Program-made: the position numbers and the translations under genes | Notes under the pieces: model-generated | The model's input: the letters and a program-made list of their open reading frames with translations, nothing else | Database searches by the model: none | Told to the model about the DNA's origin: nothing | Origin: Bifidobacterium scardovii JCM 12489 = DSM 13734 | GTDB taxonomy: Bacteria > Actinomycetota > Actinomycetes > Actinomycetales > Bifidobacteriaceae | NCBI RefSeq assembly: GCF_001042635.1 | Contig: NZ_AP012331.1 | Span: 1,860,001-1,924,000, forward strand | DNA length: 64,000 nucleotides | Direction of reading: 5' to 3' | Part shown: positions 1 through 64,000 of the stretch, piece by piece | Layout: every line of letters begins with the position of its first letter | How positions within the stretch are numbered: position 1 is the stretch's first letter

Positions 1-133
1 GCGCCCAGTCGACGCGATAGTCGGGATCCAGCATCTCCTGCGTCATCGCGCCCAGATTCGGATCGTCCTCGATCAGCAGCACCGCGGGGAGCAGCAGCCG
101 TTCCACCTTCCGCTCGTCCATCGTATCCGCCAT
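1..133 (-). CDS. Response regulator, N-terminal fragment
   Basis: Minus-strand gene running off the left edge; only about 44 residues are visible. The start ATG (complement of 131-133) follows a GGGGAAAGGG ribosome binding site. After a short leader the protein reads VLLIEDDPNLGAM, the typical beta1-alpha1 segment of a CheY-like receiver domain with its acidic Asp pair. An alternative in-frame ATG at 157 would add eight residues but would place the binding site inside the gene. The output domain and partner kinase lie outside the window, so the process controlled cannot be stated. Confidence 0.75.
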   Translation of the reverse strand, partial: MADTMDERKVERLLLPAVLLIEDDPNLGAMTQEMLDPDYRVDWA

Positions 134-308
134 GTTCAGCCCTTTCCCCGCCGCCATGTCTCCATCGTATGCCACACCCGGCTGCCAATGCGCCGCGCGC
201 ATGGCAGCCCCGCGCGGCCCTATGGTTCATCAGAGCGCATCCCGGCTAAGAGTGCGCTAAGAAACGCTGGAATTGCAAGCATCCGTCATATGGGTAACGT
301 TATGCGAT

Positions 309-1163
309 ATGCACTATGTATTCACCGCCACCGGCGTCTCCTGCCAGGTGCCGACCAGCCAGCAGACGCACGAGCTGTTCCGCGACCTGTCGTTCGAGCT
401 CGATGCCGGGCAGATCGTCGACCTGATCGGGCCCTCCGGCGCCGGCAAAAGCAGCCTGCTGACCGCATTCGCGCGCCTCAATCCGTATGCGCGGGCGCAC
501 ATGACGCTGCAGGGGCGCGATCAGGGCGAATTCACGCTCCAGCAGTGGCGCCGCGAGGTGGCGTATCTGCCGCAGAAGCCGATCCTGCCGGGCGATACCG
601 TCGCCGACGCGATCCGGCTGCCGTGGACGCTGGCGATCCGCAGCGACGAAAGCGTAGGATCGCCCGCCGCGGCGGGTGCCGGCGCGATCCCGACGCCCGG
701 CAAGTCAAGCGCGATTCGCCGCAGCTGGTTCCGCAGTTCCGCCGGTCAGGCCAAGCGCCTGCTGCCGGACGAGCGCATCCGGGCGACGCTGGACGCGATG
801 GGTTGCGAGGACATCGATCTGGACCGCCCGCCGCACGATCTGTCCGGAGGCCAGGCAGCCCGCGTCAGTCTGGCGCGCACCCTGCTGACCGGCCCGACGG
901 TGCTGCTCGCCGACGAGGTGGATGCCGGCCTGGACGACGAGAACGCGGAGAAGGTCGCCGACATCATGGCCGCCGCCGCGGGGCGCGGCATGGCCATCGT
1001 GCGCATCCGCCACCGCCCGCCGGACGGCCGTGCCACGCGCACGGTCAAACTGGAGTACGGGCTGCTGAGCGAGGCGCCGCATACGGCCGGCGCGCAGGAT
1101 GCGGACGGTGCGGCTCGCAGCGACACATCACAGGACATGTCGCAGGAAGGGGGCCTCGCATGA
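309..1163 (+). CDS. fetA: ABC transporter ATP-binding protein, FetA/YbbL type
   Basis: Cytoplasmic ATPase expected to power the membrane partner FetB encoded immediately downstream; in E. coli FetAB is linked to iron export. Walker A (GPSGAGKSS, about residue 41), a Q-loop (YLPQKP), the signature LSGGQ and Walker B (VLLADEVDA) are in order. The 284 residues exceed the roughly 225 usual for FetA because of a low-complexity insertion of about 40 residues (Ala/Gly/Pro/Ser-rich, about residues 120-160) between the Q-loop and the signature. The ATG at 309 is preferred to the TTG at 273 because it starts just before the conserved fold. The stop overlaps the fetB start (ATGA). The substrate is not shown by the sequence. 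Confidence 0.8.
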   Translation: MHYVFTATGVSCQVPTSQQTHELFRDLSFELDAGQIVDLIGPSGAGKSSLLTAFARLNPYARAHMTLQGRDQGEFTLQQWRREVAYLPQKPILPGDTVADAIRLPWTLAIRSDESVGSPAAAGAGAIPTPGKSSAIRRSWFRSSAGQAKRLLPDERIRATLDAMGCEDIDLDRPPHDLSGGQAARVSLARTLLTGPTVLLADEVDAGLDDENAEKVADIMAAAAGRGMAIVRIRHRPPDGRATRTVKLEYGLLSEAPHTAGAQDADGAARSDTSQDMSQEGGLA

Positions 1164-1948
1164 GCGGCGGCTATTCGATCGATGTCTGGGGTCTGCTCGT
1201 CGCGCTGGCGATGGTGGCCGTGGCCGCCGCCATCAGCGAGCTGATGCATCTGGGCGTCGGCAAGACGCTGATGTGGTCGGCATGCCGCGCGCTGCTGCAG
1301 CTGTGCGCGATGGGCTTCATCATCGGCTTCGTGATCAAGGCGAACAACGTGTGGCTGGTGTTCGCGCTGATGGCCGTGATGCTGCTCGCGGCCGTGCAGA
1401 TCACGCTGTCGCGCGCCAAGGGCATCCCGAAGGGACTGGCCGGGCCGGTGCTGCTGAGCCTGGTCATCACGATGCTGCTCATGATCGCGCTGGTGACCGA
1501 GCTGGTTGTGCGACCGCACCCGTGGTATGCGCCGCAGCTGGTCGTGCCGCTGACCGGTATGCTGCTGGGCAACACGGTCACCGCGCTGGCGGTCGGGCTG
1601 AGCCGTTTCTACGAGAGCATGAACGAGCGCCGCGACGAGGTCGATACGCTGCTCGCGCTCGGCGCGACCCCGTGGGAGGCGGCCCGTCCCTCGATCGTCT
1701 CGTCGATCCGTTTGGGCCTGCTGCCGACCACCGCGTCGCTGGCGTCCAGCGGCATCGTGACGATCCCCGGTATGATGGCCGGCCAGGTGATCGCCGGCGG
1801 CGACCCGATCAACGCGGGCAAATACCAGTTCGTGGTGTTCGGCGCGATCGCCGCGCTGACGCTGGTCGCCGACAGCCTGATCATGTCGATGGTCTACAAG
1901 ACCTGCTTCACGGCCGACGACCAGTACAAGCCGCCCGAGGAGCGGTAG
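1160..1948 (+). CDS. fetB: ABC transporter permease, FetB/UPF0014 family
   Basis: Integral membrane protein of 262 residues with about seven hydrophobic segments and the UPF0014 hallmarks (LLGNTVTALAVGLSRF followed by LLALGATPWEA and a TASLASSGIVTIPGMMAGQ stretch). It should form the export channel energised by the preceding ATPase, with which it overlaps by 4 bp, so the two are translationally coupled. E. coli FetB is associated with iron efflux and oxidative-stress resistance; the metal or other substrate here is inferred by family only. The gene ends about 115 bp before the periodic repeat array. Confidence 0.85.
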   Translation: MSGGYSIDVWGLLVALAMVAVAAAISELMHLGVGKTLMWSACRALLQLCAMGFIIGFVIKANNVWLVFALMAVMLLAAVQITLSRAKGIPKGLAGPVLLSLVITMLLMIALVTELVVRPHPWYAPQLVVPLTGMLLGNTVTALAVGLSRFYESMNERRDEVDTLLALGATPWEAARPSIVSSIRLGLLPTTASLASSGIVTIPGMMAGQVIAGGDPINAGKYQFVVFGAIAALTLVADSLIMSMVYKTCFTADDQYKPPEER

Positions 1949-2064
1949 GGCACGACTGCCGCGGCGGCCACAGTCCGACCGACGGCCGGCAGAACGCCGA
2001 TGACGAAGATCATCCGCGTTCTGCCGGTCGCGTCACGCCGGCCGCGTTTTGCTAGGCCGTTCCT

Positions 2065-2660
2065 GGCGAGAGATCCCTGCCACCCGGTAGATGGCATCTC
2101 TCGCCGAGGAACGCTCCCCGAGAGAAACCTGCCATGCTATGGCGAATGCGCCACACTAAGCACCCTTCCCGCAAGAGGTTCCCGCCACCCGGTGGATGAC
2201 GTCTCCCACCCAGAAACTTTCCGCGGGGAGAAACCTGCCACCCATCAGCTACCACATCTCGTCCAGCACCATCTCCATGAGCGGTTCCCACCGGTAAGTG
2301 GCAGCGCCGGCACGCCCCTGCTCCCGAGCGGGAGAAATCCGCCACCCATCAGAAGCTGTATCTTCCCCAGTAGCTTCTTAGCGAGAGGTTTTCGCCAGTC
2401 AGTGGACGGCAGATCACACTAGGAGGATCTCCCCGAGAGATACCCGCCGCATCTCGGCAGGAACCGCTCACGGAGTGATGCCTTATCGAGAGGTACCTTG
2501 CCACAGGATGGCGGCGCAAGCATGGTCATGGCGCCAAGCGAGAGAATGCAGCCTCTCCGTGGATACTGCATCTCGCTAGGCGACGTCCCGGCAAGAGATT
2601 TCCGCCACAGGATGGCGGTATCGGCACGATTGCGTCTTCTGGCAAGAGGTTCGGCGTTGT
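2065..2660. repeat. Degenerate tandem array, 12 units, 52.5-bp period, hairpin-forming
   Basis: A non-coding block in which a diverged unit recurs with strikingly constant phase. The core (C/G)RAGAGRWWCCYGCCAC begins at about 2068, 2120, 2173, 2226, 2278, 2330, 2383, 2435, 2488, 2540, 2593 and 2644, that is every 52 or 53 bp. Most units also carry an inverted partner (GCCA...TGGC, or GAGAGAT...ATCTCTC) so the unit folds as a hairpin; examples are 2065-2105, 2536-2576 and 2601-2617. Letters differ between units while pairing is often kept. It is not a CRISPR: there is no invariant repeat or separate spacer. No convincing coding sequence runs through it. It lies between convergent fetB and the helicase gene. 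Confidence 0.8.
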
Positions 2661-3060
2661 TGAATCAGAATTGACATGCTACCGCCTGCGGGTGCTGGCT
2701 CTCGAAGCGAGCCCGAACGTGGGGCATATGGCATCGCCAGCACCGCCCCCCAGCCGGCTTCGCCGCCTGCCCCCGCCAGCGGGGGCAGCATATGCCAACA
2801 ACCGGTTTAACGGAGCCACAGGTTTCCGCCACTCTATGGCTGTTATATCCCGCCCGGCAGTTCCTATATGCGAATACGCAAACGGCTCCGGCAACCGTAT
2901 GCAGGTTGCCGGAGCCGTTTCGATACCGAACCAGCCGTTTCGAGCAGCCAGCCCAGACGACCGATTCAACCAGCTGGTTCATCCAGCCGAACCAGCCAGC
3001 CGGTTCAACCGGCCGCAATCAGTCAGACGAACCAACCATCACAACGCGCCGGACCGCGGC
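2661..3060. other. Non-coding region with repeat fragments
   Basis: No gene seen. About 2740-2800 holds a variant of the dispersed hairpin repeat (CAGCCGGCTTCGCCGCCTG followed by CCCCCGCCAGCGGGGG). About 2920-3035 is a patch rich in AACCAGC and GGTTCAACC words in both orientations. A strong hairpin lies between them and is listed separately. Confidence 0.6.
2880..2920. terminator. 17-bp perfect stem, probable terminator
   Basis: Arms 2880-2896 and 2904-2920 (AAACGGCTCCGGCAACC and its complement) with a 7-nt loop. The A/T-terminated stem could end transcription from either side, most usefully that of the helicase gene, which ends at 3061 on the minus strand. Confidence 0.7.
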
Positions 3061-5178
3061 TCAGCGCCGCCCGGAATGGCGGTTCGGCATGCGGAACGGT
3101 GCGCTCTTGGTCTTGGAATGGCGGCGATGCGGGCCTTCCGTATTGCCGTAACGCGCGATCATGCGGCGATCGTGGCGTTTGGCGTCCTCGGAACGCTCAT
3201 CGCGCACGATGCGGTTCTCATCCTTGCGGTGAATGCGCTTGCCGCCACCTTCGCCGCCCCGCTTCGCCCCGCGCAAGGACGGGGCCGACGACCGCTTGCG
3301 CCCATCGTAGGACCGTTCGGCACGGGACCGGTCCTTATGCGAGAAGTCGCGCTTCGTGCGGAGGGAATCGGATCCGCCGCGGGAATCCGAAGTCATCTCG
3401 TCACGGGTTTCTGGCACGTCGGAGCGGCCCGTCGTCTCGCGCTTGCGCGCCGGGCGTTCCGAACGGTCGAAACGCCCTCCCCTCCCACGGCGATCACCGC
3501 GATCACCGCGATCGGCGCGGCTATCCCGCTCGGCACGCTTAGAATCACGCTCAGCGGCACGCTTCGACCATGCCTCGTCCTGCTCGAAGCGCAGATCGCG
3601 CCGCTCGGCATCGCGGTCGTGCAGCCCGGCCCGGCGGTCGGCACGATTGGCCGGCGCCCGATCGGCCGTCGTAGCCGGCGCGGCCTCCATGCGATCGGCG
3701 TCGCCGCGGCCGCGGTCGGCGCCATCACGACGCCCGGCCGGCCGACCGGCCCCGGCCCCGGTGCCGCGGTTGCGCCGGCGCTTGCGGCCGCGTCCCTCGC
3801 CATCGTCGGAGGACGCGCCGCCACGGCGCTGGCGACCGGCCGGCTGGGACTGCTCGAGGCTCCATCCGTCCACGCGCTCGGCGCGCTCCCCCACCAATTC
3901 GAGCACTTCGGGCGAATCGTGGGTGACCTCGATCGGCTTCACCTTGATGCCGGCGATCTTGAGCATGCGGCGCGCCTCGCGGCGCTGCTCGGGCAGCACG
4001 AGCGTGACCACGTCGCCCTCGCGGCCGGCGCGCGCGGTGCGGCCGGAGCGGTGCAGGAAGGACTTCGGGTCCTCCGGCGGCTCGACCTGCACGACGAGTT
4101 CGACGCCACTGACGTCGATGCCTCGCGCGGCCACATCGGTGGCGACCATGACGCGCACGTCGCCCGACTCGAAGGCCGCGAGATTGCGGTCGCGCTGGTT
4201 CTGGTTGAGGTTGCCGTGCAGTTCGGCGGCCGGGATGCCGTTTTGCGTGAGGTTCTTGGCCAGCTTCTTGGCCTGGAACTTGGTGCGCGTGAACAGGATG
4301 CGCCGGCCCTCGCCCGAGGCGAGCGTGCGCACGAGCTCATGCTTGTCGGCGCGCGTGGTCTCGAAGACGTGGTGGGTCATCAGGTCGGGTTCGGCGGTGG
4401 CCGAGTCGACGCTGTGCACCTTCGGATCGTGCAGGAACTCGTTGACCACCTCGTCGACGCCGTGGTCGAGCGTGGCGGAGAACAGCATGTGCTGCGCGTC
4501 CGGCGCGATCTGCGCGAGCAGGCGCTTGACCGGCGGCAGGAAGCCCATGTCGGCCATCTCGTCGGCCTCGTCGATGACGACGACCTCGACGGATTCGAGG
4601 GTGAGCAGCCCCTGGCGCAGCAAATCCTCAAGACGGCCCGGGCAGGCCACCATGATGTCGGCGCCCGAACGCAGGTCGCGCACCTGACGCTTCTGGTTGA
4701 CGCCGCCGTAGATCGTGGTGGTGGTCATGCCGTACATCTGCGCGAGCGGCATGAGCACGTCGTTGATCTGGTTGGCGAGCTCGCGCGTCGGGGCGAGCAC
4801 CAGACCGCGCGGATGCGGCAGGAAATCGGACTCCAGGCGCTCCTCGAGACGCTCCTGCCTGCGGCGCTTGATCTCGCGGCGGAATGCGCTCATCGTGGAT
4901 TCGTCGTCGAAGGAATCGTAGTCGCCGAGCCGGGCGACCAGCGGGATCGAAAAGGCGAGCGTCTTGCCGGAACCGGTGCGGCCCCGGCCCAGAATATCGC
5001 GGCCGGCAAGGGAATCGGGCAGGGTGTCGGCCTGAATCGGGAATGCGGTCTTCTTGTCATCGGCCGCGAGCACGCGTACCAGCGGTCCGGGTACGCCAAG
5101 TTCTCCAAAGGCAAGCGGGCGGGCTTCGTCCTGACCATCCGTCAGGGAATCATCAAAATCAGTGTCGTTACGGGGCAC
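3061..5178 (-). CDS. DEAD-box RNA helicase with Arg-rich tail
   Basis: ATP-dependent RNA helicase, likely for RNA structure remodelling in decay, ribosome assembly or cold response. The helicase core fills about residues 25-420: Q motif (FPIQADTLP), motif I (GRTGSGKT), Ia (PTRELA), II (VIDEADEMADMG), III (SAT), then the C-terminal RecA domain ending HRSGRTARAG. Residues about 450-705 are a highly charged, Arg/Asp/Gly-rich low-complexity tail, a common RNA-binding extension in actinobacterial DEAD-box proteins. The start is GTG at 5178, placed by the upstream GAAAGG; an ATG at 5192 is out of frame. At 705 residues it is longer than the minimal family because of the tail. Confidence 0.92.
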   Translation of the reverse strand: MPRNDTDFDDSLTDGQDEARPLAFGELGVPGPLVRVLAADDKKTAFPIQADTLPDSLAGRDILGRGRTGSGKTLAFSIPLVARLGDYDSFDDESTMSAFRREIKRRRQERLEERLESDFLPHPRGLVLAPTRELANQINDVLMPLAQMYGMTTTTIYGGVNQKRQVRDLRSGADIMVACPGRLEDLLRQGLLTLESVEVVVIDEADEMADMGFLPPVKRLLAQIAPDAQHMLFSATLDHGVDEVVNEFLHDPKVHSVDSATAEPDLMTHHVFETTRADKHELVRTLASGEGRRILFTRTKFQAKKLAKNLTQNGIPAAELHGNLNQNQRDRNLAAFESGDVRVMVATDVAARGIDVSGVELVVQVEPPEDPKSFLHRSGRTARAGREGDVVTLVLPEQRREARRMLKIAGIKVKPIEVTHDSPEVLELVGERAERVDGWSLEQSQPAGRQRRGGASSDDGEGRGRKRRRNRGTGAGAGRPAGRRDGADRGRGDADRMEAAPATTADRAPANRADRRAGLHDRDAERRDLRFEQDEAWSKRAAERDSKRAERDSRADRGDRGDRRGRGGRFDRSERPARKRETTGRSDVPETRDEMTSDSRGGSDSLRTKRDFSHKDRSRAERSYDGRKRSSAPSLRGAKRGGEGGGKRIHRKDENRIVRDERSEDAKRHDRRMIARYGNTEGPHRRHSKTKSAPFRMPNRHSGRR

Positions 5179-5333
5179 AGTGGCCTTTCATGTCAATCAG
5201 GATGCGCGAACTGCGCAAACCATCTGACTGTAGCCCAAGGCCGCTACTTTCCCGCATGCCGGGCCGGGGGCGCCGCGCGGCGCACTCCCGCCCCGACGCA
5301 TGCGGGGAAAAGACGCCGCGCGTCGCTACCGGC

Positions 5334-6050
5334 CTACCGGTAGTTGCGCTCGATGAGGATATCGGAGACCGTGAGGTTCGCCTCGCTGAGCAGATTGAAC
5401 AGGATCACCCCGGCGAGTTCGTCCGGGCTCATGAACGAATGCTGCTTGTCGAGCGACACATAGTCGTGGCTCTCGCGGTAGAAATCGGTGTCGATGCCGC
5501 CCGGGTACACGCCGACGACCTTGACGCTCGACCCCTTGTACGCGGCCTTGAGGCTCTGCGTGTAGCCCTTCTCGCCCCACTTGGTCGCGCAGTACACCGA
5601 TTCGTTGGCGTTGCCGCGCGTGGCGGCGGTGCTCATCACGTTCGCGATCTTGAGATCGCGTTCGCCGTCGGCCTTCAGCGTCTCGACCGACCACAGGATC
5701 ATGCCCTTGAGACCCTTGAGACATTTGTCGACGTCGGCCGCCTCGTAGCCGGTCGGCGTCTTGAACGACGGCTGGCCGGCATTGTTGATGAGCAGGTCGA
5801 TGTGGCCGATCGCCGCGATCTCGGCGACGGACCGCTTGACGAAGGCCTCGTCGGACACGTCGCCGACGAATCCGCGGTAGGCCTCGGCCGGGAACCGCCG
5901 GGCGAGTTCCGCCTGCCGTTCGGCGTTGAAGTCGATGCCGGTCACGAACCAGCCGCGCTCGATGAGCTGCCGGGCGAGCTCGTATCCCAGTCCCAGCGCG
6001 CTGCCGGTCACGATCGCGATGCGCCTGCCCTGTGCCGTCCGTTCGCCCAT
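5334..6050 (-). CDS. Short-chain dehydrogenase/reductase
   Basis: NAD(P)-dependent oxidoreductase of the classical SDR family, 238 residues. Seen in order: the cofactor-binding TGSALGLG (TGxxxGxG), DFNAERQAE at the end of beta2, NNAG, and the catalytic pair in YCATK (YxxxK) preceded by a serine in VMSTAATRG. The start is ATG at 6050, with GGGAGA 8 nt upstream; the open frame extends 16 codons further without support. Asp at the end of beta2 suggests preference for NAD(H), which is an inference. The substrate is unknown and the gene appears monocistronic. Confidence 0.85.
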   Translation of the reverse strand: MGERTAQGRRIAIVTGSALGLGYELARQLIERGWFVTGIDFNAERQAELARRFPAEAYRGFVGDVSDEAFVKRSVAEIAAIGHIDLLINNAGQPSFKTPTGYEAADVDKCLKGLKGMILWSVETLKADGERDLKIANVMSTAATRGNANESVYCATKWGEKGYTQSLKAAYKGSSVKVVGVYPGGIDTDFYRESHDYVSLDKQHSFMSPDELAGVILFNLLSEANLTVSDILIERNYR

Positions 6051-6223
6051 ATCAGTCTCCCTGCCGTGTCGCCGGATGCGCCCGATGCGCACCCGCATTC
6101 GGTGCCATCATAGCGCACCGCGCATCGAACCGGTTAGATTTGCGATGCGCGGACGACGGCCACCGCCGATCGCCCGTCAACGAACCGCCGAACGCCGAGT
6201 CATACCCCCGGTCACGCTCCGGC

Positions 6224-6841
6224 TCACGCCTCGGTGCGACCGCCCGACTGGTTGATGCGCCGGATGACCCGCGCCGGATTGCCGGCGACGACGCAGTCGG
6301 GCGGCACATCCCTGGTGACGACGCTGCCCGCGCCGACCACCGAACCGTCGCCGATCGTGATGCCGGGCAGCACGATCACGCCGCCGAGCCAGCAGCGATC
6401 GCCGATCGAGATCGGCTTGGCGTACGTGTTCCAGCGGTAGCGGCCGCTGCCGGGATCCCAGCCGTCGACCAGCCGATCTGCGGCCTCGACCGGATGCGTC
6501 GAGGTGTAGAGCTGCACGTTCGACGAGATCATCGTGTCGTCGCCGACCGTGATCGTGTTGCAGTCCACGAAAGTGCAGTTCATGTTGACGGTCACGTTGG
6601 TGCCGAGGTGGATGTTGCGCCCGTAATCGCAGATGAACGGCAAACCGACCGACACGTTCGACCCGATCGAGCCGAGCAGCCGTTCGAGGATCTCACGCTT
6701 CTCATCCTTCTGGTCGTAGGCGAGCGCGTTGTACCGCGCCAGCAGCGCGCGGGCGGTGTTCTTGAATTCGAGGAACACCCCGTCGTGGCAGTCGTAGATC
6801 TCCCCCGCCATGCATTTGTCGAGTTCACTGCGCCGTTCCAT
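6224..6841 (-). CDS. Maltose/galactoside O-acetyltransferase-like, hexapeptide repeat
   Basis: Acetyl-CoA-dependent sugar O-acetyltransferase of the Maa/LacA/NodL group, 205 residues, cytoplasmic trimer by family. The N-terminal MAGEIYDCHD segment matches the Maa/LacA N-terminal domain (Mac). Left-handed beta-helix repeats follow from about residue 65, with the catalytic His in the TSTHPV motif and the typical C-terminal GAGSVVTRDVPPDCVVAGNPAR. ATG at 6841 follows AAGGAGA. The sugar acetylated is unknown. A short ORF ends 95 bp upstream on the same strand and may be co-transcribed; an AraC regulator is divergent beyond it. Confidence 0.9.
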   Translation of the reverse strand: MERRSELDKCMAGEIYDCHDGVFLEFKNTARALLARYNALAYDQKDEKREILERLLGSIGSNVSVGLPFICDYGRNIHLGTNVTVNMNCTFVDCNTITVGDDTMISSNVQLYTSTHPVEAADRLVDGWDPGSGRYRWNTYAKPISIGDRCWLGGVIVLPGITIGDGSVVGAGSVVTRDVPPDCVVAGNPARVIRRINQSGGRTEA

Positions 6842-6936
6842 ACGCTCTCCTTATCATCCAATCGCCGTTCCACCGCCGCCCGGGCGGGCGCCCTGCCGCT
6901 CCACCCGGCCGCCGGCGCGCCACGAACGCCAGCCCG

Positions 6937-7086
6937 TCACGCCAGCTTCGGATACCACTGCGCGAACCATTGGTCCGCCCGGTCGCCGTCGAGCCGAGCC
7001 TGCATCCACCGGCGGCATGCCGCCAGATACCGGTCCAGCAGCCGACCCAGCAGTGCATCGCAGATATGTAGAAAACGTCCAATCAT
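6937..7086 (-). CDS. Small protein, 49 aa, unknown
   Basis: A short minus-strand ORF with a good GAAGGGGTGG ribosome binding site about 5 nt before ATG 7086. The product begins MIGRFLHICDALLGRLLDRY and ends QWFAQWYPKLA. It is rich in Leu, Arg and Trp with a regular spacing that would make an amphipathic helix. It lies in what would otherwise be a 370-bp gap and would be read before the acetyltransferase. Not recognised as any family. Reality is supported only by the binding site and composition. Confidence 0.5.
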   Translation of the reverse strand: MIGRFLHICDALLGRLLDRYLAACRRWMQARLDGDRADQWFAQWYPKLA

Positions 7087-7211
7087 CGACACCACCCCTT
7101 CGGATATGGCATATGGATACCGTTACGAGCATCGCGTTCTTTCTGCGTTTTCAGTGTATGTCCTCGACGTTCGCGTACACGCTCCGCGATCGCGATACTG
7201 CATCCGATACT

Positions 7212-8396
7212 ATGAGAATCGTGCAGTTTCTTGATCATTCATCGCAGGACGGCGGCACGGGCGCGCAACGGGCCGGCGCCGCCCCGGCCACCGGCCCGTC
7301 CCGACACTTGGCTGCGCGCGGCTCCGGCGCCACGCCGCGCCGCACGTCGACGGTGCTGTCCGACCTGTCGGAGCGGATCCACTACAACATCCCCGAGCTG
7401 CCGATCTATGCACGACTCGATCCGCTGTCCTCGTTCCCCGACCACCGCTGCCCCTGCCACTGGCACCGCGATCTGGAATTCCTGCATGTCGCCAGCGGGC
7501 GGATGCACTATTTCGTCAACGGCACCGTGACGGTGCTGCACGCCGGCGAAGGCATCGCCGTCAACTCCAGCCGGCTGCATTACGGATTCTCCCCCGACCT
7601 GGGCAACGCGTGGTTCGCATGCGCGGTGATCAGCCCAGCCCTTTTCGAGCACGCCACCACGGGGACCGCGGCCTTGTGCTCCCGCGCGTTCGGCCAGGAT
7701 ATGGATGATTTCCTGACGCTCTCGCCCGATGTGCCGTGGCAGCGTGACATGCTCGCCGGCGTGGACCGGGTCGTCGAGAGCATGGCGCGGGCCGAGGCCA
7801 GCGAGGCCGATACGGCCGAGGGGACCGCCACGGCCGGCGGGCGCGCCGATTCCGCGCCCCACGGCGCCGGCCTCTCCGCCGGTACGACCGGTCGGGGATC
7901 CGGCGCACTGCCGGTGTTGTCCGAGGCGATGGCGCTGTGCGCGATGGCGATTGACCGGTTTCGGCCGGCCGCCCGGCCCGGCGACGGGACCGGCGCCGCG
8001 ACGGCGAACGGCGATGCGGCCGAGCGCCGCAGCCGCATCACCGTGCTCGCGATGACCGGCCTGATCCAGCGGCGGTTCCACGAGCCGCTCGGACTGGACG
8101 ACATCGCCGCCGCCGGCAACGTCAGCCGCAGCCAATGTTGCATGCTGTTCAGGCGCTATGTCGGCCGCACGCCGAACGAGTATCTGACCGAGCGCCGGCT
8201 CGAGGAGGCGAAGCGCCTGCTTGCCGATACCGCCGGCTCCGTGGCGGAGATCGCACGCGTCTGCGGATTCTCGTCATCGAGTTATTTCATCAGCGTGTTC
8301 CGCCGGCGGTTCGGGGAGACGCCACGCGCCTACCGCGCCCAGCCGCCCGGCATCGGAGCCTCCGGCATATCCGCAGGGGCATCCCTCGCGGTCTAA
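7212..8396 (+). CDS. AraC-family transcriptional regulator
   Basis: DNA-binding regulator with an N-terminal cupin-like sensing domain (HWHRDLEFLHVASGRMHYFVNG, about residues 78-100) and a C-terminal double helix-turn-helix (LGLDDIAAAGNVSRSQCCMLF then VAEIARVCGFSSSSYFISVF). A Gly/Ala-rich linker of unusual length (about residues 195-275) separates them. The ATG at 7212 gives 394 aa; in-frame ATGs at 7158 and 7110 are possible, and no ribosome binding site decides. It is divergent from the 49-aa ORF and acetyltransferase, which it may control. The ligand is probably a sugar by family analogy. Confidence 0.85.
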   Translation: MRIVQFLDHSSQDGGTGAQRAGAAPATGPSRHLAARGSGATPRRTSTVLSDLSERIHYNIPELPIYARLDPLSSFPDHRCPCHWHRDLEFLHVASGRMHYFVNGTVTVLHAGEGIAVNSSRLHYGFSPDLGNAWFACAVISPALFEHATTGTAALCSRAFGQDMDDFLTLSPDVPWQRDMLAGVDRVVESMARAEASEADTAEGTATAGGRADSAPHGAGLSAGTTGRGSGALPVLSEAMALCAMAIDRFRPAARPGDGTGAATANGDAAERRSRITVLAMTGLIQRRFHEPLGLDDIAAAGNVSRSQCCMLFRRYVGRTPNEYLTERRLEEAKRLLADTAGSVAEIARVCGFSSSSYFISVFRRRFGETPRAYRAQPPGIGASGISAGASLAV

Positions 8397-8518
8397 GCGA
8401 AAACCCCATCATCCATCGTCTCGTCACGGCAGAAAACGCTCCGGCAAGCCGCCGACGTACTGTACGGCAAGTGTGTTTTGTCCGCATCACAAGTGCAGAT
8501 AACTCGCAAATACCGATC
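8397..8518. other. Non-coding spacer
   Basis: Nothing recognised between the AraC stop and the inverted-repeat element. Confidence 0.5.
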
Positions 8519-8700
8519 TGAGGGGCAGAATGGCGGCCTTGCCGGCCTCTTTCGGCGATCTGAGGGGCGATCGCAACGCGAACACGGGATGCCGTCAGGC
8601 CTTTTCCGGGCGAGATGGTTGAAATTGAGCTCTGGGTGTTCCATTGGCTCACCCCTCAGATCGCCGAAAGAGGCCGGCAAGGCCGCCATTCTGCCCCTCA
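8519..8700. repeat. 182-bp element with perfect 49-bp terminal inverted repeats
   Basis: Arms 8519-8567 and 8652-8700 are exact reverse complements over 49 bp, with an 84-bp spacer. Each arm is itself bounded by TGAGGGG at both ends (the word GATCTGAGGGGC is repeated within arm 1). No ORF of note lies in the spacer. The structure resembles a non-autonomous mobile element (MITE) or a very long RNA hairpin. No clear target-site duplication was found at the edges. Confidence 0.7.
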
Positions 8701-8806
8701 CATTGGAAATTCATCATGCCCGTCGACGGACGCATCACCGCGGGGCACCGATCCCCGCACATTCGGCCCGCAACCGGCACCGTCGGGAAAGGCGTCTGCA
8801 TCGAAA

Positions 8807-8836
8807 AACGGCTCTCCTCATACGAGGAGAGCCGTT
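8807..8836 (-). terminator. Rho-independent terminator of the uracil permease gene
   Basis: 13-bp perfect stem (8807-8819 with 8824-8836, AACGGCTCTCCTC) with a 4-nt loop. Read on the minus strand it is followed by a run of T residues. It lies just past the permease stop at 8843. Confidence 0.85.
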
Positions 8837-8842
8837 CTCGAT

Positions 8843-10135
8843 TCACAGGATGTCTGGATCGTCTTTTTCGATCGTGCCGGTGGCCTTGCCGATGGCCTTG
8901 AGGCCGTGGTAGGCGACGAGGATCACGATGGTGCCGATGGCGATGCCGTTGAAGGAGATGCCACCGATGGTGAACGCGAACTGTCCGATCGCGATGATCA
9001 TCGTGATGGCGGCGACCATGATGTTGAGCGGCTTGTCGAAGTTGACCTTGTTCTCCACCCAGATGCGGATGCCGATCATGCCGATCATGCCGTACAGCAG
9101 CGTGGTCACGCCGCCGAGCACGCCGGCCGGGATCGTGTTGATGATCGCGCCGAACTTCGGGCACAGGCTCAGCAGCAGTGCGAATCCGGCGGCGCACCAG
9201 TAGGCCGCGGTCGAATACACCTTGGTGGCGGCCATCACGCCGATGTTCTCGCCGTAGGTGGTGGTGCCGGAACCGCCGCCGAAGCCGGCGATCGCGGTGC
9301 CGATGCCATCCGCCATGAGCGCGGTGCCGATCTGGTCGTCGTAGTTGCGCCCGGTCATCTGGGCCACGGACTTGACGTGGCCGACGTTCTCGGCGACGAG
9401 CACCAGCACGACGGGGATGAACATCGGCAGGATCGAGAAGTCGGCCTGCGGCAGATGGAAGTCCGGGAAGCCGATCCACGCGGCCTTGCCGATCTCGGAG
9501 AAATCGACCTGACCGGGGCGGAAGCACGCGTACGCGTAGCCGATGATCACGCCGATGAGGATGTTGAGCCGGCCGAGCAGGCCGCGGAACAGCACAGCCA
9601 CGAGCAGCACGGCCAGCAGCGTGACCAGTGCGGTGTCGGGCGCGGCCTTGAAGTTGGTCCACACGCTCGGCGCGAGGTTGAAGCCGATAATCGCGACGAT
9701 GGCGCCATTGACGACCGGCGGCATGATGATGTCGATCCACTTCGATCCCGCGTAGTGCACGAGCACGCCGACGAGCGCGAGCAGCAGGCCGGTGACCAGG
9801 ATGCCGAAGCTGGCGACCGGAAGGCCCTTGTGCGCGGCGGTCACGGCGGTGATCGGGGCGATGAAGCCGAATGACGAGCCGAGGTAGCTCGGCAGCATAT
9901 TCTTGTTGATCAGCAGGAACAGCGCGGTCGACATCGCGGTGAAGAACAGCGTGGTCGAGGGGTCGAAGCCGGTGAGGATCGGCACGAGGAAGGTCGCGCC
10001 GAACATGGCGATCACATGCTGCGCGCCGATGCCCGCGGTGCGGGTCCAGGTCAGGCGCTCGTCGGGTTCGACGACCTCGCCCGGGCGCAGCGTCTTGCCG
10101 TCGCCGTGCAGTTTCCAGGTGAACAGGTTGGACAT
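8843..10135 (-). CDS. uraA: Uracil permease, NCS2 family
   Basis: Proton-coupled nucleobase transporter of the inner membrane, 430 residues with about 14 hydrophobic segments. The family signature is clear: GTTTYGENIGVMAATKVYS after a Gly-rich FGGGSG, and the N-terminal QHVIAMFGATFLVPIL. The TTYGEN form is the one seen in uracil carriers as opposed to xanthine/urate carriers. ATG at 10135 is chosen for the AGGAGAC 5 nt upstream; the open frame extends 20 codons further. Likely role is pyrimidine salvage. No PyrR-type leader was recognised. Confidence 0.9.
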   Translation of the reverse strand: MSNLFTWKLHGDGKTLRPGEVVEPDERLTWTRTAGIGAQHVIAMFGATFLVPILTGFDPSTTLFFTAMSTALFLLINKNMLPSYLGSSFGFIAPITAVTAAHKGLPVASFGILVTGLLLALVGVLVHYAGSKWIDIIMPPVVNGAIVAIIGFNLAPSVWTNFKAAPDTALVTLLAVLLVAVLFRGLLGRLNILIGVIIGYAYACFRPGQVDFSEIGKAAWIGFPDFHLPQADFSILPMFIPVVLVLVAENVGHVKSVAQMTGRNYDDQIGTALMADGIGTAIAGFGGGSGTTTYGENIGVMAATKVYSTAAYWCAAGFALLLSLCPKFGAIINTIPAGVLGGVTTLLYGMIGMIGIRIWVENKVNFDKPLNIMVAAITMIIAIGQFAFTIGGISFNGIAIGTIVILVAYHGLKAIGKATGTIEKDDPDIL

Positions 10136-10262
10136 GGCTGTCTCCTTAACTCTCCCGCGCGGGTCCTTGACATGGCCCCGCGCATCGTGAGTCATTGTAT
10201 CCCGTCCACCGTCCCTTCACGTTTCGCCGCGCGGGGCGCCGGCATTCGCCGGCGACGGCGGG

Positions 10263-11075
10263 TCACAGATGCGGATCGACCGCGTGCACCACGTCGACGA
10301 GGTCGCCGTTGGACAGCAGCGGGCGCTTGAACTCGCGCCAATCCTCGACCTGCACATCCCAGTGGCCGTCCGATTCGTTGATCACCGGGCGCGCGGTCTG
10401 CTCCCAGCGGAACCGCTTGTAGGTGCGGCCGGTGGCCGGATCGCGGCGCGAGTAATGCAGGCAGGTGCAGTTCGTGATCGTCCATTCGGGCGAGTCGGCG
10501 CGCCGCATGAACTCCTCGTCGGACAGGTCCTCCAGCGTGAGCATGAGCGCGAGCATGAGATCGCCGTGGCTGACCATCACCACGGATTCCGCGTCGGACT
10601 TGCGGTTGAGCGACGTGAGCAGGTTGTGCACGCGGTCCTCGGCCACGTCGGCGATCGATTCGCCTGCCGGCGGGCGCCAGTACAGCGGATCCGTGTGCTT
10701 GAACATCCAGTTGCGCCCGTAGTTGGTGCGGAACTCCTCCTGCGTGATCGTGTTGATCTCGCCCCAGGAGCGCTCGCGCAGCACGCGCGTCTCCTCCCAC
10801 TTGGCCTTCGGCAGCGCCATCGTGGCTGCGGTCTCGCGGGTGCGCACGTAGGGCGAGACCAGATAGCGGTCGAACAGCTGCTGCTGGGAGACCAGCCAGC
10901 GGCCGATGCAGTCGGCCTGCTTGCGGCCGGTCGCAGTCAGTCGCCACGAGCGGTCGGGCACGGTGACGTTGTCCTGCGTGTACAGCGAGTTGTCTCCCTG
11001 CTCGCCCGCGCTGATGATCACGTTCGCCTCCGACTCGCCGTGTCGGATCACATACAAATCAAGCGGCATACCCAT
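10263..11075 (-). CDS. Histidine phosphatase, phosphoglycerate-mutase-like
   Basis: Phosphohydrolase or mutase of the histidine phosphatase superfamily, 270 residues, cytoplasmic. The phosphate-accepting His lies in VIRHGESEAN at the N-terminus; supporting features are the Arg-rich SPYVRTRETA stretch and the second His in VVMVSHGDLMLAL. The length and motifs do not match the glycolytic dPGM closely, so a phosphatase acting on a small metabolite is more likely. ATG 11075 follows GAGG; an ATG two codons on is also possible. Apparently monocistronic. Confidence 0.8.
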   Translation of the reverse strand: MGMPLDLYVIRHGESEANVIISAGEQGDNSLYTQDNVTVPDRSWRLTATGRKQADCIGRWLVSQQQLFDRYLVSPYVRTRETAATMALPKAKWEETRVLRERSWGEINTITQEEFRTNYGRNWMFKHTDPLYWRPPAGESIADVAEDRVHNLLTSLNRKSDAESVVMVSHGDLMLALMLTLEDLSDEEFMRRADSPEWTITNCTCLHYSRRDPATGRTYKRFRWEQTARPVINESDGHWDVQVEDWREFKRPLLSNGDLVDVVHAVDPHL

Positions 11076-11442
11076 TGCCGTATCCTCGTTTCAATTCCTG
11101 CGACGGCCTGGCCCGGCCCCGCCCGCATGCCCTCGCATGCCCCTGCATGGTGCCGCCGATGCGGCGGATCCATCCGCCGCGGTGACGCCGCCGTATTTTT
11201 CATATCCTCTAAATTATGTCGCCGTCATGTGCCGACGACGTAGTGTCGTGTTTTACGGTAGCGCATGCCGACGCGATGGGTGAGGCATGTCACGCTCTGG
11301 GAGAAAGAATTCACCCGACGTGCACCCGATCGTCACCGATTCGAGGCGGGCGCTGAGCCGAAACGGGCGCCGTCATCCCGGAAACGCGACGGGACCGTGC
11401 CGGGGGCCGCGGCGACATCCGGGAACGCCATCCGGGAGCGGT
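11076..11442. other. Non-coding gap
   Basis: No gene, strong hairpin or repeat was recognised between the phosphatase start and the LysR stop. Short ORFs here lack ribosome binding sites and family-like composition. Confidence 0.5.
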
Positions 11443-12258
11443 TCAGCCGCGCAGGACGCCGATGATGGCGTCGGCAAGCGCGCGCTGGTCGTGGGTGAGC
11501 CCCGAGCGCGGGGTGAGCGCGTAGAACCGGCGGACGAATTCCTCTCCCGGGTCCCGCGTCGGCACGCCGGCCGGCACGGTGTCGGCCGATACCAGCGACT
11601 GGCCGAATCCCGCGGCGATCGCGGCGACGATGGCCGCGTTGTTGCCGACCTCGATGGCGTCGGCCGGGCTCACACCGGCGGTCTTGAAATACAGGTCCGT
11701 GTAGTAGCGCACGCCGGAGCCGTGCTCGCGCATCATCCAGACCCCGTCCGGGTCGCCGGCCAGCACCAGGCGGTCTTCGCGCAGGGTGACGCGGTCGACC
11801 GAATCGTTGACGATGGGCTTTTCCACCACGCCGAGATGCGCCGCCTTCATGCCGACCTGCTCGAGGATCGCGTCGGAGTTGAGCATATGCACGGCGAGGT
11901 CGAAATGATGGAGTTCGCCGGACGCGCGGCGCAGCGCCTCGGGCAGCAGCACGGTCGCGGTCGTGTGCGAGAAGAGCATGGAGAACGGCTCGCGGCTTTC
12001 GCGCATGCGGGCGATGCGCTCCTGGGCGTCGCGCCAGGTGCCGTCGATGCCGATGGCCACTTGGTAGAGCAGGCGGCCGGCTTCGGTCGGCGTCACGTCG
12101 CTTTTCGCGTTGCGCTCGAACAGCGGCGCGCCGACCATCCGCTCGAGCTGCGCGATGCGCGACGACACCGTGGACTGCGAGACCTTGAGCTCGTCGGCGG
12201 CCATGGTGAACTGCCCGATCTCGTAGACCGCGACCAGCGTTTCAAGCAGAGGGAACAT
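11443..12258 (-). CDS. LysR-family transcriptional regulator
   Basis: 271-residue regulator. The N-terminal winged helix-turn-helix (LVAVYEIGQFTMAADELKVS, then STVSSRIAQLERMVGAPLFER) is typical of the family, and a periplasmic-binding-like effector domain follows. It lies downstream of a YeiH-type exporter on the same strand; in E. coli the LysR regulator YeiE is linked to yeiH, so this pairing supports a regulator-target relation (inference). ATG at 12258 has only a weak binding site (GTGGGT). Confidence 0.85.
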   Translation of the reverse strand: MFPLLETLVAVYEIGQFTMAADELKVSQSTVSSRIAQLERMVGAPLFERNAKSDVTPTEAGRLLYQVAIGIDGTWRDAQERIARMRESREPFSMLFSHTTATVLLPEALRRASGELHHFDLAVHMLNSDAILEQVGMKAAHLGVVEKPIVNDSVDRVTLREDRLVLAGDPDGVWMMREHGSGVRYYTDLYFKTAGVSPADAIEVGNNAAIVAAIAAGFGQSLVSADTVPAGVPTRDPGEEFVRRFYALTPRSGLTHDQRALADAIIGVLRG

Positions 12259-12302
12259 GGACCCACTTTAGCGCGGAACCGCCTCCCCCAACACGCCACG
12301 CC

Positions 12303-12476
12303 GACTTACGGCCGTTTCGCGCACGCATAACGACCGTAAGTCAGCAATGCCACGCCGACCCTGCTGGCTTACGGTCCTCCCGGCCGAGCAGGCCGACCGT
12401 ATGCCGTCAACAACAATGCCGCCCCGCTGGCTTGCAGCCGTTTCGGATATCGGAAACGGCTGCAAGCCAGCGGGGC
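12303..12476. repeat. Cluster of hairpin modules between the exporter and LysR genes
   Basis: Two strong inverted repeats: 12303-12316 with 12329-12342 (14 bp, one mismatch, GACTTACGG...), and 12421-12444 with 12453-12476 (24 bp perfect). A middle module (GCTGGCTTACGG) shares words with both, so these look like diverged copies of one hairpin unit preceded by AATGCC. They lie 3' of the exporter gene and probably act as terminators or stabilisers. Confidence 0.65.
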
Positions 12477-12533
12477 GGAGATCGGTCGGCGCGCACGCAG
12501 AACGCGCGCGCACGAGAGCATAAGAATCTGCGA

Positions 12534-13598
12534 TCAGAAGAACAGCACCGCGACGCCGGCGGCGAAGCACATGAGCAGGATCGAGGTGATGAAGCTGGCG
12601 AGCATCGGCTTCTTGCCCTTGGAGGCGATGGCCTTGAAGTTCACGTTGATGCCGAGCGCGGCCATGGCCATGCCGAGCACGATGTACGCGAAATCCACGA
12701 GCTGCGGGGTGATGGATGCGATGAACGGCACGAAGGTGCCGATGATCGAAGCGCCGATGAAGCCGAGCATGAACCACGGGAAGGCCACGGTCTTCTTGCC
12801 GGTGTTCTGGACCTCGGAGTGCCTCTTCTCCCACCAGATGGCGATGATGATGGCCGCGAACACGAGCATGAGCACGCGCGAGAGCTTCATGATGGTGGCG
12901 ATGTCGACCGCGCCGAACGCGTCGCCGGCCGCGACCGCGTGGGCGATCTCGTGCAGGGAGGCGCCGGCGGTGACGCCGAGCTGGGTCTTGGTCAGGCCGA
13001 GCAGCGGGCCGATCGCGATTTCGATCAGCGCGAACACGGTGCCCATGATCGCGACGATGGCCACGGCCATGGTCACGTCGTTGTCCTTCTCGTCCTGCTT
13101 GTCCTCGGGCACCTTGATGGAGCCGGCCAGGCCCATGACGGCGGCCGCGCCGCAGATGCCGGTGCCGCCGGCGGTCAGGATGGCGAGCATCGGATCGACG
13201 CCGAGCTTGCGGGCGATGGCGTAGCACACGATGATGGTCAGGGTGACGACCACAGCGGCGATCGGCAGGCACTTGATGCCCTGTGTGAACAGCACGGCGA
13301 GGTTGAGCTTGAAGCCGAGCAGGATGATGCCCAAACGCAGCAGCTTGTTGGAGATCAGGCCAGCGGCGTCCTTGACGCCCGCCTTGCGGCCGTCGTTGGA
13401 GCCCCCGTAGGCGCCGCGGATCGGGAACTGGATGATCATGCCGATGAGCAGCGCGATGATGAGCGCGCCGAACAGGCTGAATCCGGGGAACTGCTTGAGC
13501 CAGGAGGCGATCAGCGAGGCCAGCAGGGTCAGGACGCCAATGAACAGCATGTCGATGGTGGCAATGCGCTTCCACCATTTTGTACAGAACTCTCTCAT
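12534..13598 (-). CDS. YeiH/UPF0324 family membrane protein, putative exporter
   Basis: Polytopic membrane protein of 354 residues (about ten hydrophobic segments) of the UPF0324 family, often annotated as putative sulfate exporter; the real substrate is not established. Family features: LLRLGIILLGFKLNL, AGGTGICGAAAVMGLAG, and GASLHEIAHAVAAGDAFG. ATG 13598 is preferred to 13628 because hydrophobic sequence starts soon after it. The upstream region has two palindromes that could be operators, and the LysR gene downstream is the likely regulator. Confidence 0.82.
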   Translation of the reverse strand: MREFCTKWWKRIATIDMLFIGVLTLLASLIASWLKQFPGFSLFGALIIALLIGMIIQFPIRGAYGGSNDGRKAGVKDAAGLISNKLLRLGIILLGFKLNLAVLFTQGIKCLPIAAVVVTLTIIVCYAIARKLGVDPMLAILTAGGTGICGAAAVMGLAGSIKVPEDKQDEKDNDVTMAVAIVAIMGTVFALIEIAIGPLLGLTKTQLGVTAGASLHEIAHAVAAGDAFGAVDIATIMKLSRVLMLVFAAIIIAIWWEKRHSEVQNTGKKTVAFPWFMLGFIGASIIGTFVPFIASITPQLVDFAYIVLGMAMAALGINVNFKAIASKGKKPMLASFITSILLMCFAAGVAVLFF

Positions 13599-13635
13599 GA
13601 TGCACCATTCAACCGTGTCGCATGCCATCGGTCAA

Positions 13636-13677
13636 ATCACTGACAGTGATATATGCCATCGATAATATCGATGGCAT
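13636..13677. promoter_or_regulatory. Two adjacent perfect palindromes upstream of the exporter gene
   Basis: ATCACTGACAGTGAT at 13636-13650 and a 25-bp palindrome at 13653-13677 (11-bp arms beginning ATGCCATCGAT, 3-bp centre). They lie 40-80 bp upstream of the exporter start and 3' of the HAD gene. Likely operators, possibly of the neighbouring LysR protein; the second could also serve as a terminator. Confidence 0.55.
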
Positions 13678-13705
13678 GGTTAGGGCGGCACCGTCCATCC
13701 GCCGG

Positions 13706-14389
13706 CTATTTCACCTGGGTGATCTCGTTGCCTTTGACCATGAACGCGGTGCTCGCGATGTCGATCATCGGCTGGTCGAATCGGCTGTCGGTATAGAATT
13801 CGTCGACCACGGCGTCCTCGCCGAACAGCTCGCGGAACCGTTTCGGCTTGTTCGTGTTGAAGTTGAGGTAGGTCACGGCCAGGGTCCGCGGGTCGATCTC
13901 GGAGGCGACCAGATGATGCAGGCCGAGCCTGCGGCACGCCTCCCCCACGGTCACGTCGAAGGACGCGGTCAGGATCACGTCGTCGGCGCGCGGCTCGTAC
14001 CAGGGCTTGATCCTGCGCATATTCCGGTCCCAGAACGCGTTGACCAGGGCGCGCAGACCGCCGGTCGGCGACGCGAGGGCCGACGCCGACGCGTCGGACG
14101 CCAGCACCGGGCTGATGTGCCCCGCATCGGCGGCGGACGACAGCGCGCCGACGCGCAGATCGTCCATGTTGCGCGACTCGGCCAGATCGCGCAGATACTT
14201 GCGCGCCACGTCGCCCACGCCGCGTTCCATCTGCTCGAGCGTGCCCCGGCCCAGCTTGTACTTGATCGCATAGCGCAGCACCGGCGCGATGTGGCGGAAC
14301 ACCTTCGGATCGTATCTGGCGCTGAACAGATACAGGTCGAACAGGCTTTCGCCGTCGTAGATCGTGCCGTCGAAATCGAATACCCTCAT
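13706..14389 (-). CDS. HAD-family phosphatase
   Basis: Phosphohydrolase of the haloacid dehalogenase superfamily, 227 residues, SerB-like layout. Motif I is at the N-terminus (FDFDGTIYDGE: nucleophile and acid Asp), motif II is probably ILTASFD, and the Asp-containing motif near FYTDSRFDQPM is motif IV. ATG at 14389 follows AAGGAGAGG. The substrate is not evident; small HADs of this sort act on phosphorylated metabolites. Upstream on the same strand is a glycosyltransferase, 136 bp away. Confidence 0.85.
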   Translation of the reverse strand: MRVFDFDGTIYDGESLFDLYLFSARYDPKVFRHIAPVLRYAIKYKLGRGTLEQMERGVGDVARKYLRDLAESRNMDDLRVGALSSAADAGHISPVLASDASASALASPTGGLRALVNAFWDRNMRRIKPWYEPRADDVILTASFDVTVGEACRRLGLHHLVASEIDPRTLAVTYLNFNTNKPKRFRELFGEDAVVDEFYTDSRFDQPMIDIASTAFMVKGNEITQVK

Positions 14390-14525
14390 GCCTCTCCTTT
14401 ATGAAGGCCATGCTATCCGATGCGGCGGGGCGAGTCACCGCCATCCCGCGAATCGTCGGCGACCGTTCGCCCGGCGTTCACCCGGGCGACACCCGGCGTG
14501 CGGATGCCCACGGCGACGGCGGAGG

Positions 14526-15623
14526 CTACTGCGCCCCGCCCGGCCCGTTCTCCAGCCGCTCGTGCATGTACTCCCGCCAGCCATGGCCTGCGGCGCGCCA
14601 TTCCTCGCGCATCTCGCGGAAATCGCCGGCCGCCCCGCCAAGCGCCCCGCCGACCGAACGCCGCAGCAGGGCGAGCAGCGAACGCGTGGATTCGGGCACC
14701 TCGGTGCCGTCGTCGTCCACGTCGCGACTCAGCCCTTCGATGCGCCGGCGCAGCCGGTCGGCGTCCTCGGGGTCGATATGGAGCTGGGCGTTGAGCGACT
14801 GGCGGATCGCCTCGTAGTCCAGGTTCGCGAAGAAGGTGAGCTGCTGGAGCCGCATGAACTGCTTCAATTCCGGGTACCGCGCGACGATGTACGCCTCGCG
14901 GTCGTCGGCCGCCTTCATCCAATCGGCGGTCAGCCGCACGGCCGAACCGCCGGTGATCGAGCCGCGGCGCAGCCGGTAGTGGTACAGCACCTCGGGGATG
15001 CGCACCACGCGGCGAGACTCGCCGATCACGTTGCAGATGCGCGCCAGATCCTCGATCTTGCGCCCGCGCGGGAAGGCGAAACCGTGGTCCCTGTAGATCG
15101 GAGCCGCGGCGAGGAACGACCAGAAGTAGCCGTCGATCTGCGATCTGACCTGCGCCTTGATCGCATCGACCGGGGTCATCACCATGACCTCGTCGAAATC
15201 GTTGTGCCGGTATGCCGACACGAGCGGCGCGTCGTTCTCGGAGATCGTGTCGAACTGGAACATGACCAGATCCGCGTCGTGCTCGTCCGCCGCCGCGAGC
15301 GCGTGCTCCACCAGATCCGTCTCGGCCACGTCGTCGGAGTCGATGAAGTAGATGTAGTCCCCCGTAGCCCGGGCCAGTCCCGCATTGCGTGCGTCGGACA
15401 GGCCGCCGTTGGGTTTGTGGATGACGCTGATGCGTGGATCCTTCGCCGCCCATGCGTCGCACATGGCCGGACAGCGGTCGGGCGAGCCGTCATCGACGAG
15501 CAGGATCTCCAGATTGCGGTGGGTCTGCCCGACCACGCTTTCGACGCACTCGTCCAGATAGTCCTCCACCCCGTACACCGGTACGATCACCGATACCAGC
15601 GCGTCCTTCGCCCGTGTCACCAT
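14526..15623 (-). CDS. Family 2 glycosyltransferase
   Basis: Nucleotide-sugar-dependent transferase with a GT-A fold, 365 residues. N-terminal VSVIVPVYGVEDYLDECVES, VDDGSPDRC and the metal-binding YFIDSDD are characteristic of GT2. The C-terminal half is less conserved. It probably adds a sugar to a cell-surface polymer or lipid; no other polysaccharide genes are nearby, so the acceptor is unknown. ATG 15623 is chosen for the ACGGAG upstream; the open frame reaches 15659. Confidence 0.85.
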   Translation of the reverse strand: MVTRAKDALVSVIVPVYGVEDYLDECVESVVGQTHRNLEILLVDDGSPDRCPAMCDAWAAKDPRISVIHKPNGGLSDARNAGLARATGDYIYFIDSDDVAETDLVEHALAAADEHDADLVMFQFDTISENDAPLVSAYRHNDFDEVMVMTPVDAIKAQVRSQIDGYFWSFLAAAPIYRDHGFAFPRGRKIEDLARICNVIGESRRVVRIPEVLYHYRLRRGSITGGSAVRLTADWMKAADDREAYIVARYPELKQFMRLQQLTFFANLDYEAIRQSLNAQLHIDPEDADRLRRRIEGLSRDVDDDGTEVPESTRSLLALLRRSVGGALGGAAGDFREMREEWRAAGHGWREYMHERLENGPGGAQ

Positions 15624-15724
15624 CGCATGCTCCGTTTCCCGTCGGAATGACGCTTTCAATGTAGCAGCATCCCACGCAAGACGGCTGGATCAGCCTCCAT
15701 GGGCGGCGGCACAGGCAAGGCCGT

Positions 15725-16540
15725 TCAGCCGATGTGCACCGGCGTGCCCTCGGGCAGCTGGCCGTACAGCCACTGCGCGTCGGCGACGGTCAGGCGCACG
15801 CACCCGTGCGAGGCCGGCCGGCCAAGCTTGAGCGCCTCCTTCTCGATGTAGTCGCCCATGTTCTCGTAGGTCGGCACCGAATGGAACAGATAGGTCGTGC
15901 CGAGGAACGCGACCCAGTAGTCCGCGCCCATGCCCTCGGTCGGATTGTAGAAATGGTCGCCGCGCGCGCCGATCACGAAATCGCCGGTCGGGGTCGTGCC
16001 GTCCATGCCGGTGCTGGCGATCATCGTGTATACGGTTCGCCCGCCGGAGAGGACCGCGACCCGCTGGTCGGCGATGCTCACCGTGACGCTCAGGTCGTCC
16101 AGCGTCGACAGATCGGGCTGCGTGCCGCCCGACGGCGAGCGCCAGTCGACGGCCGCGGCCTGCGCGTTCTGTCCGCCGTTTCCGGGATCCGCAGAGCCCT
16201 GGCCGCCAGCATCCCCCGAACCGTCCTGTGCGGCCTTCTTATCCGCCGCCTGCCGATCCGAGTCGTCCGAGGCGCGCCGCGACGGGGATGCCCCGCCGGT
16301 CCCGTCGGCCCCGCCGGACCGGCTCGTCCGCGAAGCGGGGAACGATGCGCTCGACGCGGACTGCGACCCCTCGCCGGAACGCCCCTGCAGCCTGGCGATG
16401 GCGTCCAACGCCGTCACGGTCTGCACGCACAGCATCGTCACGCTGAGCACGACGGCGACGATCGCCGCCACCAGCACCGTGATGCGGCGGCGCCGGTACA
16501 CCAGCTGCATATCCGATCCGCTATGGCCTTCCGTCGACAT
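15725..16540 (-). CDS. L,D-transpeptidase (YkuD domain), membrane-anchored
   Basis: Peptidoglycan cross-linking enzyme acting outside the membrane. One N-terminal transmembrane segment (ITVLVAAIVAVVLSVTMLCV) is followed by a low-complexity Ser/Gly/Asp linker (about residues 50-135) and a C-terminal YkuD domain with the catalytic Cys in ASHGCVRLTVAD. Length about 271 from ATG 16540; a GTG three codons upstream is also possible after GGGGAGTG. The Ser-rich linker probably spans the wall. Confidence 0.9.
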   Translation of the reverse strand: MSTEGHSGSDMQLVYRRRRITVLVAAIVAVVLSVTMLCVQTVTALDAIARLQGRSGEGSQSASSASFPASRTSRSGGADGTGGASPSRRASDDSDRQAADKKAAQDGSGDAGGQGSADPGNGGQNAQAAAVDWRSPSGGTQPDLSTLDDLSVTVSIADQRVAVLSGGRTVYTMIASTGMDGTTPTGDFVIGARGDHFYNPTEGMGADYWVAFLGTTYLFHSVPTYENMGDYIEKEALKLGRPASHGCVRLTVADAQWLYGQLPEGTPVHIG

Positions 16541-16573
16541 TGCCGGCACCCACTCCCCGCTTCGTCCGCTTCC

Positions 16574-16915
16574 TTACTTCAGCGAGTCTACAAGACCCGA
16601 GACGAAGTCCGAGACGGTGTGGGCGAAATCCGAAGCGCGGTCGGTCAGTTCCGATACGGTTCCGGAATCCGCCTGCTGCTCCAACCGGTCGAAGGCCTGC
16701 GCCAGCAGCATGTTGCCGGGCATGGTGGTCAGCAGGAACACCAGTATGGCCGCGATGACCGAGGCCACCAGCCCCTTGATGACCCGCATGACGATCTTGA
16801 ACGCCGCCCATGCCAGAAGGACGCCGACGGCCACCGTCAGCGCCATCTGCGCGGCCGACGGCAGCCCGCCGTACCACAGCACGATCTGATCGACGGCCCG
16901 CTGTATGGATTCCAT
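16574..16915 (-). CDS. Small membrane protein, unknown
   Basis: 113-residue protein with two hydrophobic segments (AAQMALTVAVGVLLAWAAF and LVASVIAAILVFLLTTMPG) and a polar amphipathic C-terminus. ATG at 16915 follows AAGGGGA with correct spacing. It lies 33 bp upstream of the L,D-transpeptidase on the same strand, so the two are probably co-transcribed; a cell-envelope role is an inference. No family recognised. Confidence 0.75.
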   Translation of the reverse strand: MESIQRAVDQIVLWYGGLPSAAQMALTVAVGVLLAWAAFKIVMRVIKGLVASVIAAILVFLLTTMPGNMLLAQAFDRLEQQADSGTVSELTDRASDFAHTVSDFVSGLVDSLK

Positions 16916-17086
16916 GACTGTCCCCTTCGGTCGCTGCGCCGGCGAGATGCCGGCGCCGATATGTGATACAGGATAGGCGGAAACCATACGGATGCGCCGC
17001 ATCCGCCCATATAACTTTGCAAAATCACCGCGAGGCGGCGCGGCGCCGATGCCCCCAACGTCCAGCTTGCCTCTAGACTTAGAGGC

Positions 17087-18181
17087 ATGTCTCTAACTAT
17101 CGGAATCGTCGGTTTGCCCAACGTCGGCAAATCCACCATGTTCAATGCGCTGACCCGCAACAACGTGCTGGCGGAGAACTACCCGTTCGCCACCATCGAG
17201 CCGAACACGGGCATCGTCCCGCTGCCCGACCACCGCCTGCCGGTGCTCGCCGAGCTCGTGCACACCGAGAAGATCGTGCCCGCGACCGTCACCTTCGTCG
17301 ACATCGCCGGCATCGTCAAGGGCGCCTCCGAGGGCGAGGGCCTGGGCAACAAGTTCCTGGCGAACATCCGCGAGGCCGACGCGATCTGCGAGGTCGTGCG
17401 CGCGTTCGAGGACGACGACATCGTCCACGTCAACGGCAAGGTCGATCCGGCCGACGACATCGACACCATCAACACCGAGCTGATCCTCGCCGACATGCAG
17501 ACCATCGAGAACGCGCTGCCGAAGCTCGAGAAGGACCTGCGCGGGCGCAAGATCGAGCCGGCGTACCTGGACGCGGTCAAGAAGGCCCAGAAGATCCTCG
17601 AGGCCGGCGAGACCATCGACCACGCCGCCGCGGCCGGCAAGATCGATAAGGCCTACATCTACGACCTGCACCTGATGACCGCCAAGCCGTTCATCTACGT
17701 GTTCAACGTGGACGACAACGAGCTGGCCAACAAGGAGCTGCAGGCCAAGCTCGCCGCCTCCGTGGCGCCGGCCCCGGCCGTGTTCCTCAACGCCCAGTTC
17801 GAGGCCGACCTGACCGATCTCGACGAGGCCGACGCCCGCGAGATGCTCGAGGACTCCGGCCTGAGCGAGTCCGGCCTGGACCAGCTGGCCCGCGTCGGCT
17901 TCGACATCCTCGGCCTGCAGACCTTCCTGACCGCCGGCGTCAAGGAGGTGCGCGCCTGGCAGATCCACAAGGGCTGGACCGCCCCGCAGGCCGCCGGCGT
18001 GATCCACACCGATTTCGAGAAGGGCTTCATCAAGGCCGACATCGTCTCCTACGACGATTTCGTCGCCGCCGAGGGCTCCATGGTCAAGATCAAGGAGGAA
18101 GGCAAGCTGCGCCAGGAAGGCCGCGACTACGTCATGCAGGACGGCGATATCGTGGAGTTTAAATTTAACGTCTCCAAATAG
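17087..18181 (+). CDS. ychF: Ribosome-binding ATPase YchF
   Basis: Obg-related translation-associated P-loop NTPase, 364 residues, which prefers ATP in characterised homologues. Seen: G1 (GLPNVGKSTMFNAL), G3 (DIAGIVKGASEGEGLGNKFL), a coiled-coil insert in the middle, and the C-terminal TGS-like domain (MQDGDIVEFKFNVSK). The length is exactly that of the family. The start ATG follows AGAGGC. A terminator lies 17 bp after the stop. Confidence 0.97.
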   Translation: MSLTIGIVGLPNVGKSTMFNALTRNNVLAENYPFATIEPNTGIVPLPDHRLPVLAELVHTEKIVPATVTFVDIAGIVKGASEGEGLGNKFLANIREADAICEVVRAFEDDDIVHVNGKVDPADDIDTINTELILADMQTIENALPKLEKDLRGRKIEPAYLDAVKKAQKILEAGETIDHAAAAGKIDKAYIYDLHLMTAKPFIYVFNVDDNELANKELQAKLAASVAPAPAVFLNAQFEADLTDLDEADAREMLEDSGLSESGLDQLARVGFDILGLQTFLTAGVKEVRAWQIHKGWTAPQAAGVIHTDFEKGFIKADIVSYDDFVAAEGSMVKIKEEGKLRQEGRDYVMQDGDIVEFKFNVSK

Positions 18182-18197
18182 GGGGTAGGACCCCTGC

Positions 18198-18255
18198 AAA
18201 ACGGCGGAATTCCAGCGTTTCCGGGCTCCGGGAGCGTGCGGATTCCGCCGTTTTT
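18198..18255 (+). terminator. Terminator after ychF
   Basis: Arms 18198-18210 (AAAACGGCGGAAT) and 18242-18254, enclosing a GC-rich inner region, then a T run. Typical rho-independent terminator. Confidence 0.85.
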
Positions 18256-18400
18256 CGATTATTGGGAAATGGCCGTTCATACTCGGCGCTCGCGGTGAAG
18301 CGACCGGGGCACCGGCTCTCTCACGGAGACAGGCGGCCTGCAAAACGCCTGACGCGTTGAGGTAGGACCGGTGCCGACGACTTTGCCATGGTTACCCGGC

Positions 18401-19280
18401 TCACTCCCAGTGCAGCGGGTGCGCGATGCCGTCGCGGTATCGCGCATCCGTGTTCAGGAACGCGTCGACCTCCCGCGAATACAAGTTGTTGCCGTCGATC
18501 CTGTCCACCAGGTACATGAGTGCCAGCAATGCCTGTCCCACTGATTTTTGCTCGTATGCGAACGCGGGGTATTCCCCTCTCATGTCGTGCGTCACGGGCG
18601 GGACGATGACCATTTCCCGATGCCACAGGCGAGAGTGGTGCGAGCACAGGTTGCGTAGAATACACCATCGCGTGGATGATTTCCGAGGAGGTGCGCAGGT
18701 TCGTCCGCACTCCCAGAGAACGGTACAGTTCACGCAGAGCCTTGGTATCGTTATGCAGGCTCAGCATGCGGGATACGGTGTCGAACGGCATGGTCTCCAT
18801 CGCCGCCCAAATCGGAACCGGTTCCCCGCTCTTCCGGTAGTGGCGGATGCACACTTCCTTGGACATGTCCATCCATTTGCTCATGTTACCGAGCAGGAAT
18901 ACACGTAGCTCGTCGCCTTTACGGTTCTTAACCGGCTGGTATGAGTCGAGATCTTTATAGGAGTACGCGCCGCCGTTCTGGGCCACTAGATACGCGAACC
19001 GCGATCTGACCACGAGTTCGACCTTCGCGGTTCCTCGCAACACCACAGATCGCAGGCCGGAGTCCGATAGGTACGGTTCGATGAAGTCGTTGTCCGTGGT
19101 GCCGGCCTTGAATGTATTGTCGCCGTCGGCGAGGTCATTCTGGAAGACTCGAAAGTATCCGGAAAGCCGGTAGTAATTGTCGTTGTACAGCATGCGGCGC
19201 AAACGGTCCTCGTCCGTGATGATGAGACCGCGCGAGTGCATGATGCGGATCATCTCGTCGATGTTCTTGGCTGGTTTCAT
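18401..19280 (-). pseudogene. Abi_2 (AbiD/AbiF-like) abortive-infection gene, frameshifted
   Basis: Phage-defence-type protein of the Abi_2 family. The N-terminal two thirds begins MKPAKNIDEMIRIMHSRG and contains NYYRLSGYF and the PIWAAMETMPFDTVS stretch, all family hallmarks. After IIHAMVY the frame breaks: the expected LRNLCSHHSRLWHRE continues in the next frame and runs on to a normal end (RDGIAHPLHWE) at 18401. One extra T near 18658-18661 explains it, as removing it restores VYLRNLC. It is either a recently inactivated gene, a phase-variable one, or a sequencing error. Base composition is lower in GC than the neighbours, consistent with transfer. Confidence 0.85.
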
Positions 19281-19861
19281 CGTTCACCACCGATATGAAA
19301 AGAGCCTCCCGGGTTGCGCACTGTTAGTAGGCGTGGAAGGCTGCTGTGTTTATCATGCTAGCATCTGCTTGCATTGTCATCGTTCTCTTGCGTGTCGGGA
19401 AACATTCCACCGGATATGCGGAATAGTTGAGAGCCGGGAAATCACTCGGCGTCTACTCTGTCTTCGGCTTTGATCCGATCGGGCGCTCATTTTCAGCGTG
19501 TCCATCCGGCTATCGCGGAAACGAATCCCGTGGAGAGGCGATTCTGCTTTCCTATTGCTCCTTGACGTCATGCGATGAACAGGCCCTGCCTCGGCTGCGT
19601 CTCCGACGCCCAAGCGAATTGGGCGACGGAAACGCAGGGAATTCGACGACGGCCATGATCGGGTGCTATCATGGCGAGCCATGTGTTCTTATTGCTGCAT
19701 GCTGGCGCCGATGAATGGCGCCATGACGCTGAGGCCTGCCATCTAACGGGTGGGCGCGGCCCGCTGCCGGGCCGGCGCAAGCATATGCACGCACAAGCCA
19801 CCGCGCGCGGAGCGGCTCAATGGAGCGATCCGCGGTAACACAGGAATGCAAGAACACCTAT
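19281..19861. other. Non-coding gap
   Basis: About 580 bp with lower GC than average. No gene, tRNA or strong hairpin was recognised. It presumably contains the promoters of the Abi gene and of the MFS gene. Confidence 0.5.
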
Positions 19862-21271
19862 ATGTCTGTTAATACCGAATCAAACACGCCCGATACAACC
19901 AACAACACAACCAACACATTGGCTTATGCAGCGGCCGACGCGGCGGACGACCCCGACCGCGGGTGGATGCGCCGCGTGGCGCTGCTGCTCACCGGCCAGG
20001 CCTTCTCATTGCTGGGCTCCAGCATCGTGCAGTACGCCATCTGGTGGTGGATCGTGATGCAGACGAACAGCGGCATGGGCATGCTGCTGGCCACCCTGTT
20101 CGGTGTGATGCCGCAGGCCATCGTCTCGATTTTCGGCGGCTCCTGGGCCGACCGGCACAACCGCAAGCTGCTCATCATGCTGCCCGACATGGTGATCGCC
20201 GCGGTCACCATCGCACTGTCGCTGAGCTTCGCGATGGGCTGGACGAGTCTCACCATGATCTTCGTGGTGCTGCTCATCCGCTCGGCCGGCGGCGGCATCC
20301 AGACGCCCGCCGTCCAGTCGTTCATTCCGGACATCGTCCCTTCCGGCAAACTGCTGCGCGTCAACTCGATATACGGCGTGATCAACTCGGCGAACATGAT
20401 CGTGGCGCCGGCCGTGGCCGCCGTGCTCATCAACGTGGTGCCGCTGTGGTCGATCCTGCTGATCGACGTGACCACGGCGATCATCGGCGTCGGCTTTGTG
20501 GCGATGATCAAGGTGCCGAAGAAGCGCACACCGGCCGCGGCCGTTCCCGGTCAGGCCTCGCTGCAACCAGCCGACGACAATGCCGACCGCTCGCCGTTCG
20601 CCGGCATCCGCCGCGTCCTCGCCGATCTCAAAGCGGGGCTCGTCTACACGTGGAACCGTCCGAACCTGCGCAATGTGGTGCTCGGCGACGCGCTGACCTG
20701 CTTCATCGCCGTCGCCCCGTTGAACCTGACGCTGCTGCTTATGACCCGCGAATACGAGGGCATCGATCTGAATCTCGGCTTCGTCAACCTGACCACCGCG
20801 TCGGACAAGCTCGCCGCCAACGAACTGGGGCTGAGCATCGGCATGCTGCTTGGCGGCGCGTTCATGTCCACCATCGGCGCCAAGGTCATCCGCAATCACA
20901 TGTTCATGGTCGCGCTCGGCATCACCTTGGTGGGGGTCACCACGGTGGGGCTGGGCATCGCGCCGAACTTGCTGGTATACCTGCTCATAGATATGGCGTG
21001 CGGCGTTTCCTCGGCCATCTGCGTGGGCCCGATGCGCACCATCATGCAGACGGATTCCGACGAGAGGATGGTCGGCCGCGTCTTCGGCCTCGACACCACG
21101 CTGAGCACGCTCGGCATGCCGCTGGGCATGCTGATCTTCGCCCCGCTGGCCGATGTGATCCCGATCTCACTGGTGTTCGTCATCGGCGGCGTGCTCACCC
21201 TGCCCATCGGCATCTACCTGTTCGGCCAGGCCCGCGCGGCGGCACGCCAATCGGCGGCGCACACGGCATAG
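19862..21271 (+). CDS. MFS transporter, macrolide-efflux (MefA) type
   Basis: Twelve-helix major facilitator of the MFS_3 group, 469 residues. It begins with a Thr/Asn-rich tail and then LLLTGQAFSLLGSSIVQYAIWWW, the first helix typical of MefA/MelA-like efflux proteins; GGSWADRHNRKLLI is the loop 2-3 motif. Exports drugs or unknown metabolites by family; no resistance phenotype can be claimed. The ATG at 19862 gives the natural N-terminus, although the nearest GGA-rich site is somewhat far; an in-frame ATG lies at 19820. Confidence 0.85.
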   Translation: MSVNTESNTPDTTNNTTNTLAYAAADAADDPDRGWMRRVALLLTGQAFSLLGSSIVQYAIWWWIVMQTNSGMGMLLATLFGVMPQAIVSIFGGSWADRHNRKLLIMLPDMVIAAVTIALSLSFAMGWTSLTMIFVVLLIRSAGGGIQTPAVQSFIPDIVPSGKLLRVNSIYGVINSANMIVAPAVAAVLINVVPLWSILLIDVTTAIIGVGFVAMIKVPKKRTPAAAVPGQASLQPADDNADRSPFAGIRRVLADLKAGLVYTWNRPNLRNVVLGDALTCFIAVAPLNLTLLLMTREYEGIDLNLGFVNLTTASDKLAANELGLSIGMLLGGAFMSTIGAKVIRNHMFMVALGITLVGVTTVGLGIAPNLLVYLLIDMACGVSSAICVGPMRTIMQTDSDERMVGRVFGLDTTLSTLGMPLGMLIFAPLADVIPISLVFVIGGVLTLPIGIYLFGQARAAARQSAAHTA

Positions 21272-21340
21272 CACGTTCCCGGTTGCGGGAGATGCCGGCC
21301 GCAGAACAGTGACCAAATACTTGATGTTGCAGGGTTTTCG

Positions 21341-21390
21341 ACCACCCCCAGTCGGCTGCGCCGACAGCCCCCCGCCAGCGGGGGCATACA
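21341..21390. repeat. Dispersed hairpin repeat copy
   Basis: Contains GTCGGCTGCGCCGAC and CCCCCGCCAGCGGGGG, two small palindromes in tandem. The same pair recurs near 2740-2800 and 30218-30345. It lies between convergent MFS and OppA genes and may terminate both. Confidence 0.65.
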
Positions 21391-21429
21391 CTTCTCGCAA
21401 TCATATAAAAATCGCGCGCTGGCCCGGGA

Positions 21430-23061
21430 TCACTCCTTGGTGATCTCGTTGAGGATCGGGTTGCTCTGGAAGTCAAAGTCGACGTTCTTGAGCCCCGGCA
21501 CCGAGACGGCCACCGTGTTCGTGTACCACAGCGGGATCGACGGCAGGTCCTCGAGCAGGTACTCCTCGCCTTCCTGGTAGTACTTGTTCGCCTCCTCGAC
21601 GGACGATGCGGCGGCGGCCGCGCTCATCGCCGCGTCGAAGTCGGGGTTCTTGTAGTCGCTCGAGTTGCCGCCCTTGCCGTCGGCCGCCGACGAGGAGTAC
21701 AGCTGCACCAGATAGTTCTCGGCGGACGGGTAGTCCGGCGCCCAGCCGCCGCGGTACATGCCGCCGAGCTGGCGGTTGTCCATCGCCGTGTAGTATTCCT
21801 TGCTGGTCGGATAGGGGTTGACCTTCACCTCGATGCCGAGCGTGTTGCGCAGGTTGTTGGCGATGGCCTCGATCCAGTCCTTCACGGGCGCATCGGACGG
21901 GTAGTCGATCTCCAGCACGCCGCTCCACGGGCTGATCTGGTCGGCCTCGGCCCACAGGGCCTTGGCCGCGTCGGCGTCGAAACGGATGTTCGACACGTTC
22001 TTCAGATCCTTGCTGTAGCCGGAGATCGTCGGCGCGATGAAGTCGGTGGCCTCGGTCGCGGTGCCGTGCAGGATCTTCTCGATGATCGTCTCGCGATCGA
22101 TGGCCTTGGAGATGGCCTGGCGGCGCAGCCTGCCCTCCTCGTCGTAGGTGATGTGGTTGCTCTTCGGCGGGAACATCATCGCGACGAAGCTCGATCCGGG
22201 CTGGTTGTAGGACTTGACGAGCTTGTTCTTCTGGAACGAGCCGAGCGCCGTGGAGGGCAGGCTGGTCAGGATGTCGAGGTTGCCGGACTGCACGTCGGAG
22301 TACGCGGCCGCCGTGTCGGTGTACATCTTGAAGGTGATGCCGTCGTTCTTGGCCTTGCGCGGCCCGTCGTAATCCGCGTTCCTGACGATCTTGATCCGGC
22401 TGTTGTGCGTCCACTCCGAGAACTTGTACGGGCCGTTGCCCACCGGGTGCTCGGCGTAGCCGTCCGGATCGTCGTAGAAGGATTCGGGCAGCGGGTAGAA
22501 CGCGCAGTATCCGAGCTTGAGCGGAAACACCGAATCGGGCTGGGACATGTGCACGATCAGCGTGTAGTCGTCCTTGACCTCGAGGCCCGACAGCTGGGCG
22601 TCGCCGTCGACGCCGTCCTTCTGCAGATCGTCGTAACCCGCGATGGTGGAGAAGAACGAGGCGCCCAGCTGCGCGTTGGTCACGTTCGCCACATAGCTCC
22701 AGGCGCGGGAGAAGGACTTCGCGGTCACCGGCGTGCCGTCGGTGAACTTCCAGCCCTGGTTGAGGGTGATGGTGAATTCGGTCGAGTCCCCGTTCGCCTC
22801 GATGCTCTTCGCCACCTCGTTGCGCGTGTTGCCGTCGGTGTCGTAGCTCACCAGCCCCGAGTACAGCATGTTGATGATCTGCCCGGCGTTGCCGTCGAGC
22901 GTCTGCCCCGGGGTGAGCGGGTTGGTCGGCTCCTTGCTGCCGACGGTGATGATCTGCCCCTCCTCCGCGGTGGAGCCCTTGCTCCCGCCGCATCCGGCCA
23001 GACCCATGGTCAGCGCGCAGACCGCCGCGACCAGCGTGATGATTCTCTTGGTTCCGCTCAT
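21430..23061 (-). CDS. Peptide ABC transporter substrate-binding lipoprotein, OppA-like
   Basis: Extracytoplasmic solute-binding protein (SBP_bac_5 family), 543 residues, lipid-anchored: signal peptide with lipobox LAGC, then GGSKGSTAEEG. Family features include the GWKFTDGTPVTAKSF segment and NGPYKFSEW. It would deliver oligopeptides to an ABC permease that is not in this window. ATG 23061 follows AAGGAGA. It is last in a minus-strand run of POT permeases and proline peptidases, which suggests peptide uptake as the common theme. It is more distant from the two OppA paralogs at 41-44.6 kb than they are from each other. Confidence 0.92.
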   Translation of the reverse strand: MSGTKRIITLVAAVCALTMGLAGCGGSKGSTAEEGQIITVGSKEPTNPLTPGQTLDGNAGQIINMLYSGLVSYDTDGNTRNEVAKSIEANGDSTEFTITLNQGWKFTDGTPVTAKSFSRAWSYVANVTNAQLGASFFSTIAGYDDLQKDGVDGDAQLSGLEVKDDYTLIVHMSQPDSVFPLKLGYCAFYPLPESFYDDPDGYAEHPVGNGPYKFSEWTHNSRIKIVRNADYDGPRKAKNDGITFKMYTDTAAAYSDVQSGNLDILTSLPSTALGSFQKNKLVKSYNQPGSSFVAMMFPPKSNHITYDEEGRLRRQAISKAIDRETIIEKILHGTATEATDFIAPTISGYSKDLKNVSNIRFDADAAKALWAEADQISPWSGVLEIDYPSDAPVKDWIEAIANNLRNTLGIEVKVNPYPTSKEYYTAMDNRQLGGMYRGGWAPDYPSAENYLVQLYSSSAADGKGGNSSDYKNPDFDAAMSAAAAASSVEEANKYYQEGEEYLLEDLPSIPLWYTNTVAVSVPGLKNVDFDFQSNPILNEITKE

Positions 23062-23297
23062 GCGTTTCTCCTTACGGTGCCATGAAACAGCGTTGCCGGA
23101 TTCATGGTGCCGGCAAGCATCGCAGTGACGTTCGATCATTCCCCTGGATGTTCCGGGGACGAGCGACGGCGTGGTGGAATGCCGCCGTCAGCCGCCCGGA
23201 AGCCGGGACGGGGGTGATTATAGGCGGCCAGTGTTGAGTTATGAGTCAATTATGGTGCGAACGTGTTACGGGGGCATTCCCCGTGGCTGGTTTGGGT

Positions 23298-23527
23298 GGC
23301 TCCCCTCTTTGAGGCTGAGCCGTGAAGCAAGCAGCGGAGCTGGTTGTAGGCGAAGGCGAGGCGACAGCCGAGCAGACAAAGCTGCGGCCGTAAGGCCGTC
23401 CGTAATTGCAGGACGAGCTGGCGACGAAGCCGGCTGAGGGGAGCGAACGGATCGGCTTGATGCCAAGCGTTCAGGGCAACACTCCCCTCAGTCACTTCGT
23501 GACGGCTCCCCTCAGAGAGGGAAGCCG
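23298..23527. repeat. Composite dispersed repeat, long copy
   Basis: Starts GGCTCCCCTCTTTGAGGC and ends with GGCTCCCCTCAGAGAGGGAAGCC. Its first 145 bp are closely similar to the reverse complement of about 40862-41006. Non-coding; lies between the OppA promoter region and the end of the first Xaa-Pro aminopeptidase. Confidence 0.75.
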
Positions 23528-23539
23528 GTGACCGACCGG

Positions 23540-25156
23540 TCAGGCGCAGGCCGCGTCCTGCGCGAGGAAGCTGTCGAAGTAGTGCTCCGGGCCATGGGCC
23601 GCCAGCCACGTCTCGATTTCGTCGGGCGTACGGGCGAAGGTGGTCATCAGCTTGACCTCGCCGCTTTCGGTGACCATGAGGTCGTCCTCGATGCGCACGC
23701 CGATGCCGCGGTACTCCTCGGGCACGAGCAGGTCGGCCGCGTCGAAGTACAGTCCCGGCTCGAGCGTGAACACCATGCCGGGCTTGAACTCGCTGTCGGG
23801 GTAGAACTCGTTGCGCGCGTGGTGGCTGTCGTGGCAGTCGAGGCCCATCATGTGGCCGGTGCCGTGGTACAGCCAGCGGTACTGCTGGTGGCCGTCGGGC
23901 TTCAGCGCCTCCTCGGCGCTGACCGGCAGGATGCCGAGCTTCTCGAGCGAGTGCGCCACCGAGACCATCACCGCGTCGATCATGTCGTGGTAGACGGCGC
24001 CCGGCTTGTTCGCGGCGGCGATCGCCGCGTCGGCCGAATCCAGCACCGCCTGGTAGATCTTGCGCTGCGCCGGCGTGAACTTGCCGTTGACCGGGAAGGT
24101 GCGCGTGATGTCGGCGCCGTACAGCGAATCGAGTTCGATGCCGGCGTCCAGCAGGAACAGGTCGCCGTCCTTGAGCGCATGGTCGTTGGCGTGGTAGTCG
24201 AGGATCGTGGCGCGCGGGCCGGAGGCGGCATTGGTCTCGAAGGAAATGTAGTTGCCCTCGTAGCGGCACGAATGGGTGAAGGTGGCCTCGAGCAGGCGCT
24301 CGCCGCGCTTGACCTGGCGGGCGATCGGCAGGATGTCGGCCACGCGGTCGAAGCCTCGCTGGGTGGCCTCGACGGCCTTCTGGATCTCGGCGACCTCGCG
24401 CGGCGTCTTGACGACGCGGCACTCGTCCTCGCGCTCCTCGAGCGTGGCGTCCAGCGCGCGGTTCGTGTCGGCGTCGCCCAGGCCGCTCTCCTCGCGCACG
24501 CGGTTGACCAGCGCGTCCACGCTCGGGTCGTAGCCGCGCATCAGGCGGATGCGGATGCCGTCGGGGCCGGCGCCTTCGCGCAGCGCGGCCTCCAGCTCGG
24601 TGCGGTCCTTGATCTCCAGGCCGGTCATGGTGTGGAAGTCCGCGGGCAGCGGGCGCGGCCCGACCCAGAACTCGCCGTGCTTGGCATCGGAGAAGAACCG
24701 CGGGTTGGAGCGGTCGATGGCCGGCTCTAGGTAGATCGTCGCATGGTAGCCGGCGGTGCCGTCCGCTTCGAGCACCGGATCGATGACCAGCACCGAATCC
24801 GCCTCGAGGTCGCGGCCGAGGCCGGTCAGATGCGCGTACGCCGTGCCGGTGCGGAACAGGAAGTCGATGTCCCAGGTGCGGTGGCGCAGCGTGCCGGCGG
24901 GGATCACCAGGCGCTCGCCGGGGATCTTGGACACGAGCTCGGCGCGGTGCTTGACCGCGTCGTCCGCGAACGGGCTGCGCTCGTACTGCTTCTTGTTGGG
25001 GTTCTCGCCCCAGTTCGTGAAGATGATGTCCTCGAATCCCTTGCCCTTGAGCGCGAGACTGCCCGAGCCCTTGCCCTTGGCCGGCTCGGTGTCGTTGCCC
25101 GCGGCCAGGGCGTGCAGCGCCGCCAGCGATTCCTCGGAATATGCGTGATCACCCAT
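23540..25156 (-). CDS. pepP: Xaa-Pro aminopeptidase (M24B), copy 1
   Basis: Metallopeptidase removing the N-terminal residue from peptides with Pro in second position; cytoplasmic, 538 residues. The AMP_N domain occupies the N-terminal half; the pita-bread domain has all five metal ligands in context: LDAGIELDSLYGADITRTF (two Asp), GTGHMMGLDCHD (His), LEPGLYF (Glu) and EDDLMV (Glu). ATG 25156 follows AAGGGAA; the open frame reaches through the palindrome upstream but without support. Paralogous to the next gene, suggesting tandem duplication. Residues differing from copy 2 near the substrate pocket could give different peptide preferences. Confidence 0.94.
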   Translation of the reverse strand: MGDHAYSEESLAALHALAAGNDTEPAKGKGSGSLALKGKGFEDIIFTNWGENPNKKQYERSPFADDAVKHRAELVSKIPGERLVIPAGTLRHRTWDIDFLFRTGTAYAHLTGLGRDLEADSVLVIDPVLEADGTAGYHATIYLEPAIDRSNPRFFSDAKHGEFWVGPRPLPADFHTMTGLEIKDRTELEAALREGAGPDGIRIRLMRGYDPSVDALVNRVREESGLGDADTNRALDATLEEREDECRVVKTPREVAEIQKAVEATQRGFDRVADILPIARQVKRGERLLEATFTHSCRYEGNYISFETNAASGPRATILDYHANDHALKDGDLFLLDAGIELDSLYGADITRTFPVNGKFTPAQRKIYQAVLDSADAAIAAANKPGAVYHDMIDAVMVSVAHSLEKLGILPVSAEEALKPDGHQQYRWLYHGTGHMMGLDCHDSHHARNEFYPDSEFKPGMVFTLEPGLYFDAADLLVPEEYRGIGVRIEDDLMVTESGEVKLMTTFARTPDEIETWLAAHGPEHYFDSFLAQDAACA

Positions 25157-25257
25157 AATGATGGTTCCCTTCGATATAGATTGCACATGGATGGATTGAT
25201 GAATTATGTGTCGACGATCCGGACCCGCCCACGGGGTATTCCCGCTCCTGATTGGCA

Positions 25258-25359
25258 TGCCCAAATACCCGTTCTGCGATTTGACCTGCCGAAATACCCG
25301 AAATAGACCACGATTTCGGGTATTTCGGCATGTCAATCTGCAGAACGTCCATTTCGGCA
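25258..25359. repeat. 102-bp imperfect palindrome with 18-bp perfect core
   Basis: Core arms 25287-25304 (TGCCGAAATACCCGAAAT) and 25313-25330 with an 8-nt loop. Symmetry continues outward, imperfectly, to 25258 and 25359 about the same centre, repeating the word TGCC(G/C)AAATaCC. It lies between the two Xaa-Pro aminopeptidase genes and could terminate copy 2 or regulate copy 1. Confidence 0.7.
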
Positions 25360-25366
25360 GGCGGGT

Positions 25367-26989
25367 TCAGTCCTTCGGATCGAAGCCCGTCAGATCGGCG
25401 ATGTAGCGCTCGGGGCCGTGTTCGGCCATCCACGCCTCGATGCCCTCCGGGCTGCGCGGCACGCCGTCGCTCAGGATCACGACCTCGCCGCTGTCGGTGA
25501 CCAGCAGGTCGTCCTCCAGGCGCACGCCGATGCCGCGGTACTCTTCGGGCACGAGCAGGTCGTTGTCGTGGAAGTACAGGCCCGGCTCCATGGTGAAGAC
25601 CATGCCCGGCTTGAGCTCGGCGTCCGGGTAGTACTCGTCGCGGGCGTGCTGGGCGTCATGGCAGTCGAGCCCCAGATGGTGGCCGGTGCCGTGGTACAGC
25701 CAGCGGCAGTGCTGCTCGCCGTCGGGCTTGAGCGATTCGGCGGCGCTGACCGTGAGGATGCCCATGTCCTCGAGCGAGTGCGCGATCGAATCCATGGCGG
25801 CGGCCATGAGGTCGCGGTAGCGGGCGCCCGGCTTGTTGGCCGCGGCGATCGCCGCATCCGAGGCGGCGAGCACCGCTTCGGCGACCCGGCGCTGGGCGGG
25901 CGAGTAATGGCCGCTCACCGGCAGCGTGCGCGTCACGTCGGCGGCGTACAGGTACTGCGATTCGGCGCCGGCGTCGAGCACGACGGCGTCGCCCTCGCTC
26001 ACCGGGTGGTTGTTGATCATGTAGTGCAGGAAGGTGGAGCGCCGCCCCGAGCCGACCACGGTCTCGAAGGAGACGTCATTGGCCTCGTACCGGCACGAGC
26101 CCATGAACACGCTTTCGATGAGGCGCTCACCGCGCCTGACCTTCGGCGCCAGCGAGATCACGTCGGCCACGCGCTCGAAGCCGCGCTCGGTGGCGCGGAT
26201 CGCCTCGCGGATCTGCTCGATCTCCCTGGGGGTCTTGATGATGCGCAGCTCGTCCTCGCGCTCCTCGAGCACCTGGTCGAGCGGCATGTTCGCGTCCGCA
26301 TCGCCCAGACCGGTCTCAAGGCGGATCCTATCGACCGTGGACTCCACCGCCGGGTCGGCGCCGCGGAACACGCGCAGGCGCAGTCCCTTCGGCCCGACCT
26401 GCTCGGCGAGGTCGCCGGCCAGCGAGGCGATGTCGCGCGTCTCGATGCCGGTCATCGTCGTGTAGTCGGCGAGGTCGGGCGCCGGCCCGACCCAGAACTC
26501 GCCGTGCATCGCGTCCGAGTAGAACCGCGGGTTGTCGTGGCCGATGGCCGGGGCCACGTACAGCACGTCGTGATGGCCTACCGTGCCGTCCGCGTTCACG
26601 ACCGGGTTGATGACGAGCACCGGTCCCGGCTCAATGTCGCCACCCAAGCCGGTCAGGTGAGCGAACGGCGTACTGACGCGGAAGTTGTAGGTGACGTCGT
26701 TAGTGCGGAAGCGGATGGCCCCCGCGGGGATCACCAGCCGCTCCCCCGGCAGGCTGGCGGCGAAGTCGTCGCGGTGCTTGGCCGCGTCGTCGGCCAGCGG
26801 GCTGCGCGTCACCTCCTCCTTGGGGCTTTCGCCCCAGTGGTCGAAGATCTCGCTTTTGAATCCCGCGCCGGTGATGCGCAGGCCGCCGGCCCGCTTGCGG
26901 GGCGCCGGCTCGGTCGCGTTGCCGTTGGCCGCGGCCCGCAGCGTTTCGATGCCGTTCGGCGTGGTGCCGCCGTTATCGCATTCCGCCAT
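25367..26989 (-). CDS. Xaa-Pro aminopeptidase (M24B), copy 2
   Basis: Paralog of copy 1 with 540 residues. Metal-ligand contexts are intact: VLDAGAESQYLYAADVTRT, GTGHHLGLDCHD, MEPGLYF and LEDDLLV. Start ATG 26989 follows GAGGAG. Separated from copy 1 by the palindrome and from the upstream metallopeptidase by 108 bp, all on the minus strand. Two such enzymes side by side point to heavy use of proline-containing peptides. Confidence 0.93.
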   Translation of the reverse strand: MAECDNGGTTPNGIETLRAAANGNATEPAPRKRAGGLRITGAGFKSEIFDHWGESPKEEVTRSPLADDAAKHRDDFAASLPGERLVIPAGAIRFRTNDVTYNFRVSTPFAHLTGLGGDIEPGPVLVINPVVNADGTVGHHDVLYVAPAIGHDNPRFYSDAMHGEFWVGPAPDLADYTTMTGIETRDIASLAGDLAEQVGPKGLRLRVFRGADPAVESTVDRIRLETGLGDADANMPLDQVLEEREDELRIIKTPREIEQIREAIRATERGFERVADVISLAPKVRRGERLIESVFMGSCRYEANDVSFETVVGSGRRSTFLHYMINNHPVSEGDAVVLDAGAESQYLYAADVTRTLPVSGHYSPAQRRVAEAVLAASDAAIAAANKPGARYRDLMAAAMDSIAHSLEDMGILTVSAAESLKPDGEQHCRWLYHGTGHHLGLDCHDAQHARDEYYPDAELKPGMVFTMEPGLYFHDNDLLVPEEYRGIGVRLEDDLLVTDSGEVVILSDGVPRSPEGIEAWMAEHGPERYIADLTGFDPKD

Positions 26990-27097
26990 GATGGATGGCT
27001 CCTCTCTGTTGGTGGACGGCCGTGCGATGGGATCGAACCTCACCGCGCAAGCCGATGGATAGCCCGCCCGATGCGGACGAGAACGATGCGCGCGGTG

Positions 27098-28141
27098 CTA
27101 CCCGCGCGGCGTCCCGTCGATGTCGAACAGGTCAAGTCCGCGCTCCCAGGGTGCGGGCAAGTGTGTTTCCGGGTAGATCTCGGCCATGAACTGGTAGGCC
27201 TCGGGATCGTAGCGGCGCAGCTCCTCGCGGGTGTTGACCGGGCCGCGCACCTCCCACGATCCGTCGGGGCTCTCCTCCATCACGTCGAACCAGATGGTGG
27301 TCAGTGTGGCGAAGAACTCCTCGTGATTGCTGATCGCGTAGGTGCCCGGCCACAGCCCGGCCTCCTTGCTGTGCCGGTAGATCTCGCTGAAGCGGCGGTA
27401 GCGCTCGCCGTGGTGGGCGTATTTGAGCCCGATCAGGTGGATGCCGTGGGCGAATTCGTGGGCGAGGATGGACTCGTTGCGGTATTTGGTGGTGACCGGG
27501 CCCTCGAGCACGCGCAGCACGTTGGTCTCGGCGATCGAGGCCGCCGGGTTGCCGTCGCAGGCGCCGTAGCCGGCCACCGGATACGGCGCCACCCGGTAGC
27601 CCATGCGGTGCTCGGGCACGTCGAAGGCGTCCTCGTGCGGGCCGTACACCGACAGGCTCACGCCGAAATTGGTCAGCACCTTGGCTTCCTCGGGCATCTT
27701 GGCGAGCAGCACGTCGACCATCTCGCACGCCTTGTCGCGGGCCTCCTGCGAGGTGTCGTCGCCGGATTTGATGAGGATGCCGCTCTCGCTGCGCTGGAAG
27801 CGCGTGTAGTACGGCTGGTAGTTGGCCCTGAAGGTCCCGTCGGATACCGGCGTGCCGTCGGCACCGGCCAGGGGCGCGTTGAAGCTGACGGTGATGTCGG
27901 CGAAGTCCTTGACGCGCATCGGCCGGATCGGGCTGATCGTGGTGCGCCGGATCTCTTTCTGGTACAGGGTACCGCTCTGCCACTCCATGCTCTCGTCCCA
28001 GACGAACAGGGGCAACGGAGCGCCGCGGAAGTTGAGGTTGTACACGTCAATGCGGTCCGCTTCGACCATGTCGACGGGCCAGGTTATTTCCAAATGGTTC
28101 TCGTCGATCAGAGTGACGGAAACCGGTGCGATACCGCTCAT
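27098..28141 (-). CDS. Zinc metallopeptidase, HEFAH type, possibly proline-specific
   Basis: 347-residue protein without signal peptide or membrane segment. The zinc motif is HEFAHGIH (His228, Glu229, His232), with a probable third ligand in the later NHEEFFA segment (Glu274 or Glu275). HExxH plus a downstream E(E)FFA is the layout of gluzincins such as anthrax-lethal-factor-like and Pro-Pro endopeptidase domains; similarity to those is suggested from the motif only. ATG 28141 follows AAGGAG. The neighbours (two Xaa-Pro aminopeptidases, two peptide permeases) make an intracellular peptidase acting near proline a reasonable guess. Confidence 0.72.
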   Translation of the reverse strand: MSGIAPVSVTLIDENHLEITWPVDMVEADRIDVYNLNFRGAPLPLFVWDESMEWQSGTLYQKEIRRTTISPIRPMRVKDFADITVSFNAPLAGADGTPVSDGTFRANYQPYYTRFQRSESGILIKSGDDTSQEARDKACEMVDVLLAKMPEEAKVLTNFGVSLSVYGPHEDAFDVPEHRMGYRVAPYPVAGYGACDGNPAASIAETNVLRVLEGPVTTKYRNESILAHEFAHGIHLIGLKYAHHGERYRRFSEIYRHSKEAGLWPGTYAISNHEEFFATLTTIWFDVMEESPDGSWEVRGPVNTREELRRYDPEAYQFMAEIYPETHLPAPWERGLDLFDIDGTPRG

Positions 28142-28208
28142 GACGACTCCTTCGTGCGTCAGCCGGCTGCTGGCTATTCCAGCAGATACTGCTTTTTTAT
28201 TGTAAAGT

Positions 28209-28282
28209 GGCCGGCCGGCAGCCAAGGTGGAGAACGTACGGTTCAGGTATACGCTCGTACGCACCTTGGCCACCGGCCGGCC
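28209..28282. repeat. Long GC-rich hairpin between POT permease 1 and the metallopeptidase
   Basis: Arms 28209-28229 and 28262-28282 pair over 21 bp with two adjacent mismatches (GGCCGGCCGG...CCAAGGTG). The loop holds two CGTACG words. Read on the minus strand there is no T run directly after it, so it may be a processing or attenuating structure, not a complete terminator. Confidence 0.6.
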
Positions 28283-28308
28283 GGAGAAGGGGTTGGACTG
28301 AAGGTCCG

Positions 28309-29883
28309 TCACTCGGCCATGATCGCGTTCTGCATCTTGTTGCGGAACAGGAAGATCAGGACGGAGACGGCCAGCTCGAGGATCGCGATGATCCAGAACA
28401 GCGGCAGCTGGGTGTCCAGGGTCTGGAGCTTGCCGAAGATGATCAGCGAGATCGCGGTGCCGATGGCGGCCGACAGCGTGAAGCCGGTCTGCAGCTGGGT
28501 CTCGTAGGACTTCGGGGAGGCCGCGGCGACCAGGGAGGTGGCGGCGACGCCGTAGGGGAAGCCGCCGAAGTTGCCGACGACGTAGTAGATGAGCATCCAG
28601 ATCACCGAGTACTTGGCGGTGCCGGGGAACAGCACGACGGTCGGCACGATGAGCAGCAGGTTGGAGATGCCGGAGAAGGCGAAGCCGAACCACAGGCGGT
28701 CCACGGACTTCCACTTGTCACCCAGCTTGGTGGCCCACAGCCAGCTGTAGAAGATGCCGGCGAGCAGTGCCACGACGGAGATGAGGGTGTTGAAGGAGCC
28801 CGGGGCGATCTCGAAGCCGAAGAAGTTGCGGTTGATGCGCTGGTCGAGGAACATGAGCAGCGTGGTGCCCTGCAGCTGGTAGTCGATGCCGATGACGATC
28901 TGCATGAGGATGATCGGCGAGACGGCGCCCAGACGGCGGCGCTCGACGCCCTTGATGCGCTTGGAGCTCCAAATGATCACGAAGAACACGATGGCGACGA
29001 TGAAGGTGCAGGAGCTGACGGTGCTGGCCAGCGTGCCGATCGAGGCCTTGCCGGTGCCCACGGCGATGGCGATGGCAACGGCGATCAGCACCAGGGCGAT
29101 CAGCGCGCCGAAGCCGTACTTCTTCTTTTCGGCGGCGCTGAGCGGGCGGGACGGCTTGGAGCCGAGGGAGCCGAAGAACGCCTTGCCGGGCAGGCCGATG
29201 CACGCGGCGTACAGGAAGGCGGCGATGGCGCCGATCAGGAAGCCGTAGTGGTAGTTGATCAGGCCGAGCTGCGCGGCGATCACCGGGGTGATGAAGCCGG
29301 CGATGCTGTTCGCGATGTTGTGCATCGCGTACGCGCCGTCGCGGCGGCTGTCCTTGCGGTGGAACAGCAGGCCGGTCAGCGAGTAGTTCGAGGCGCCCAT
29401 GATCGGCAGGTTCATCAGGATCATGCCGACGACCGCGAACACGCGGCCCTGGTCGATGGAGAAGGCCGGGATGGCGAGGATGGCGCAGGACAGGCCCTTG
29501 GCGATGTTGCCGATGACCAGCGCCTTGCGGGCGCCGAACACGCGGTCGGCCAGCCAGGAGCCGATGATGCCGAACATCGAGTTGATCGCGCCGACCGAGG
29601 CAATGAGCTGCGCGGCCTCGCCCTGGGTGAAGCCAAGGCCCTTGGTCCACGGCGAGTACAAGTAGTAGATGAGCACGGCGCCGTACGCGCCCCAGCAGAT
29701 CGAGTTGAAGAAGTTGCCGGCGGCCAGCGAGGACAGGCCCTTGGGGTAGCCGAGGAACGAATGGTCGTCGCGGATCTTCTTCAGTTCCTGCTCTTCGGCG
29801 GTGGTGATCTTCTCGCCGTCTTCATCCAGCACCAGCGACGTGTCGTCGTTGACCGTGTCGGGTGATGATTGGGTATTGGACAT
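28309..29883 (-). CDS. Proton-dependent oligopeptide transporter (POT/PTR2), copy 1
   Basis: Inner-membrane di/tripeptide:proton symporter of the DtpT group, 524 residues, 12-14 helices. After a cytoplasmic tail comes FLGYPKGLSSLAAGNFFNSICWGAYGAVLIYYLY, a typical first helix. The usual ExxER motif of POT helix 1 is not obvious, so this is a divergent subgroup. ATG 29883 follows AAGGAGG. A tandem paralog lies upstream; the last 102 bp of the two are identical. The substrate might be modified peptides, given the glycosidase neighbours (inference). Confidence 0.85.
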   Translation of the reverse strand: MSNTQSSPDTVNDDTSLVLDEDGEKITTAEEQELKKIRDDHSFLGYPKGLSSLAAGNFFNSICWGAYGAVLIYYLYSPWTKGLGFTQGEAAQLIASVGAINSMFGIIGSWLADRVFGARKALVIGNIAKGLSCAILAIPAFSIDQGRVFAVVGMILMNLPIMGASNYSLTGLLFHRKDSRRDGAYAMHNIANSIAGFITPVIAAQLGLINYHYGFLIGAIAAFLYAACIGLPGKAFFGSLGSKPSRPLSAAEKKKYGFGALIALVLIAVAIAIAVGTGKASIGTLASTVSSCTFIVAIVFFVIIWSSKRIKGVERRRLGAVSPIILMQIVIGIDYQLQGTTLLMFLDQRINRNFFGFEIAPGSFNTLISVVALLAGIFYSWLWATKLGDKWKSVDRLWFGFAFSGISNLLLIVPTVVLFPGTAKYSVIWMLIYYVVGNFGGFPYGVAATSLVAAASPKSYETQLQTGFTLSAAIGTAISLIIFGKLQTLDTQLPLFWIIAILELAVSVLIFLFRNKMQNAIMAE

Positions 29884-30535
29884 TGCTTACTCCTCCTTGA
29901 GAGTGACTTAAGTAAGTCTGTCTTTTGTTCCGCCCCGAATGAGGCGTTACTTTGAAGGTAATCCGCGGATAAGTGAACATAGGGTGAAGTCTTGTTGTAA
30001 AAAGTGGACAATTATTCGAGCATCCACACGAAATATCCACGAAATAGTGGAGAAATGTCAGGGAAACGGAGCGGAAACACCCAATTGTTCTCACCGACAA
30101 CCGGCCGAAAACCCAGAATATGGCGGGAAACAGCAAGTCAGCAGTGCCCGAAGTGCACGCCCCCGCCGGATGGATAGCCCGGTGGGCTATCCATAGCAGT
30201 GTGCGAAGCGCACGTCGCATATAGCGTCGGGGGGCTGGCGGCGCAGCCGACTGGGGGTGTCCGGAAACCGATATGCCAGCCTCCCGACCACCCTCAGTCT
30301 CGCTTCGCGAGCCAGCTCCCGCCAGCGGGAGCGTGCCGAATCCGGCGTAACGGAATAATAAAAAAAGGCCCCTCCCGAAGGAGGGACCATGTCATGCTCG
30401 ATATCGAAGACGGACACCCGGCATTCCGTGCCTCCGGCTCCCCTCTCCGAGGGGAGCCAGGTATGGAGCATACCTACCACGAGCCAACCATCCGACAGCT
30501 CCCCTCGGAGAGGGGAGCCACAGGCACGGGATGGA
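29884..30535. repeat. Intergenic region with several hairpin repeats
   Basis: No gene. From left: promoter area of POT copy 1 with AAAAAGTGGACA at 29999-30010, also found upstream of copy 2; an 11-bp perfect hairpin at 30170-30194 (ATGGATAGCCC) flanked by the near-repeats GCAGTGCCCGAAGTGCACG and GCAGTGTGCGAAGCGCACG; a dispersed repeat copy at about 30218-30345; the terminator at 30358-30388; and a further CTCCCCTC-type copy at about 30436-30522. Confidence 0.65.
30358..30388 (-). terminator. Terminator of POT permease copy 2
   Basis: On the minus strand GGTCCCTCC, a TTCG tetraloop, GGAGGGGCC and then a run of T. Canonical rho-independent terminator downstream of the gene ending at 30536. Confidence 0.85.
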
Positions 30536-32125
30536 TCACTCGGCCATGATCGCGTTCTGCATCTTGTTGCGGAACAGGAAGATCAGGACGGAGACGGCCA
30601 GCTCGAGGATCGCGATGATCCAGAACAGCGGCAGCTGGGATTCCAGCGTCTGCAGCTGACCGAAGATGATCAGCGAGATCGCGGTGCCGATGGCGGCCGA
30701 CAGCGTGAAGCCGGTCTGCAGCTGCGCCTCGTAGGACTTCGGGGCGGCGGCGGCCACCATCGAGGTGGCGGCGACGCCGTACGGGAAGCCGCCGAAGTTG
30801 CCGACCAGGTAGTAGATCAGCAGCCAGATCACCGAGTACTTCGCGGTGCCGGGGAACAGCACGGCGGTCGGCACGATGAGCAGCAGGTTGGAGATGGCGC
30901 CGGCGCCGAAGCCGAACCACAGGCGGTCCACGGACTTCCACTTGGCACCGAACTTGGTGGCCCACAGCCAGCTGTAGAAGATGCCGGACAGCAGCCCGAT
31001 CACGGCGATGATCGTGTTGAACGAACCCGGGGCGATCTCGAAGCCGAAGAAGTTGCGGTTGATGCGCTGGTCGAGGAACATGAGCAGCGTGGTGCCCTGC
31101 ATCGCGTAGTCCACGCCGATGACGATCTGCATGACGATCAGCGGGGAGACGGCGGCGAGGCGGCGGCGCTCGACGCCCTGGATGCGCTTCGAACGCCAGA
31201 TGATGGCGAAGAACGCGATGGCGATCACGAAGGTGAAGGAGCTCACGGTGCTGGCGAAGGTGCCGATCGTGGCCTTGCCCGAACCCACGGCGATGGCGAT
31301 CGCGATCGCGAGGACGGCGACGACAGCCAAGGCCCCGAGGCCGTACTTCTTCTTCTCGGCGGCGCTGAGCGGATGGGACGGCTTGGATCCGAACGAGCCG
31401 AAGATGCGCTTGCCCGGCAGGCCGATGCACGCGGCGATCAGGAAGGCGGCGATGGCGCCGATCAGGAAGCCGTAGTGGTAGTTGATCTGGCCGAGCTGCG
31501 CGGCGATCACCGGCGTGATGAAGCCGGCGATGTTGTTCGCGATGGTGAACATGGCGAAGGCGCCGTCGCGGCGGCTGTCCTTGCGGTCGAACAGCAGGCC
31601 GGTCAGCGCGGCGCTGGAGGCGCCCATGATCGGCAGGTTCATCAGGATCATGCCGACGACCGCGAACACGCGGCCCTGCTCAAGGGAGAAGGCCGGCAGG
31701 GCGAGCAGACCGCAGGACACGCCCTTGGCGATGTTGCCGATGATCATGGCCTTGCGGGCGCCGAAGATGCGGTCGGCCAGCCAGGATCCGACGATGGAGA
31801 ACACCGAGTTGATCGCGCCGACGGCGGCGACCAGCTGCGCGGCCTCGCCCTGGGTGAAGCCCAGGCCCTGGGTCCACGGCTTGTACAGATAGTAGATGAG
31901 CACGGCGCCATAGGCACCCCAGCAGATCGAGTTGAAGAAGTTGCACGCCGTCAGGGGCGCGATGCCCATCGGGTAGCCGAGGAACGAACGGTCGGCGCGC
32001 AGGCGCTTCAGTTCCTTCTCCTCCGCCGTGCCCTCGCGGGCCCCGTCCCCGTCGCGCACCTGGGTCCCGTCCGTGCCGCTCTGGCCGTCTTGATCTTGCG
32101 GATCCTGCGGACTTTGCTGAGACAT
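30536..32125 (-). CDS. Proton-dependent oligopeptide transporter (POT/PTR2), copy 2
   Basis: 529-residue paralog of copy 1 with the same helices; it differs mainly in its charged N-terminal tail, rich in Gln, Asp and Gly. ATG 32125 follows AAGGAGG. It is divergent from the alpha-galactosidase gene at 32506, so the two probably share a control region. Duplicate POT permeases next to glycosidases and not beside a peptide operon alone are unusual. Confidence 0.85.
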   Translation of the reverse strand: MSQQSPQDPQDQDGQSGTDGTQVRDGDGAREGTAEEKELKRLRADRSFLGYPMGIAPLTACNFFNSICWGAYGAVLIYYLYKPWTQGLGFTQGEAAQLVAAVGAINSVFSIVGSWLADRIFGARKAMIIGNIAKGVSCGLLALPAFSLEQGRVFAVVGMILMNLPIMGASSAALTGLLFDRKDSRRDGAFAMFTIANNIAGFITPVIAAQLGQINYHYGFLIGAIAAFLIAACIGLPGKRIFGSFGSKPSHPLSAAEKKKYGLGALAVVAVLAIAIAIAVGSGKATIGTFASTVSSFTFVIAIAFFAIIWRSKRIQGVERRRLAAVSPLIVMQIVIGVDYAMQGTTLLMFLDQRINRNFFGFEIAPGSFNTIIAVIGLLSGIFYSWLWATKFGAKWKSVDRLWFGFGAGAISNLLLIVPTAVLFPGTAKYSVIWLLIYYLVGNFGGFPYGVAATSMVAAAAPKSYEAQLQTGFTLSAAIGTAISLIIFGQLQTLESQLPLFWIIAILELAVSVLIFLFRNKMQNAIMAE

Positions 32126-32505
32126 TCCCTACCTCCTTGAAGGTGATGCGGCCCGGCGAACCATGTGCGCCAAACCGCCGTTTCCACATTGAACAATGGA
32201 TTGCACATGCATGAGCAAACATACAACTGAGAACGTTCACAATGAGGTGAATGCTTTCACCGAAAAAGTGGACATATATGCGAATTGTGACGAATACCAT
32301 ACTTTGCGAAAACTCGGAACATCCCTTTCGCGCCCCGTGATTCCGCGGAAAAGCACACAGTTAAGATTTGTCCACCAAATCGCACAAGAAGCGAGTGCGG
32401 TTGGAACCGGCCCGTTTCTACACTGAAAGTCAACGGCATCGCAGTTGACTCGGATGCCCGATCTTATGGGCATCGCAGCCCACGCCACACCTCAAGGAGG
32501 TATGC
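32126..32505. promoter_or_regulatory. Shared divergent control region, POT copy 2 and GH36-1
   Basis: AT-richer than its surroundings. Candidate sites: TGAGAACGTTCACA (32228-32241, palindromic GAACGTTC core), the palindrome GGTGAATGCTTTCACC (32246-32261), AAAAAGTGGACA (32263-32274, same 12-mer as upstream of POT copy 1) and TTTGTCCACC (32367-32376, whose complement recurs upstream of GH36-3). The AAGGAGG before GH36-1 is at the right end. Confidence 0.6.
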
Positions 32506-34767
32506 ATGACCATCCTGTTCGACAGTGCAACCAGGCAGTTCCACCTGCGCAACGACGCCATCAGCTATGTGATGCGCGTGTTGCTGGGCGGCGAGCTGAG
32601 CCACGTCTACTTCGGCGCCCGCTTGGGCGACGACGGCGACCTCGCCGACGAGCACGCGGCCCCGGTCACGGGATTGCAGACCCACGACGCCGCGGACGCC
32701 TATTCCCTTGAAGACCGGCATCTGGAATACCCCGCCGCCGGCTCGGGCGACCTCAACCCGGCGGCGCTGGCGATCACCGACGCGCGCGGATCGCATGTGG
32801 TGCGCCCGCTCTACGCCGGCTACCGCATCCTCGACGGCAAGCCCGCCCTCGAAGGGCTGCCGTCCACCTACGTGGAGGACGACGCCGAGGCGCAGACGCT
32901 GGAGATCACGCTGATCGACGAGCGCGTCGGCCTTGAGATCCAGCTGCTGTACACGCTGTTCGCCGACCGCCCGGTGATCGCGCGCAGCGCGAAGCTCACC
33001 GCCTCCGCCCGCCAAGGCGCCGCGCCGATCGACGTGGACGCGGCCTACAGCGCCGATCTGGACCTTGCAGACGGCGACTGGGACCTCATCACGCTCGGCG
33101 GCGAATGGGAGCGCGAATGCGCGCCGCTGCGCGCCAGGCTGCGCCTTGGCCACCAGGGCTCGTCCAGCCTCAGCGGCCACACCAGCCACCGCGCCAACCC
33201 GTATCTGGTGCTGGCCCGCCCCGACACCACCGAAACGCACGGCGCCGCGATCGGCGCATCGCTCGCCTACAGCGGCAACTTCGACGCCGACGTGCATGTG
33301 GACAGCTACTGGCGCACGCGGCTGCGCATCGGCATCAACCCCGAACTGTTCCGCTGGCGCCTCGAGCCCGGCGAATCCCTGCAGCTGCCGGAGGCGGTGC
33401 TCGCCTACTCGTCCGACGGCATCGGCGCTCTGAGCCGCGTCTACCACTCGCTGTACCGCACGCGCATGGCCCGCGGCCCGTGGCGCGACCGCCGCCGCCC
33501 GATCGTGGTGAACACCTGGGAGGCCATCTACATGAAGATGGACGAGGACAAGCTCGTCGAGCTGGCCTCCAGCGCCAAGGATCTCGGCATCGAGATGCTG
33601 GTGATCGACGACGGATGGTTCGGCCACCGCAACTACGACGACACCTCGCTGGGCGACTGGTTCCCGAACCCGGCGAAGTTCCCGAACGGCCTGAAGCCCG
33701 TCGGCGAGCGCGTGCACGCGCTCGGCCTCAAGCTGGGCCTGTGGTTCGAGCCGGAGATGATCAGCCGCGACAGCGTGCTGTTCGATACGCACCCCGATTG
33801 GGTGCTCGGCGACCCGGACGTGGAGCTGAGCGTCGGCCGCCACCAGTATCTGCTCGATCTGACGCGCCCCGAGGTCGTCGATTATCTGGCCGGCATCATG
33901 TCGAAGACGATCCGCGAGGGCGGCATCGACTACATCAAGTGGGATATGAACCGCTCGCTCGCGGAGGTCTACTCCCCCACGCTGCCGGCCGAACGCCAGG
34001 GCGAGGTGTACCACCGCTACGTGCTCGGCTACTACGATCTGCTGGGCCGACTCACCCGCGCCTTCCCCGACATGCTCATCGAATCGTGCTGTTCGGGCGG
34101 CGGCCGCGTCGACCCCGGCGTGCTCGCCTACGCGCCGCAGGCGTGGATCTCCGACGACACCGACGCCATGGAGCGCGTGAAGATCCAGTACGGCACGTCG
34201 TACGCCTACCCGCTGAGCATGATGAGCAATCACGTCTCCGCGGTGCCGAACGCGCAGACCGGCCGCATCTCGCCGCTCAAGACCCGTGCTGACGTGGCGC
34301 TCTTCGGCACCTTCGGCTACGAGCTCGACCCGCGCACGGTCACCGACGAGGCCGAGCGCGAACAGATCCGCCGGCAGGTCGCCCTGGACAAGCGCTTCGC
34401 CGCGCTCGTGGCCACCGGCGACTTCTACCGCCTGATCAGCCCGTTCGCCTCCGAGCCGGCGTTCGCCATGGCGCACGCCGCGTGGATGGTGGTCTCCCCC
34501 GACCGCCGCGAGGCGCTGGTGGGCTACTACCGCACGCATGTCGGCGTCAATCTCATGCCCTTCCATCTGCGGCTCGCCGGCCTCGACCGCGACGCCGCCT
34601 ACACCGTGGAGGAGATCGGATTCGACACGAACCCGTGGCGGCCGCGCCGCGGCGACGAGCTGGAGGAGATCGGCCTGCCCTTCATCGACGGCTCGGCCGG
34701 CGAATGGAAGTCGAAGATCCCGGGCGGCGACAACATCTCGCGCCTGTTCCATCTGACGGCGCGGTAG
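32506..34767 (+). CDS. Alpha-galactosidase, GH36, copy 1
   Basis: Retaining glycosidase hydrolysing terminal alpha-galactosides, 753 residues, no signal peptide, hence cytoplasmic. N-terminal beta-supersandwich, then a TIM barrel with the nucleophile in YIKWDMNRS (Asp480) and the acid/base in WISDDTDAMER (Asp550), 70 residues apart as in characterised GH36 tetrameric enzymes; the sugar-binding ESCCSGGGRVD segment is intact. ATG 32506 follows AAGGAGG. First of a plus-strand series with the GH127 and the 1135-aa gene. Substrates could be raffinose-type sugars or galactosylated peptides. Confidence 0.95.
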   Translation: MTILFDSATRQFHLRNDAISYVMRVLLGGELSHVYFGARLGDDGDLADEHAAPVTGLQTHDAADAYSLEDRHLEYPAAGSGDLNPAALAITDARGSHVVRPLYAGYRILDGKPALEGLPSTYVEDDAEAQTLEITLIDERVGLEIQLLYTLFADRPVIARSAKLTASARQGAAPIDVDAAYSADLDLADGDWDLITLGGEWERECAPLRARLRLGHQGSSSLSGHTSHRANPYLVLARPDTTETHGAAIGASLAYSGNFDADVHVDSYWRTRLRIGINPELFRWRLEPGESLQLPEAVLAYSSDGIGALSRVYHSLYRTRMARGPWRDRRRPIVVNTWEAIYMKMDEDKLVELASSAKDLGIEMLVIDDGWFGHRNYDDTSLGDWFPNPAKFPNGLKPVGERVHALGLKLGLWFEPEMISRDSVLFDTHPDWVLGDPDVELSVGRHQYLLDLTRPEVVDYLAGIMSKTIREGGIDYIKWDMNRSLAEVYSPTLPAERQGEVYHRYVLGYYDLLGRLTRAFPDMLIESCCSGGGRVDPGVLAYAPQAWISDDTDAMERVKIQYGTSYAYPLSMMSNHVSAVPNAQTGRISPLKTRADVALFGTFGYELDPRTVTDEAEREQIRRQVALDKRFAALVATGDFYRLISPFASEPAFAMAHAAWMVVSPDRREALVGYYRTHVGVNLMPFHLRLAGLDRDAAYTVEEIGFDTNPWRPRRGDELEEIGLPFIDGSAGEWKSKIPGGDNISRLFHLTAR

Positions 34768-34782
34768 GATCCCGGCCGGTTT

Positions 34783-34829
34783 CGGTTCTCTCCCCTCAGT
34801 CGGCTTCGCCGACTGAGGGGAGAGAACCG
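34783..34829. repeat. Dispersed hairpin repeat, perfect 22-bp stem
   Basis: Arms 34783-34804 and 34808-34829 (ending CCCCTCAGTCGGC), 3-nt loop TTC. A compact copy of the CTCCCCTCAG/CTGAGGGGAG repeat family, lying between GH36-1 and GH127-1; it may attenuate or stabilise the transcript. Confidence 0.75.
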
Positions 34830-34900
34830 ATCAACCAACCAATCATCAACACTTCACCCGAATCATCATTTCAACCAATCCAACACAGGAAAGGAACATC

Positions 34901-37216
34901 ATGTCCGACAACACCGCGCTCACCGATCAGCAGATCGTCGAGCAGGACGCCCAGACGCTCTACATCGGCAACACCGGCACCGTCGAGTTCGACCTGAACC
35001 TGCCGACCGAGGGCAAGAACGGCTCCGCAGTCAGCTGGCAGACCAGCGACGACCGCTGGATCAAGACGGACGGCACCGTGCACATGCCCGAATACGGCCG
35101 CGGCGACCGCAATGTGACGCTCACCGCCACGCTCACGTACGGCGAGGCGAGCGCGACCCGCGAGTTCACCGTCAAGGTGCTCGAGCAGGCCAACAAGATC
35201 AAGGTCAAGGAGTTCTTCCCGATCGAGGTGACCGCCGGCGCCGGCTCCACGTACGAGCTGCCGATGTTCGCCGCCGTGCGCACCGATGACGACCGCCTGA
35301 TCTCGCAGCGCATCAACTGGGACGACGGCGTCGAGCACCAGGCCGGCGAGCCCGGCGACGTGAGCTACCACGGCGTGATCGACGGCAGCACCATCGAGGT
35401 GACCGGCACCGTGCATGTGGTCGACCACGACCCGAACGCCCCGGTCGACGCCGCCCCGAAGGTCAAGGCGCTGCCGATCGACCACGTGCGCCTGACCGGC
35501 GAGGGCTTCCTGGCCCGCAACCAGGCCCGCCGCATCGCCTACCTCAAGACCGTGGACGACGACCAGCTGCTGGTCGAGTTCCGCACCGCCAGCGGCCTGG
35601 ACACCAAGGGCGCGCCGCTGATGATCGGCTGGGACGCGCCGGATTCGCTGCTGCGCGGCCACACCACCGGCCACTTCATCTCCGCCTACGCGCTGGCGTA
35701 CGCCGCCAGCGGCGACGAGACGATCAAGGCCAAGCTCGACTATGTGGTCGACTCGCTGGCCGAGGTGCAGCGCGCGTTCGCCGCCAAGCCCGGATTCCAT
35801 CCCGGCTTCCTCTCCGCCTACTCCGAGCGCCAGTTCGACGAGCTGGAGAAGTACGCCCCCTACCCCACCATCTGGGCGCCGTACTACACGCTGCACAAGA
35901 TCCTCGCCGGCCTGATCGACGCCTACAACTACGCGGGCAACGAGACCGCGCTCGACGTGGCCTCCAAGGTGGGCGACTGGGTCTATGACCGCCTGTCCAA
36001 GCTGCCGCACGAGCAGCTGCAGAACATGTGGAGCATGTACATCGCCGGCGAGTTCGGCGGCATGAACGAGTCGCTCGCCAACCTGTACGCCATCACCAGC
36101 AACCCCAAGCACCTGGCCGCCGCGCGCCTGTTCGACAACGACCGCCTGATGGTGCCGATGCGCCAGCACGTCGACGCGCTGGGCGGCATGCACGCCAACC
36201 AGCACATCCCGCAGGTGATCGGCTCGGTCAAGCTGTTCGAGCAGACCGGCGTGCCCTACTACCTCGAGCAGGCGAAGTTCTTCTACGAGTCGGTCACCGG
36301 CCACCACCTCTACGCGCTGGGCGGCACCGGCCAGGGCGAGATGTTCCACCAGCCCGACGAGATCGGCAACCTGATCTTCGAGAACACGGCCGAAAGCTGC
36401 GCCTCGTACAACATGCTCAAGCTGGCCGCCGAGCTCTACCAGTACTTCCCGCAGGCGCAGTACGGCGACTACTACGAGCTGACCACGCTCAACCACATCG
36501 CCGCCACCACCGACCATGTGCCCGAGGGCGGGTCCCTGTACTTCTTCCAGACCCAGCCGGGCGGGCAGAAGAGCTTCGACGTGGAGAACAGCTGCTGCCA
36601 CGGCACCGACCTCGAATCGCACTTCTACTACGCGCAGGGCTCCTACTACGCGGACGCCGACGCGCTGTACGTGCGCCTGTACCTCAACGGCACGCTGGAC
36701 GACGAGGCCGCGAAGCTCGCCGTCCACGTCGACGACCTGGCGCCTGAGCACGTGCGCATCGACGTCGAACGCCTGGCCAAGAACACGCTGCGCCTGCGCG
36801 TGCCGGGCTGGAGCGCCGGCAAGGTCGCGGTGAAGGTCAACGGCCAGCCGCTGGGCGCCCTCGTGGTCGACGCCGCCCGCACCGACTCCGGCGAACTCGC
36901 GTTCACCGCCGGCGCGCTCGGCCTCGCCTCCTGGGACGGCGCCAGCGTCGAGCTCGACTTCGAGCCGCACATGCACCTGGCCCCGACCCCGGACCGTCCG
37001 GAGCTGGCCGCCGTGGAGTGGGGCCCGTACGTGCTCGCCGCGCTGAGCGAGAGCACCGACTACCTCGACGTGCCCGTCGACGGGTCCGACCCGGATGCGG
37101 CGTTCGAGCGCGAGGAGGGCACCCTGACCTTCACGCACAAGGCCACCGGCCTGAAGTTCGTGCCGCTCGAGCAGATCAACGAGGAGCACTACCACGCCTA
37201 CGTGCGCGTGAAGTAG
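34901..37216 (+). CDS. GH127-type beta-L-arabinofuranosidase, copy 1, with N-terminal Ig-like region
   Basis: 771 residues, no signal peptide. About residues 1-185 form Ig-like beta-rich modules (SAVSWQTSDDRWIKTDG and so on). An (alpha/alpha)6 barrel of the DUF1680/GH127 type follows from RNQARRIAYLKTV. The zinc-thiolate catalytic set of GH127 is present: Glu498 and Cys500 in ESCASYNML, Cys565-Cys566 in NSCCHGTD, equivalent to Glu338/Cys340/Cys417/Cys418 of B. longum HypBA1. Start ATG follows GGAAAGGAA. Predicted to release beta-L-arabinofuranose, as from hydroxyproline arabinosides; other GH127/GH146 activities are possible. Confidence 0.88.
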   Translation: MSDNTALTDQQIVEQDAQTLYIGNTGTVEFDLNLPTEGKNGSAVSWQTSDDRWIKTDGTVHMPEYGRGDRNVTLTATLTYGEASATREFTVKVLEQANKIKVKEFFPIEVTAGAGSTYELPMFAAVRTDDDRLISQRINWDDGVEHQAGEPGDVSYHGVIDGSTIEVTGTVHVVDHDPNAPVDAAPKVKALPIDHVRLTGEGFLARNQARRIAYLKTVDDDQLLVEFRTASGLDTKGAPLMIGWDAPDSLLRGHTTGHFISAYALAYAASGDETIKAKLDYVVDSLAEVQRAFAAKPGFHPGFLSAYSERQFDELEKYAPYPTIWAPYYTLHKILAGLIDAYNYAGNETALDVASKVGDWVYDRLSKLPHEQLQNMWSMYIAGEFGGMNESLANLYAITSNPKHLAAARLFDNDRLMVPMRQHVDALGGMHANQHIPQVIGSVKLFEQTGVPYYLEQAKFFYESVTGHHLYALGGTGQGEMFHQPDEIGNLIFENTAESCASYNMLKLAAELYQYFPQAQYGDYYELTTLNHIAATTDHVPEGGSLYFFQTQPGGQKSFDVENSCCHGTDLESHFYYAQGSYYADADALYVRLYLNGTLDDEAAKLAVHVDDLAPEHVRIDVERLAKNTLRLRVPGWSAGKVAVKVNGQPLGALVVDAARTDSGELAFTAGALGLASWDGASVELDFEPHMHLAPTPDRPELAAVEWGPYVLAALSESTDYLDVPVDGSDPDAAFEREEGTLTFTHKATGLKFVPLEQINEEHYHAYVRVK

Positions 37217-37226
37217 CGCAAGCTCC

Positions 37227-37256
37227 AACGGCTTCCCCGACCGGGGAAGCCGTTTT
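37227..37256 (+). terminator. Terminator after GH127-1
   Basis: Arms 37227-37238 (AACGGCTTCCCC) and 37243-37254 with loop GACC, running into six T. Separates the GH127 gene from the next ORF. Confidence 0.85.
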
Positions 37257-37350
37257 TTCGTCGTGGCCGCGCCGATCCGCGCGCGGCCACGGAACCCATA
37301 CGGCATATACGTTTTGGCGGCGATGCCGCCGTGACATGGAAGGATGTCCG

Positions 37351-40300
37351 ATGCAACTGGTCAATGATGATGGGAATCCGGCGCCGCACGGCCCGGTTCT
37401 GCTCGATCCCGACGGAGTGGCGTGCGCGCTCGCACCGGTCCGCGTCGGCGCGCTCGTCAACGGGACGACGTTCAGCCTGCCGGCGGACGGCACCGCGGCG
37501 CACGGCCTCGCCGCCAGCGCGGACTGCGCTCCGGCCGAGAACGACGACCCGTACGCGCGCTACACGCTGACGCTGCGCAACGACGGCGACGACGCGCTGA
37601 CGATCGACGATCTGTACCTCGATCTGGGCGTGGCGGCCAGCGCTGCCGGCGCCGACAGCGCCGCGGGGACGGCGCCGGCCGGCGGATCCGCGGAACCGCT
37701 CGACACGCCGGACGCCTACCTGCTGCTACCCTATGCCGGGCAGAGCGGGCGCCGGCTGCTCGTCATGCCGTACGACACCACGCAGTTCGATCTGTGCGAG
37801 CCGCTGGCGCTCGCCGGCACGTCCATCGCCGTCCGATGCTATCTGCGGGCGGCAGCCCGCCGACACGCGGCGGAATACGCCACCCATCACTGGGTCAATC
37901 CGGCCAGGTCGTTCACGCTCGCCCCGCATCGCGCGGCATCGTTCACGCTGCTGCTCGCCTTCGCCGCGAGCGAGCACGATGCGGCGAGCTTCCTCGTACG
38001 CTTCGCCGAAACGCCGCTCGGCTACGAGGACGGCGCCAACGGCATGCAGTCGCTGTACCACTTCCTGCTCGACGACCCCAAGTCCATCCACGCCAGCCGC
38101 GACATGGTCAACGGCTCGGTCAGCGCGACCATCACCGACGGCAGGCTCGCCTCGCTGACCACGCCGACCGGCGGCATCGAGGCGATCGACCCGGACATGG
38201 GCTTCGGCGACGCGTCCGTGACCTACGCCGACGGCCGCTCCTACTCCACGATCGGCCAGGGCGGCCACCGCGGCGAACACGGCGAAAGCGTGTTCCGCGA
38301 CGGCCCGCTCACGATTGGCTTCGACTTCGCGCTGGACGGCGGCACGCTGCGCTACACGCTCGGCCTGAGCAACACCGGCGACGCGCCGGTGCGGCTGGAC
38401 GACGTGAACATCCCCGTGCCGCTCAACAGCCGCATGGCGTGGGGCGTCGACGCCTCGCAGCGCATGATCCGCCACACCCAAGTGGCCGGCGACAACTCCT
38501 TCTTCCTAGCCACGCCTTCGGACGGCAAGCCGCCGTACCTGCTGTGCGTGCCCGGGGACGGCATGCGCTGGGAGCTGTTCGACATGGCCCCGCTGCCCGA
38601 CCGCACGGGCGCCAAGCGCGACATGTACCGCATCCACCTGTACGGCGCCGGCGCCGCGGCCGAGGCCGCCACGCACGAGGGCGGGCGCTGGCGCCTGCCG
38701 ACCACCTCGCTGACGCTGGGCGCCGGCGAAAGCCGCCGCTTCGTCTTCGACCTGCTGTGGGTGCCCGACTACGACCAGGCGCGCGCCGAACTCGTGCGCC
38801 ACGGCAAGCTCGACGTGCAGGCGGTGCCCGGCTACACGCTGCCCCGCGACGCCGAGGCCCGCATCCTGGTCGACTCCCGCTACGAGAACGTCTCGCTCAC
38901 CGCCGAACACCCCGACAGCACCGCGATCCGCATGATCAGCGAACGCACGGACGAATCCGCCGGCGTGCATCGGCGCATCTTCGGCGTGCGCCTCGACCGG
39001 CTCGGCGAGAACCTGCTCACCCTGCACTACGGCGACGGCAAGGTCGGCTGGCTGGAGATGTTCTCCACGCTGCCGGTGGGCGAGCTCATCGAATCGCGCG
39101 CCGACTACATCGCGCGCTGCCAGAAGAACGACCCCGACGTCTGGTACGACGGCCTGCTGCAGGAGCGCAACACCAGGACCGGCGCGCTGCTCAACCCGGA
39201 CAACTACGACGAGATCAAGGGCTGGCGCATCTACGAGGTCACCTGCGACGACCCGGGCCTGAGCAAGCCGGCGTTCCTCGCGGCCAAGAACGCGGAGCGG
39301 CCCGTCGAAAGCCAAGTGCGCGCGCTGGACAGGTACCTGACCAAGTTCGTCTGGGGCGGCCTGCAGCGCACGGACGCCGAGGAATGGCCATACGGCGTCT
39401 ACGGCGTGCCCGACTGGAAGAACCTGCGCGACCAGCGCAACCTCAACGGCAACGAGCAGCTGCACATCGGCCGCCTATGGGACTTCCCGCATGTGGCGCT
39501 CGCCTGGTTCATGATGTACCGCATCGCCGTGCGCAACCCGCAATGGGTGTCGCTGCCGGCAACCGAGTACCTCAAGCGCGCGTGGGGCACCTTCGTGGCG
39601 ATGTACCGCTACCCGGACGAGGTCGGCTACGACTACGAGTCCAAGCTCGACAACACCACGCCGTACAAGACCGGCTACTACAACGAGCTGGTGATCGCCG
39701 ACGTGATCGACGCTCTGCGCGCCGAGGGCGAGACGACCAAGGCCGCGCAGCTCGATGCGTACTGGAACCACAAGGCCGATTTCCTGATCCGCCAGGCCAA
39801 GGACCTGTTCGGCTCCGAATACGCGTTCGACACCACCGGATTCGAGACCACGCAGGCCGTGGTCGACTGGGGCCGCGGGCACGCGATGCGCGTGTGGAAC
39901 ACGGACGGCCGCTCCGTCACCTCCTACCGGGCCGGCGACGTGGAGCGCTTCGACCGCTACCAGCGCGCCTGCAACGTGGCGTGCCGCGGCTGGCTGGAGA
40001 ACGGCTTCTACATCACCGGTTCGGATATCCGCAACGACACGATGCAGTACACGCTGAGCTACATGTCGCAGATGGGCGGATGGAGCCTGCTCGAGGACGC
40101 GCTGTACGCGGACGGCTCCCCCTTCAAGCTGCTGCGGCTCGCGTACGCGTCGCTGCTGAGCTCGTGGGCGCTGATCAACGCCGGCGACGAGGAGAGCGAC
40201 TACGGCTACTGGTTCCCGGGCGCCGCGAACCAGGGCGCGTCGAGCGGCGGATTCGAGCCGCTGCCCTATGCGACGACATGGCTCGGCCAGCCGGCCGACC

Positions 40301-40758
40301 GCGGATACTGGATCTACGGGTGCGAGACCGATCTGGGCTACTGCGGCTACCTGCGCGGCGCCTCGCTGGTCGTGGCCGACGATCCCGATTTCGGCCGCGT
40401 GGTCTACGGCGGCGTCGAAACCGCGCGTCAGGGCGCGAAGGCCGGGGACGATCCCGCGGAGGGCACGCGCGTCACGCGCATCGCGCCGACCGACGGCGTG
40501 AACCGCCAGCTGCACCTGCTGCGCTCGGACACCGACCGCGTGCACGTGCTGCTCGCCGACGCGCGGTTCGCCGAGGTGACGCTCGAGGAGTTCGGCCACG
40601 GCCGCACCGCGATCACGCTGGAGATCGCCGATGCGATCGACGGCCGGGCCACGCTGCGCGCCTTCACGCACGACGGCACGCCCATGACCATCGGCCGGAG
40701 CACCGGCGCCGACCTCACCGTGCCGCTGCGCGACGGCAAGGTCACGATCACGCTCTGA
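37351..40758 (+). CDS. Large putative glycosidase-like protein, function unknown
   Basis: 1135 residues, no signal peptide. The N-terminal two thirds (about 1-600) looks beta-rich. The C-terminal half has helical repeats typical of an (alpha/alpha)6 barrel: FVWGGLQRTDAEEW, LWDFPHVALAWFMMYRIA, DNTTPYKTGYYNELVIADVI, VVDWGRGHAMRVW, ENGFYITGSDIRNDTMQY. This resembles large barrel-type carbohydrate enzymes and perhaps the uncharacterised DUF5695 group, which I could not confirm. Candidate acids are Asp/Glu in these segments. ATG 37351 follows GGAAGGAT. Position after GH36 and GH127 suggests action on the same glycan. It has its own start region after the terminator. Confidence 0.7.
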   Translation: MQLVNDDGNPAPHGPVLLDPDGVACALAPVRVGALVNGTTFSLPADGTAAHGLAASADCAPAENDDPYARYTLTLRNDGDDALTIDDLYLDLGVAASAAGADSAAGTAPAGGSAEPLDTPDAYLLLPYAGQSGRRLLVMPYDTTQFDLCEPLALAGTSIAVRCYLRAAARRHAAEYATHHWVNPARSFTLAPHRAASFTLLLAFAASEHDAASFLVRFAETPLGYEDGANGMQSLYHFLLDDPKSIHASRDMVNGSVSATITDGRLASLTTPTGGIEAIDPDMGFGDASVTYADGRSYSTIGQGGHRGEHGESVFRDGPLTIGFDFALDGGTLRYTLGLSNTGDAPVRLDDVNIPVPLNSRMAWGVDASQRMIRHTQVAGDNSFFLATPSDGKPPYLLCVPGDGMRWELFDMAPLPDRTGAKRDMYRIHLYGAGAAAEAATHEGGRWRLPTTSLTLGAGESRRFVFDLLWVPDYDQARAELVRHGKLDVQAVPGYTLPRDAEARILVDSRYENVSLTAEHPDSTAIRMISERTDESAGVHRRIFGVRLDRLGENLLTLHYGDGKVGWLEMFSTLPVGELIESRADYIARCQKNDPDVWYDGLLQERNTRTGALLNPDNYDEIKGWRIYEVTCDDPGLSKPAFLAAKNAERPVESQVRALDRYLTKFVWGGLQRTDAEEWPYGVYGVPDWKNLRDQRNLNGNEQLHIGRLWDFPHVALAWFMMYRIAVRNPQWVSLPATEYLKRAWGTFVAMYRYPDEVGYDYESKLDNTTPYKTGYYNELVIADVIDALRAEGETTKAAQLDAYWNHKADFLIRQAKDLFGSEYAFDTTGFETTQAVVDWGRGHAMRVWNTDGRSVTSYRAGDVERFDRYQRACNVACRGWLENGFYITGSDIRNDTMQYTLSYMSQMGGWSLLEDALYADGSPFKLLRLAYASLLSSWALINAGDEESDYGYWFPGAANQGASSGGFEPLPYATTWLGQPADRGYWIYGCETDLGYCGYLRGASLVVADDPDFGRVVYGGVETARQGAKAGDDPAEGTRVTRIAPTDGVNRQLHLLRSDTDRVHVLLADARFAEVTLEEFGHGRTAITLEIADAIDGRATLRAFTHDGTPMTIGRSTGADLTVPLRDGKVTITL

Positions 40759-40784
40759 CCGGCGATACGCAAAACAGCACAACT

Positions 40785-41006
40785 GGCTCCCCTCGCTGAG
40801 GGGAGCTGTCGCCGTAGGCGACTGAGGGGAGCAGAGGAATCACCTTTGTCAGGTGTTCCGGCTCTGCTCCCCTCAGTCACTTCGTGACAGCTCGTCCTGC
40901 AATTGAGGACGGCCTTGCGGCCGCAATCTGTCTGCTCACTGTCGCTCGCCTTCGCCTACAAACAGCTCCGCTGTTTGCTTCACGCCCAGCCTCAGCGAGG
41001 GGAGCC
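40785..41006. repeat. Composite dispersed repeat, long copy in opposite orientation
   Basis: Contains GGCTCCCCTCGCTGAGGGGAGC, a CGCCGTAGGCG palindrome, and about 145 bp (40862-41006) that is the near reverse complement of the copy at 23298-23443. Non-coding, between convergent genes, where it probably terminates both. Confidence 0.75.
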
Positions 41007-41024
41007 CTATTTTGTATTTACCGG

Positions 41025-42674
41025 TTACTCCTTGGTGATCTCGTAGAAGACCGGGACGCCCTTCCAGTTCGGCTCGACGTTCTTCACGTTCTTGCCGAAC
41101 ACGGCGTTGGCGTTGGAGTTGTACAGCGGGATGGCCGGCAGGTCGTTGAGCAGGATCTCCTCGGCCTGCTGGTACAGCTTGTTGGCCGCGTCCAGATCGG
41201 AGGCCTTGGCCGCCTCGTCGAGCAGCTTGTCGAACGCCGGGTTCTTGTAGTCACCGTCGTTCGAGCCCTTACCGTCGGCCGCGCTCGACGAGAAGATCGG
41301 CTTGAGGTAGTTCTCGATGGACGGGTAGTCGGCCTGCCATCCGGTGCGGAACGCGCTCTTCATCGTGCGGTCGGTGATCGCGGCGCGGAACTCCTGGAAG
41401 GTCGCCACCGGGTTGGTGGCCGCGTCGATGCCCAGGTTGTTCTTCAGCTGGTTGACCACCGCGTCGTAGATCGGCTTGGTGCCGCCGTCGGTGTTGTACG
41501 CGATGGTGAAGGTGCCGGTGAACTTGGAGATCGCGTCGGCCTTGGCCCACAGCTCCTTGGCCTTGGCCGCGTCGAAGGTCAGGTTCTCATTGCCCTTGAG
41601 CGAATCGGAGTAGCCCGAGGTCATCGGGGAGCTGAACTCCTTGGCCGGCGTGGCGGTGTTGTTGAGCACCTTCTCGGTGATCTGCTTGCGGTCGATGGCC
41701 ATCGAGATGGCCTGGCGGCGCAGCACGCCCTCCTCGCCGCCGAAGTGCTCCAGCGACTGCGGGATCGTGAAGGTCGCGGTGCCGGACCCGGCCTTGCTGT
41801 AGTTGTTCATCTTGGTGTTCTTCTGGAAGCTCTTCAGCGCGCTGGGCGGGATGTTCGCCGACACGTCGAGGTTGCCGGACTGCACGTCCGCGTAGGACGA
41901 ATCGGCCGACGTGTAGATCTTGAAGTCAAGCCCGTCGTTCTTTGCCTTGAAGTTGCCGTTGTAGTCCGGGTTCTTCTCCAGCACGATGTCGGCGTTGTGC
42001 TTCCACGACTTGAACTTGTACGGGCCGTCGCTCACCGGGCTCTCGCCGAAGGCCTTCGGGTCCTTGTAGAAGGACTCGGGCAGCGGGTAGTAGCCCGAAT
42101 AGCCCAGGATCACCGGGAAGACCGCGCTCGATTCGTTCAGTTCGACGCTGAAGTGGGTGTCGTCGGTGACGGTCAGGCCGGAGAGCTGCTCGTCGCCCTT
42201 GAGGCCGTCCTTCTGCAGGTCGTCGTAGCCCTTGATCATGGAGAAGAAGCTCGAATTGAGCTGCGCGTTCTTGGCATTGGCGGTGTAGCTCCACGCCTTG
42301 GTGAAGGACTCGGAGGTCACGGGCGTGCCGTCGGTGAACTTCCAGCCCGACTTCAGGGTGACGTCGAACTTGGTGTTGTCGGAGTTCGGGGTGATCTTGT
42401 CGGCCACCTCGTTGACCGCGGTGCCGTCGGCCTTGAAGCCGACCAGGCCGGAGAACAGCATGTCGATGACGTTGCCGCCGCCGGTCTCGTTCGTGTTGCC
42501 GGGAATCAGCGGGTTCTGCGGTTCCGAGGCCGAAACGGAGATGACGGTGCTCGCCGTGCCCGATCCGGAGCCGGATCCACCGGCCTTGCCGGTCGAGCCG
42601 CAGCCCGACAGAAGCATGGCGACCGAAAGCGCGGCCGCCGTGGCCATTGCCATATGTTTGCCTGTGATGTTCAT
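41025..42674 (-). CDS. Peptide ABC transporter substrate-binding lipoprotein, OppA-like, copy A
   Basis: SBP_bac_5 protein, 549 residues, with a lipoprotein signal ending LLSGCGSTG. Family segments: SGWKFTDGTPVTSESFTKAW, YYPLPESFYKDP, DGPYKFKSW and a C-terminal GVPVFYEITKE. ATG 42674 follows GGAGGAG. It is divergent from copy B, with which it shares a 184-bp stretch of identical DNA in inverted orientation. No permease or ATPase genes are adjacent, so it must work with a distant ABC core; peptide or glycopeptide ligand is inferred. Confidence 0.92.
   Translation of the reverse strand: MNITGKHMAMATAAALSVAMLLSGCGSTGKAGGSGSGSGTASTVISVSASEPQNPLIPGNTNETGGGNVIDMLFSGLVGFKADGTAVNEVADKITPNSDNTKFDVTLKSGWKFTDGTPVTSESFTKAWSYTANAKNAQLNSSFFSMIKGYDDLQKDGLKGDEQLSGLTVTDDTHFSVELNESSAVFPVILGYSGYYPLPESFYKDPKAFGESPVSDGPYKFKSWKHNADIVLEKNPDYNGNFKAKNDGLDFKIYTSADSSYADVQSGNLDVSANIPPSALKSFQKNTKMNNYSKAGSGTATFTIPQSLEHFGGEEGVLRRQAISMAIDRKQITEKVLNNTATPAKEFSSPMTSGYSDSLKGNENLTFDAAKAKELWAKADAISKFTGTFTIAYNTDGGTKPIYDAVVNQLKNNLGIDAATNPVATFQEFRAAITDRTMKSAFRTGWQADYPSIENYLKPIFSSSAADGKGSNDGDYKNPAFDKLLDEAAKASDLDAANKLYQQAEEILLNDLPAIPLYNSNANAVFGKNVKNVEPNWKGVPVFYEITKE
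42277..42460. repeat. 184-bp perfect inverted repeat, left copy (inside OppA copy A)
   Basis: Exactly the reverse complement of 43139-43322. It encodes the same part of the mature binding protein in both genes (VADKITPNSDNTKFDVT and neighbours). The identity of third codon positions means recent gene conversion or duplication. Confidence 0.85.
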
Positions 42675-42861
42675 AGGGTCTCCTCCCCTTCAGTAAAACG
42701 GACGGGAGTGCGGTCCCCCGTTCGTTGGACTCAGAGTCAACTCCCCGATTGTTACCGTCGGCGGCCGGAAGTGTTACCGATCATTTACGGATGGGCCCAC
42801 ATCGTGTAACGCCCGAACCACGATGTGGACGTTAACATACGCAATCGCAAGGAGACCCTTT

Positions 42862-42900
42862 ATGCTTCGATACACACGGGCAAGGGGGCGAACCGCATAG
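42862..42900 (+). CDS. Putative leader peptide, 12 aa
   Basis: Short ORF with a strong AAGGAG site 7 nt upstream: MLRYTRARGRTA then TAG. Four of twelve codons are Arg, including CGA twice and AGG, codons expected to be rare in such a genome. Its end overlaps the left arm of the hairpin at 42882-42914, the layout of a transcription attenuator. Function not proven. Confidence 0.45.
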   Translation: MLRYTRARGRTA

Positions 42901-42914
42901 CGGTGAGCCCCCTT
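42882..42914 (+). terminator. Terminator-like hairpin in the OppA copy B leader (possible attenuator)
   Basis: AAGGGGGC (42882-42889) pairs with GCCCCCTT (42907-42914) and ACCGC with GCGGT inside; TCTCAT follows. The left arm lies within the leader ORF, 35 bp before the OppA start, so a translating or stalled ribosome would alter folding. Confidence 0.5.
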
Positions 42915-42948
42915 TCTCATCCGCGCACACATACCAGAGAGGAATGTC

Positions 42949-44574
42949 ATGAGCAACACGCGCAGGCCTTGGGCCATCGCGGCTGCCGCGGCGACCATGC
43001 TGTCGGGATGCGGCAGTACAGGCGGCGACGCCGCCAAGACGGCCACCGACAACATCATCTCCATTGCGGCTTCCGAACCGCAAAATCCGCTGGTTCCGGG
43101 CAACACCCTGGAGACCGGCGGCGGACAGGTCAACGACGTGCTGTTCTCCGGCCTGGTCGGCTTCAAGGCCGACGGCACCGCGGTCAACGAGGTGGCCGAC
43201 AAGATCACCCCGAACTCCGACAACACCAAGTTCGACGTCACCCTGAAGTCGGGCTGGAAGTTCACCGACGGCACGCCCGTGACCTCCGAGTCCTTCACCA
43301 AGGCGTGGAGCTACACCGCCAACCTGAAGAACGGCCAGCTGTGCGCCAGCTACCTCGCCATGATCAAGGGCTACGACGACCTGCAGAAGGACGGCCTCAA
43401 GGGCGACGAGCAGCTCTCCGGTCTGAAGGTCATCGACGACACCCACTTCACCATCGAGCTGAGCAAGCCCTACTCGGTCTTCCCGGTGATCCTGGGCTAT
43501 TCGGGCTACTACCCGCTGCCCGAGTCCTTCTACAAGGACCCGAAGGCCTTCGGCGAGAAGCCGGTCGGCAACGGCCCGTACAAGTTCAAGTCGTGGAAGC
43601 ACAACGACAGCATCCAGGTGGTGAAGAACCCCGACTACAACGGCAACTTCAAGGCGGCGAACGACGGGCTTAACTTCAAGATCTACACCGCGGCGAACGC
43701 CTCCTACGCCGACATCCAGTCCGGCAACCTCGACATCTCGCAGAACGTGCCGACCTCGGCCCTGAAGACCTTCACCAAGGACCCGAAGGTGAACTCCTAC
43801 AGCAAGGCCAGCTCCGGCATCGCCGCGTTCGCCATCCCCTCCAACCTCGAGCACTTCACCGGCGAGGAGGGCGTGCTGCGCCGCCAGGCCATCTCGATGG
43901 CCCTTGACCGCAAGCAGATCACCGAGAAGGTGCTCTCCGGCACCGCCACCCCGGTCACCGACTTCGCGGCCCCGACGATCTCCGGCCACTCCGACAAGCT
44001 CAAGGGCAGCGAGAACCTCGAATACAACCCGAAGAAGGCCAAGGAGCTGTGGGCCAAGGCCGACGCGATCTCCAAGTTCACCGGCACCTTCACGCTCTCG
44101 TACAACGCCGACGGCGACGCCAAGTCGCTGTACGACGCGATGGCGAACCAGCTGAAGAACAACCTGGGCATCGACGCGGCCACCAACCCGGTGCCGACAT
44201 TCCAGGAGTTCCGCGACGAGGTCACCAAGCGCCAGCTCAAGGGCGGCGTCAAGGGCGGCTGGCAGGCCGACTACCCGACTATCGAGAACTACCTGGCCCC
44301 GATCTACGCGACCAGCGCGGCCGACGGCCACGGCGCGAACGACGGCGACTACAAGAACCCGAAGTTCGACGCCCTGCTCGACGAGGCCGCCAAGGCCTCC
44401 AGCGTGGACGAGGCCAACAAGTACTACCAGCAGGCCGAGGAGATCCTGCTCAACGACCTGCCCGGCATCCCGCTGTACAACTCCAACGCGTACGCCGTGT
44501 TCGGCAAGAACGTGAAGCACGCCGAGCCGAACTGGAACGGCGTCCCCGTCTTCCACGAGCTCACCAAGCAGTGA
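42949..44574 (+). CDS. Peptide ABC transporter substrate-binding lipoprotein, OppA-like, copy B
   Basis: 541-residue paralog of copy A with lipobox LSGC after MSNTRRPWAIAAAAATM. ATG follows AGAGGAA. Long stretches are shared with copy A, while the C-terminal half and parts of the ligand-facing region differ (for example QLCASYLAMIKG against a Ser/Phe-rich segment in copy A), so the two may bind different peptides. Possible control by the leader hairpin. Confidence 0.92.
   Translation: MSNTRRPWAIAAAAATMLSGCGSTGGDAAKTATDNIISIAASEPQNPLVPGNTLETGGGQVNDVLFSGLVGFKADGTAVNEVADKITPNSDNTKFDVTLKSGWKFTDGTPVTSESFTKAWSYTANLKNGQLCASYLAMIKGYDDLQKDGLKGDEQLSGLKVIDDTHFTIELSKPYSVFPVILGYSGYYPLPESFYKDPKAFGEKPVGNGPYKFKSWKHNDSIQVVKNPDYNGNFKAANDGLNFKIYTAANASYADIQSGNLDISQNVPTSALKTFTKDPKVNSYSKASSGIAAFAIPSNLEHFTGEEGVLRRQAISMALDRKQITEKVLSGTATPVTDFAAPTISGHSDKLKGSENLEYNPKKAKELWAKADAISKFTGTFTLSYNADGDAKSLYDAMANQLKNNLGIDAATNPVPTFQEFRDEVTKRQLKGGVKGGWQADYPTIENYLAPIYATSAADGHGANDGDYKNPKFDALLDEAAKASSVDEANKYYQQAEEILLNDLPGIPLYNSNAYAVFGKNVKHAEPNWNGVPVFHELTKQ
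43139..43322. repeat. 184-bp perfect inverted repeat, right copy (inside OppA copy B)
   Basis: Partner of 42277-42460. Recombination between the two would invert the 678 bp between them and exchange promoters, leaders and lipoprotein signals of the two genes in frame. Confidence 0.85.
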
Positions 44575-44602
44575 TGCGCTGAACCCCGATAAAAATAAGT
44601 CT

Positions 44603-44625
44603 GGCTCCCCTCGCTGAGGGGAGCC
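44603..44625. terminator. Hairpin of the dispersed repeat family
   Basis: GGCTCCCCTC, loop GCT, GAGGGGAGCC. Lies between convergent OppA copy B and the pepX-like gene and can terminate both. Confidence 0.75.
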
Positions 44626-44647
44626 AATTGCGTTTATAGACAAAACC

Positions 44648-46456
44648 TCACTGCGCGAAGGGGATCGTCAGTCTCACCGAATCGAGGTCCACGTCGAAAT
44701 CGCTCAGCGGCACGGCGGCGAGGCGCTGCGAGTTGTTGTAGATCGCGAGCGCCAGCCGGTGCCCGGCGCGCACGATCCAGTCGGTGGCGAGCAGGTCGAA
44801 GCCGATCTCGTACCACTGGTCCGCCGGCGTCGGCGTGAACTCGTCGAAGGAGTCCTTGTGCGCGGTGGCGATCCAGCCGCGGGTCACCATGTTCTGCATC
44901 TCGTGCGACTTGCGCGGCACGCATACCGCGTACGAGGCCTTGTCGTCGTCGCTGGAGCCGCCGACGGCAGGCCGCTTCTCCTTGAGTTCGACCAGCGCGT
45001 GGATGTCCTCGCTCACCTGCACGTAGTTGCCCTCGCCGTATTCGATCAGCGAGGCGCACAGGTTGGTGTCGGGCGCCGAGGCCTTGACGCGCATCGTGAC
45101 ATGCGGCGTGCCGGAGATGTGCCAGTCGCGCTCGAGCGGCGTGGACACGTACAGCAGCCGGTCGTCGTGCGCCTTGTCCGACTGGGCCGCGGCGAGCAGC
45201 TCATGCACGCGGGCGCCCTTGACGGAGGCGACGTTGGCGGGTTCGCCGGACTTGTCCGCAGCGGCGCCGGCATCGTCCGTTTCGGCCAGTTCGCCCAGCC
45301 GGGCGTCCTCGCCGCCGCGCACCGCGAAGGTGTGGTCGGCGGCACCCGGCACCGGCCAGCTCGCATAGCTCTTCCAGTTGCCGTCGATGTCCTCGACGCA
45401 GGCTTCCGGCTCGTCCATGATCCCGTTGTCGACGCCCTTGAGCCAGTAGTCGAACCAGCGTTCGAGCGTGGCGACCCAGGCGTCGTGGCGCACGTCGAAC
45501 GGATCGTCGTGCGCGTACTGGTGCAGCCAGATCTTGCGCGGCACGCCGCACTCCCCCAGCGCCTTCCAGTAGCCGTTCACCTGGTTCATCATCACGTTGA
45601 GGTCGTTGACGCCGTGCACGATGAACACGCTCGCCTTGAAGTCCTTGACGTGCGAGCGGTAGTCGCGCTCGGCCCAGAACTCGTTGTAGCGGCGGAACTC
45701 CTTGTCGGAGCCGTCGTGCAGCCTCTGCCAGCCGCCCTTGGTGTTGAAGCGCTGCAGGCGCCCCTCGGCGGCCGACTGCAGGCTGGCCGCGAAGTTGTCG
45801 GGCTCCCACCAGCCGCCGTCCGCGTCGTCGCCGTTCAGGAGCGCGCCCTGCGGGTGGTACCAGTCGTACTGGCTGGAGATCGCGGAGATCGGCACGATGG
45901 TCTTCAGGCCCTCGATGCCGGTGGCGGCCATGCCGTTGGGCACGGAGCCGTCGTAGGACTTGCCGATCGCGCCGACCAGACCGGAGGCCCAGTCGGCCTT
46001 CATCTCGTTGTCGGGCGTGCGCCGGTCGCGGGTCACGTAGCCCTTGGCGCGGCCGTTGAGCCAGTCGACCACGGCGTTGGCCGAGGCCACGTCCTTGGGG
46101 CCGCCGATGTCGCAGAAGCCCTCGGACAGCGCCGTGCCCGAGGTGCTCAGCAGGATCATCGCATAGCCGCGCGGCACGAAGTAGTTGTCGTAGAAGAACG
46201 GGAACTTCTTGAGCGGGCTGTTCCACTTGTCCTCCGGGTGCGAGTACTCCGACTTCTCTCCGTGGCGGTCGTACAGCTCGTAGTACGGGCTCGGATCCAT
46301 GATCGCCGGGATGCGCGCGACGCCGTCCAGCTCGCGCGGGCGGATGATGTCCGCGCGGACCAGGTCCTTGCGCCCGTCGGCATCGCCGTCGAACGGCAGT
46401 TCGATGTATACGAATTCGCGGATGGCATTCTCGTAGGAATACTGCTCATCACTCAT
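44648..46456 (-). CDS. X-Pro dipeptidyl-peptidase-like serine hydrolase (PepX/CocE, S15)
   Basis: Alpha/beta hydrolase releasing Xaa-Pro dipeptides, or a related acyl hydrolase, 602 residues, no signal peptide. The catalytic Ser is in GAIGKSYDGSVPNG (GxSxxG), the Asp in HGVNDLNVMMNQ and the His in HQYAHDDPFDV, followed by the C-terminal jelly-roll typical of S15. GKSYxG is the PepX-type nucleophile context. It is shorter than lactococcal PepX (about 763) because the helical N-terminal dimerisation domain is missing. ATG 46456 follows GAGGGG. Fits the surrounding proline-peptidase theme. Confidence 0.85.
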   Translation of the reverse strand: MSDEQYSYENAIREFVYIELPFDGDADGRKDLVRADIIRPRELDGVARIPAIMDPSPYYELYDRHGEKSEYSHPEDKWNSPLKKFPFFYDNYFVPRGYAMILLSTSGTALSEGFCDIGGPKDVASANAVVDWLNGRAKGYVTRDRRTPDNEMKADWASGLVGAIGKSYDGSVPNGMAATGIEGLKTIVPISAISSQYDWYHPQGALLNGDDADGGWWEPDNFAASLQSAAEGRLQRFNTKGGWQRLHDGSDKEFRRYNEFWAERDYRSHVKDFKASVFIVHGVNDLNVMMNQVNGYWKALGECGVPRKIWLHQYAHDDPFDVRHDAWVATLERWFDYWLKGVDNGIMDEPEACVEDIDGNWKSYASWPVPGAADHTFAVRGGEDARLGELAETDDAGAAADKSGEPANVASVKGARVHELLAAAQSDKAHDDRLLYVSTPLERDWHISGTPHVTMRVKASAPDTNLCASLIEYGEGNYVQVSEDIHALVELKEKRPAVGGSSDDDKASYAVCVPRKSHEMQNMVTRGWIATAHKDSFDEFTPTPADQWYEIGFDLLATDWIVRAGHRLALAIYNNSQRLAAVPLSDFDVDLDSVRLTIPFAQ

Positions 46457-46642
46457 ATGTGCCCCTCAGGTTGCGCCGATGCACCGTGATTCGGTGTTGC
46501 TGCCACGATATCCGCATCGGCGGGACATGCAAGTGCACGCATCCCCGCTGCGGTGGAGGATTCTTCGCCGCTGGCGGACGGTGGCGCCATCAATGCGCCG
46601 CGTTGCGAATCCGCCTGCACCTATATGTCCGGCTCCCCTCTG
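46457..46642. other. pepX upstream region
   Basis: Promoter area of the pepX-like gene, no gene seen. Its right end is the left half of a GGCTCCCC hairpin split by the insertion sequence. Confidence 0.5.
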
Positions 46643-46690
46643 TGAACTGTGCCCCATTTGTTGGACGTGGTTTATTTATAGGGTACCCGG

Positions 46691-47599
46691 TCAAGCGGTG
46701 GGGAACGTGTTGCGGAATTCCTCCGGGGTGCGTCCCTCGAGTCTCGCCTGGCGTCGTTTGGTGTTCCAGTGGACGATGTACGCGTCCAGCCCGGTCCTGA
46801 ATTCCTCGAAGGAGGCGAACTCGCGCCCGATGCAGAACTCGTCCTTGAGGTGGCCGAACACCTGCTCGGTCGCGGCGTTGTCCAGGCAGTTGCCCTTGCG
46901 GCTCATCGACTGGCGGATGCCCAGTTCCTCCAGGCGGGCCCGCCACCAGGAGTGCTGGTACTGCCAGCCCATGTCCGAGTGCAGGATCGGGGACACGCCT
47001 TCGGGAAGACGGGTCTCGAGCATGGCCAGCATGCGCTTCTGCTGGGCCAGATCGGGATGACGGCTCACGTCCCAGGCGACGATCTCCTTCGAGCCCATGT
47101 CGTACACGGGCGCGAGGTACGCCTTGCCGCCGGCGACCCTGAACTCGGTGACGTCCGTGCCCAGCTTCACCCACGGGGCGTCGGCCGCGAAGTCGCGTTC
47201 CAGCAGGTTCGGCGGCTTCGCGCCCGCCTCGCCCCGATAGGAGCTGTACCCGCGGTGGGGGTTCGGCCGGCGTATGACGCACTCCAGGCCCATGCGGCGC
47301 ATGACCTTGAGCACGCTCTTGGAGCTCACCGTCACGCCGAACTCGTTCACGAGGCACATGCGCACCTGCCGGTGCCCGCACCCGTTGGGCGTGCGGTGGA
47401 ACACCTCATCGACCAACGGCTCGATGTCGGGCCTGGTGACCCGCTCGGGATGGGACCGGTGGTAGTAGTACGTGCTCCTCGCCAGTCCCGCGGCCCTCAG
47501 CAGGAGCGGAAGCGGATGGCCAAGCCCCGCCAGCGCCGAAACGATCACCGTTTTCTCCCGGTTGGTGATCTCGAGGCCGGCAGGGCCAATGCTTTTTCC
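46691..47599 (-). CDS. IS3-type transposase OrfB (DDE catalytic part)
   Basis: Expressed presumably as an OrfA-OrfB fusion after a -1 frameshift; the coordinates start at the proposed slip site. rve integrase core with the DD(35)E triad: Asp in LGTDVTEF, Asp in LHSDMGWQYQ and Glu in NAATEQVFGHLKDEF, exactly 35 residues after the second Asp, followed by the Lys. HTH_21 region upstream (STYYYHR). Frame open further upstream but that part is non-coding for this protein. Confidence 0.93.
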   Translation of the reverse strand, partial: GKSIGPAGLEITNREKTVIVSALAGLGHPLPLLLRAAGLARSTYYYHRSHPERVTRPDIEPLVDEVFHRTPNGCGHRQVRMCLVNEFGVTVSSKSVLKVMRRMGLECVIRRPNPHRGYSSYRGEAGAKPPNLLERDFAADAPWVKLGTDVTEFRVAGGKAYLAPVYDMGSKEIVAWDVSRHPDLAQQKRMLAMLETRLPEGVSPILHSDMGWQYQHSWWRARLEELGIRQSMSRKGNCLDNAATEQVFGHLKDEFCIGREFASFEEFRTGLDAYIVHWNTKRRQARLEGRTPEEFRNTFPTA

Positions 47600-48060
47600 A
47601 GGTATGCGACCCTCGCCCGCAAGAACTCGTTCTCCTCCCGCAACGCCCCCTCGGGCGTCGGATCCGGCTCCGGCCTCGGCCCCGATCCCCTGGGCCTGCC
47701 CCTGCGTCCCGGTCTGAGCGCCTCGGCCCCGCCGGCCCGGTACGCACGACACCAGGCCTCCAACGTCGTGACGCACGCGATCGCGTACCGCTCCATCACC
47801 ACGGACTTCGCCACTCCCCGGTCCACGTGATCGCGCGCGGCCGCGACCTTCGTGTCCCAGTCATAGCTCCTGTTGCCCCCGCGTTTCGCCATAAGCGCCT
47901 CCCGTCCGCCGACCCGATACGCCAGCGACCATTTCTTCGCGGTCATCACCGGCATGCCAACCCGACGCGCCGCGGCCTTGTAACCCAACCCCTCACCAAA
48001 CAGGGCGGCCACCGAACACCTGAAAGCATCATCATACCGACGCCTGCGATCTGCACACAC
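47545..48060 (-). CDS. IS3-type OrfA, helix-turn-helix DNA-binding part
   Basis: 171 residues from GTG 48060 (GGAGGTG lies 9 nt upstream). Two HTH segments (GYKAAARRVGMPVMTAKKW and SVVMERYAIACVTTLEAW) bind the terminal repeats; a leucine-zipper-like end (NEFLRARVAYLEKALAL) is typical. Near its end the sequence GGAAAAAGC (47591-47599) allows a -1 slip from GAA-AAA to GGA-AAA, joining OrfB. Confidence 0.88.
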   Translation of the reverse strand: MCADRRRRYDDAFRCSVAALFGEGLGYKAAARRVGMPVMTAKKWSLAYRVGGREALMAKRGGNRSYDWDTKVAAARDHVDRGVAKSVVMERYAIACVTTLEAWCRAYRAGGAEALRPGRRGRPRGSGPRPEPDPTPEGALREENEFLRARVAYLEKALALPASRSPTGRKR

Positions 48061-48179
48061 AGAAAACCACACCTCCAATCATCAAACATGAATTACTCCA
48101 GTCCAACAATCAGGGTGCAGTTCACTGTGGGGGGAGCCGGCAATCATCAACGAATCATCGCCGTGTCATGCCGCCCGCC

Positions 48180-49637
48180 TCAGCATTCGACGACGTTGAC
48201 GGCGAGGCCTCCCTTTGAGGTCTCCTTGTACTTGGACATCATGTCCTCGCCGGTGTCCTTCATCGTCTTGATCGCCTGGTCGAGCGTGACGATGTGCGAG
48301 CCGTCGCCGAGCATCGCGATGCGCACCGCGTTGATCGCCGTGTTCGCGCCCATCGCGTTGCGCTCGATGCACGGGATCTGCACCAGGCCGCCGACCGGGT
48401 CGCAGGTGAGGCCCAGATTGTGCTCGATGCCGATCTCCGCGGCGTTCTCCACCTGCTCGGGTGTGCCGCCCATCACCGCGCACAGGCCGCCGGCCGCCAT
48501 GGAGCAGGCCGTGCCGACCTCGCCCTGGCAGCCGACCTCGGCGCCGGAGATCGAGGCGTTGCGCTTGAACAGGTAGCCGATCGCGCCGGCCGTGAGCAGG
48601 AAGCGCACGACGCCGTCCTCGTCGGCCGAATCGACGAAATGCCAGTAGTAGTGCAGCACGGCCGGGATGATGCCCGACGCGCCGTTGGTCGGCGCGGTCA
48701 CGATGCGGCCGCCGCCGGCGTTCTCCTCGTTGACGGCCAGCGCGAACAGGTTCACCCACGCGGAGTCCGACTCCTCCAGCACCTCGTCGGCGCGGTGCGC
48801 CCGGTTGAGCACGTCGCCGTTGCCGGACAGGCGGCGGTACATCTTCGGCGCGCGGCGCGGCACGTCGAGCCCGCCGGGCAGCGTGGTCTGCGTGCTGGTG
48901 CACCCGTTGTGCACGCAATCGCTCATCACCTTCCAGATGCGCAGCAGATCGGCGCGCACCGCGTCGGCCGGGCGCATCGCCGTCTCGTTGGCCCATACCA
49001 CATCGGCGATGGACATGCCATGCTCCTTGCAGATGCGCATCAGTTCGGCGCCGGACGTGAAATTGTAGGGCACCTGCGGTCCGAAGTCGATGGACGATTC
49101 GGCCTCCTCGTCCGCGAACGACGAGCCTGCCGGCGGGCGGTCGTGGATGCCGATCATCAGGTCGTCCGGGTGCCCCTTGCGCACGAAGCCGCCGCCGATC
49201 GAATACCACACCTGCTCGTCGACGAGGTTGCCCTGGACGTCGAAGGCTTGGAAACGCATGCCGTTGGGGTGGGCGGCCATGCGCTGCCACAGCTCGAACA
49301 CCACGTCATGCTCGTAGTCGAACTCGATCTCGTGCTTGCCGTCGAGCATGAGCCTGCCGGTGCGCTCGCACTCCTGCTTGATGGTCATCATATGATCGGT
49401 GTCCACCGTGGCCGGCAGATTGCCCTCCAGCCCGGCGACGGCGGCCCGGTCGGTGCCGTGGCCGATGCCGGTCATGGACAGCGACCCATACAGCGTGGTG
49501 CGCACGCGGGCCACCCGTTCGAGCAGGCCGTTGCGGTCCAACGAGGCCGCGAACGCCTGGGCGGCGACCATCGGCCCGACCGTGTGGGACGAGCTGGGGC
49601 CGACGCCGACCTTGAACATGTCGATGATGCTGAACAT
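48180..49637 (-). CDS. sdaA: L-serine dehydratase (SdaA type)
   Basis: [4Fe-4S] enzyme converting L-serine to pyruvate and ammonia, cytoplasmic, 485 residues with fused beta and alpha domains. N-terminal [13 protein letters not shown] is diagnostic; cysteines for the cluster are probably in [14 protein letters not shown] and [24 protein letters not shown] is the conserved core. ATG 49637 follows AAGGAGCG. Upstream on the same strand, 78 bp away, is the GH36-2 gene, so co-transcription is possible. A serine catabolic step beside glycosidases and peptidases fits use of serine-rich peptides. Confidence 0.95.
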
Positions 49638-49714
49638 CGTGATTGCGCTCCTTAATGATTACCGTCTTATGTCTGATACGTCTATATATTCCTGTCCGCC
49701 GTCCCGCCGGCCGC

Positions 49715-51970
49715 CTATTCGTCCAGCGCGTGCAGGTGGAAGATGCGCGACAGGTTGTCGCCGAGCGGCACGCGCGGGTGCAGCTGGCAGTTGGATCCGT
49801 CGATCAGCGCCAGGCCGACGCGTTCCAGCTCGTCGCCGTAGCGCGGCCTTCGCTCCACGTCGAAGCCGATCTCGTCGACCGCGTACCGCACGCGCTCGTC
49901 GAGGCCGGCGAGCCGCAGATAGCGCACCGGCACGTTGACGCCGACGCGCGTGCGGTAGTAGCCGACCAGGGCCTCGCGCCGATTGCGCGACACGACGACC
50001 CACGCGGCGTCGGCCGGGGCGAACGCGCTGTTCGCGCGGAACGGGTCGAGCAGCCGGTAGAAGTCGCCGCAGCGCAGCAGCTCCGAGTACTCCTTGCTCA
50101 GCGCGATCTGCTCGCGGATCAGCCGCCGGTCCTCCCCGTCGAGCGAACGCGGGTCGAGCTCGTAGCCGAACACGCCGAACAGCGCCACGTCGCCGCGCGT
50201 CTTGAGCGAGGCGACGCGCCCGGTCTGCGCGTTGGGCACCGGCGTCACATGGTTCGACATCACCGACAGCGGGTAGGCGTACGACGTGCCGTACTGGATC
50301 TTCACGCGCTCCATGGCGTCGGTGTCCTCGGAGATCCAATGCTGCGGCGAGAACGCGAGCACGGCCGGGTCGAGCCGGGCGCCGCCGCCCGAACCGGCCT
50401 CGATGAGCAGCTCGGGGAACCGCTCGAGCAGCCGCGACATCAGATCGTAGTACCCGAGCACGTAGCGGTGGTAGATCTCGCCCTGCGCCTCGGCCGGCCA
50501 GGCCGCGGAGAACACCTCGGACAGCGAGCGGTTCATGTTCCATTTGACGTAGTCCACGTCGTTGCCGCCGATCACCGCGGAGAGCGCCTCGACGATATGG
50601 TCGCGCACCTCGGGCCTGGTCAGGTCGAGCACGTACTGGTGCCGGCCGATGCTCAGCTCGTACGTCGCGTCGCCGAGCACCCAGTCGGGATGGGCGCGGT
50701 ACAGGTCGGAGTCGGCGTTGACCATCTCCGGCTCGAACCACAGGCCGAACTTCAGGCCAAGCCCGTGGACATGGTCGGCCACCGGCTTGAGCCCGCGCGG
50801 GAATTTGACCGGATGGGCGGCCCAATCGCCGATCGAGGCGTCGTCCCAGTCGCGCTGGCCGAACCAGCCGTCGTCCACCACCACCAGCTCCATGCCGAGG
50901 TCGGCCGCCTGGTCGGCCAGTTCCATGACGTTGCGCTCGTCCACGTTCATGTACAGCGCCTCGTAGGTGTTGAGCGCCACCGGCCTGCGGCGGTCGCGCC
51001 ACGGGCCGCGCGCCATGCGCGTGCGCAGCAGCGTGTGGAAGGTCCGGCTCAGCGCGCCGAGCCCCTGGTCGGAGTGGACGATCAGCGCCTCGGGCGTCTG
51101 GAAGGATTCGCCCGGCTCCAGCCTCCATCGGAACAATTCGGGGTTGATGCCGGCGCGCAGGCGGACGCCGCCCAGCGAGCTCACGTTCACGCCGATGTCG
51201 AAGTTGCCGCTGTAGGCCAAGCTCACGCCGATGGCCTCGCCGTGCGTCTCGTCGGCGCCGGGGCGCGTGAGCATCACGAAGGGGCCGGCGTGCTTGCTGC
51301 TGCGACCGTCCAGGCTGGACACGCCCTGCCCGCCGGTGCGCAGCGGCACGCGCTCCGCCTCGCTCTCCCGCGACCACGCGTTGCTCAGCGTGATCATGTC
51401 CCAGTCCGCGTCCGGCAGGTCGAGGGACGCGCTGTACGCCGAATCGACGGCGAGATGATGGGGACCGACGTTGTCGAGACGCACGCTGCGCGTGATCACC
51501 GGCAGGTCCTCGAAGATCGTGTACTGCAGGGCCGCCTGCAGTCCCAGCTTGTCGTCGCGCAGGATGATCTCCAGCGTCTGGGCCTCGCCCGTGTCCTCCA
51601 CGTAGGTGGAGGGCAGCCCCTGCAGCGGCGGCTTGCCGTTGATGATGGTGTGGCCGGCGTAGGTCAGGCGGGCCACATGCGATCCGCGCTCGTCGCATAC
51701 GGTCAGCGCGCACGGGCGCAGGTCGCCGGAGCCGGTCACCGGGTATTCCTGGCGGATCTGTTCGAGCGACAGCATGCCGCGGTCGTCGCTGACGCTGAGC
51801 ATGTCACGGAACAGGATCTCCTGCAGGTCGGTCAGCGGCCCGTCGTCGCGCAGGCGGGAGCCGAAGTACAGGTGGTTCAGCTCGCCGCCTTCGAGCACGC
51901 GGAACACGTAGCTGATCGCGTTGTTGCGCAGATGGAACTGCAGCGATGATTCCAGAAAGGCAATCGTCAT
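49715..51970 (-). CDS. GH36 alpha-galactosidase paralog, copy 2, altered active site
   Basis: 751 residues, GH36 fold throughout (FHLRNNAISYVFRVLEGGELNHLYFGSRL at the start). But the nucleophile motif reads YVKWNMNRS: Asn478 in place of Asp (codon AAC at 50537-50539), and the acid/base motif reads WISEDTDAMER: Glu548 in place of Asp. The sugar-binding ESCxSGGGR is changed to EAGSGGGAR, losing the Cys. Copies 1 and 3 have Asp at both catalytic positions. It may be inactive, act by a modified mechanism or be a sugar-binding regulator. ATG 51970 follows GAAGGGAAGG. An AraC gene is divergent; sdaA is downstream. Confidence 0.9.
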   Translation of the reverse strand: MTIAFLESSLQFHLRNNAISYVFRVLEGGELNHLYFGSRLRDDGPLTDLQEILFRDMLSVSDDRGMLSLEQIRQEYPVTGSGDLRPCALTVCDERGSHVARLTYAGHTIINGKPPLQGLPSTYVEDTGEAQTLEIILRDDKLGLQAALQYTIFEDLPVITRSVRLDNVGPHHLAVDSAYSASLDLPDADWDMITLSNAWSRESEAERVPLRTGGQGVSSLDGRSSKHAGPFVMLTRPGADETHGEAIGVSLAYSGNFDIGVNVSSLGGVRLRAGINPELFRWRLEPGESFQTPEALIVHSDQGLGALSRTFHTLLRTRMARGPWRDRRRPVALNTYEALYMNVDERNVMELADQAADLGMELVVVDDGWFGQRDWDDASIGDWAAHPVKFPRGLKPVADHVHGLGLKFGLWFEPEMVNADSDLYRAHPDWVLGDATYELSIGRHQYVLDLTRPEVRDHIVEALSAVIGGNDVDYVKWNMNRSLSEVFSAAWPAEAQGEIYHRYVLGYYDLMSRLLERFPELLIEAGSGGGARLDPAVLAFSPQHWISEDTDAMERVKIQYGTSYAYPLSVMSNHVTPVPNAQTGRVASLKTRGDVALFGVFGYELDPRSLDGEDRRLIREQIALSKEYSELLRCGDFYRLLDPFRANSAFAPADAAWVVVSRNRREALVGYYRTRVGVNVPVRYLRLAGLDERVRYAVDEIGFDVERRPRYGDELERVGLALIDGSNCQLHPRVPLGDNLSRIFHLHALDE

Positions 51971-52318
51971 TGCCGCCCGCCTTCCCTTCACGGTAAGTCG
52001 TCCGATATACACCAGCATATTGCGGGGCGGGGGTTCCGCGTGCCGCGCAACCGTTCGATTCGGTGGAGAAAACTACGGTATCGCGGCGGGTGCGGCTCGC
52101 CCTTCGCCCCATGCCGTTTCCAGCATATCGGGCCGATGTGTCGGATCGTGTTGCGTTCGGCCGGCGCGCGCCCGGAGTGCGCCCGGAGTGCGCATGCCGC
52201 GACCCCGAAGGAAAAGTTCACTTTTTCCGAGAATCAGGAGAGTGTGCAGTTCGGGGCCATCACTTACCATGAATTCAGCGGTGTTACCATGTCCATCGAG
52301 GAAATCGGGGGGGTGTTC
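51971..52318. promoter_or_regulatory. Divergent control region, GH36-2 and AraC-2
   Basis: Contains GGAAAAGTTCACTTTTTCC (52210-52228), a near-palindrome and a candidate operator for the AraC protein encoded to the right. Otherwise nothing recognised. Confidence 0.5.
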
Positions 52319-53182
52319 ATGTCAACGATTGTCGCGGATCTGCCGGAGGCCGACATCTCGTTCGAATCGGCCGGCCAGTTCATCGGCACTCCCGGGTGGA
52401 TCCACGAGCATCGCATACTGGACAGCTTCGAGCTGATCTTCGTCAAGCGCGGCATCCTGCCGCTGCGCGTCGGCGCCGACGACCTGCGCATCGGCGGCTG
52501 CGACATCGCGATCATCCCGCCGCAGACCCCGCATGAGGGCACCGGCTACCTGACCGACACCCTGGAGTTCTTCTGGGTGCATTTCCGCATCCGCCACTGG
52601 CGGCGGTCCGGCGCCACGGACGGCACGCCCTCGGCCTACGGGGACCGCACGCTGATGCTGCCGCTGTCCAGCTCGCAGATGGACACCGACCGGCTGACGA
52701 TCATGTTCAACCAGCTGCTCGACATCTACCAGATGAGCTATCCCGAGCCGAGCTCGTACTGCGACTACTTCACCACCTGCCTGCTCTACGAGGTGGTCTC
52801 GCTCAACAACCGCGCGGCCACGGCCGACAACGACCAGCGCGAGCGCCATGTGCTGCAGAAGGTGCACGAGTGGATCCGCATCAACGCCTTCGAGGACATT
52901 TCGGTCAACCAGATCGCCGACCAGTTCAACTACTCCCCCAGCTACCTGTCGACCATCTACAAGCAGCATTTCGGCATCAGCATCACCACGCAGATCTCGA
53001 AGATCCGCATCGAGCGCGCCGAGGAGCTGCTGCTGTCCACGTCGATGAGCGTGCAGCAGGTGGCCGAGGCCAGCGGCTACAACGACGCGAAGTACTTCAT
53101 GCGCGTCTTCAAACAGCACACCGGCCTGACCCCCACCCGCTACCGCACCAGCTTCACCATGCGCCACTACAACAACGCGTGA
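52319..53182 (+). CDS. AraC-family transcriptional regulator, copy 2
   Basis: 287 residues from ATG 52319 (preceded by a GGGGGGG run); an ATG at 52289 in the same frame would add ten. N-terminal cupin-like sensor (DSFELIFVKRGILPLRVG, IPPQTPHEGTGY), C-terminal double HTH (ISVNQIADQFNYSPSYLSTIY and VQQVAEASGYNDAKYFMRVF). Divergent from GH36-2 and so its probable regulator; the inducer may be galactose, arabinose or a glycopeptide. Confidence 0.88.
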   Translation: MSTIVADLPEADISFESAGQFIGTPGWIHEHRILDSFELIFVKRGILPLRVGADDLRIGGCDIAIIPPQTPHEGTGYLTDTLEFFWVHFRIRHWRRSGATDGTPSAYGDRTLMLPLSSSQMDTDRLTIMFNQLLDIYQMSYPEPSSYCDYFTTCLLYEVVSLNNRAATADNDQRERHVLQKVHEWIRINAFEDISVNQIADQFNYSPSYLSTIYKQHFGISITTQISKIRIERAEELLLSTSMSVQQVAEASGYNDAKYFMRVFKQHTGLTPTRYRTSFTMRHYNNA

Positions 53183-53729
53183 GCCGCGCGTTCCCGCCCG
53201 CGGCCACGACCCCATGATCTCGGGACAAGCCACCCGCGCAGCCGGGCCGCCCGTCGATCACGAAGTCGCCGACGTCGCCGATGCCGACCTCGACCCTGTC
53301 GTCATAGACGTCCACGGTCAACGGCTTGTATCCGTTCTCGGATGCGTCATAATACATTCCGGCGATGGAGTATGCGATGTCGCCCACGCCGACAAGGACA
53401 TGGGCCGGATCCGCCGTGACCGTTTCGGCGGGTGCGCCGCCGTCCGCGCGCATGCCGACGGTGACGCTCGCACGCCCCTCATCATTCCTGAACCACCGCG
53501 GGCACGAGGCGCGCACGTCGAGCGAATACGACGCATCGCCAGCCGCGCCATCCACCCGTCGGGCAACGCCGCTGGCGTGTATCCTCACCGGGACCGCCAC
53601 GTAATAGACCGCGCATGCCGCGATGCACAGCACCGCGGCGAGCAGGATGAGGCGCTTCGCCACGCCCCGGTGATCCGTACTTCTGATTTCGTTCTGACCA
53701 GCACTGCTCTCATGGCGATCCGCCTTCAC
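53154..53729 (-). CDS. Hypothetical membrane-anchored protein
   Basis: 191 residues from GTG 53729 (AGGTTG site, weak). One hydrophobic segment near the N-terminus (LILLAAVLCIAACAVYYVAV), then an extracellular-looking domain rich in beta strands (DVYDDRVEVGIGDVGDFV). Its 3' end overlaps the 3' end of the AraC gene by 29 bp. The plain C-terminal tail may be an extension by a shifted stop. Not recognised. Confidence 0.55.
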   Translation of the reverse strand: MKADRHESSAGQNEIRSTDHRGVAKRLILLAAVLCIAACAVYYVAVPVRIHASGVARRVDGAAGDASYSLDVRASCPRWFRNDEGRASVTVGMRADGGAPAETVTADPAHVLVGVGDIAYSIAGMYYDASENGYKPLTVDVYDDRVEVGIGDVGDFVIDGRPGCAGGLSRDHGVVAAGGNARLTRCCSGAW

Positions 53730-53808
53730 CAACAACCTACGGTGGCCCCCATTATCCCACGGCAGCCGCTTGCACAGGCCGACGCAGCGGAACAAACGAC
53801 AAAAAACG

Positions 53809-53835
53809 GGGCGGGGAAATCGCTTCCCCGCCCCG
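53809..53835 (-). terminator. Terminator of POT permease copy 3
   Basis: GGGGCGGGGAA at 53809-53819 pairs with TTCCCCGCCCC at 53825-53835. Read on the minus strand it is followed by a run of T. Lies 29 bp after the permease stop. Confidence 0.85.
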
Positions 53836-53863
53836 CCACGCTATGGCAGATGCGCGCCCGGGC

Positions 53864-55396
53864 TCACGCCTTGGCGTCGGTGTCGACCTCGGCGGTGATG
53901 ACCTTGCCGAGCTTCTTGGTGAAGACCAGCACGATCAGGCCGACGAGGATCGTGATGCCGCCGATCGCCGCGAAGTAGGCGGCCTCGGAGCCCTCGTGGT
54001 AGAAGTTCACCGAGATCGCGTTGAGCGCGGCGCCGGTGGACTGGGAGATGGACCACACGGTCATCATCTGCGTGGAGAACGCCAGCGGCGCGACCAGCGA
54101 CGCGGCCGAGTAGCCGGACGGCGAGGTGATGGCCTCACCGAGCATGATGAACAGGTAGAAGACGAGCAGCCAGACCGGGCTGACCTTCACGCCGGCCGGG
54201 TAGAGCACGAACGGGATGGCCATGAACAGCGGGCCGGCGCCCCACAGGATCGTGCCGAAGCCCATCTTGGCGACGACGGTCGGCTGGCGGTTGCCCAGCT
54301 TGGTCCACAGCGCGGTGACCACGATGCCGTAGACGACGGCGAGGATCGCGGACCAGGTCTGGAACGCGGCCGGCGTGATCTCCATGCCGAACAGGTTGCG
54401 GTCGACGGTGGTGTCGGCGTAGGTGGCCAGGATCGACGTGGACTGCGTCCACACCCACATGGCGAACACGTTGCACACGTACAGCGGGATGATCGCGCTC
54501 AGGCGCTTGGCCTCGGGGCGGGTGGTCTTCTTGCTCATCATGATGTAGGCGAGGTAGACGATCGGGATGAAGATCGCGCAGGTGCTCACCGCGGTGGTGA
54601 ACGAGCCGATGGAGACGAGCTTGGTGCCCAGCAGCACGCCCATCAGCGCCACGACCACGACGATTCCGGCGACGATCTTGACGGTGAAGCTGGTGCGCTT
54701 GGCCGACGGCACCGGGTCGTCGGGCTCGGCGCCGATCGGGCCGAAGAACTTGTTCTCGGTGAGCAGGTAGGCGACGACGCCGAGCACGGCGAAGACGGCG
54801 CACAGCGCGAAGGCCGGGTAGTATCCGGTGGCCACGGCGATGGTGCCGGTGATCAGCGGCGCGACGCCGCCGACGTTGTTGATGATGTACATCATCGAGA
54901 ACGCGCCGTCGCGGCGCTTGTCCTGCTTGTCATACATCTTGCCGGCCAGCGTCTCGACGCTGCGGCCGGTGATCATGGCGGCCACGCACAGCAGGATCTG
55001 GTTGGCGGCGTAGCCGATCACGCCGAGGAACGGCAGGGCCAGCACCACGTACGCCAGGCAGGTGGCGATTCGACCGAGGCGCAGGGCCTTGCGCGGGCCG
55101 AGGATGCGGTCGGCCATGTAGGAGCCGACCAGGCCGCACAGCAGCGCGGCGGTGGAGTACAGCGAGATGAGCTGCGAGGCCTCGGCCTGCGTGAAGCCCA
55201 GCCCCTCGGGGGCCGGCTTGTACAGGAAGTAGATGAGCACGGCGCTCATGCCGCCGTATGCGAACCCGTTGCACAGGTTCATGAAGCTCAGGGTGCCCAC
55301 GGCGCTGGGGTGTCCGAGGAACTTGGTGCCGCGGCGCAGCGTCTCGGCCAGATCGTGGCCCTGTTCCGCCGTCTTCGGCTGTGTTGGTTGATTCAT
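53864..55396 (-). CDS. Proton-dependent oligopeptide transporter (POT/PTR2), copy 3
   Basis: 510-residue permease, about 12-14 helices, more distant from copies 1 and 2 than they are from each other but sharing the FLGHPSAVGTLSFMNLCNGFAYGGMSAVL start and the DKRRDGAFSMMYIINNVGG motif. ATG 55396 follows GAAAGGG. It is 129 bp downstream of GH36-3 on the same strand with no terminator seen between them, so the two are probably one operon. A POT permease with an alpha-galactosidase suggests import of galactosylated small peptides (inference). Confidence 0.86.
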   Translation of the reverse strand: MNQPTQPKTAEQGHDLAETLRRGTKFLGHPSAVGTLSFMNLCNGFAYGGMSAVLIYFLYKPAPEGLGFTQAEASQLISLYSTAALLCGLVGSYMADRILGPRKALRLGRIATCLAYVVLALPFLGVIGYAANQILLCVAAMITGRSVETLAGKMYDKQDKRRDGAFSMMYIINNVGGVAPLITGTIAVATGYYPAFALCAVFAVLGVVAYLLTENKFFGPIGAEPDDPVPSAKRTSFTVKIVAGIVVVVALMGVLLGTKLVSIGSFTTAVSTCAIFIPIVYLAYIMMSKKTTRPEAKRLSAIIPLYVCNVFAMWVWTQSTSILATYADTTVDRNLFGMEITPAAFQTWSAILAVVYGIVVTALWTKLGNRQPTVVAKMGFGTILWGAGPLFMAIPFVLYPAGVKVSPVWLLVFYLFIMLGEAITSPSGYSAASLVAPLAFSTQMMTVWSISQSTGAALNAISVNFYHEGSEAAYFAAIGGITILVGLIVLVFTKKLGKVITAEVDTDAKA

Positions 55397-55525
55397 GGTT
55401 TAACCCTTTCTTGCAAACCGCCGTCGTTGGCCGCATCGCCGTCAACGGCGACGGCACATCCTAACTGTTGTGTCGCGGTGCCGTGCGCCTCCTCGCGCAC
55501 GGCACCGTGCATGGCCAGCGCCCCG

Positions 55526-57793
55526 TCAGCGGGCGGTGACCTCGAACAGGCGCGACTGGTAGTCGCCCTGGCGGATCCACGTGGTCCACGGGCCGAAGCC
55601 CGAGTCGGAGACGTCGAATCCGTGGCTCATCAGCTCGTCGCCGTAGAACGCCTCGCCGTCGACCTGCGGCATGCGGTAGACGGTGTCGCGGATCTCGTAC
55701 TCGCGCTCGGGGTCGAGGCCCTCGAGGCGCAGCGAGCGATAGCCCTCGTTGACCGGCTGGTGGGCGCGGTAGTAGCCGACCAGCGCGCGGGAGCGGTCGG
55801 CGGAGACGACCATCCACGCGGTTTCGGCGCCCTCCTGCAGCCCCACCGGGTTGGCCCCGTACGGGCTGACCAGGCGGTAGAAGGTGCCGTGGGCGATCAG
55901 GTCGTAGTGCTCCTTGAAGAACGCGATCTGGCCGCGGATCTCCTCCTGCTCCTCCGGCGGGATCTTGTTGACGTCGAGCTCATAGCCGAAGGTGCCGAAG
56001 TAGGCCACGTCCGCGCGCGTCTTGAGCGGCGTGACGCGGAACACCTGGTGGTTCGGCACGGCGGAGACGTGGCTGCCCATGCTCGAGATCGGGTAGCCGA
56101 ACGAGGTGCCGTACTGGATCTTGAGGCGCTCGATGGCGTCGGAGTCGTCGGAGATCCATCCCTGGGGCGCGTAGTAGAGCATGCCGGCGTCGAAGCGGCC
56201 GCCGCCCGAGGCGCACGATTCGAACAGCACCTTCGGGAACTTCGAGGTCAGGCGCTCGTACAGGGAGTACACGCCGAGGATCTGGCGGTGGAACACCTCG
56301 CCCTGGAACTCGGCCGGGCGGCCCTGCGAGTACACGTCGGTCATCGAGCGGTTCATATCCCACTTGACGTAGCTGACGAGCCCGGTGCCGAGGATCTTCT
56401 CCATCTGCTCGGCGATGTAGTCGACGACCTCGGGCTTGGTGAAGTCCAGCTCGAACTGGTTGCGTCCGTGCAGCGGCGTGCGGTCAGGCACGCGGATCAT
56501 CCAGTCGGGGTGCGCCTCGTACAGTTTGGAGTCCTTGCTGATCATCTCCGGCTCGAACCACAGGCCGAACTGCATGCCGATACCGGTGATGCGCTTGGCC
56601 AGCCCCTCGACGCCGTTGGGCAGCTTCTTCGGGTCGGCGAACCAGTCGCCGAGCGAGCTCTCGTCGTTGTCGCGGTGGCCGAACCAGCCGTCGTCGAGCA
56701 CGAACAGGTCGACGCCCAGCTCGTGGGCCTTGGACGCGATCGAGAAGACCTTGTCCTCGTCGAAATTCATGTAGGTGCTCTCCCAGCTGTTGATGAGCAC
56801 CGGGCGCGGGCGGTCGCGCCAGTAGCCGCGGGCCAGCCGCGTGCGATACAGCTCGTGGTAGGCCTGGCTCATGTGATTCAGGCCGTCGGCGCTGTAGACG
56901 ATCACGGCCTCGGGCGTCTGGAACGAGGCGCCGGGGCCGAGCCGCCACGCGAAGCCCTCCGGGTGGATGCCCATCATCACGCGGGTGACGTGGTAGTTGT
57001 CGACCTCGACCTGGCCGAGGAAGTTGCCACTGTACACCAGGCTCACGCCGAAGCACTCGCCGGAGTCCTCGGTGGTTTCGGGCCGCTTCAGGATCAGGAA
57101 CGGGTTGAACTGGTGCGAGCTGTGGCCGCGCAGGCTGTAGATGGACTGCACGCCGGTCTTGAGCTCGCGCTCCTGGAGGTGGCGCTCGCGGCCCCACGCG
57201 CCGGTGAAGTCGAGCATGCGCCAGCGGGCGTCCGGCAGGTCGATGTTCGCGCTCATCGCGGCGTCGATCACCAGGTTCCGCTCGCCGCGGTTCACGAAGC
57301 GCGCGTTGCGGGCCAGCACCGGGCGGTCGGCGTACAGCGTGTACGACAGGTCGAGCTCGGCGCCGGTCAGCTTGTCGGCCAGCGTGATCGTCAGCGTCTC
57401 GGCCTCGGCGTCATCCTCGACGTAGGTGGCCGGCAGGTTCTCGAGCTTCGGCTTGCCCGGCGTCACGGCGTGCGACACGTACGCGAAGTCGGCGTACCGG
57501 CTGCCGTCGGGGTTCACGATCGTCGCGGCCATGTTACGCATGTCGCCGTTGCCGGTGACCGGGTACTCCTGCTTGGTGTCCTCCAGCGAGAAGCTCTGGT
57601 CGCCCTCGTAGACGCACGGGTCCATGTCGCGGCGCTCGTTGACCTGCATGTGGGTGAAGTTCTCGCGGTCCTTCAGCGGCGCGCCGAAGTACAGCTGGCC
57701 GATCTGGCCGTTGCGCAGCACGTCGATGATGTAGGAGAAATAGCGGTTGTAAATGTGGAAGACCTTGGTCTTCTCATGGTACACGATGGGCAC
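55526..57793 (-). CDS. Alpha-galactosidase, GH36, copy 3
   Basis: 755 residues from GTG 57793, placed by AAGGGA 7 nt upstream; the frame extends 20 codons further without support. No signal peptide. Active site intact: Asp479 in YVKWDMNRS and Asp549 in WISDDSDAIER, with ESCASGGGRFD for sugar binding. It differs from copy 1 in the N-terminal domain (HEKTKVFHIYNRYFSYIIDV) and near-substrate loops, suggesting a different aglycone. First gene of a probable operon with POT copy 3. Confidence 0.94.
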   Translation of the reverse strand: MPIVYHEKTKVFHIYNRYFSYIIDVLRNGQIGQLYFGAPLKDRENFTHMQVNERRDMDPCVYEGDQSFSLEDTKQEYPVTGNGDMRNMAATIVNPDGSRYADFAYVSHAVTPGKPKLENLPATYVEDDAEAETLTITLADKLTGAELDLSYTLYADRPVLARNARFVNRGERNLVIDAAMSANIDLPDARWRMLDFTGAWGRERHLQERELKTGVQSIYSLRGHSSHQFNPFLILKRPETTEDSGECFGVSLVYSGNFLGQVEVDNYHVTRVMMGIHPEGFAWRLGPGASFQTPEAVIVYSADGLNHMSQAYHELYRTRLARGYWRDRPRPVLINSWESTYMNFDEDKVFSIASKAHELGVDLFVLDDGWFGHRDNDESSLGDWFADPKKLPNGVEGLAKRITGIGMQFGLWFEPEMISKDSKLYEAHPDWMIRVPDRTPLHGRNQFELDFTKPEVVDYIAEQMEKILGTGLVSYVKWDMNRSMTDVYSQGRPAEFQGEVFHRQILGVYSLYERLTSKFPKVLFESCASGGGRFDAGMLYYAPQGWISDDSDAIERLKIQYGTSFGYPISSMGSHVSAVPNHQVFRVTPLKTRADVAYFGTFGYELDVNKIPPEEQEEIRGQIAFFKEHYDLIAHGTFYRLVSPYGANPVGLQEGAETAWMVVSADRSRALVGYYRAHQPVNEGYRSLRLEGLDPEREYEIRDTVYRMPQVDGEAFYGDELMSHGFDVSDSGFGPWTTWIRQGDYQSRLFEVTAR

Positions 57794-58099
57794 GGGTGAA
57801 TCCCTTCCTTCCTGGGATGGTCCTGCGGCGGCGCCTCCATGCGTCGTCGACAATGTTCACGATACGGTCGCGCGGCGGGCCCGTTGATGGACAGAACCCA
57901 CGTTCGGGTGGACTCATGTTCGCACTTCGCCCGCCGGTGCACACGCTCCGGCACAGGTGGACAAACCCGAGATTCCGGGGAATATCGTTGGCGTTTTGCC
58001 GTTTCCGGACCGTACGTAACATGCCAGCGATTACGATTGAAGCCGTATCCGATCCATACCAGGGGTGCACCGAACGCACCCGCACCAAGGGAGGCTGCA
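57794..58099. promoter_or_regulatory. Divergent control region, GH36-3 and pepN
   Basis: Includes GGTGGACAAA (57956-57965), complementary to the TTTGTCCACC upstream of GH36-1, and another GGTGGAC at 57907-57913. No gene seen. Confidence 0.5.
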
Positions 58100-60712
<2,613 letters not shown>

Positions 60713-60721
60713 GTCCCTGCT

Positions 60722-60900
60722 TCCGGCTCCCCTCGCTGAGGGGAGCATAAGTACAGCTCTGTTAAGCATTCCCCCGCTGGATGGGCAGTCCACAGGACTG
60801 CCCATCCAGCGGGGGAATGCTACTTCGGGAATAACAGAGCCGTTCCTGCGCTCCCCTCAGGCCGCTTCGCGACCAGCTCCCCTCAGAGAGGGGAGCCTGA
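60722..60900. repeat. Cluster of hairpin repeats after pepN
   Basis: Three hairpins: GGCTCCCCTC/GAGGGGAGC at about 60724-60746; a 26-bp perfect stem at 60766-60791 with 60795-60820 (GCATTCCCCCGCTGG... , loop ACA), enclosed by CTCTGTTA/TAACAGAG; and a CTCCCCTCAG copy at about 60848-60898. Lies between convergent pepN and proC. Confidence 0.75.
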
Positions 60901-60936
60901 GTAAGAGCCGATTCCGTCTCGCGGCCGCCTATCCCC

Positions 60937-61734
60937 TTACGCTTCGATGGCGTCGACGGCGTTGATGACCGCGCCGCGGAACCCGTCCTTCTCCAGCTGG
61001 GCGACGCCGCGGATCGTGGTGCCGCCCGGCGAGCAGACCGCGTCCTTCATGGCGCCCGGGTGCGTTTCGGTCGCCATGTACAGTGCGCCGACGCCCTCGA
61101 CCATCTTCGCGGCCATGCGATAGGCCGCCGCACGCTGCAGGCCGTACTTGACGCCCGCATCGCCCAGCGCCTCGATGTACATGTCGGTGAACGCCGGCGC
61201 GCAGCCCGCGATGCACATGGCAATGTTCATATGCGCGGTGTCGACGCGCTCGATCAGGCTGATCGGCGCGAACAGATTCTCGAAGGTCTTCCGCTCCCCC
61301 TCGTCGAGCGTGTTCGCCTCCTCGGTGACCAGCACGCCCTTGCCAACGGCCATCGGCGTATTCGGGATCGTGCACTGGATATGCACGACCGCGTCGGCGC
61401 CGAACAGGGCCCGGTACCGTTCCAGATCCCATCCGGCGGCGATGGACACGACCATCTTGCCCGGCTTGGCCAGCTCCTCCCTGAGCGGCGCGACGACCGC
61501 CTCGATCTGGTAGGGCTTGATCGCGACGATCACCACGTCGGCGGCGGCCACGACCTCGGTCGCGTCGTGCAGCGGGCGGGCGCCGATCCGCGCCGTGCTC
61601 CGCTCCAGCTTGTCGTAGTGCGCGGCGCAGGCGACGATCCGCCCGCCCGCCACGACGCCGGCGTCGACCATGCCTTGGGCGATGGCCTGCGCCATGTTGC
61701 CGTATCCGATGAACCCGATGGTGAGATTGCTCAT
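60937..61734 (-). CDS. proC: Pyrroline-5-carboxylate reductase
   Basis: NAD(P)H-dependent last step of proline synthesis, 265 residues. N-terminal Rossmann motif IGFIGYGNMAQAIAQG, then IVAIKPYQIEAV, VHIQCTIPNTPMAVGKG and the C-terminal SPGGTTIRGVAQLE, all conserved. ATG 61734 follows AAGGAG. Normally biosynthetic; beside proline peptidases it may matter for the proline pool. Confidence 0.95.
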   Translation of the reverse strand: MSNLTIGFIGYGNMAQAIAQGMVDAGVVAGGRIVACAAHYDKLERSTARIGARPLHDATEVVAAADVVIVAIKPYQIEAVVAPLREELAKPGKMVVSIAAGWDLERYRALFGADAVVHIQCTIPNTPMAVGKGVLVTEEANTLDEGERKTFENLFAPISLIERVDTAHMNIAMCIAGCAPAFTDMYIEALGDAGVKYGLQRAAAYRMAAKMVEGVGALYMATETHPGAMKDAVCSPGGTTIRGVAQLEKDGFRGAVINAVDAIEA

Positions 61735-61838
61735 AGTGGCTCCTTGTCGCGGGGATGTTCCGACGTCGAGTCTAGGCCATGGCGGCCCGCCGCCGCCAGC
61801 CGGTCTCACGAGCACGCCGAGCAGGGCCGTGGTGCGGC

Positions 61839-63740
61839 TCACTGGTGGGTCGGGGTGAGGGTGCTCTTGATCGCGGCCTCGCCGAAATCGCCGGCCGGGC
61901 CGGACACGGACGATACGGGCGCGGCGTCCGGCGCCGTGTCGAGATACACCGAGTACGTCTCGTCGTCGATCGTGTAGATGGGGACCAGCTGCAGCGTGAG
62001 GTCGTGCGGGGCATGCGGCGCGTGCAGGTCGAACACCGAGCCGTACCGCGCGTCGGGGCGCTTGGCGGCCGCCGCACTCAGTTCGCTTTCGGTGATCGGC
62101 CCGATGGCCGCCTGATCGCCGAGTGCGGCGAGCAGCACGTTGCCGTAGCGGATGGCCTGCCGGTCCGCGTCGCCGATGAGCGGCACGAGCGTGAGGTCGG
62201 CGCGCAGGTCGAGCGTAATGCGGTCGCCGTCCCGGAGGTCGGCGGTGAACAGGTACAGTCCGCCGCTCACCCGCGTGGCGGTGTCGGCGGCCTGAGCCCG
62301 GCCGCCGTCCGCGCGCTCCACGGCGATCCCGCTGATCCGGTCGGCGGCGAGCGCGAGGGTGAGCCGCTTCGGCGCGTCCAGCGACACGTCGATCGTGGCG
62401 GACAGGTCGTTCGGCCAGTCGGTCGTCAGCGCGAGCCGGACGCCCTCCTGCGCCCAGTCCAGGCGTGAGGGGATCAGCTCGGCGAGCAGGATCGTCGGCG
62501 CGGTTCCGTCCTCGTCGGCGCCGCGGAACCAGATGCCGCGTTGCATCTGCGATCCGGCTTCCATGCCGGTGCCGGTGCAGCACCAGAAATCGAGGTAGGG
62601 CCGGCCGAACTTCTTGCGCACGCCGACGCCCATCGGCTGGTGGTACAGCGACTGGCCGGTTTTCTCGTCGATGCAGTTGACCACCGCGCTGAACTTGAGC
62701 CGTTCGATCTCGGCGAGATAGTCCGGCTCCCCGGTGATCTCGAACAGGGCCGTGGCGATGGCCATGAGGTTGTGGGCGCAGCACGATTCGCTTTCGCCTC
62801 CGGTGAGCGCCTCGCTCAGGTCGCCGTACGGGCCCCAGTGTTCGGCGCGCTCGGAGATCGCCTTCGGGTCGGGGTGGGTCGCCTTCGAGCTGGTGTTGCC
62901 GTTGGCGAACATGCGGCCGGCGATGAAGCGGTAGCCGTTGGTCGCCGCGGTCAGGTAGGCGATGTCGCCGGTGATCCGGTACCGGTGCAGGGCGGCGATG
63001 ATCATCGGCAGGTGGGTGTTGGCGTGCAGGTCCTCGAGCACGTCCTCGCCGCGCGAGAGCGCGCCGGTGAAGTAGTCGCGGTCGAAGAGCTTCGCGGTGG
63101 CCAGGATGGACCCGTCGCCGCTCAGGTCGTAGAGCGTGTACAGGGCGTCGCCGATGCCGCCGAACTCGTTGGTCGGGTCCACCTTGGTGGCGCGCAGCAC
63201 GCCGTCGGTCTTCCACGCCGACAGCTTCTCGAAGCGCCGGCCGATGTAGTGCCCGAGCCCCAGCGCCAGATCCAGCGCCTGGCGGTTGCCCACGTAGCGG
63301 TAGGCGTCGATGAGGCCCTGCATGATCTTGTGCAGCGTGTAGTAGGGCACCTCGACGCCGTGGTTCTCCCACAGTTCGAGCTGGTCGAGCACCTCGGAGG
63401 GGAAGGAGCTCAGATAGCCGTCGTCGCGCGCGCACTGGCCCATGATCGCCACGATGCGGTCGGCCTTGTCCTTGAAGGCCGGGTCGCGGTCGCCGGCGTA
63501 GTATTTGGACACGGCCGACAGGTAGTGGCCGACGCAGTGGCCGCGGATGCCGGCCTGCTCGCCTTCCCAGCCGCCCAGCGGCTCGGCAGTGGAGGGTATC
63601 CCCGCGTTGAGGCGGAAGGTGTGCATGAGCCGGTCGACGTCGAATTCCAGCAGGAAGCGGCGCGCCGCGTCCGCCCGCCGCCGGAACACGCCGCCGGTGA
63701 CGCTCACCTGGTCCAAGCCGAATGGCTGATAGCTGTTCAT
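61839..63740 (-). CDS. GH127-type beta-L-arabinofuranosidase, copy 2
   Basis: 633 residues, no signal peptide; lacks the Ig-like region of copy 1. Begins MNSYQPFGLDQVSVTGGVF and has the DUF1680 barrel motifs (EQAGIRGHCVGHYLSAVSKYY, VPYYTLHKIMQGLIDAYRYVG, HANTHLPMII). The zinc and catalytic set is present: Glu318 and Cys320 in ESCCAHNLM, Cys387-Cys388 in WCCTGTGMEAGS. ATG 63740 follows AAGGAG. Its different length and loops suggest a different linkage or chain length from copy 1. Confidence 0.9.
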   Translation of the reverse strand: MNSYQPFGLDQVSVTGGVFRRRADAARRFLLEFDVDRLMHTFRLNAGIPSTAEPLGGWEGEQAGIRGHCVGHYLSAVSKYYAGDRDPAFKDKADRIVAIMGQCARDDGYLSSFPSEVLDQLELWENHGVEVPYYTLHKIMQGLIDAYRYVGNRQALDLALGLGHYIGRRFEKLSAWKTDGVLRATKVDPTNEFGGIGDALYTLYDLSGDGSILATAKLFDRDYFTGALSRGEDVLEDLHANTHLPMIIAALHRYRITGDIAYLTAATNGYRFIAGRMFANGNTSSKATHPDPKAISERAEHWGPYGDLSEALTGGESESCCAHNLMAIATALFEITGEPDYLAEIERLKFSAVVNCIDEKTGQSLYHQPMGVGVRKKFGRPYLDFWCCTGTGMEAGSQMQRGIWFRGADEDGTAPTILLAELIPSRLDWAQEGVRLALTTDWPNDLSATIDVSLDAPKRLTLALAADRISGIAVERADGGRAQAADTATRVSGGLYLFTADLRDGDRITLDLRADLTLVPLIGDADRQAIRYGNVLLAALGDQAAIGPITESELSAAAAKRPDARYGSVFDLHAPHAPHDLTLQLVPIYTIDDETYSVYLDTAPDAAPVSSVSGPAGDFGEAAIKSTLTPTHQ

Positions 63741-64000
63741 CTCACTCCTTGTCCGCCGGCGACGCCCATGTCGCCGGCCGAGGGCCGCATCCGCGCGGGC
63801 GCCCATCCGGCCCCTTCGCGGCTCGGACGCCCGCGGTTCCCGGGCTGTGTGTTCCCGGTCGACGCTTTGCATACTAGGCTCGCTCAAGCACCCCCGTATG
63901 CGCGGATCGGGAAAAGGGAAACGTTTCCCAACCGCGCCGTGTCGGGAATCTCGGCATGGCCTCGGACGCTATCATGCAAAGCATGGAGCAACATCACGAT
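63741..64000. promoter_or_regulatory. Upstream region of GH127-2 with LacI-type operator
   Basis: Perfect 14-bp palindrome GGGAAACGTTTCCC at 63916-63929, typical of LacI-family sugar regulators. At the window edge an ATG (63974 or 63983) opens a plus-strand frame beginning MQSMEQHHD that could be the start of the next gene; nothing more can be said. Confidence 0.55.

What the first reader, a model, noticed from the sequence alone, without database searches (positions are those of the whole stretch)
21430..63740. Candidate intracellular system for hydroxyproline/serine-rich plant glycopeptides (extensin type)
Seen: three GH36 proteins and two GH127-type enzymes without signal peptides, mixed with three POT permeases, three OppA-type lipoproteins, two Xaa-Pro aminopeptidases, a PepX-like hydrolase, a HEFAH metallopeptidase, pepN, L-serine dehydratase and proC; no sugar transporter was recognised. 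Known: extensins carry alpha-galactose on Ser and beta-L-arabinofuranose chains on hydroxyproline, and GH127 HypBA1 of B. longum acts on Hyp-linked beta-L-arabinofuranosides. Inference: short glycopeptides are imported whole, stripped by GH36 and GH127, and cut by proline-specific peptidases. Missing: a recognised hydroxyproline catabolic enzyme and any secreted enzyme to make the peptides.
Basis: partly seen in the sequence, partly recalled or inferred. Interest (0 to 1): 0.85.

Follow-up and report, generated by a model that had tools for sequence, protein, structure and literature searches.

The report
Intracellular plant glycopeptide scavenging gene cluster
A gut Bifidobacterium carries a gene cluster that looks built to take up small sugar-decorated fragments of plant cell-wall proteins and strip and cut them inside the cell, and relatives of its key enzyme in other bacteria sit beside genes for eating hydroxyproline, the amino acid those sugars hang on.

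Summary
The genes are there as described, and the inference gains support from outside the window. GH127_1 belongs to a mainly cytoplasmic clade. Near its relatives lie hydroxyproline-breakdown genes in 16 of 80 loci (0 of 40 loci of other PF07944 genes from the same genomes) and peptide genes in 43 of 80 (2 of 40). In four Clostridia loci it shares a gene run with HypD, its activase, ProC and a peptide ABC importer; in Paenibacillus it follows genes matching the oxidative hydroxyproline pathway. Paenibacillus HW567 holds POT, GH36, metallopeptidase, AraC, GH127-type and M24 genes side by side. The HEFAH protein is predicted to fold like Pro-Pro endopeptidases. Corrections: neither GH127-type enzyme is HypBA1-like, and a real HypBA1 lies elsewhere in the genome; GH36_2 lacks the nucleophile; the POT proteins lack the ExxER motif; proC is a core gene. 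No HypD-type or proline-racemase-family gene beyond one PFL-like protein was found in this genome. Extensin against arabinogalactan-protein is undecided. Function is inferred throughout; nothing was assayed.

The parts
21430..23061 (-). OppA1, peptide-binding lipoprotein (SBP_bac_5)
   Evidence: Pfam 248 bits; lipobox LAGC
23540..25156 (-). M24a, Xaa-Pro aminopeptidase-like
   Evidence: M24 159 bits + AMP_N; NCBIfam below cut-off
25367..26992 (-). M24b, Xaa-Pro aminopeptidase-like
   Evidence: M24 159 bits + AMP_N
27098..28141 (-). PPEP-like (M34-type) HEFAH metallopeptidase, cytoplasmic, with N-terminal Ig-like domain
28309..29883 (-). POT1 permease, NxxNS in place of ExxER
   Evidence: PTR2 53.7 bits; motif
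30536..32125 (-). POT2 permease, 81% identical to POT1
32506..34767 (+). GH36_1, catalytic Asp kept
   Evidence: Melibiase 467 bits; KWDMNR
34901..37216 (+). GH127_1, cytoplasmic GH127/GH146-type enzyme with aBig domain; key enzyme
   Evidence: PF07944 294 bits; E480, E498, C500, C565, C566 invariant in 10 orthologues; neighbourhood
37351..40758 (+). DUF5695 protein, polysaccharide-lyase-like fold
41025..42674 (-). OppA2 lipoprotein
   Evidence: 229 bits; lipobox
42949..44574 (+). OppA3 lipoprotein
   Evidence: 231 bits; lipobox
44648..46456 (-). PepX-like S15 hydrolase
   Evidence: S15 173 bits; NCBIfam Xaa-Pro dipeptidyl-peptidase 507 bits, cut-off 642; CocE/NonD 137, cut-off 66
48180..49637 (-). 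L-serine dehydratase
   Evidence: SDH_alpha 307 bits
49715..51970 (-). GH36_2, nucleophile Asp replaced by Asn; probably inactive
   Evidence: Melibiase 443 bits; KWNMNR in 3 species
52280..53182 (+). AraC-type regulator (start uncertain)
   Evidence: HTH_18 82 bits; 40% and 37% identical to AraC of L049 and L055
53864..55396 (-). POT3 permease, NxxNG
   Evidence: PTR2 128 bits; motif
55526..57793 (-). GH36_3, catalytic Asp kept; clade linked to POT/M24
   Evidence: Melibiase 530 bits
58094..60712 (+). PepN aminopeptidase
   Evidence: M1 189 bits
60937..61731 (-). ProC, core gene, probably only a neighbour
   Evidence: present in 111 of 112 genomes
61839..63740 (-). GH127_2, second GH146-like enzyme, role unassigned
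   Evidence: PF07944 257 bits

Best explanation
The locus is an intracellular pathway for small plant hydroxyproline-rich glycoprotein fragments. Inferred order: short peptides or amino acids carrying Hyp-O-beta-L-arabinofuranose and alpha-galactose on Ser enter through altered POT permeases and the OppA lipoproteins; GH36_1 and GH36_3 remove alpha-galactose; GH127_1 removes beta-L-arabinofuranose from Hyp; the PPEP-like endopeptidase cuts the bared Pro/Hyp runs and M24, PepX and PepN finish them; arabinose, galactose and serine are fermented. Computed here: gene identities, lack of signal-peptide-like starts, catalytic motifs, the PPEP fold, and the recurrent neighbourhood (POT, GH36, PPEP-like, AraC, GH127_1, M24) in distant phyla. 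Strongly suggested: GH127_1 acts on Hyp-linked arabinose. Inferred only: import of whole glycopeptides, the order of steps, an extensin-type substrate.
Against: This genome shows one PFL-like protein, not examined further, and no Pro-racemase-family match. The POT proteins lack ExxER. Two of 15 Bifidobacterium GH127_1 loci (B. vespertilionis, B. leontopitheci) have no peptide gene within 10 kb, and 33 of 81 tree rows have neither label. Taken singly, HypD (5 of 80 against 0 of 40, p 0.17), M34L (4 of 80 against 0, p 0.3) and GH36 (5 of 80 against 2 of 40) are not significantly enriched. The paired test of Hyp against peptide labels on the tree was not significant (median p 1). The M24 proteins of L049, L055 and L067 are only 26-31% identical to the window's; of the Firmicutes M24 proteins run through Pfam, three of three have another N-terminal domain. 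No secreted enzyme that makes the peptides was looked for or found in this genome.
Confidence: 0.6

Rival explanations
1. The carriers import Hyp-O-arabinosides as glycosylated amino acids (or dipeptides), not longer glycopeptides; GH127_1 frees Hyp from them and the peptidases serve other peptides.
For: The POT subfamily has lost the residues of ordinary peptide binding and proton coupling. In seven of the eight bee-type or other POT-bearing Bifidobacterium loci found (L038-L040, L042, L043, L045, L069) the HMM scan shows POT but no M24, M34L or SBP5 near GH127_1.
Against: Peptide ABC genes and M24 accompany GH127_1 in the HypD and Paenibacillus loci, and the PPEP-like endopeptidase in four Firmicutes loci.
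Confidence: 0.2
2. The substrate is arabinogalactan-protein or gum rather than extensin: short glycopeptides with AGP side-chain remnants are taken in and trimmed.
Against: DUF5695 is not specific to this clade (5 of 80 against 4 of 40 loci); Hyp runs suited to a Pro-Pro endopeptidase are an extensin feature.
Confidence: 0.3
3. Chance or hotspot: ordinary oligosaccharide genes and peptide genes sit side by side in a variable region beside proC.
For: proC is core and variable genes gather beside it; proC-SDH-PepX occurs without GH127_1; an IS3-type transposase lies inside.
Against: The same gene kinds surround GH127_1 relatives in Firmicutes loci far from any shared position; nine other proC loci show none of these genes.
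Confidence: 0.1

Closest known systems
B. longum beta-arabino-oligosaccharide system (HypAA, HypBA2, BauABC importer, HypBA1)
   Same: Bifidobacterium; plant Hyp-linked beta-L-arabinofuranose; an intracellular PF07944 enzyme (PMC7263609 and PMC5928203, passages)
   Different: There the chain is cut outside and arabinobiose enters by a sugar ABC importer; here no sugar importer was found in the locus, the enzyme is of another clade, and peptide carriers and peptidases take their place
GH146 beta-L-arabinofuranosidases (BT0349, Bll3HypBA1)
   Same: Nearest solved relatives of GH127_1 and GH127_2; Glu and Cys motif aligned
   Different: Bll3HypBA1 has a signal peptide and a transmembrane region (PMC10850190, passages); GH127_1 looks cytoplasmic and has an aBig domain
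HypD / P5C reductase hydroxyproline pathway of gut Clostridia
   Same: HypD, activase and ProC lie beside GH127_1 relatives in L064, L068, L071, L072
   Different: In the two HypD papers looked at, 'plant' has no occurrence in the main text (PMC9044972 names collagen); no HypD was identified in the window's genome, which has one PFL-like protein
Pro-Pro endopeptidases PPEP-1, -2, -3 (MEROPS M34)
   Same: Fold, and HExxH with Tyr and Glu seven apart (PPEP-2 residues from PMC9147577, passage)
   Different: No signal-peptide-like start and an extra N-terminal Ig-like domain
POT/PTR2 di-/tripeptide:H+ symporters
   Same: Family match and near whole-length alignment to 4ikx
   Different: ExxER changed to NxxN[SG]; the TM7 Glu not kept

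Membership tests
HypBA1-type beta-arabino-oligosaccharide system | GH127 enzyme of the HypBA1 kind in the cluster | tested here: not met
   GH127_1: 25 bits to HypBA1 against 219 to 5opj; GH127_2: HypBA1 not among its four matches
HypBA1-type beta-arabino-oligosaccharide system | sugar ABC importer in the cluster | tested here: not met
   none among the 29 ORFs scanned
HypBA1-type beta-arabino-oligosaccharide system | extracellular GH121 HypBA2 | not tested
   genome not searched for GH121
GH146 | nearest characterised relatives are GH146 | tested here: met
   5opj and 8k7x/8k7y are the best matches; that they are GH146 is from PMC10850190 and recall
GH146 | acid/base Glu and Zn-bound Cys pair | tested here: met
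   E480, E498, C500, C565, C566 invariant in 10 orthologues and aligned by eye to 8k7y; residue roles partly recalled
GH146 | beta-L-arabinofuranosidase activity | not testable with these tools
   needs an enzyme assay
POT peptide:H+ symporter | PTR2 family match | tested here: met
   POT1 53.7, POT3 128 bits; POT2 only MFS_1
POT peptide:H+ symporter | ExxER motif on TM1 | tested here: not met
   NxxNS/NxxNG in the window; near relatives: E1 is N in 75, E2 is N in 79, R is S in 77 of 79
M34 Pro-Pro endopeptidase | fold | tested here: met
M34 Pro-Pro endopeptidase | HExxH with Tyr and Glu seven apart | tested here: met
   H228, E229, H232, Y268, E275 invariant in 64 sequences
M34 Pro-Pro endopeptidase | cleaves Pro-Pro bonds | not testable with these tools
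   needs a peptide assay
GH36 alpha-galactosidase | catalytic Asp in KWDMNR (role recalled) | tested here: met
   GH36_1 and GH36_3 keep it
GH36 alpha-galactosidase (GH36_2) | catalytic Asp in KWDMNR (role recalled) | tested here: not met
   KWNMNR in window, B. myosotis and B. ramosum
Hydroxyproline catabolism in this genome | HypD or a Hyp epimerase | tested here: inconclusive
   no Pro_racemase match; one PFL-like protein at 3.4e-180, not compared with the HypD model

The most novel reading that the evidence does not exclude
A horizontally shared cytoplasmic module (altered POT carrier, GH36, PPEP-like endopeptidase, AraC, a new beta-L-arabinofuranosidase clade, M24 peptidase) imports and dismantles plant Hyp-O-arabinosylated and Ser-galactosylated glycopeptides whole; the NxxN POT subfamily would be a glycoconjugate carrier, and plant cell-wall glycoproteins, not only collagen, would feed HypD and the epimerase pathway in gut and soil bacteria.
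Probability: 0.45. Interest if true: 0.85.

Novelty: new variant of a known kind. Interest (0 to 1): 0.72.

Why it matters
Use of plant hydroxyproline-rich glycoproteins by Bifidobacterium is described as stripping of sugar outside the cell followed by sugar uptake. A route that takes in the glycopeptide and works inside the cell would be a different strategy, would give a function to an uncharacterised POT subfamily and an uncharacterised metallopeptidase family, and would link plant cell-wall proteins to hydroxyproline fermentation in the gut. It offers named, expressible proteins for a direct test.

Tried and rejected
Rejected or weakened: proC and serine dehydratase as evidence (proC is core; proC-SDH-PepX occurs without GH127_1 in two genomes). 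HypBA1 identity of the two GH127-type enzymes. DUF5695 as a specific member: 5 of 80 loci against 4 of 40 controls. GH36 as generally enriched: 5 of 80 against 2 of 40. The independent-pairs test of Hyp against peptide genes was not significant. PDB sequence searches with the metallopeptidase (no match) and DUF5695 (one chance match) gave nothing of use; the profile search with the metallopeptidase gave two insignificant matches. Rfam and tRNA scans of the window were empty.

Limits of the control: its 40 loci are the 40 best-scoring PF07944 matches outside the GH127_1 loci, and come from 20 of the 26 genomes searched; three matches on or beside GH127_1 loci were left out and weaker ones were not fetched. 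Mean lengths are alike (19.6 and 19.9 kb); every test locus has at least 534 bits to GH127_1, while five controls have 239-287 and the rest at most 72 or none. The HMMs were built from the test loci, which favours the test set. The 80 test loci are the best 80 of 484 and are related to each other. Fisher p values ignore ancestry. Of about 26 other GH36 matches, 8 were fetched; two of these 8 have an SBP5 match near by. NCBIfam was run on 2 HypD proteins of 5 loci and 1 activase. The Paenibacillus epimerase-like, aldehyde-dehydrogenase-like and DHDPS-like proteins score below the matching NCBIfam cut-offs; the pathway reading rests on the set of Pfam families and on recalled knowledge of the pathway. 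The tree is the quick method with SH-aLRT only. The column used for the TM4 Lys is poorly aligned and was not used.

Not in print: (open-access library; listings, with passages of ten papers) showed no paper that describes this module; that is not proof of absence. Nearest thing seen: Latescibacteria predicted to use GH127 on extensins, with general peptide importers (PMC4454575, passages).
Full report
What is in the window. The window is C1:1860001-1924000 of a 3.16 Mb single-contig genome of a Bifidobacterium; its nearest named relatives at this locus are B. myosotis and B. ramosum. Pfam on 29 chosen ORFs confirms every protein class of the finding; the three OppA proteins carry lipoboxes, and the GH36, GH127-type and peptidase proteins have no signal-peptide-like start. 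Between them lie a DUF5695 protein and an AraC regulator that may belong to the picture, and an IS3-type transposase that probably does not.

Inside the genus. Of 112 Bifidobacterium genomes, 10 have a GH127_1 orthologue, 4 have POT1-type permeases, 3 have the cytoplasmic metallopeptidase and 3 more only distant relatives. The GH127_1 orthologues of B. simiiventris, B. miconis, B. aerophilum and B. hapali each stand among some of OppA, M24, PepX and ProC, in differing order. PepX orthologues of at least 60% identity occur in 14 genomes, 9 of them among the 10 with GH127_1; GH36_3 orthologues of at least 69% occur in 7, all among the 10 (p values ignore ancestry). All 7 GH36_3 orthologues lie by a POT or an M24 gene, while 8 other GH36 loci that I fetched have neither, although two of the 8 have an SBP5 match. 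proC is core, nine other proC loci show none of these neighbours, and two genomes without GH127_1 have proC-SDH-PepX, so proC and serine dehydratase carry little weight.

Outside the genus. A profile of the ten orthologues found 484 relatives in species genomes; the best 80 loci, 15 of them Bifidobacterium, were studied. Clustering of their ORFs showed an M24 peptidase in 25 loci, POT, OppA and Dpp genes, and two unrelated hydroxyproline routes. In L064, L068, L071 and L072 the order is HypD activase, HypD, a small gene on the other strand, ProC, two small genes, GH127_1, OppA, DppB, DppC and two ATPases; HypD scores 1516 and 1521 bits in the two tested, cut-off 1100. HypD and activase are also in L098. 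In Paenibacillus loci such as L060 the order is M24, DAO, two proline-racemase-family proteins, a DHDPS-family protein, an aldehyde dehydrogenase, a 2Fe-2S protein, an FAD protein, then GH127_1, the gene set of the oxidative hydroxyproline pathway as I recall it; some members score below NCBIfam cut-offs.

Control. Forty loci of other PF07944 genes, from 20 of 26 genomes that hold GH127_1 relatives, were scored with the same HMMs: HypD or proline-racemase family 0 of 40 against 16 of 80; M24 0 of 40 against 26 of 80; POT 0 of 40 against 13 of 80; any peptide gene 2 of 40 against 43 of 80; first sugar ABC permease 20 of 40 against 23 of 80. Taken singly, HypD (5 of 80), M34L (4 of 80), GH36 (5 of 80 against 2 of 40) and DUF5695 (5 of 80 against 4 of 40) do not reach significance. 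Test and control loci are of like length and well apart in similarity to GH127_1. On a tree of 81 proteins the hydroxyproline label needs 7 changes; a paired test of hydroxyproline against peptide labels was not significant. 80 of 81 proteins have no signal-peptide-like start.

A shared module. Paenibacillus HW567 (L049) has POT, GH36, metallopeptidase, AraC, GH127_1 and M24 side by side; identities to the window are 44% (POT1), 57% (GH36_3), 43%, 40%, 49% and 31% (M24b; other N-terminal domain). Enterococcus phoeniculicola, Hungatella and Clostridium Marseille-P2415 hold parts of it; the Hungatella POT is 60% identical to POT3 and the Clostridium GH36 59% to GH36_3. The metallopeptidase orthologues in L049, L055, L062 and L067 score 273-305 bits. 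Eleven longest-contig lengths are shared between the metallopeptidase and near-POT homologue lists, against 0.14 expected after jitter.

Reading. The best account is intracellular dismantling of imported plant hydroxyproline-rich glycopeptides. Extensin carries alpha-galactose on serine and arabinofuranose on hydroxyproline (PMC5371791 passages), which fits GH36 plus GH127_1 plus a Pro-Pro endopeptidase and serine dehydratase. Weak points: the carrier's substrate is unknown, no hydroxyproline route was identified in this genome, and arabinogalactan-protein fragments or simple Hyp-arabinosides fit nearly as well. The known B. longum route works outside the cell and imports arabinobiose.

Noticed in passing
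window 49715-51970: GH36_2 has Asn at the nucleophile position and changed acid/base surroundings in the window, B. myosotis and B. ramosum: a conserved, probably inactive GH36, perhaps a binding protein or sensor.
   Followed up: partly
window 28309-32125 and 53864-55396: A POT subfamily with NxxN[SG] in place of ExxER, seen in Bifidobacterium, Paenibacillus, Clostridium and others.
   Followed up: partly
window 37351-40758: DUF5695 protein predicted to fold like polysaccharide lyase BACCELL_00875; also near 4 of 40 control PF07944 genes.
   Followed up: partly
window 46691-48078: IS3-type transposase pair between PepX and serine dehydratase.
   Followed up: no
L057:7302-9971, also L054, L070, L081: A protein with laminin-G domains and a sub-threshold M10 matrixin match next to GH127_1 relatives in Paenibacillus/Bacillus: a candidate protease that frees the peptides.
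   Followed up: no
L104:11573-13228 and five further loci: A DUF885 protein (one tested) near GH127_1 relatives in Oscillospiraceae and Defluviitaleaceae loci.
   Followed up: no
L027, L028, L029: Secreted-looking relatives of the PPEP-like peptidase with hydrophobic C-terminal tails in B. aerophilum and B. leontopitheci; in L027 beside GH36_3 and POT.
   Followed up: partly
window 61839-63740: GH127_2, a second and distant GH146-like enzyme beside proC, has no assigned role.
   Followed up: no
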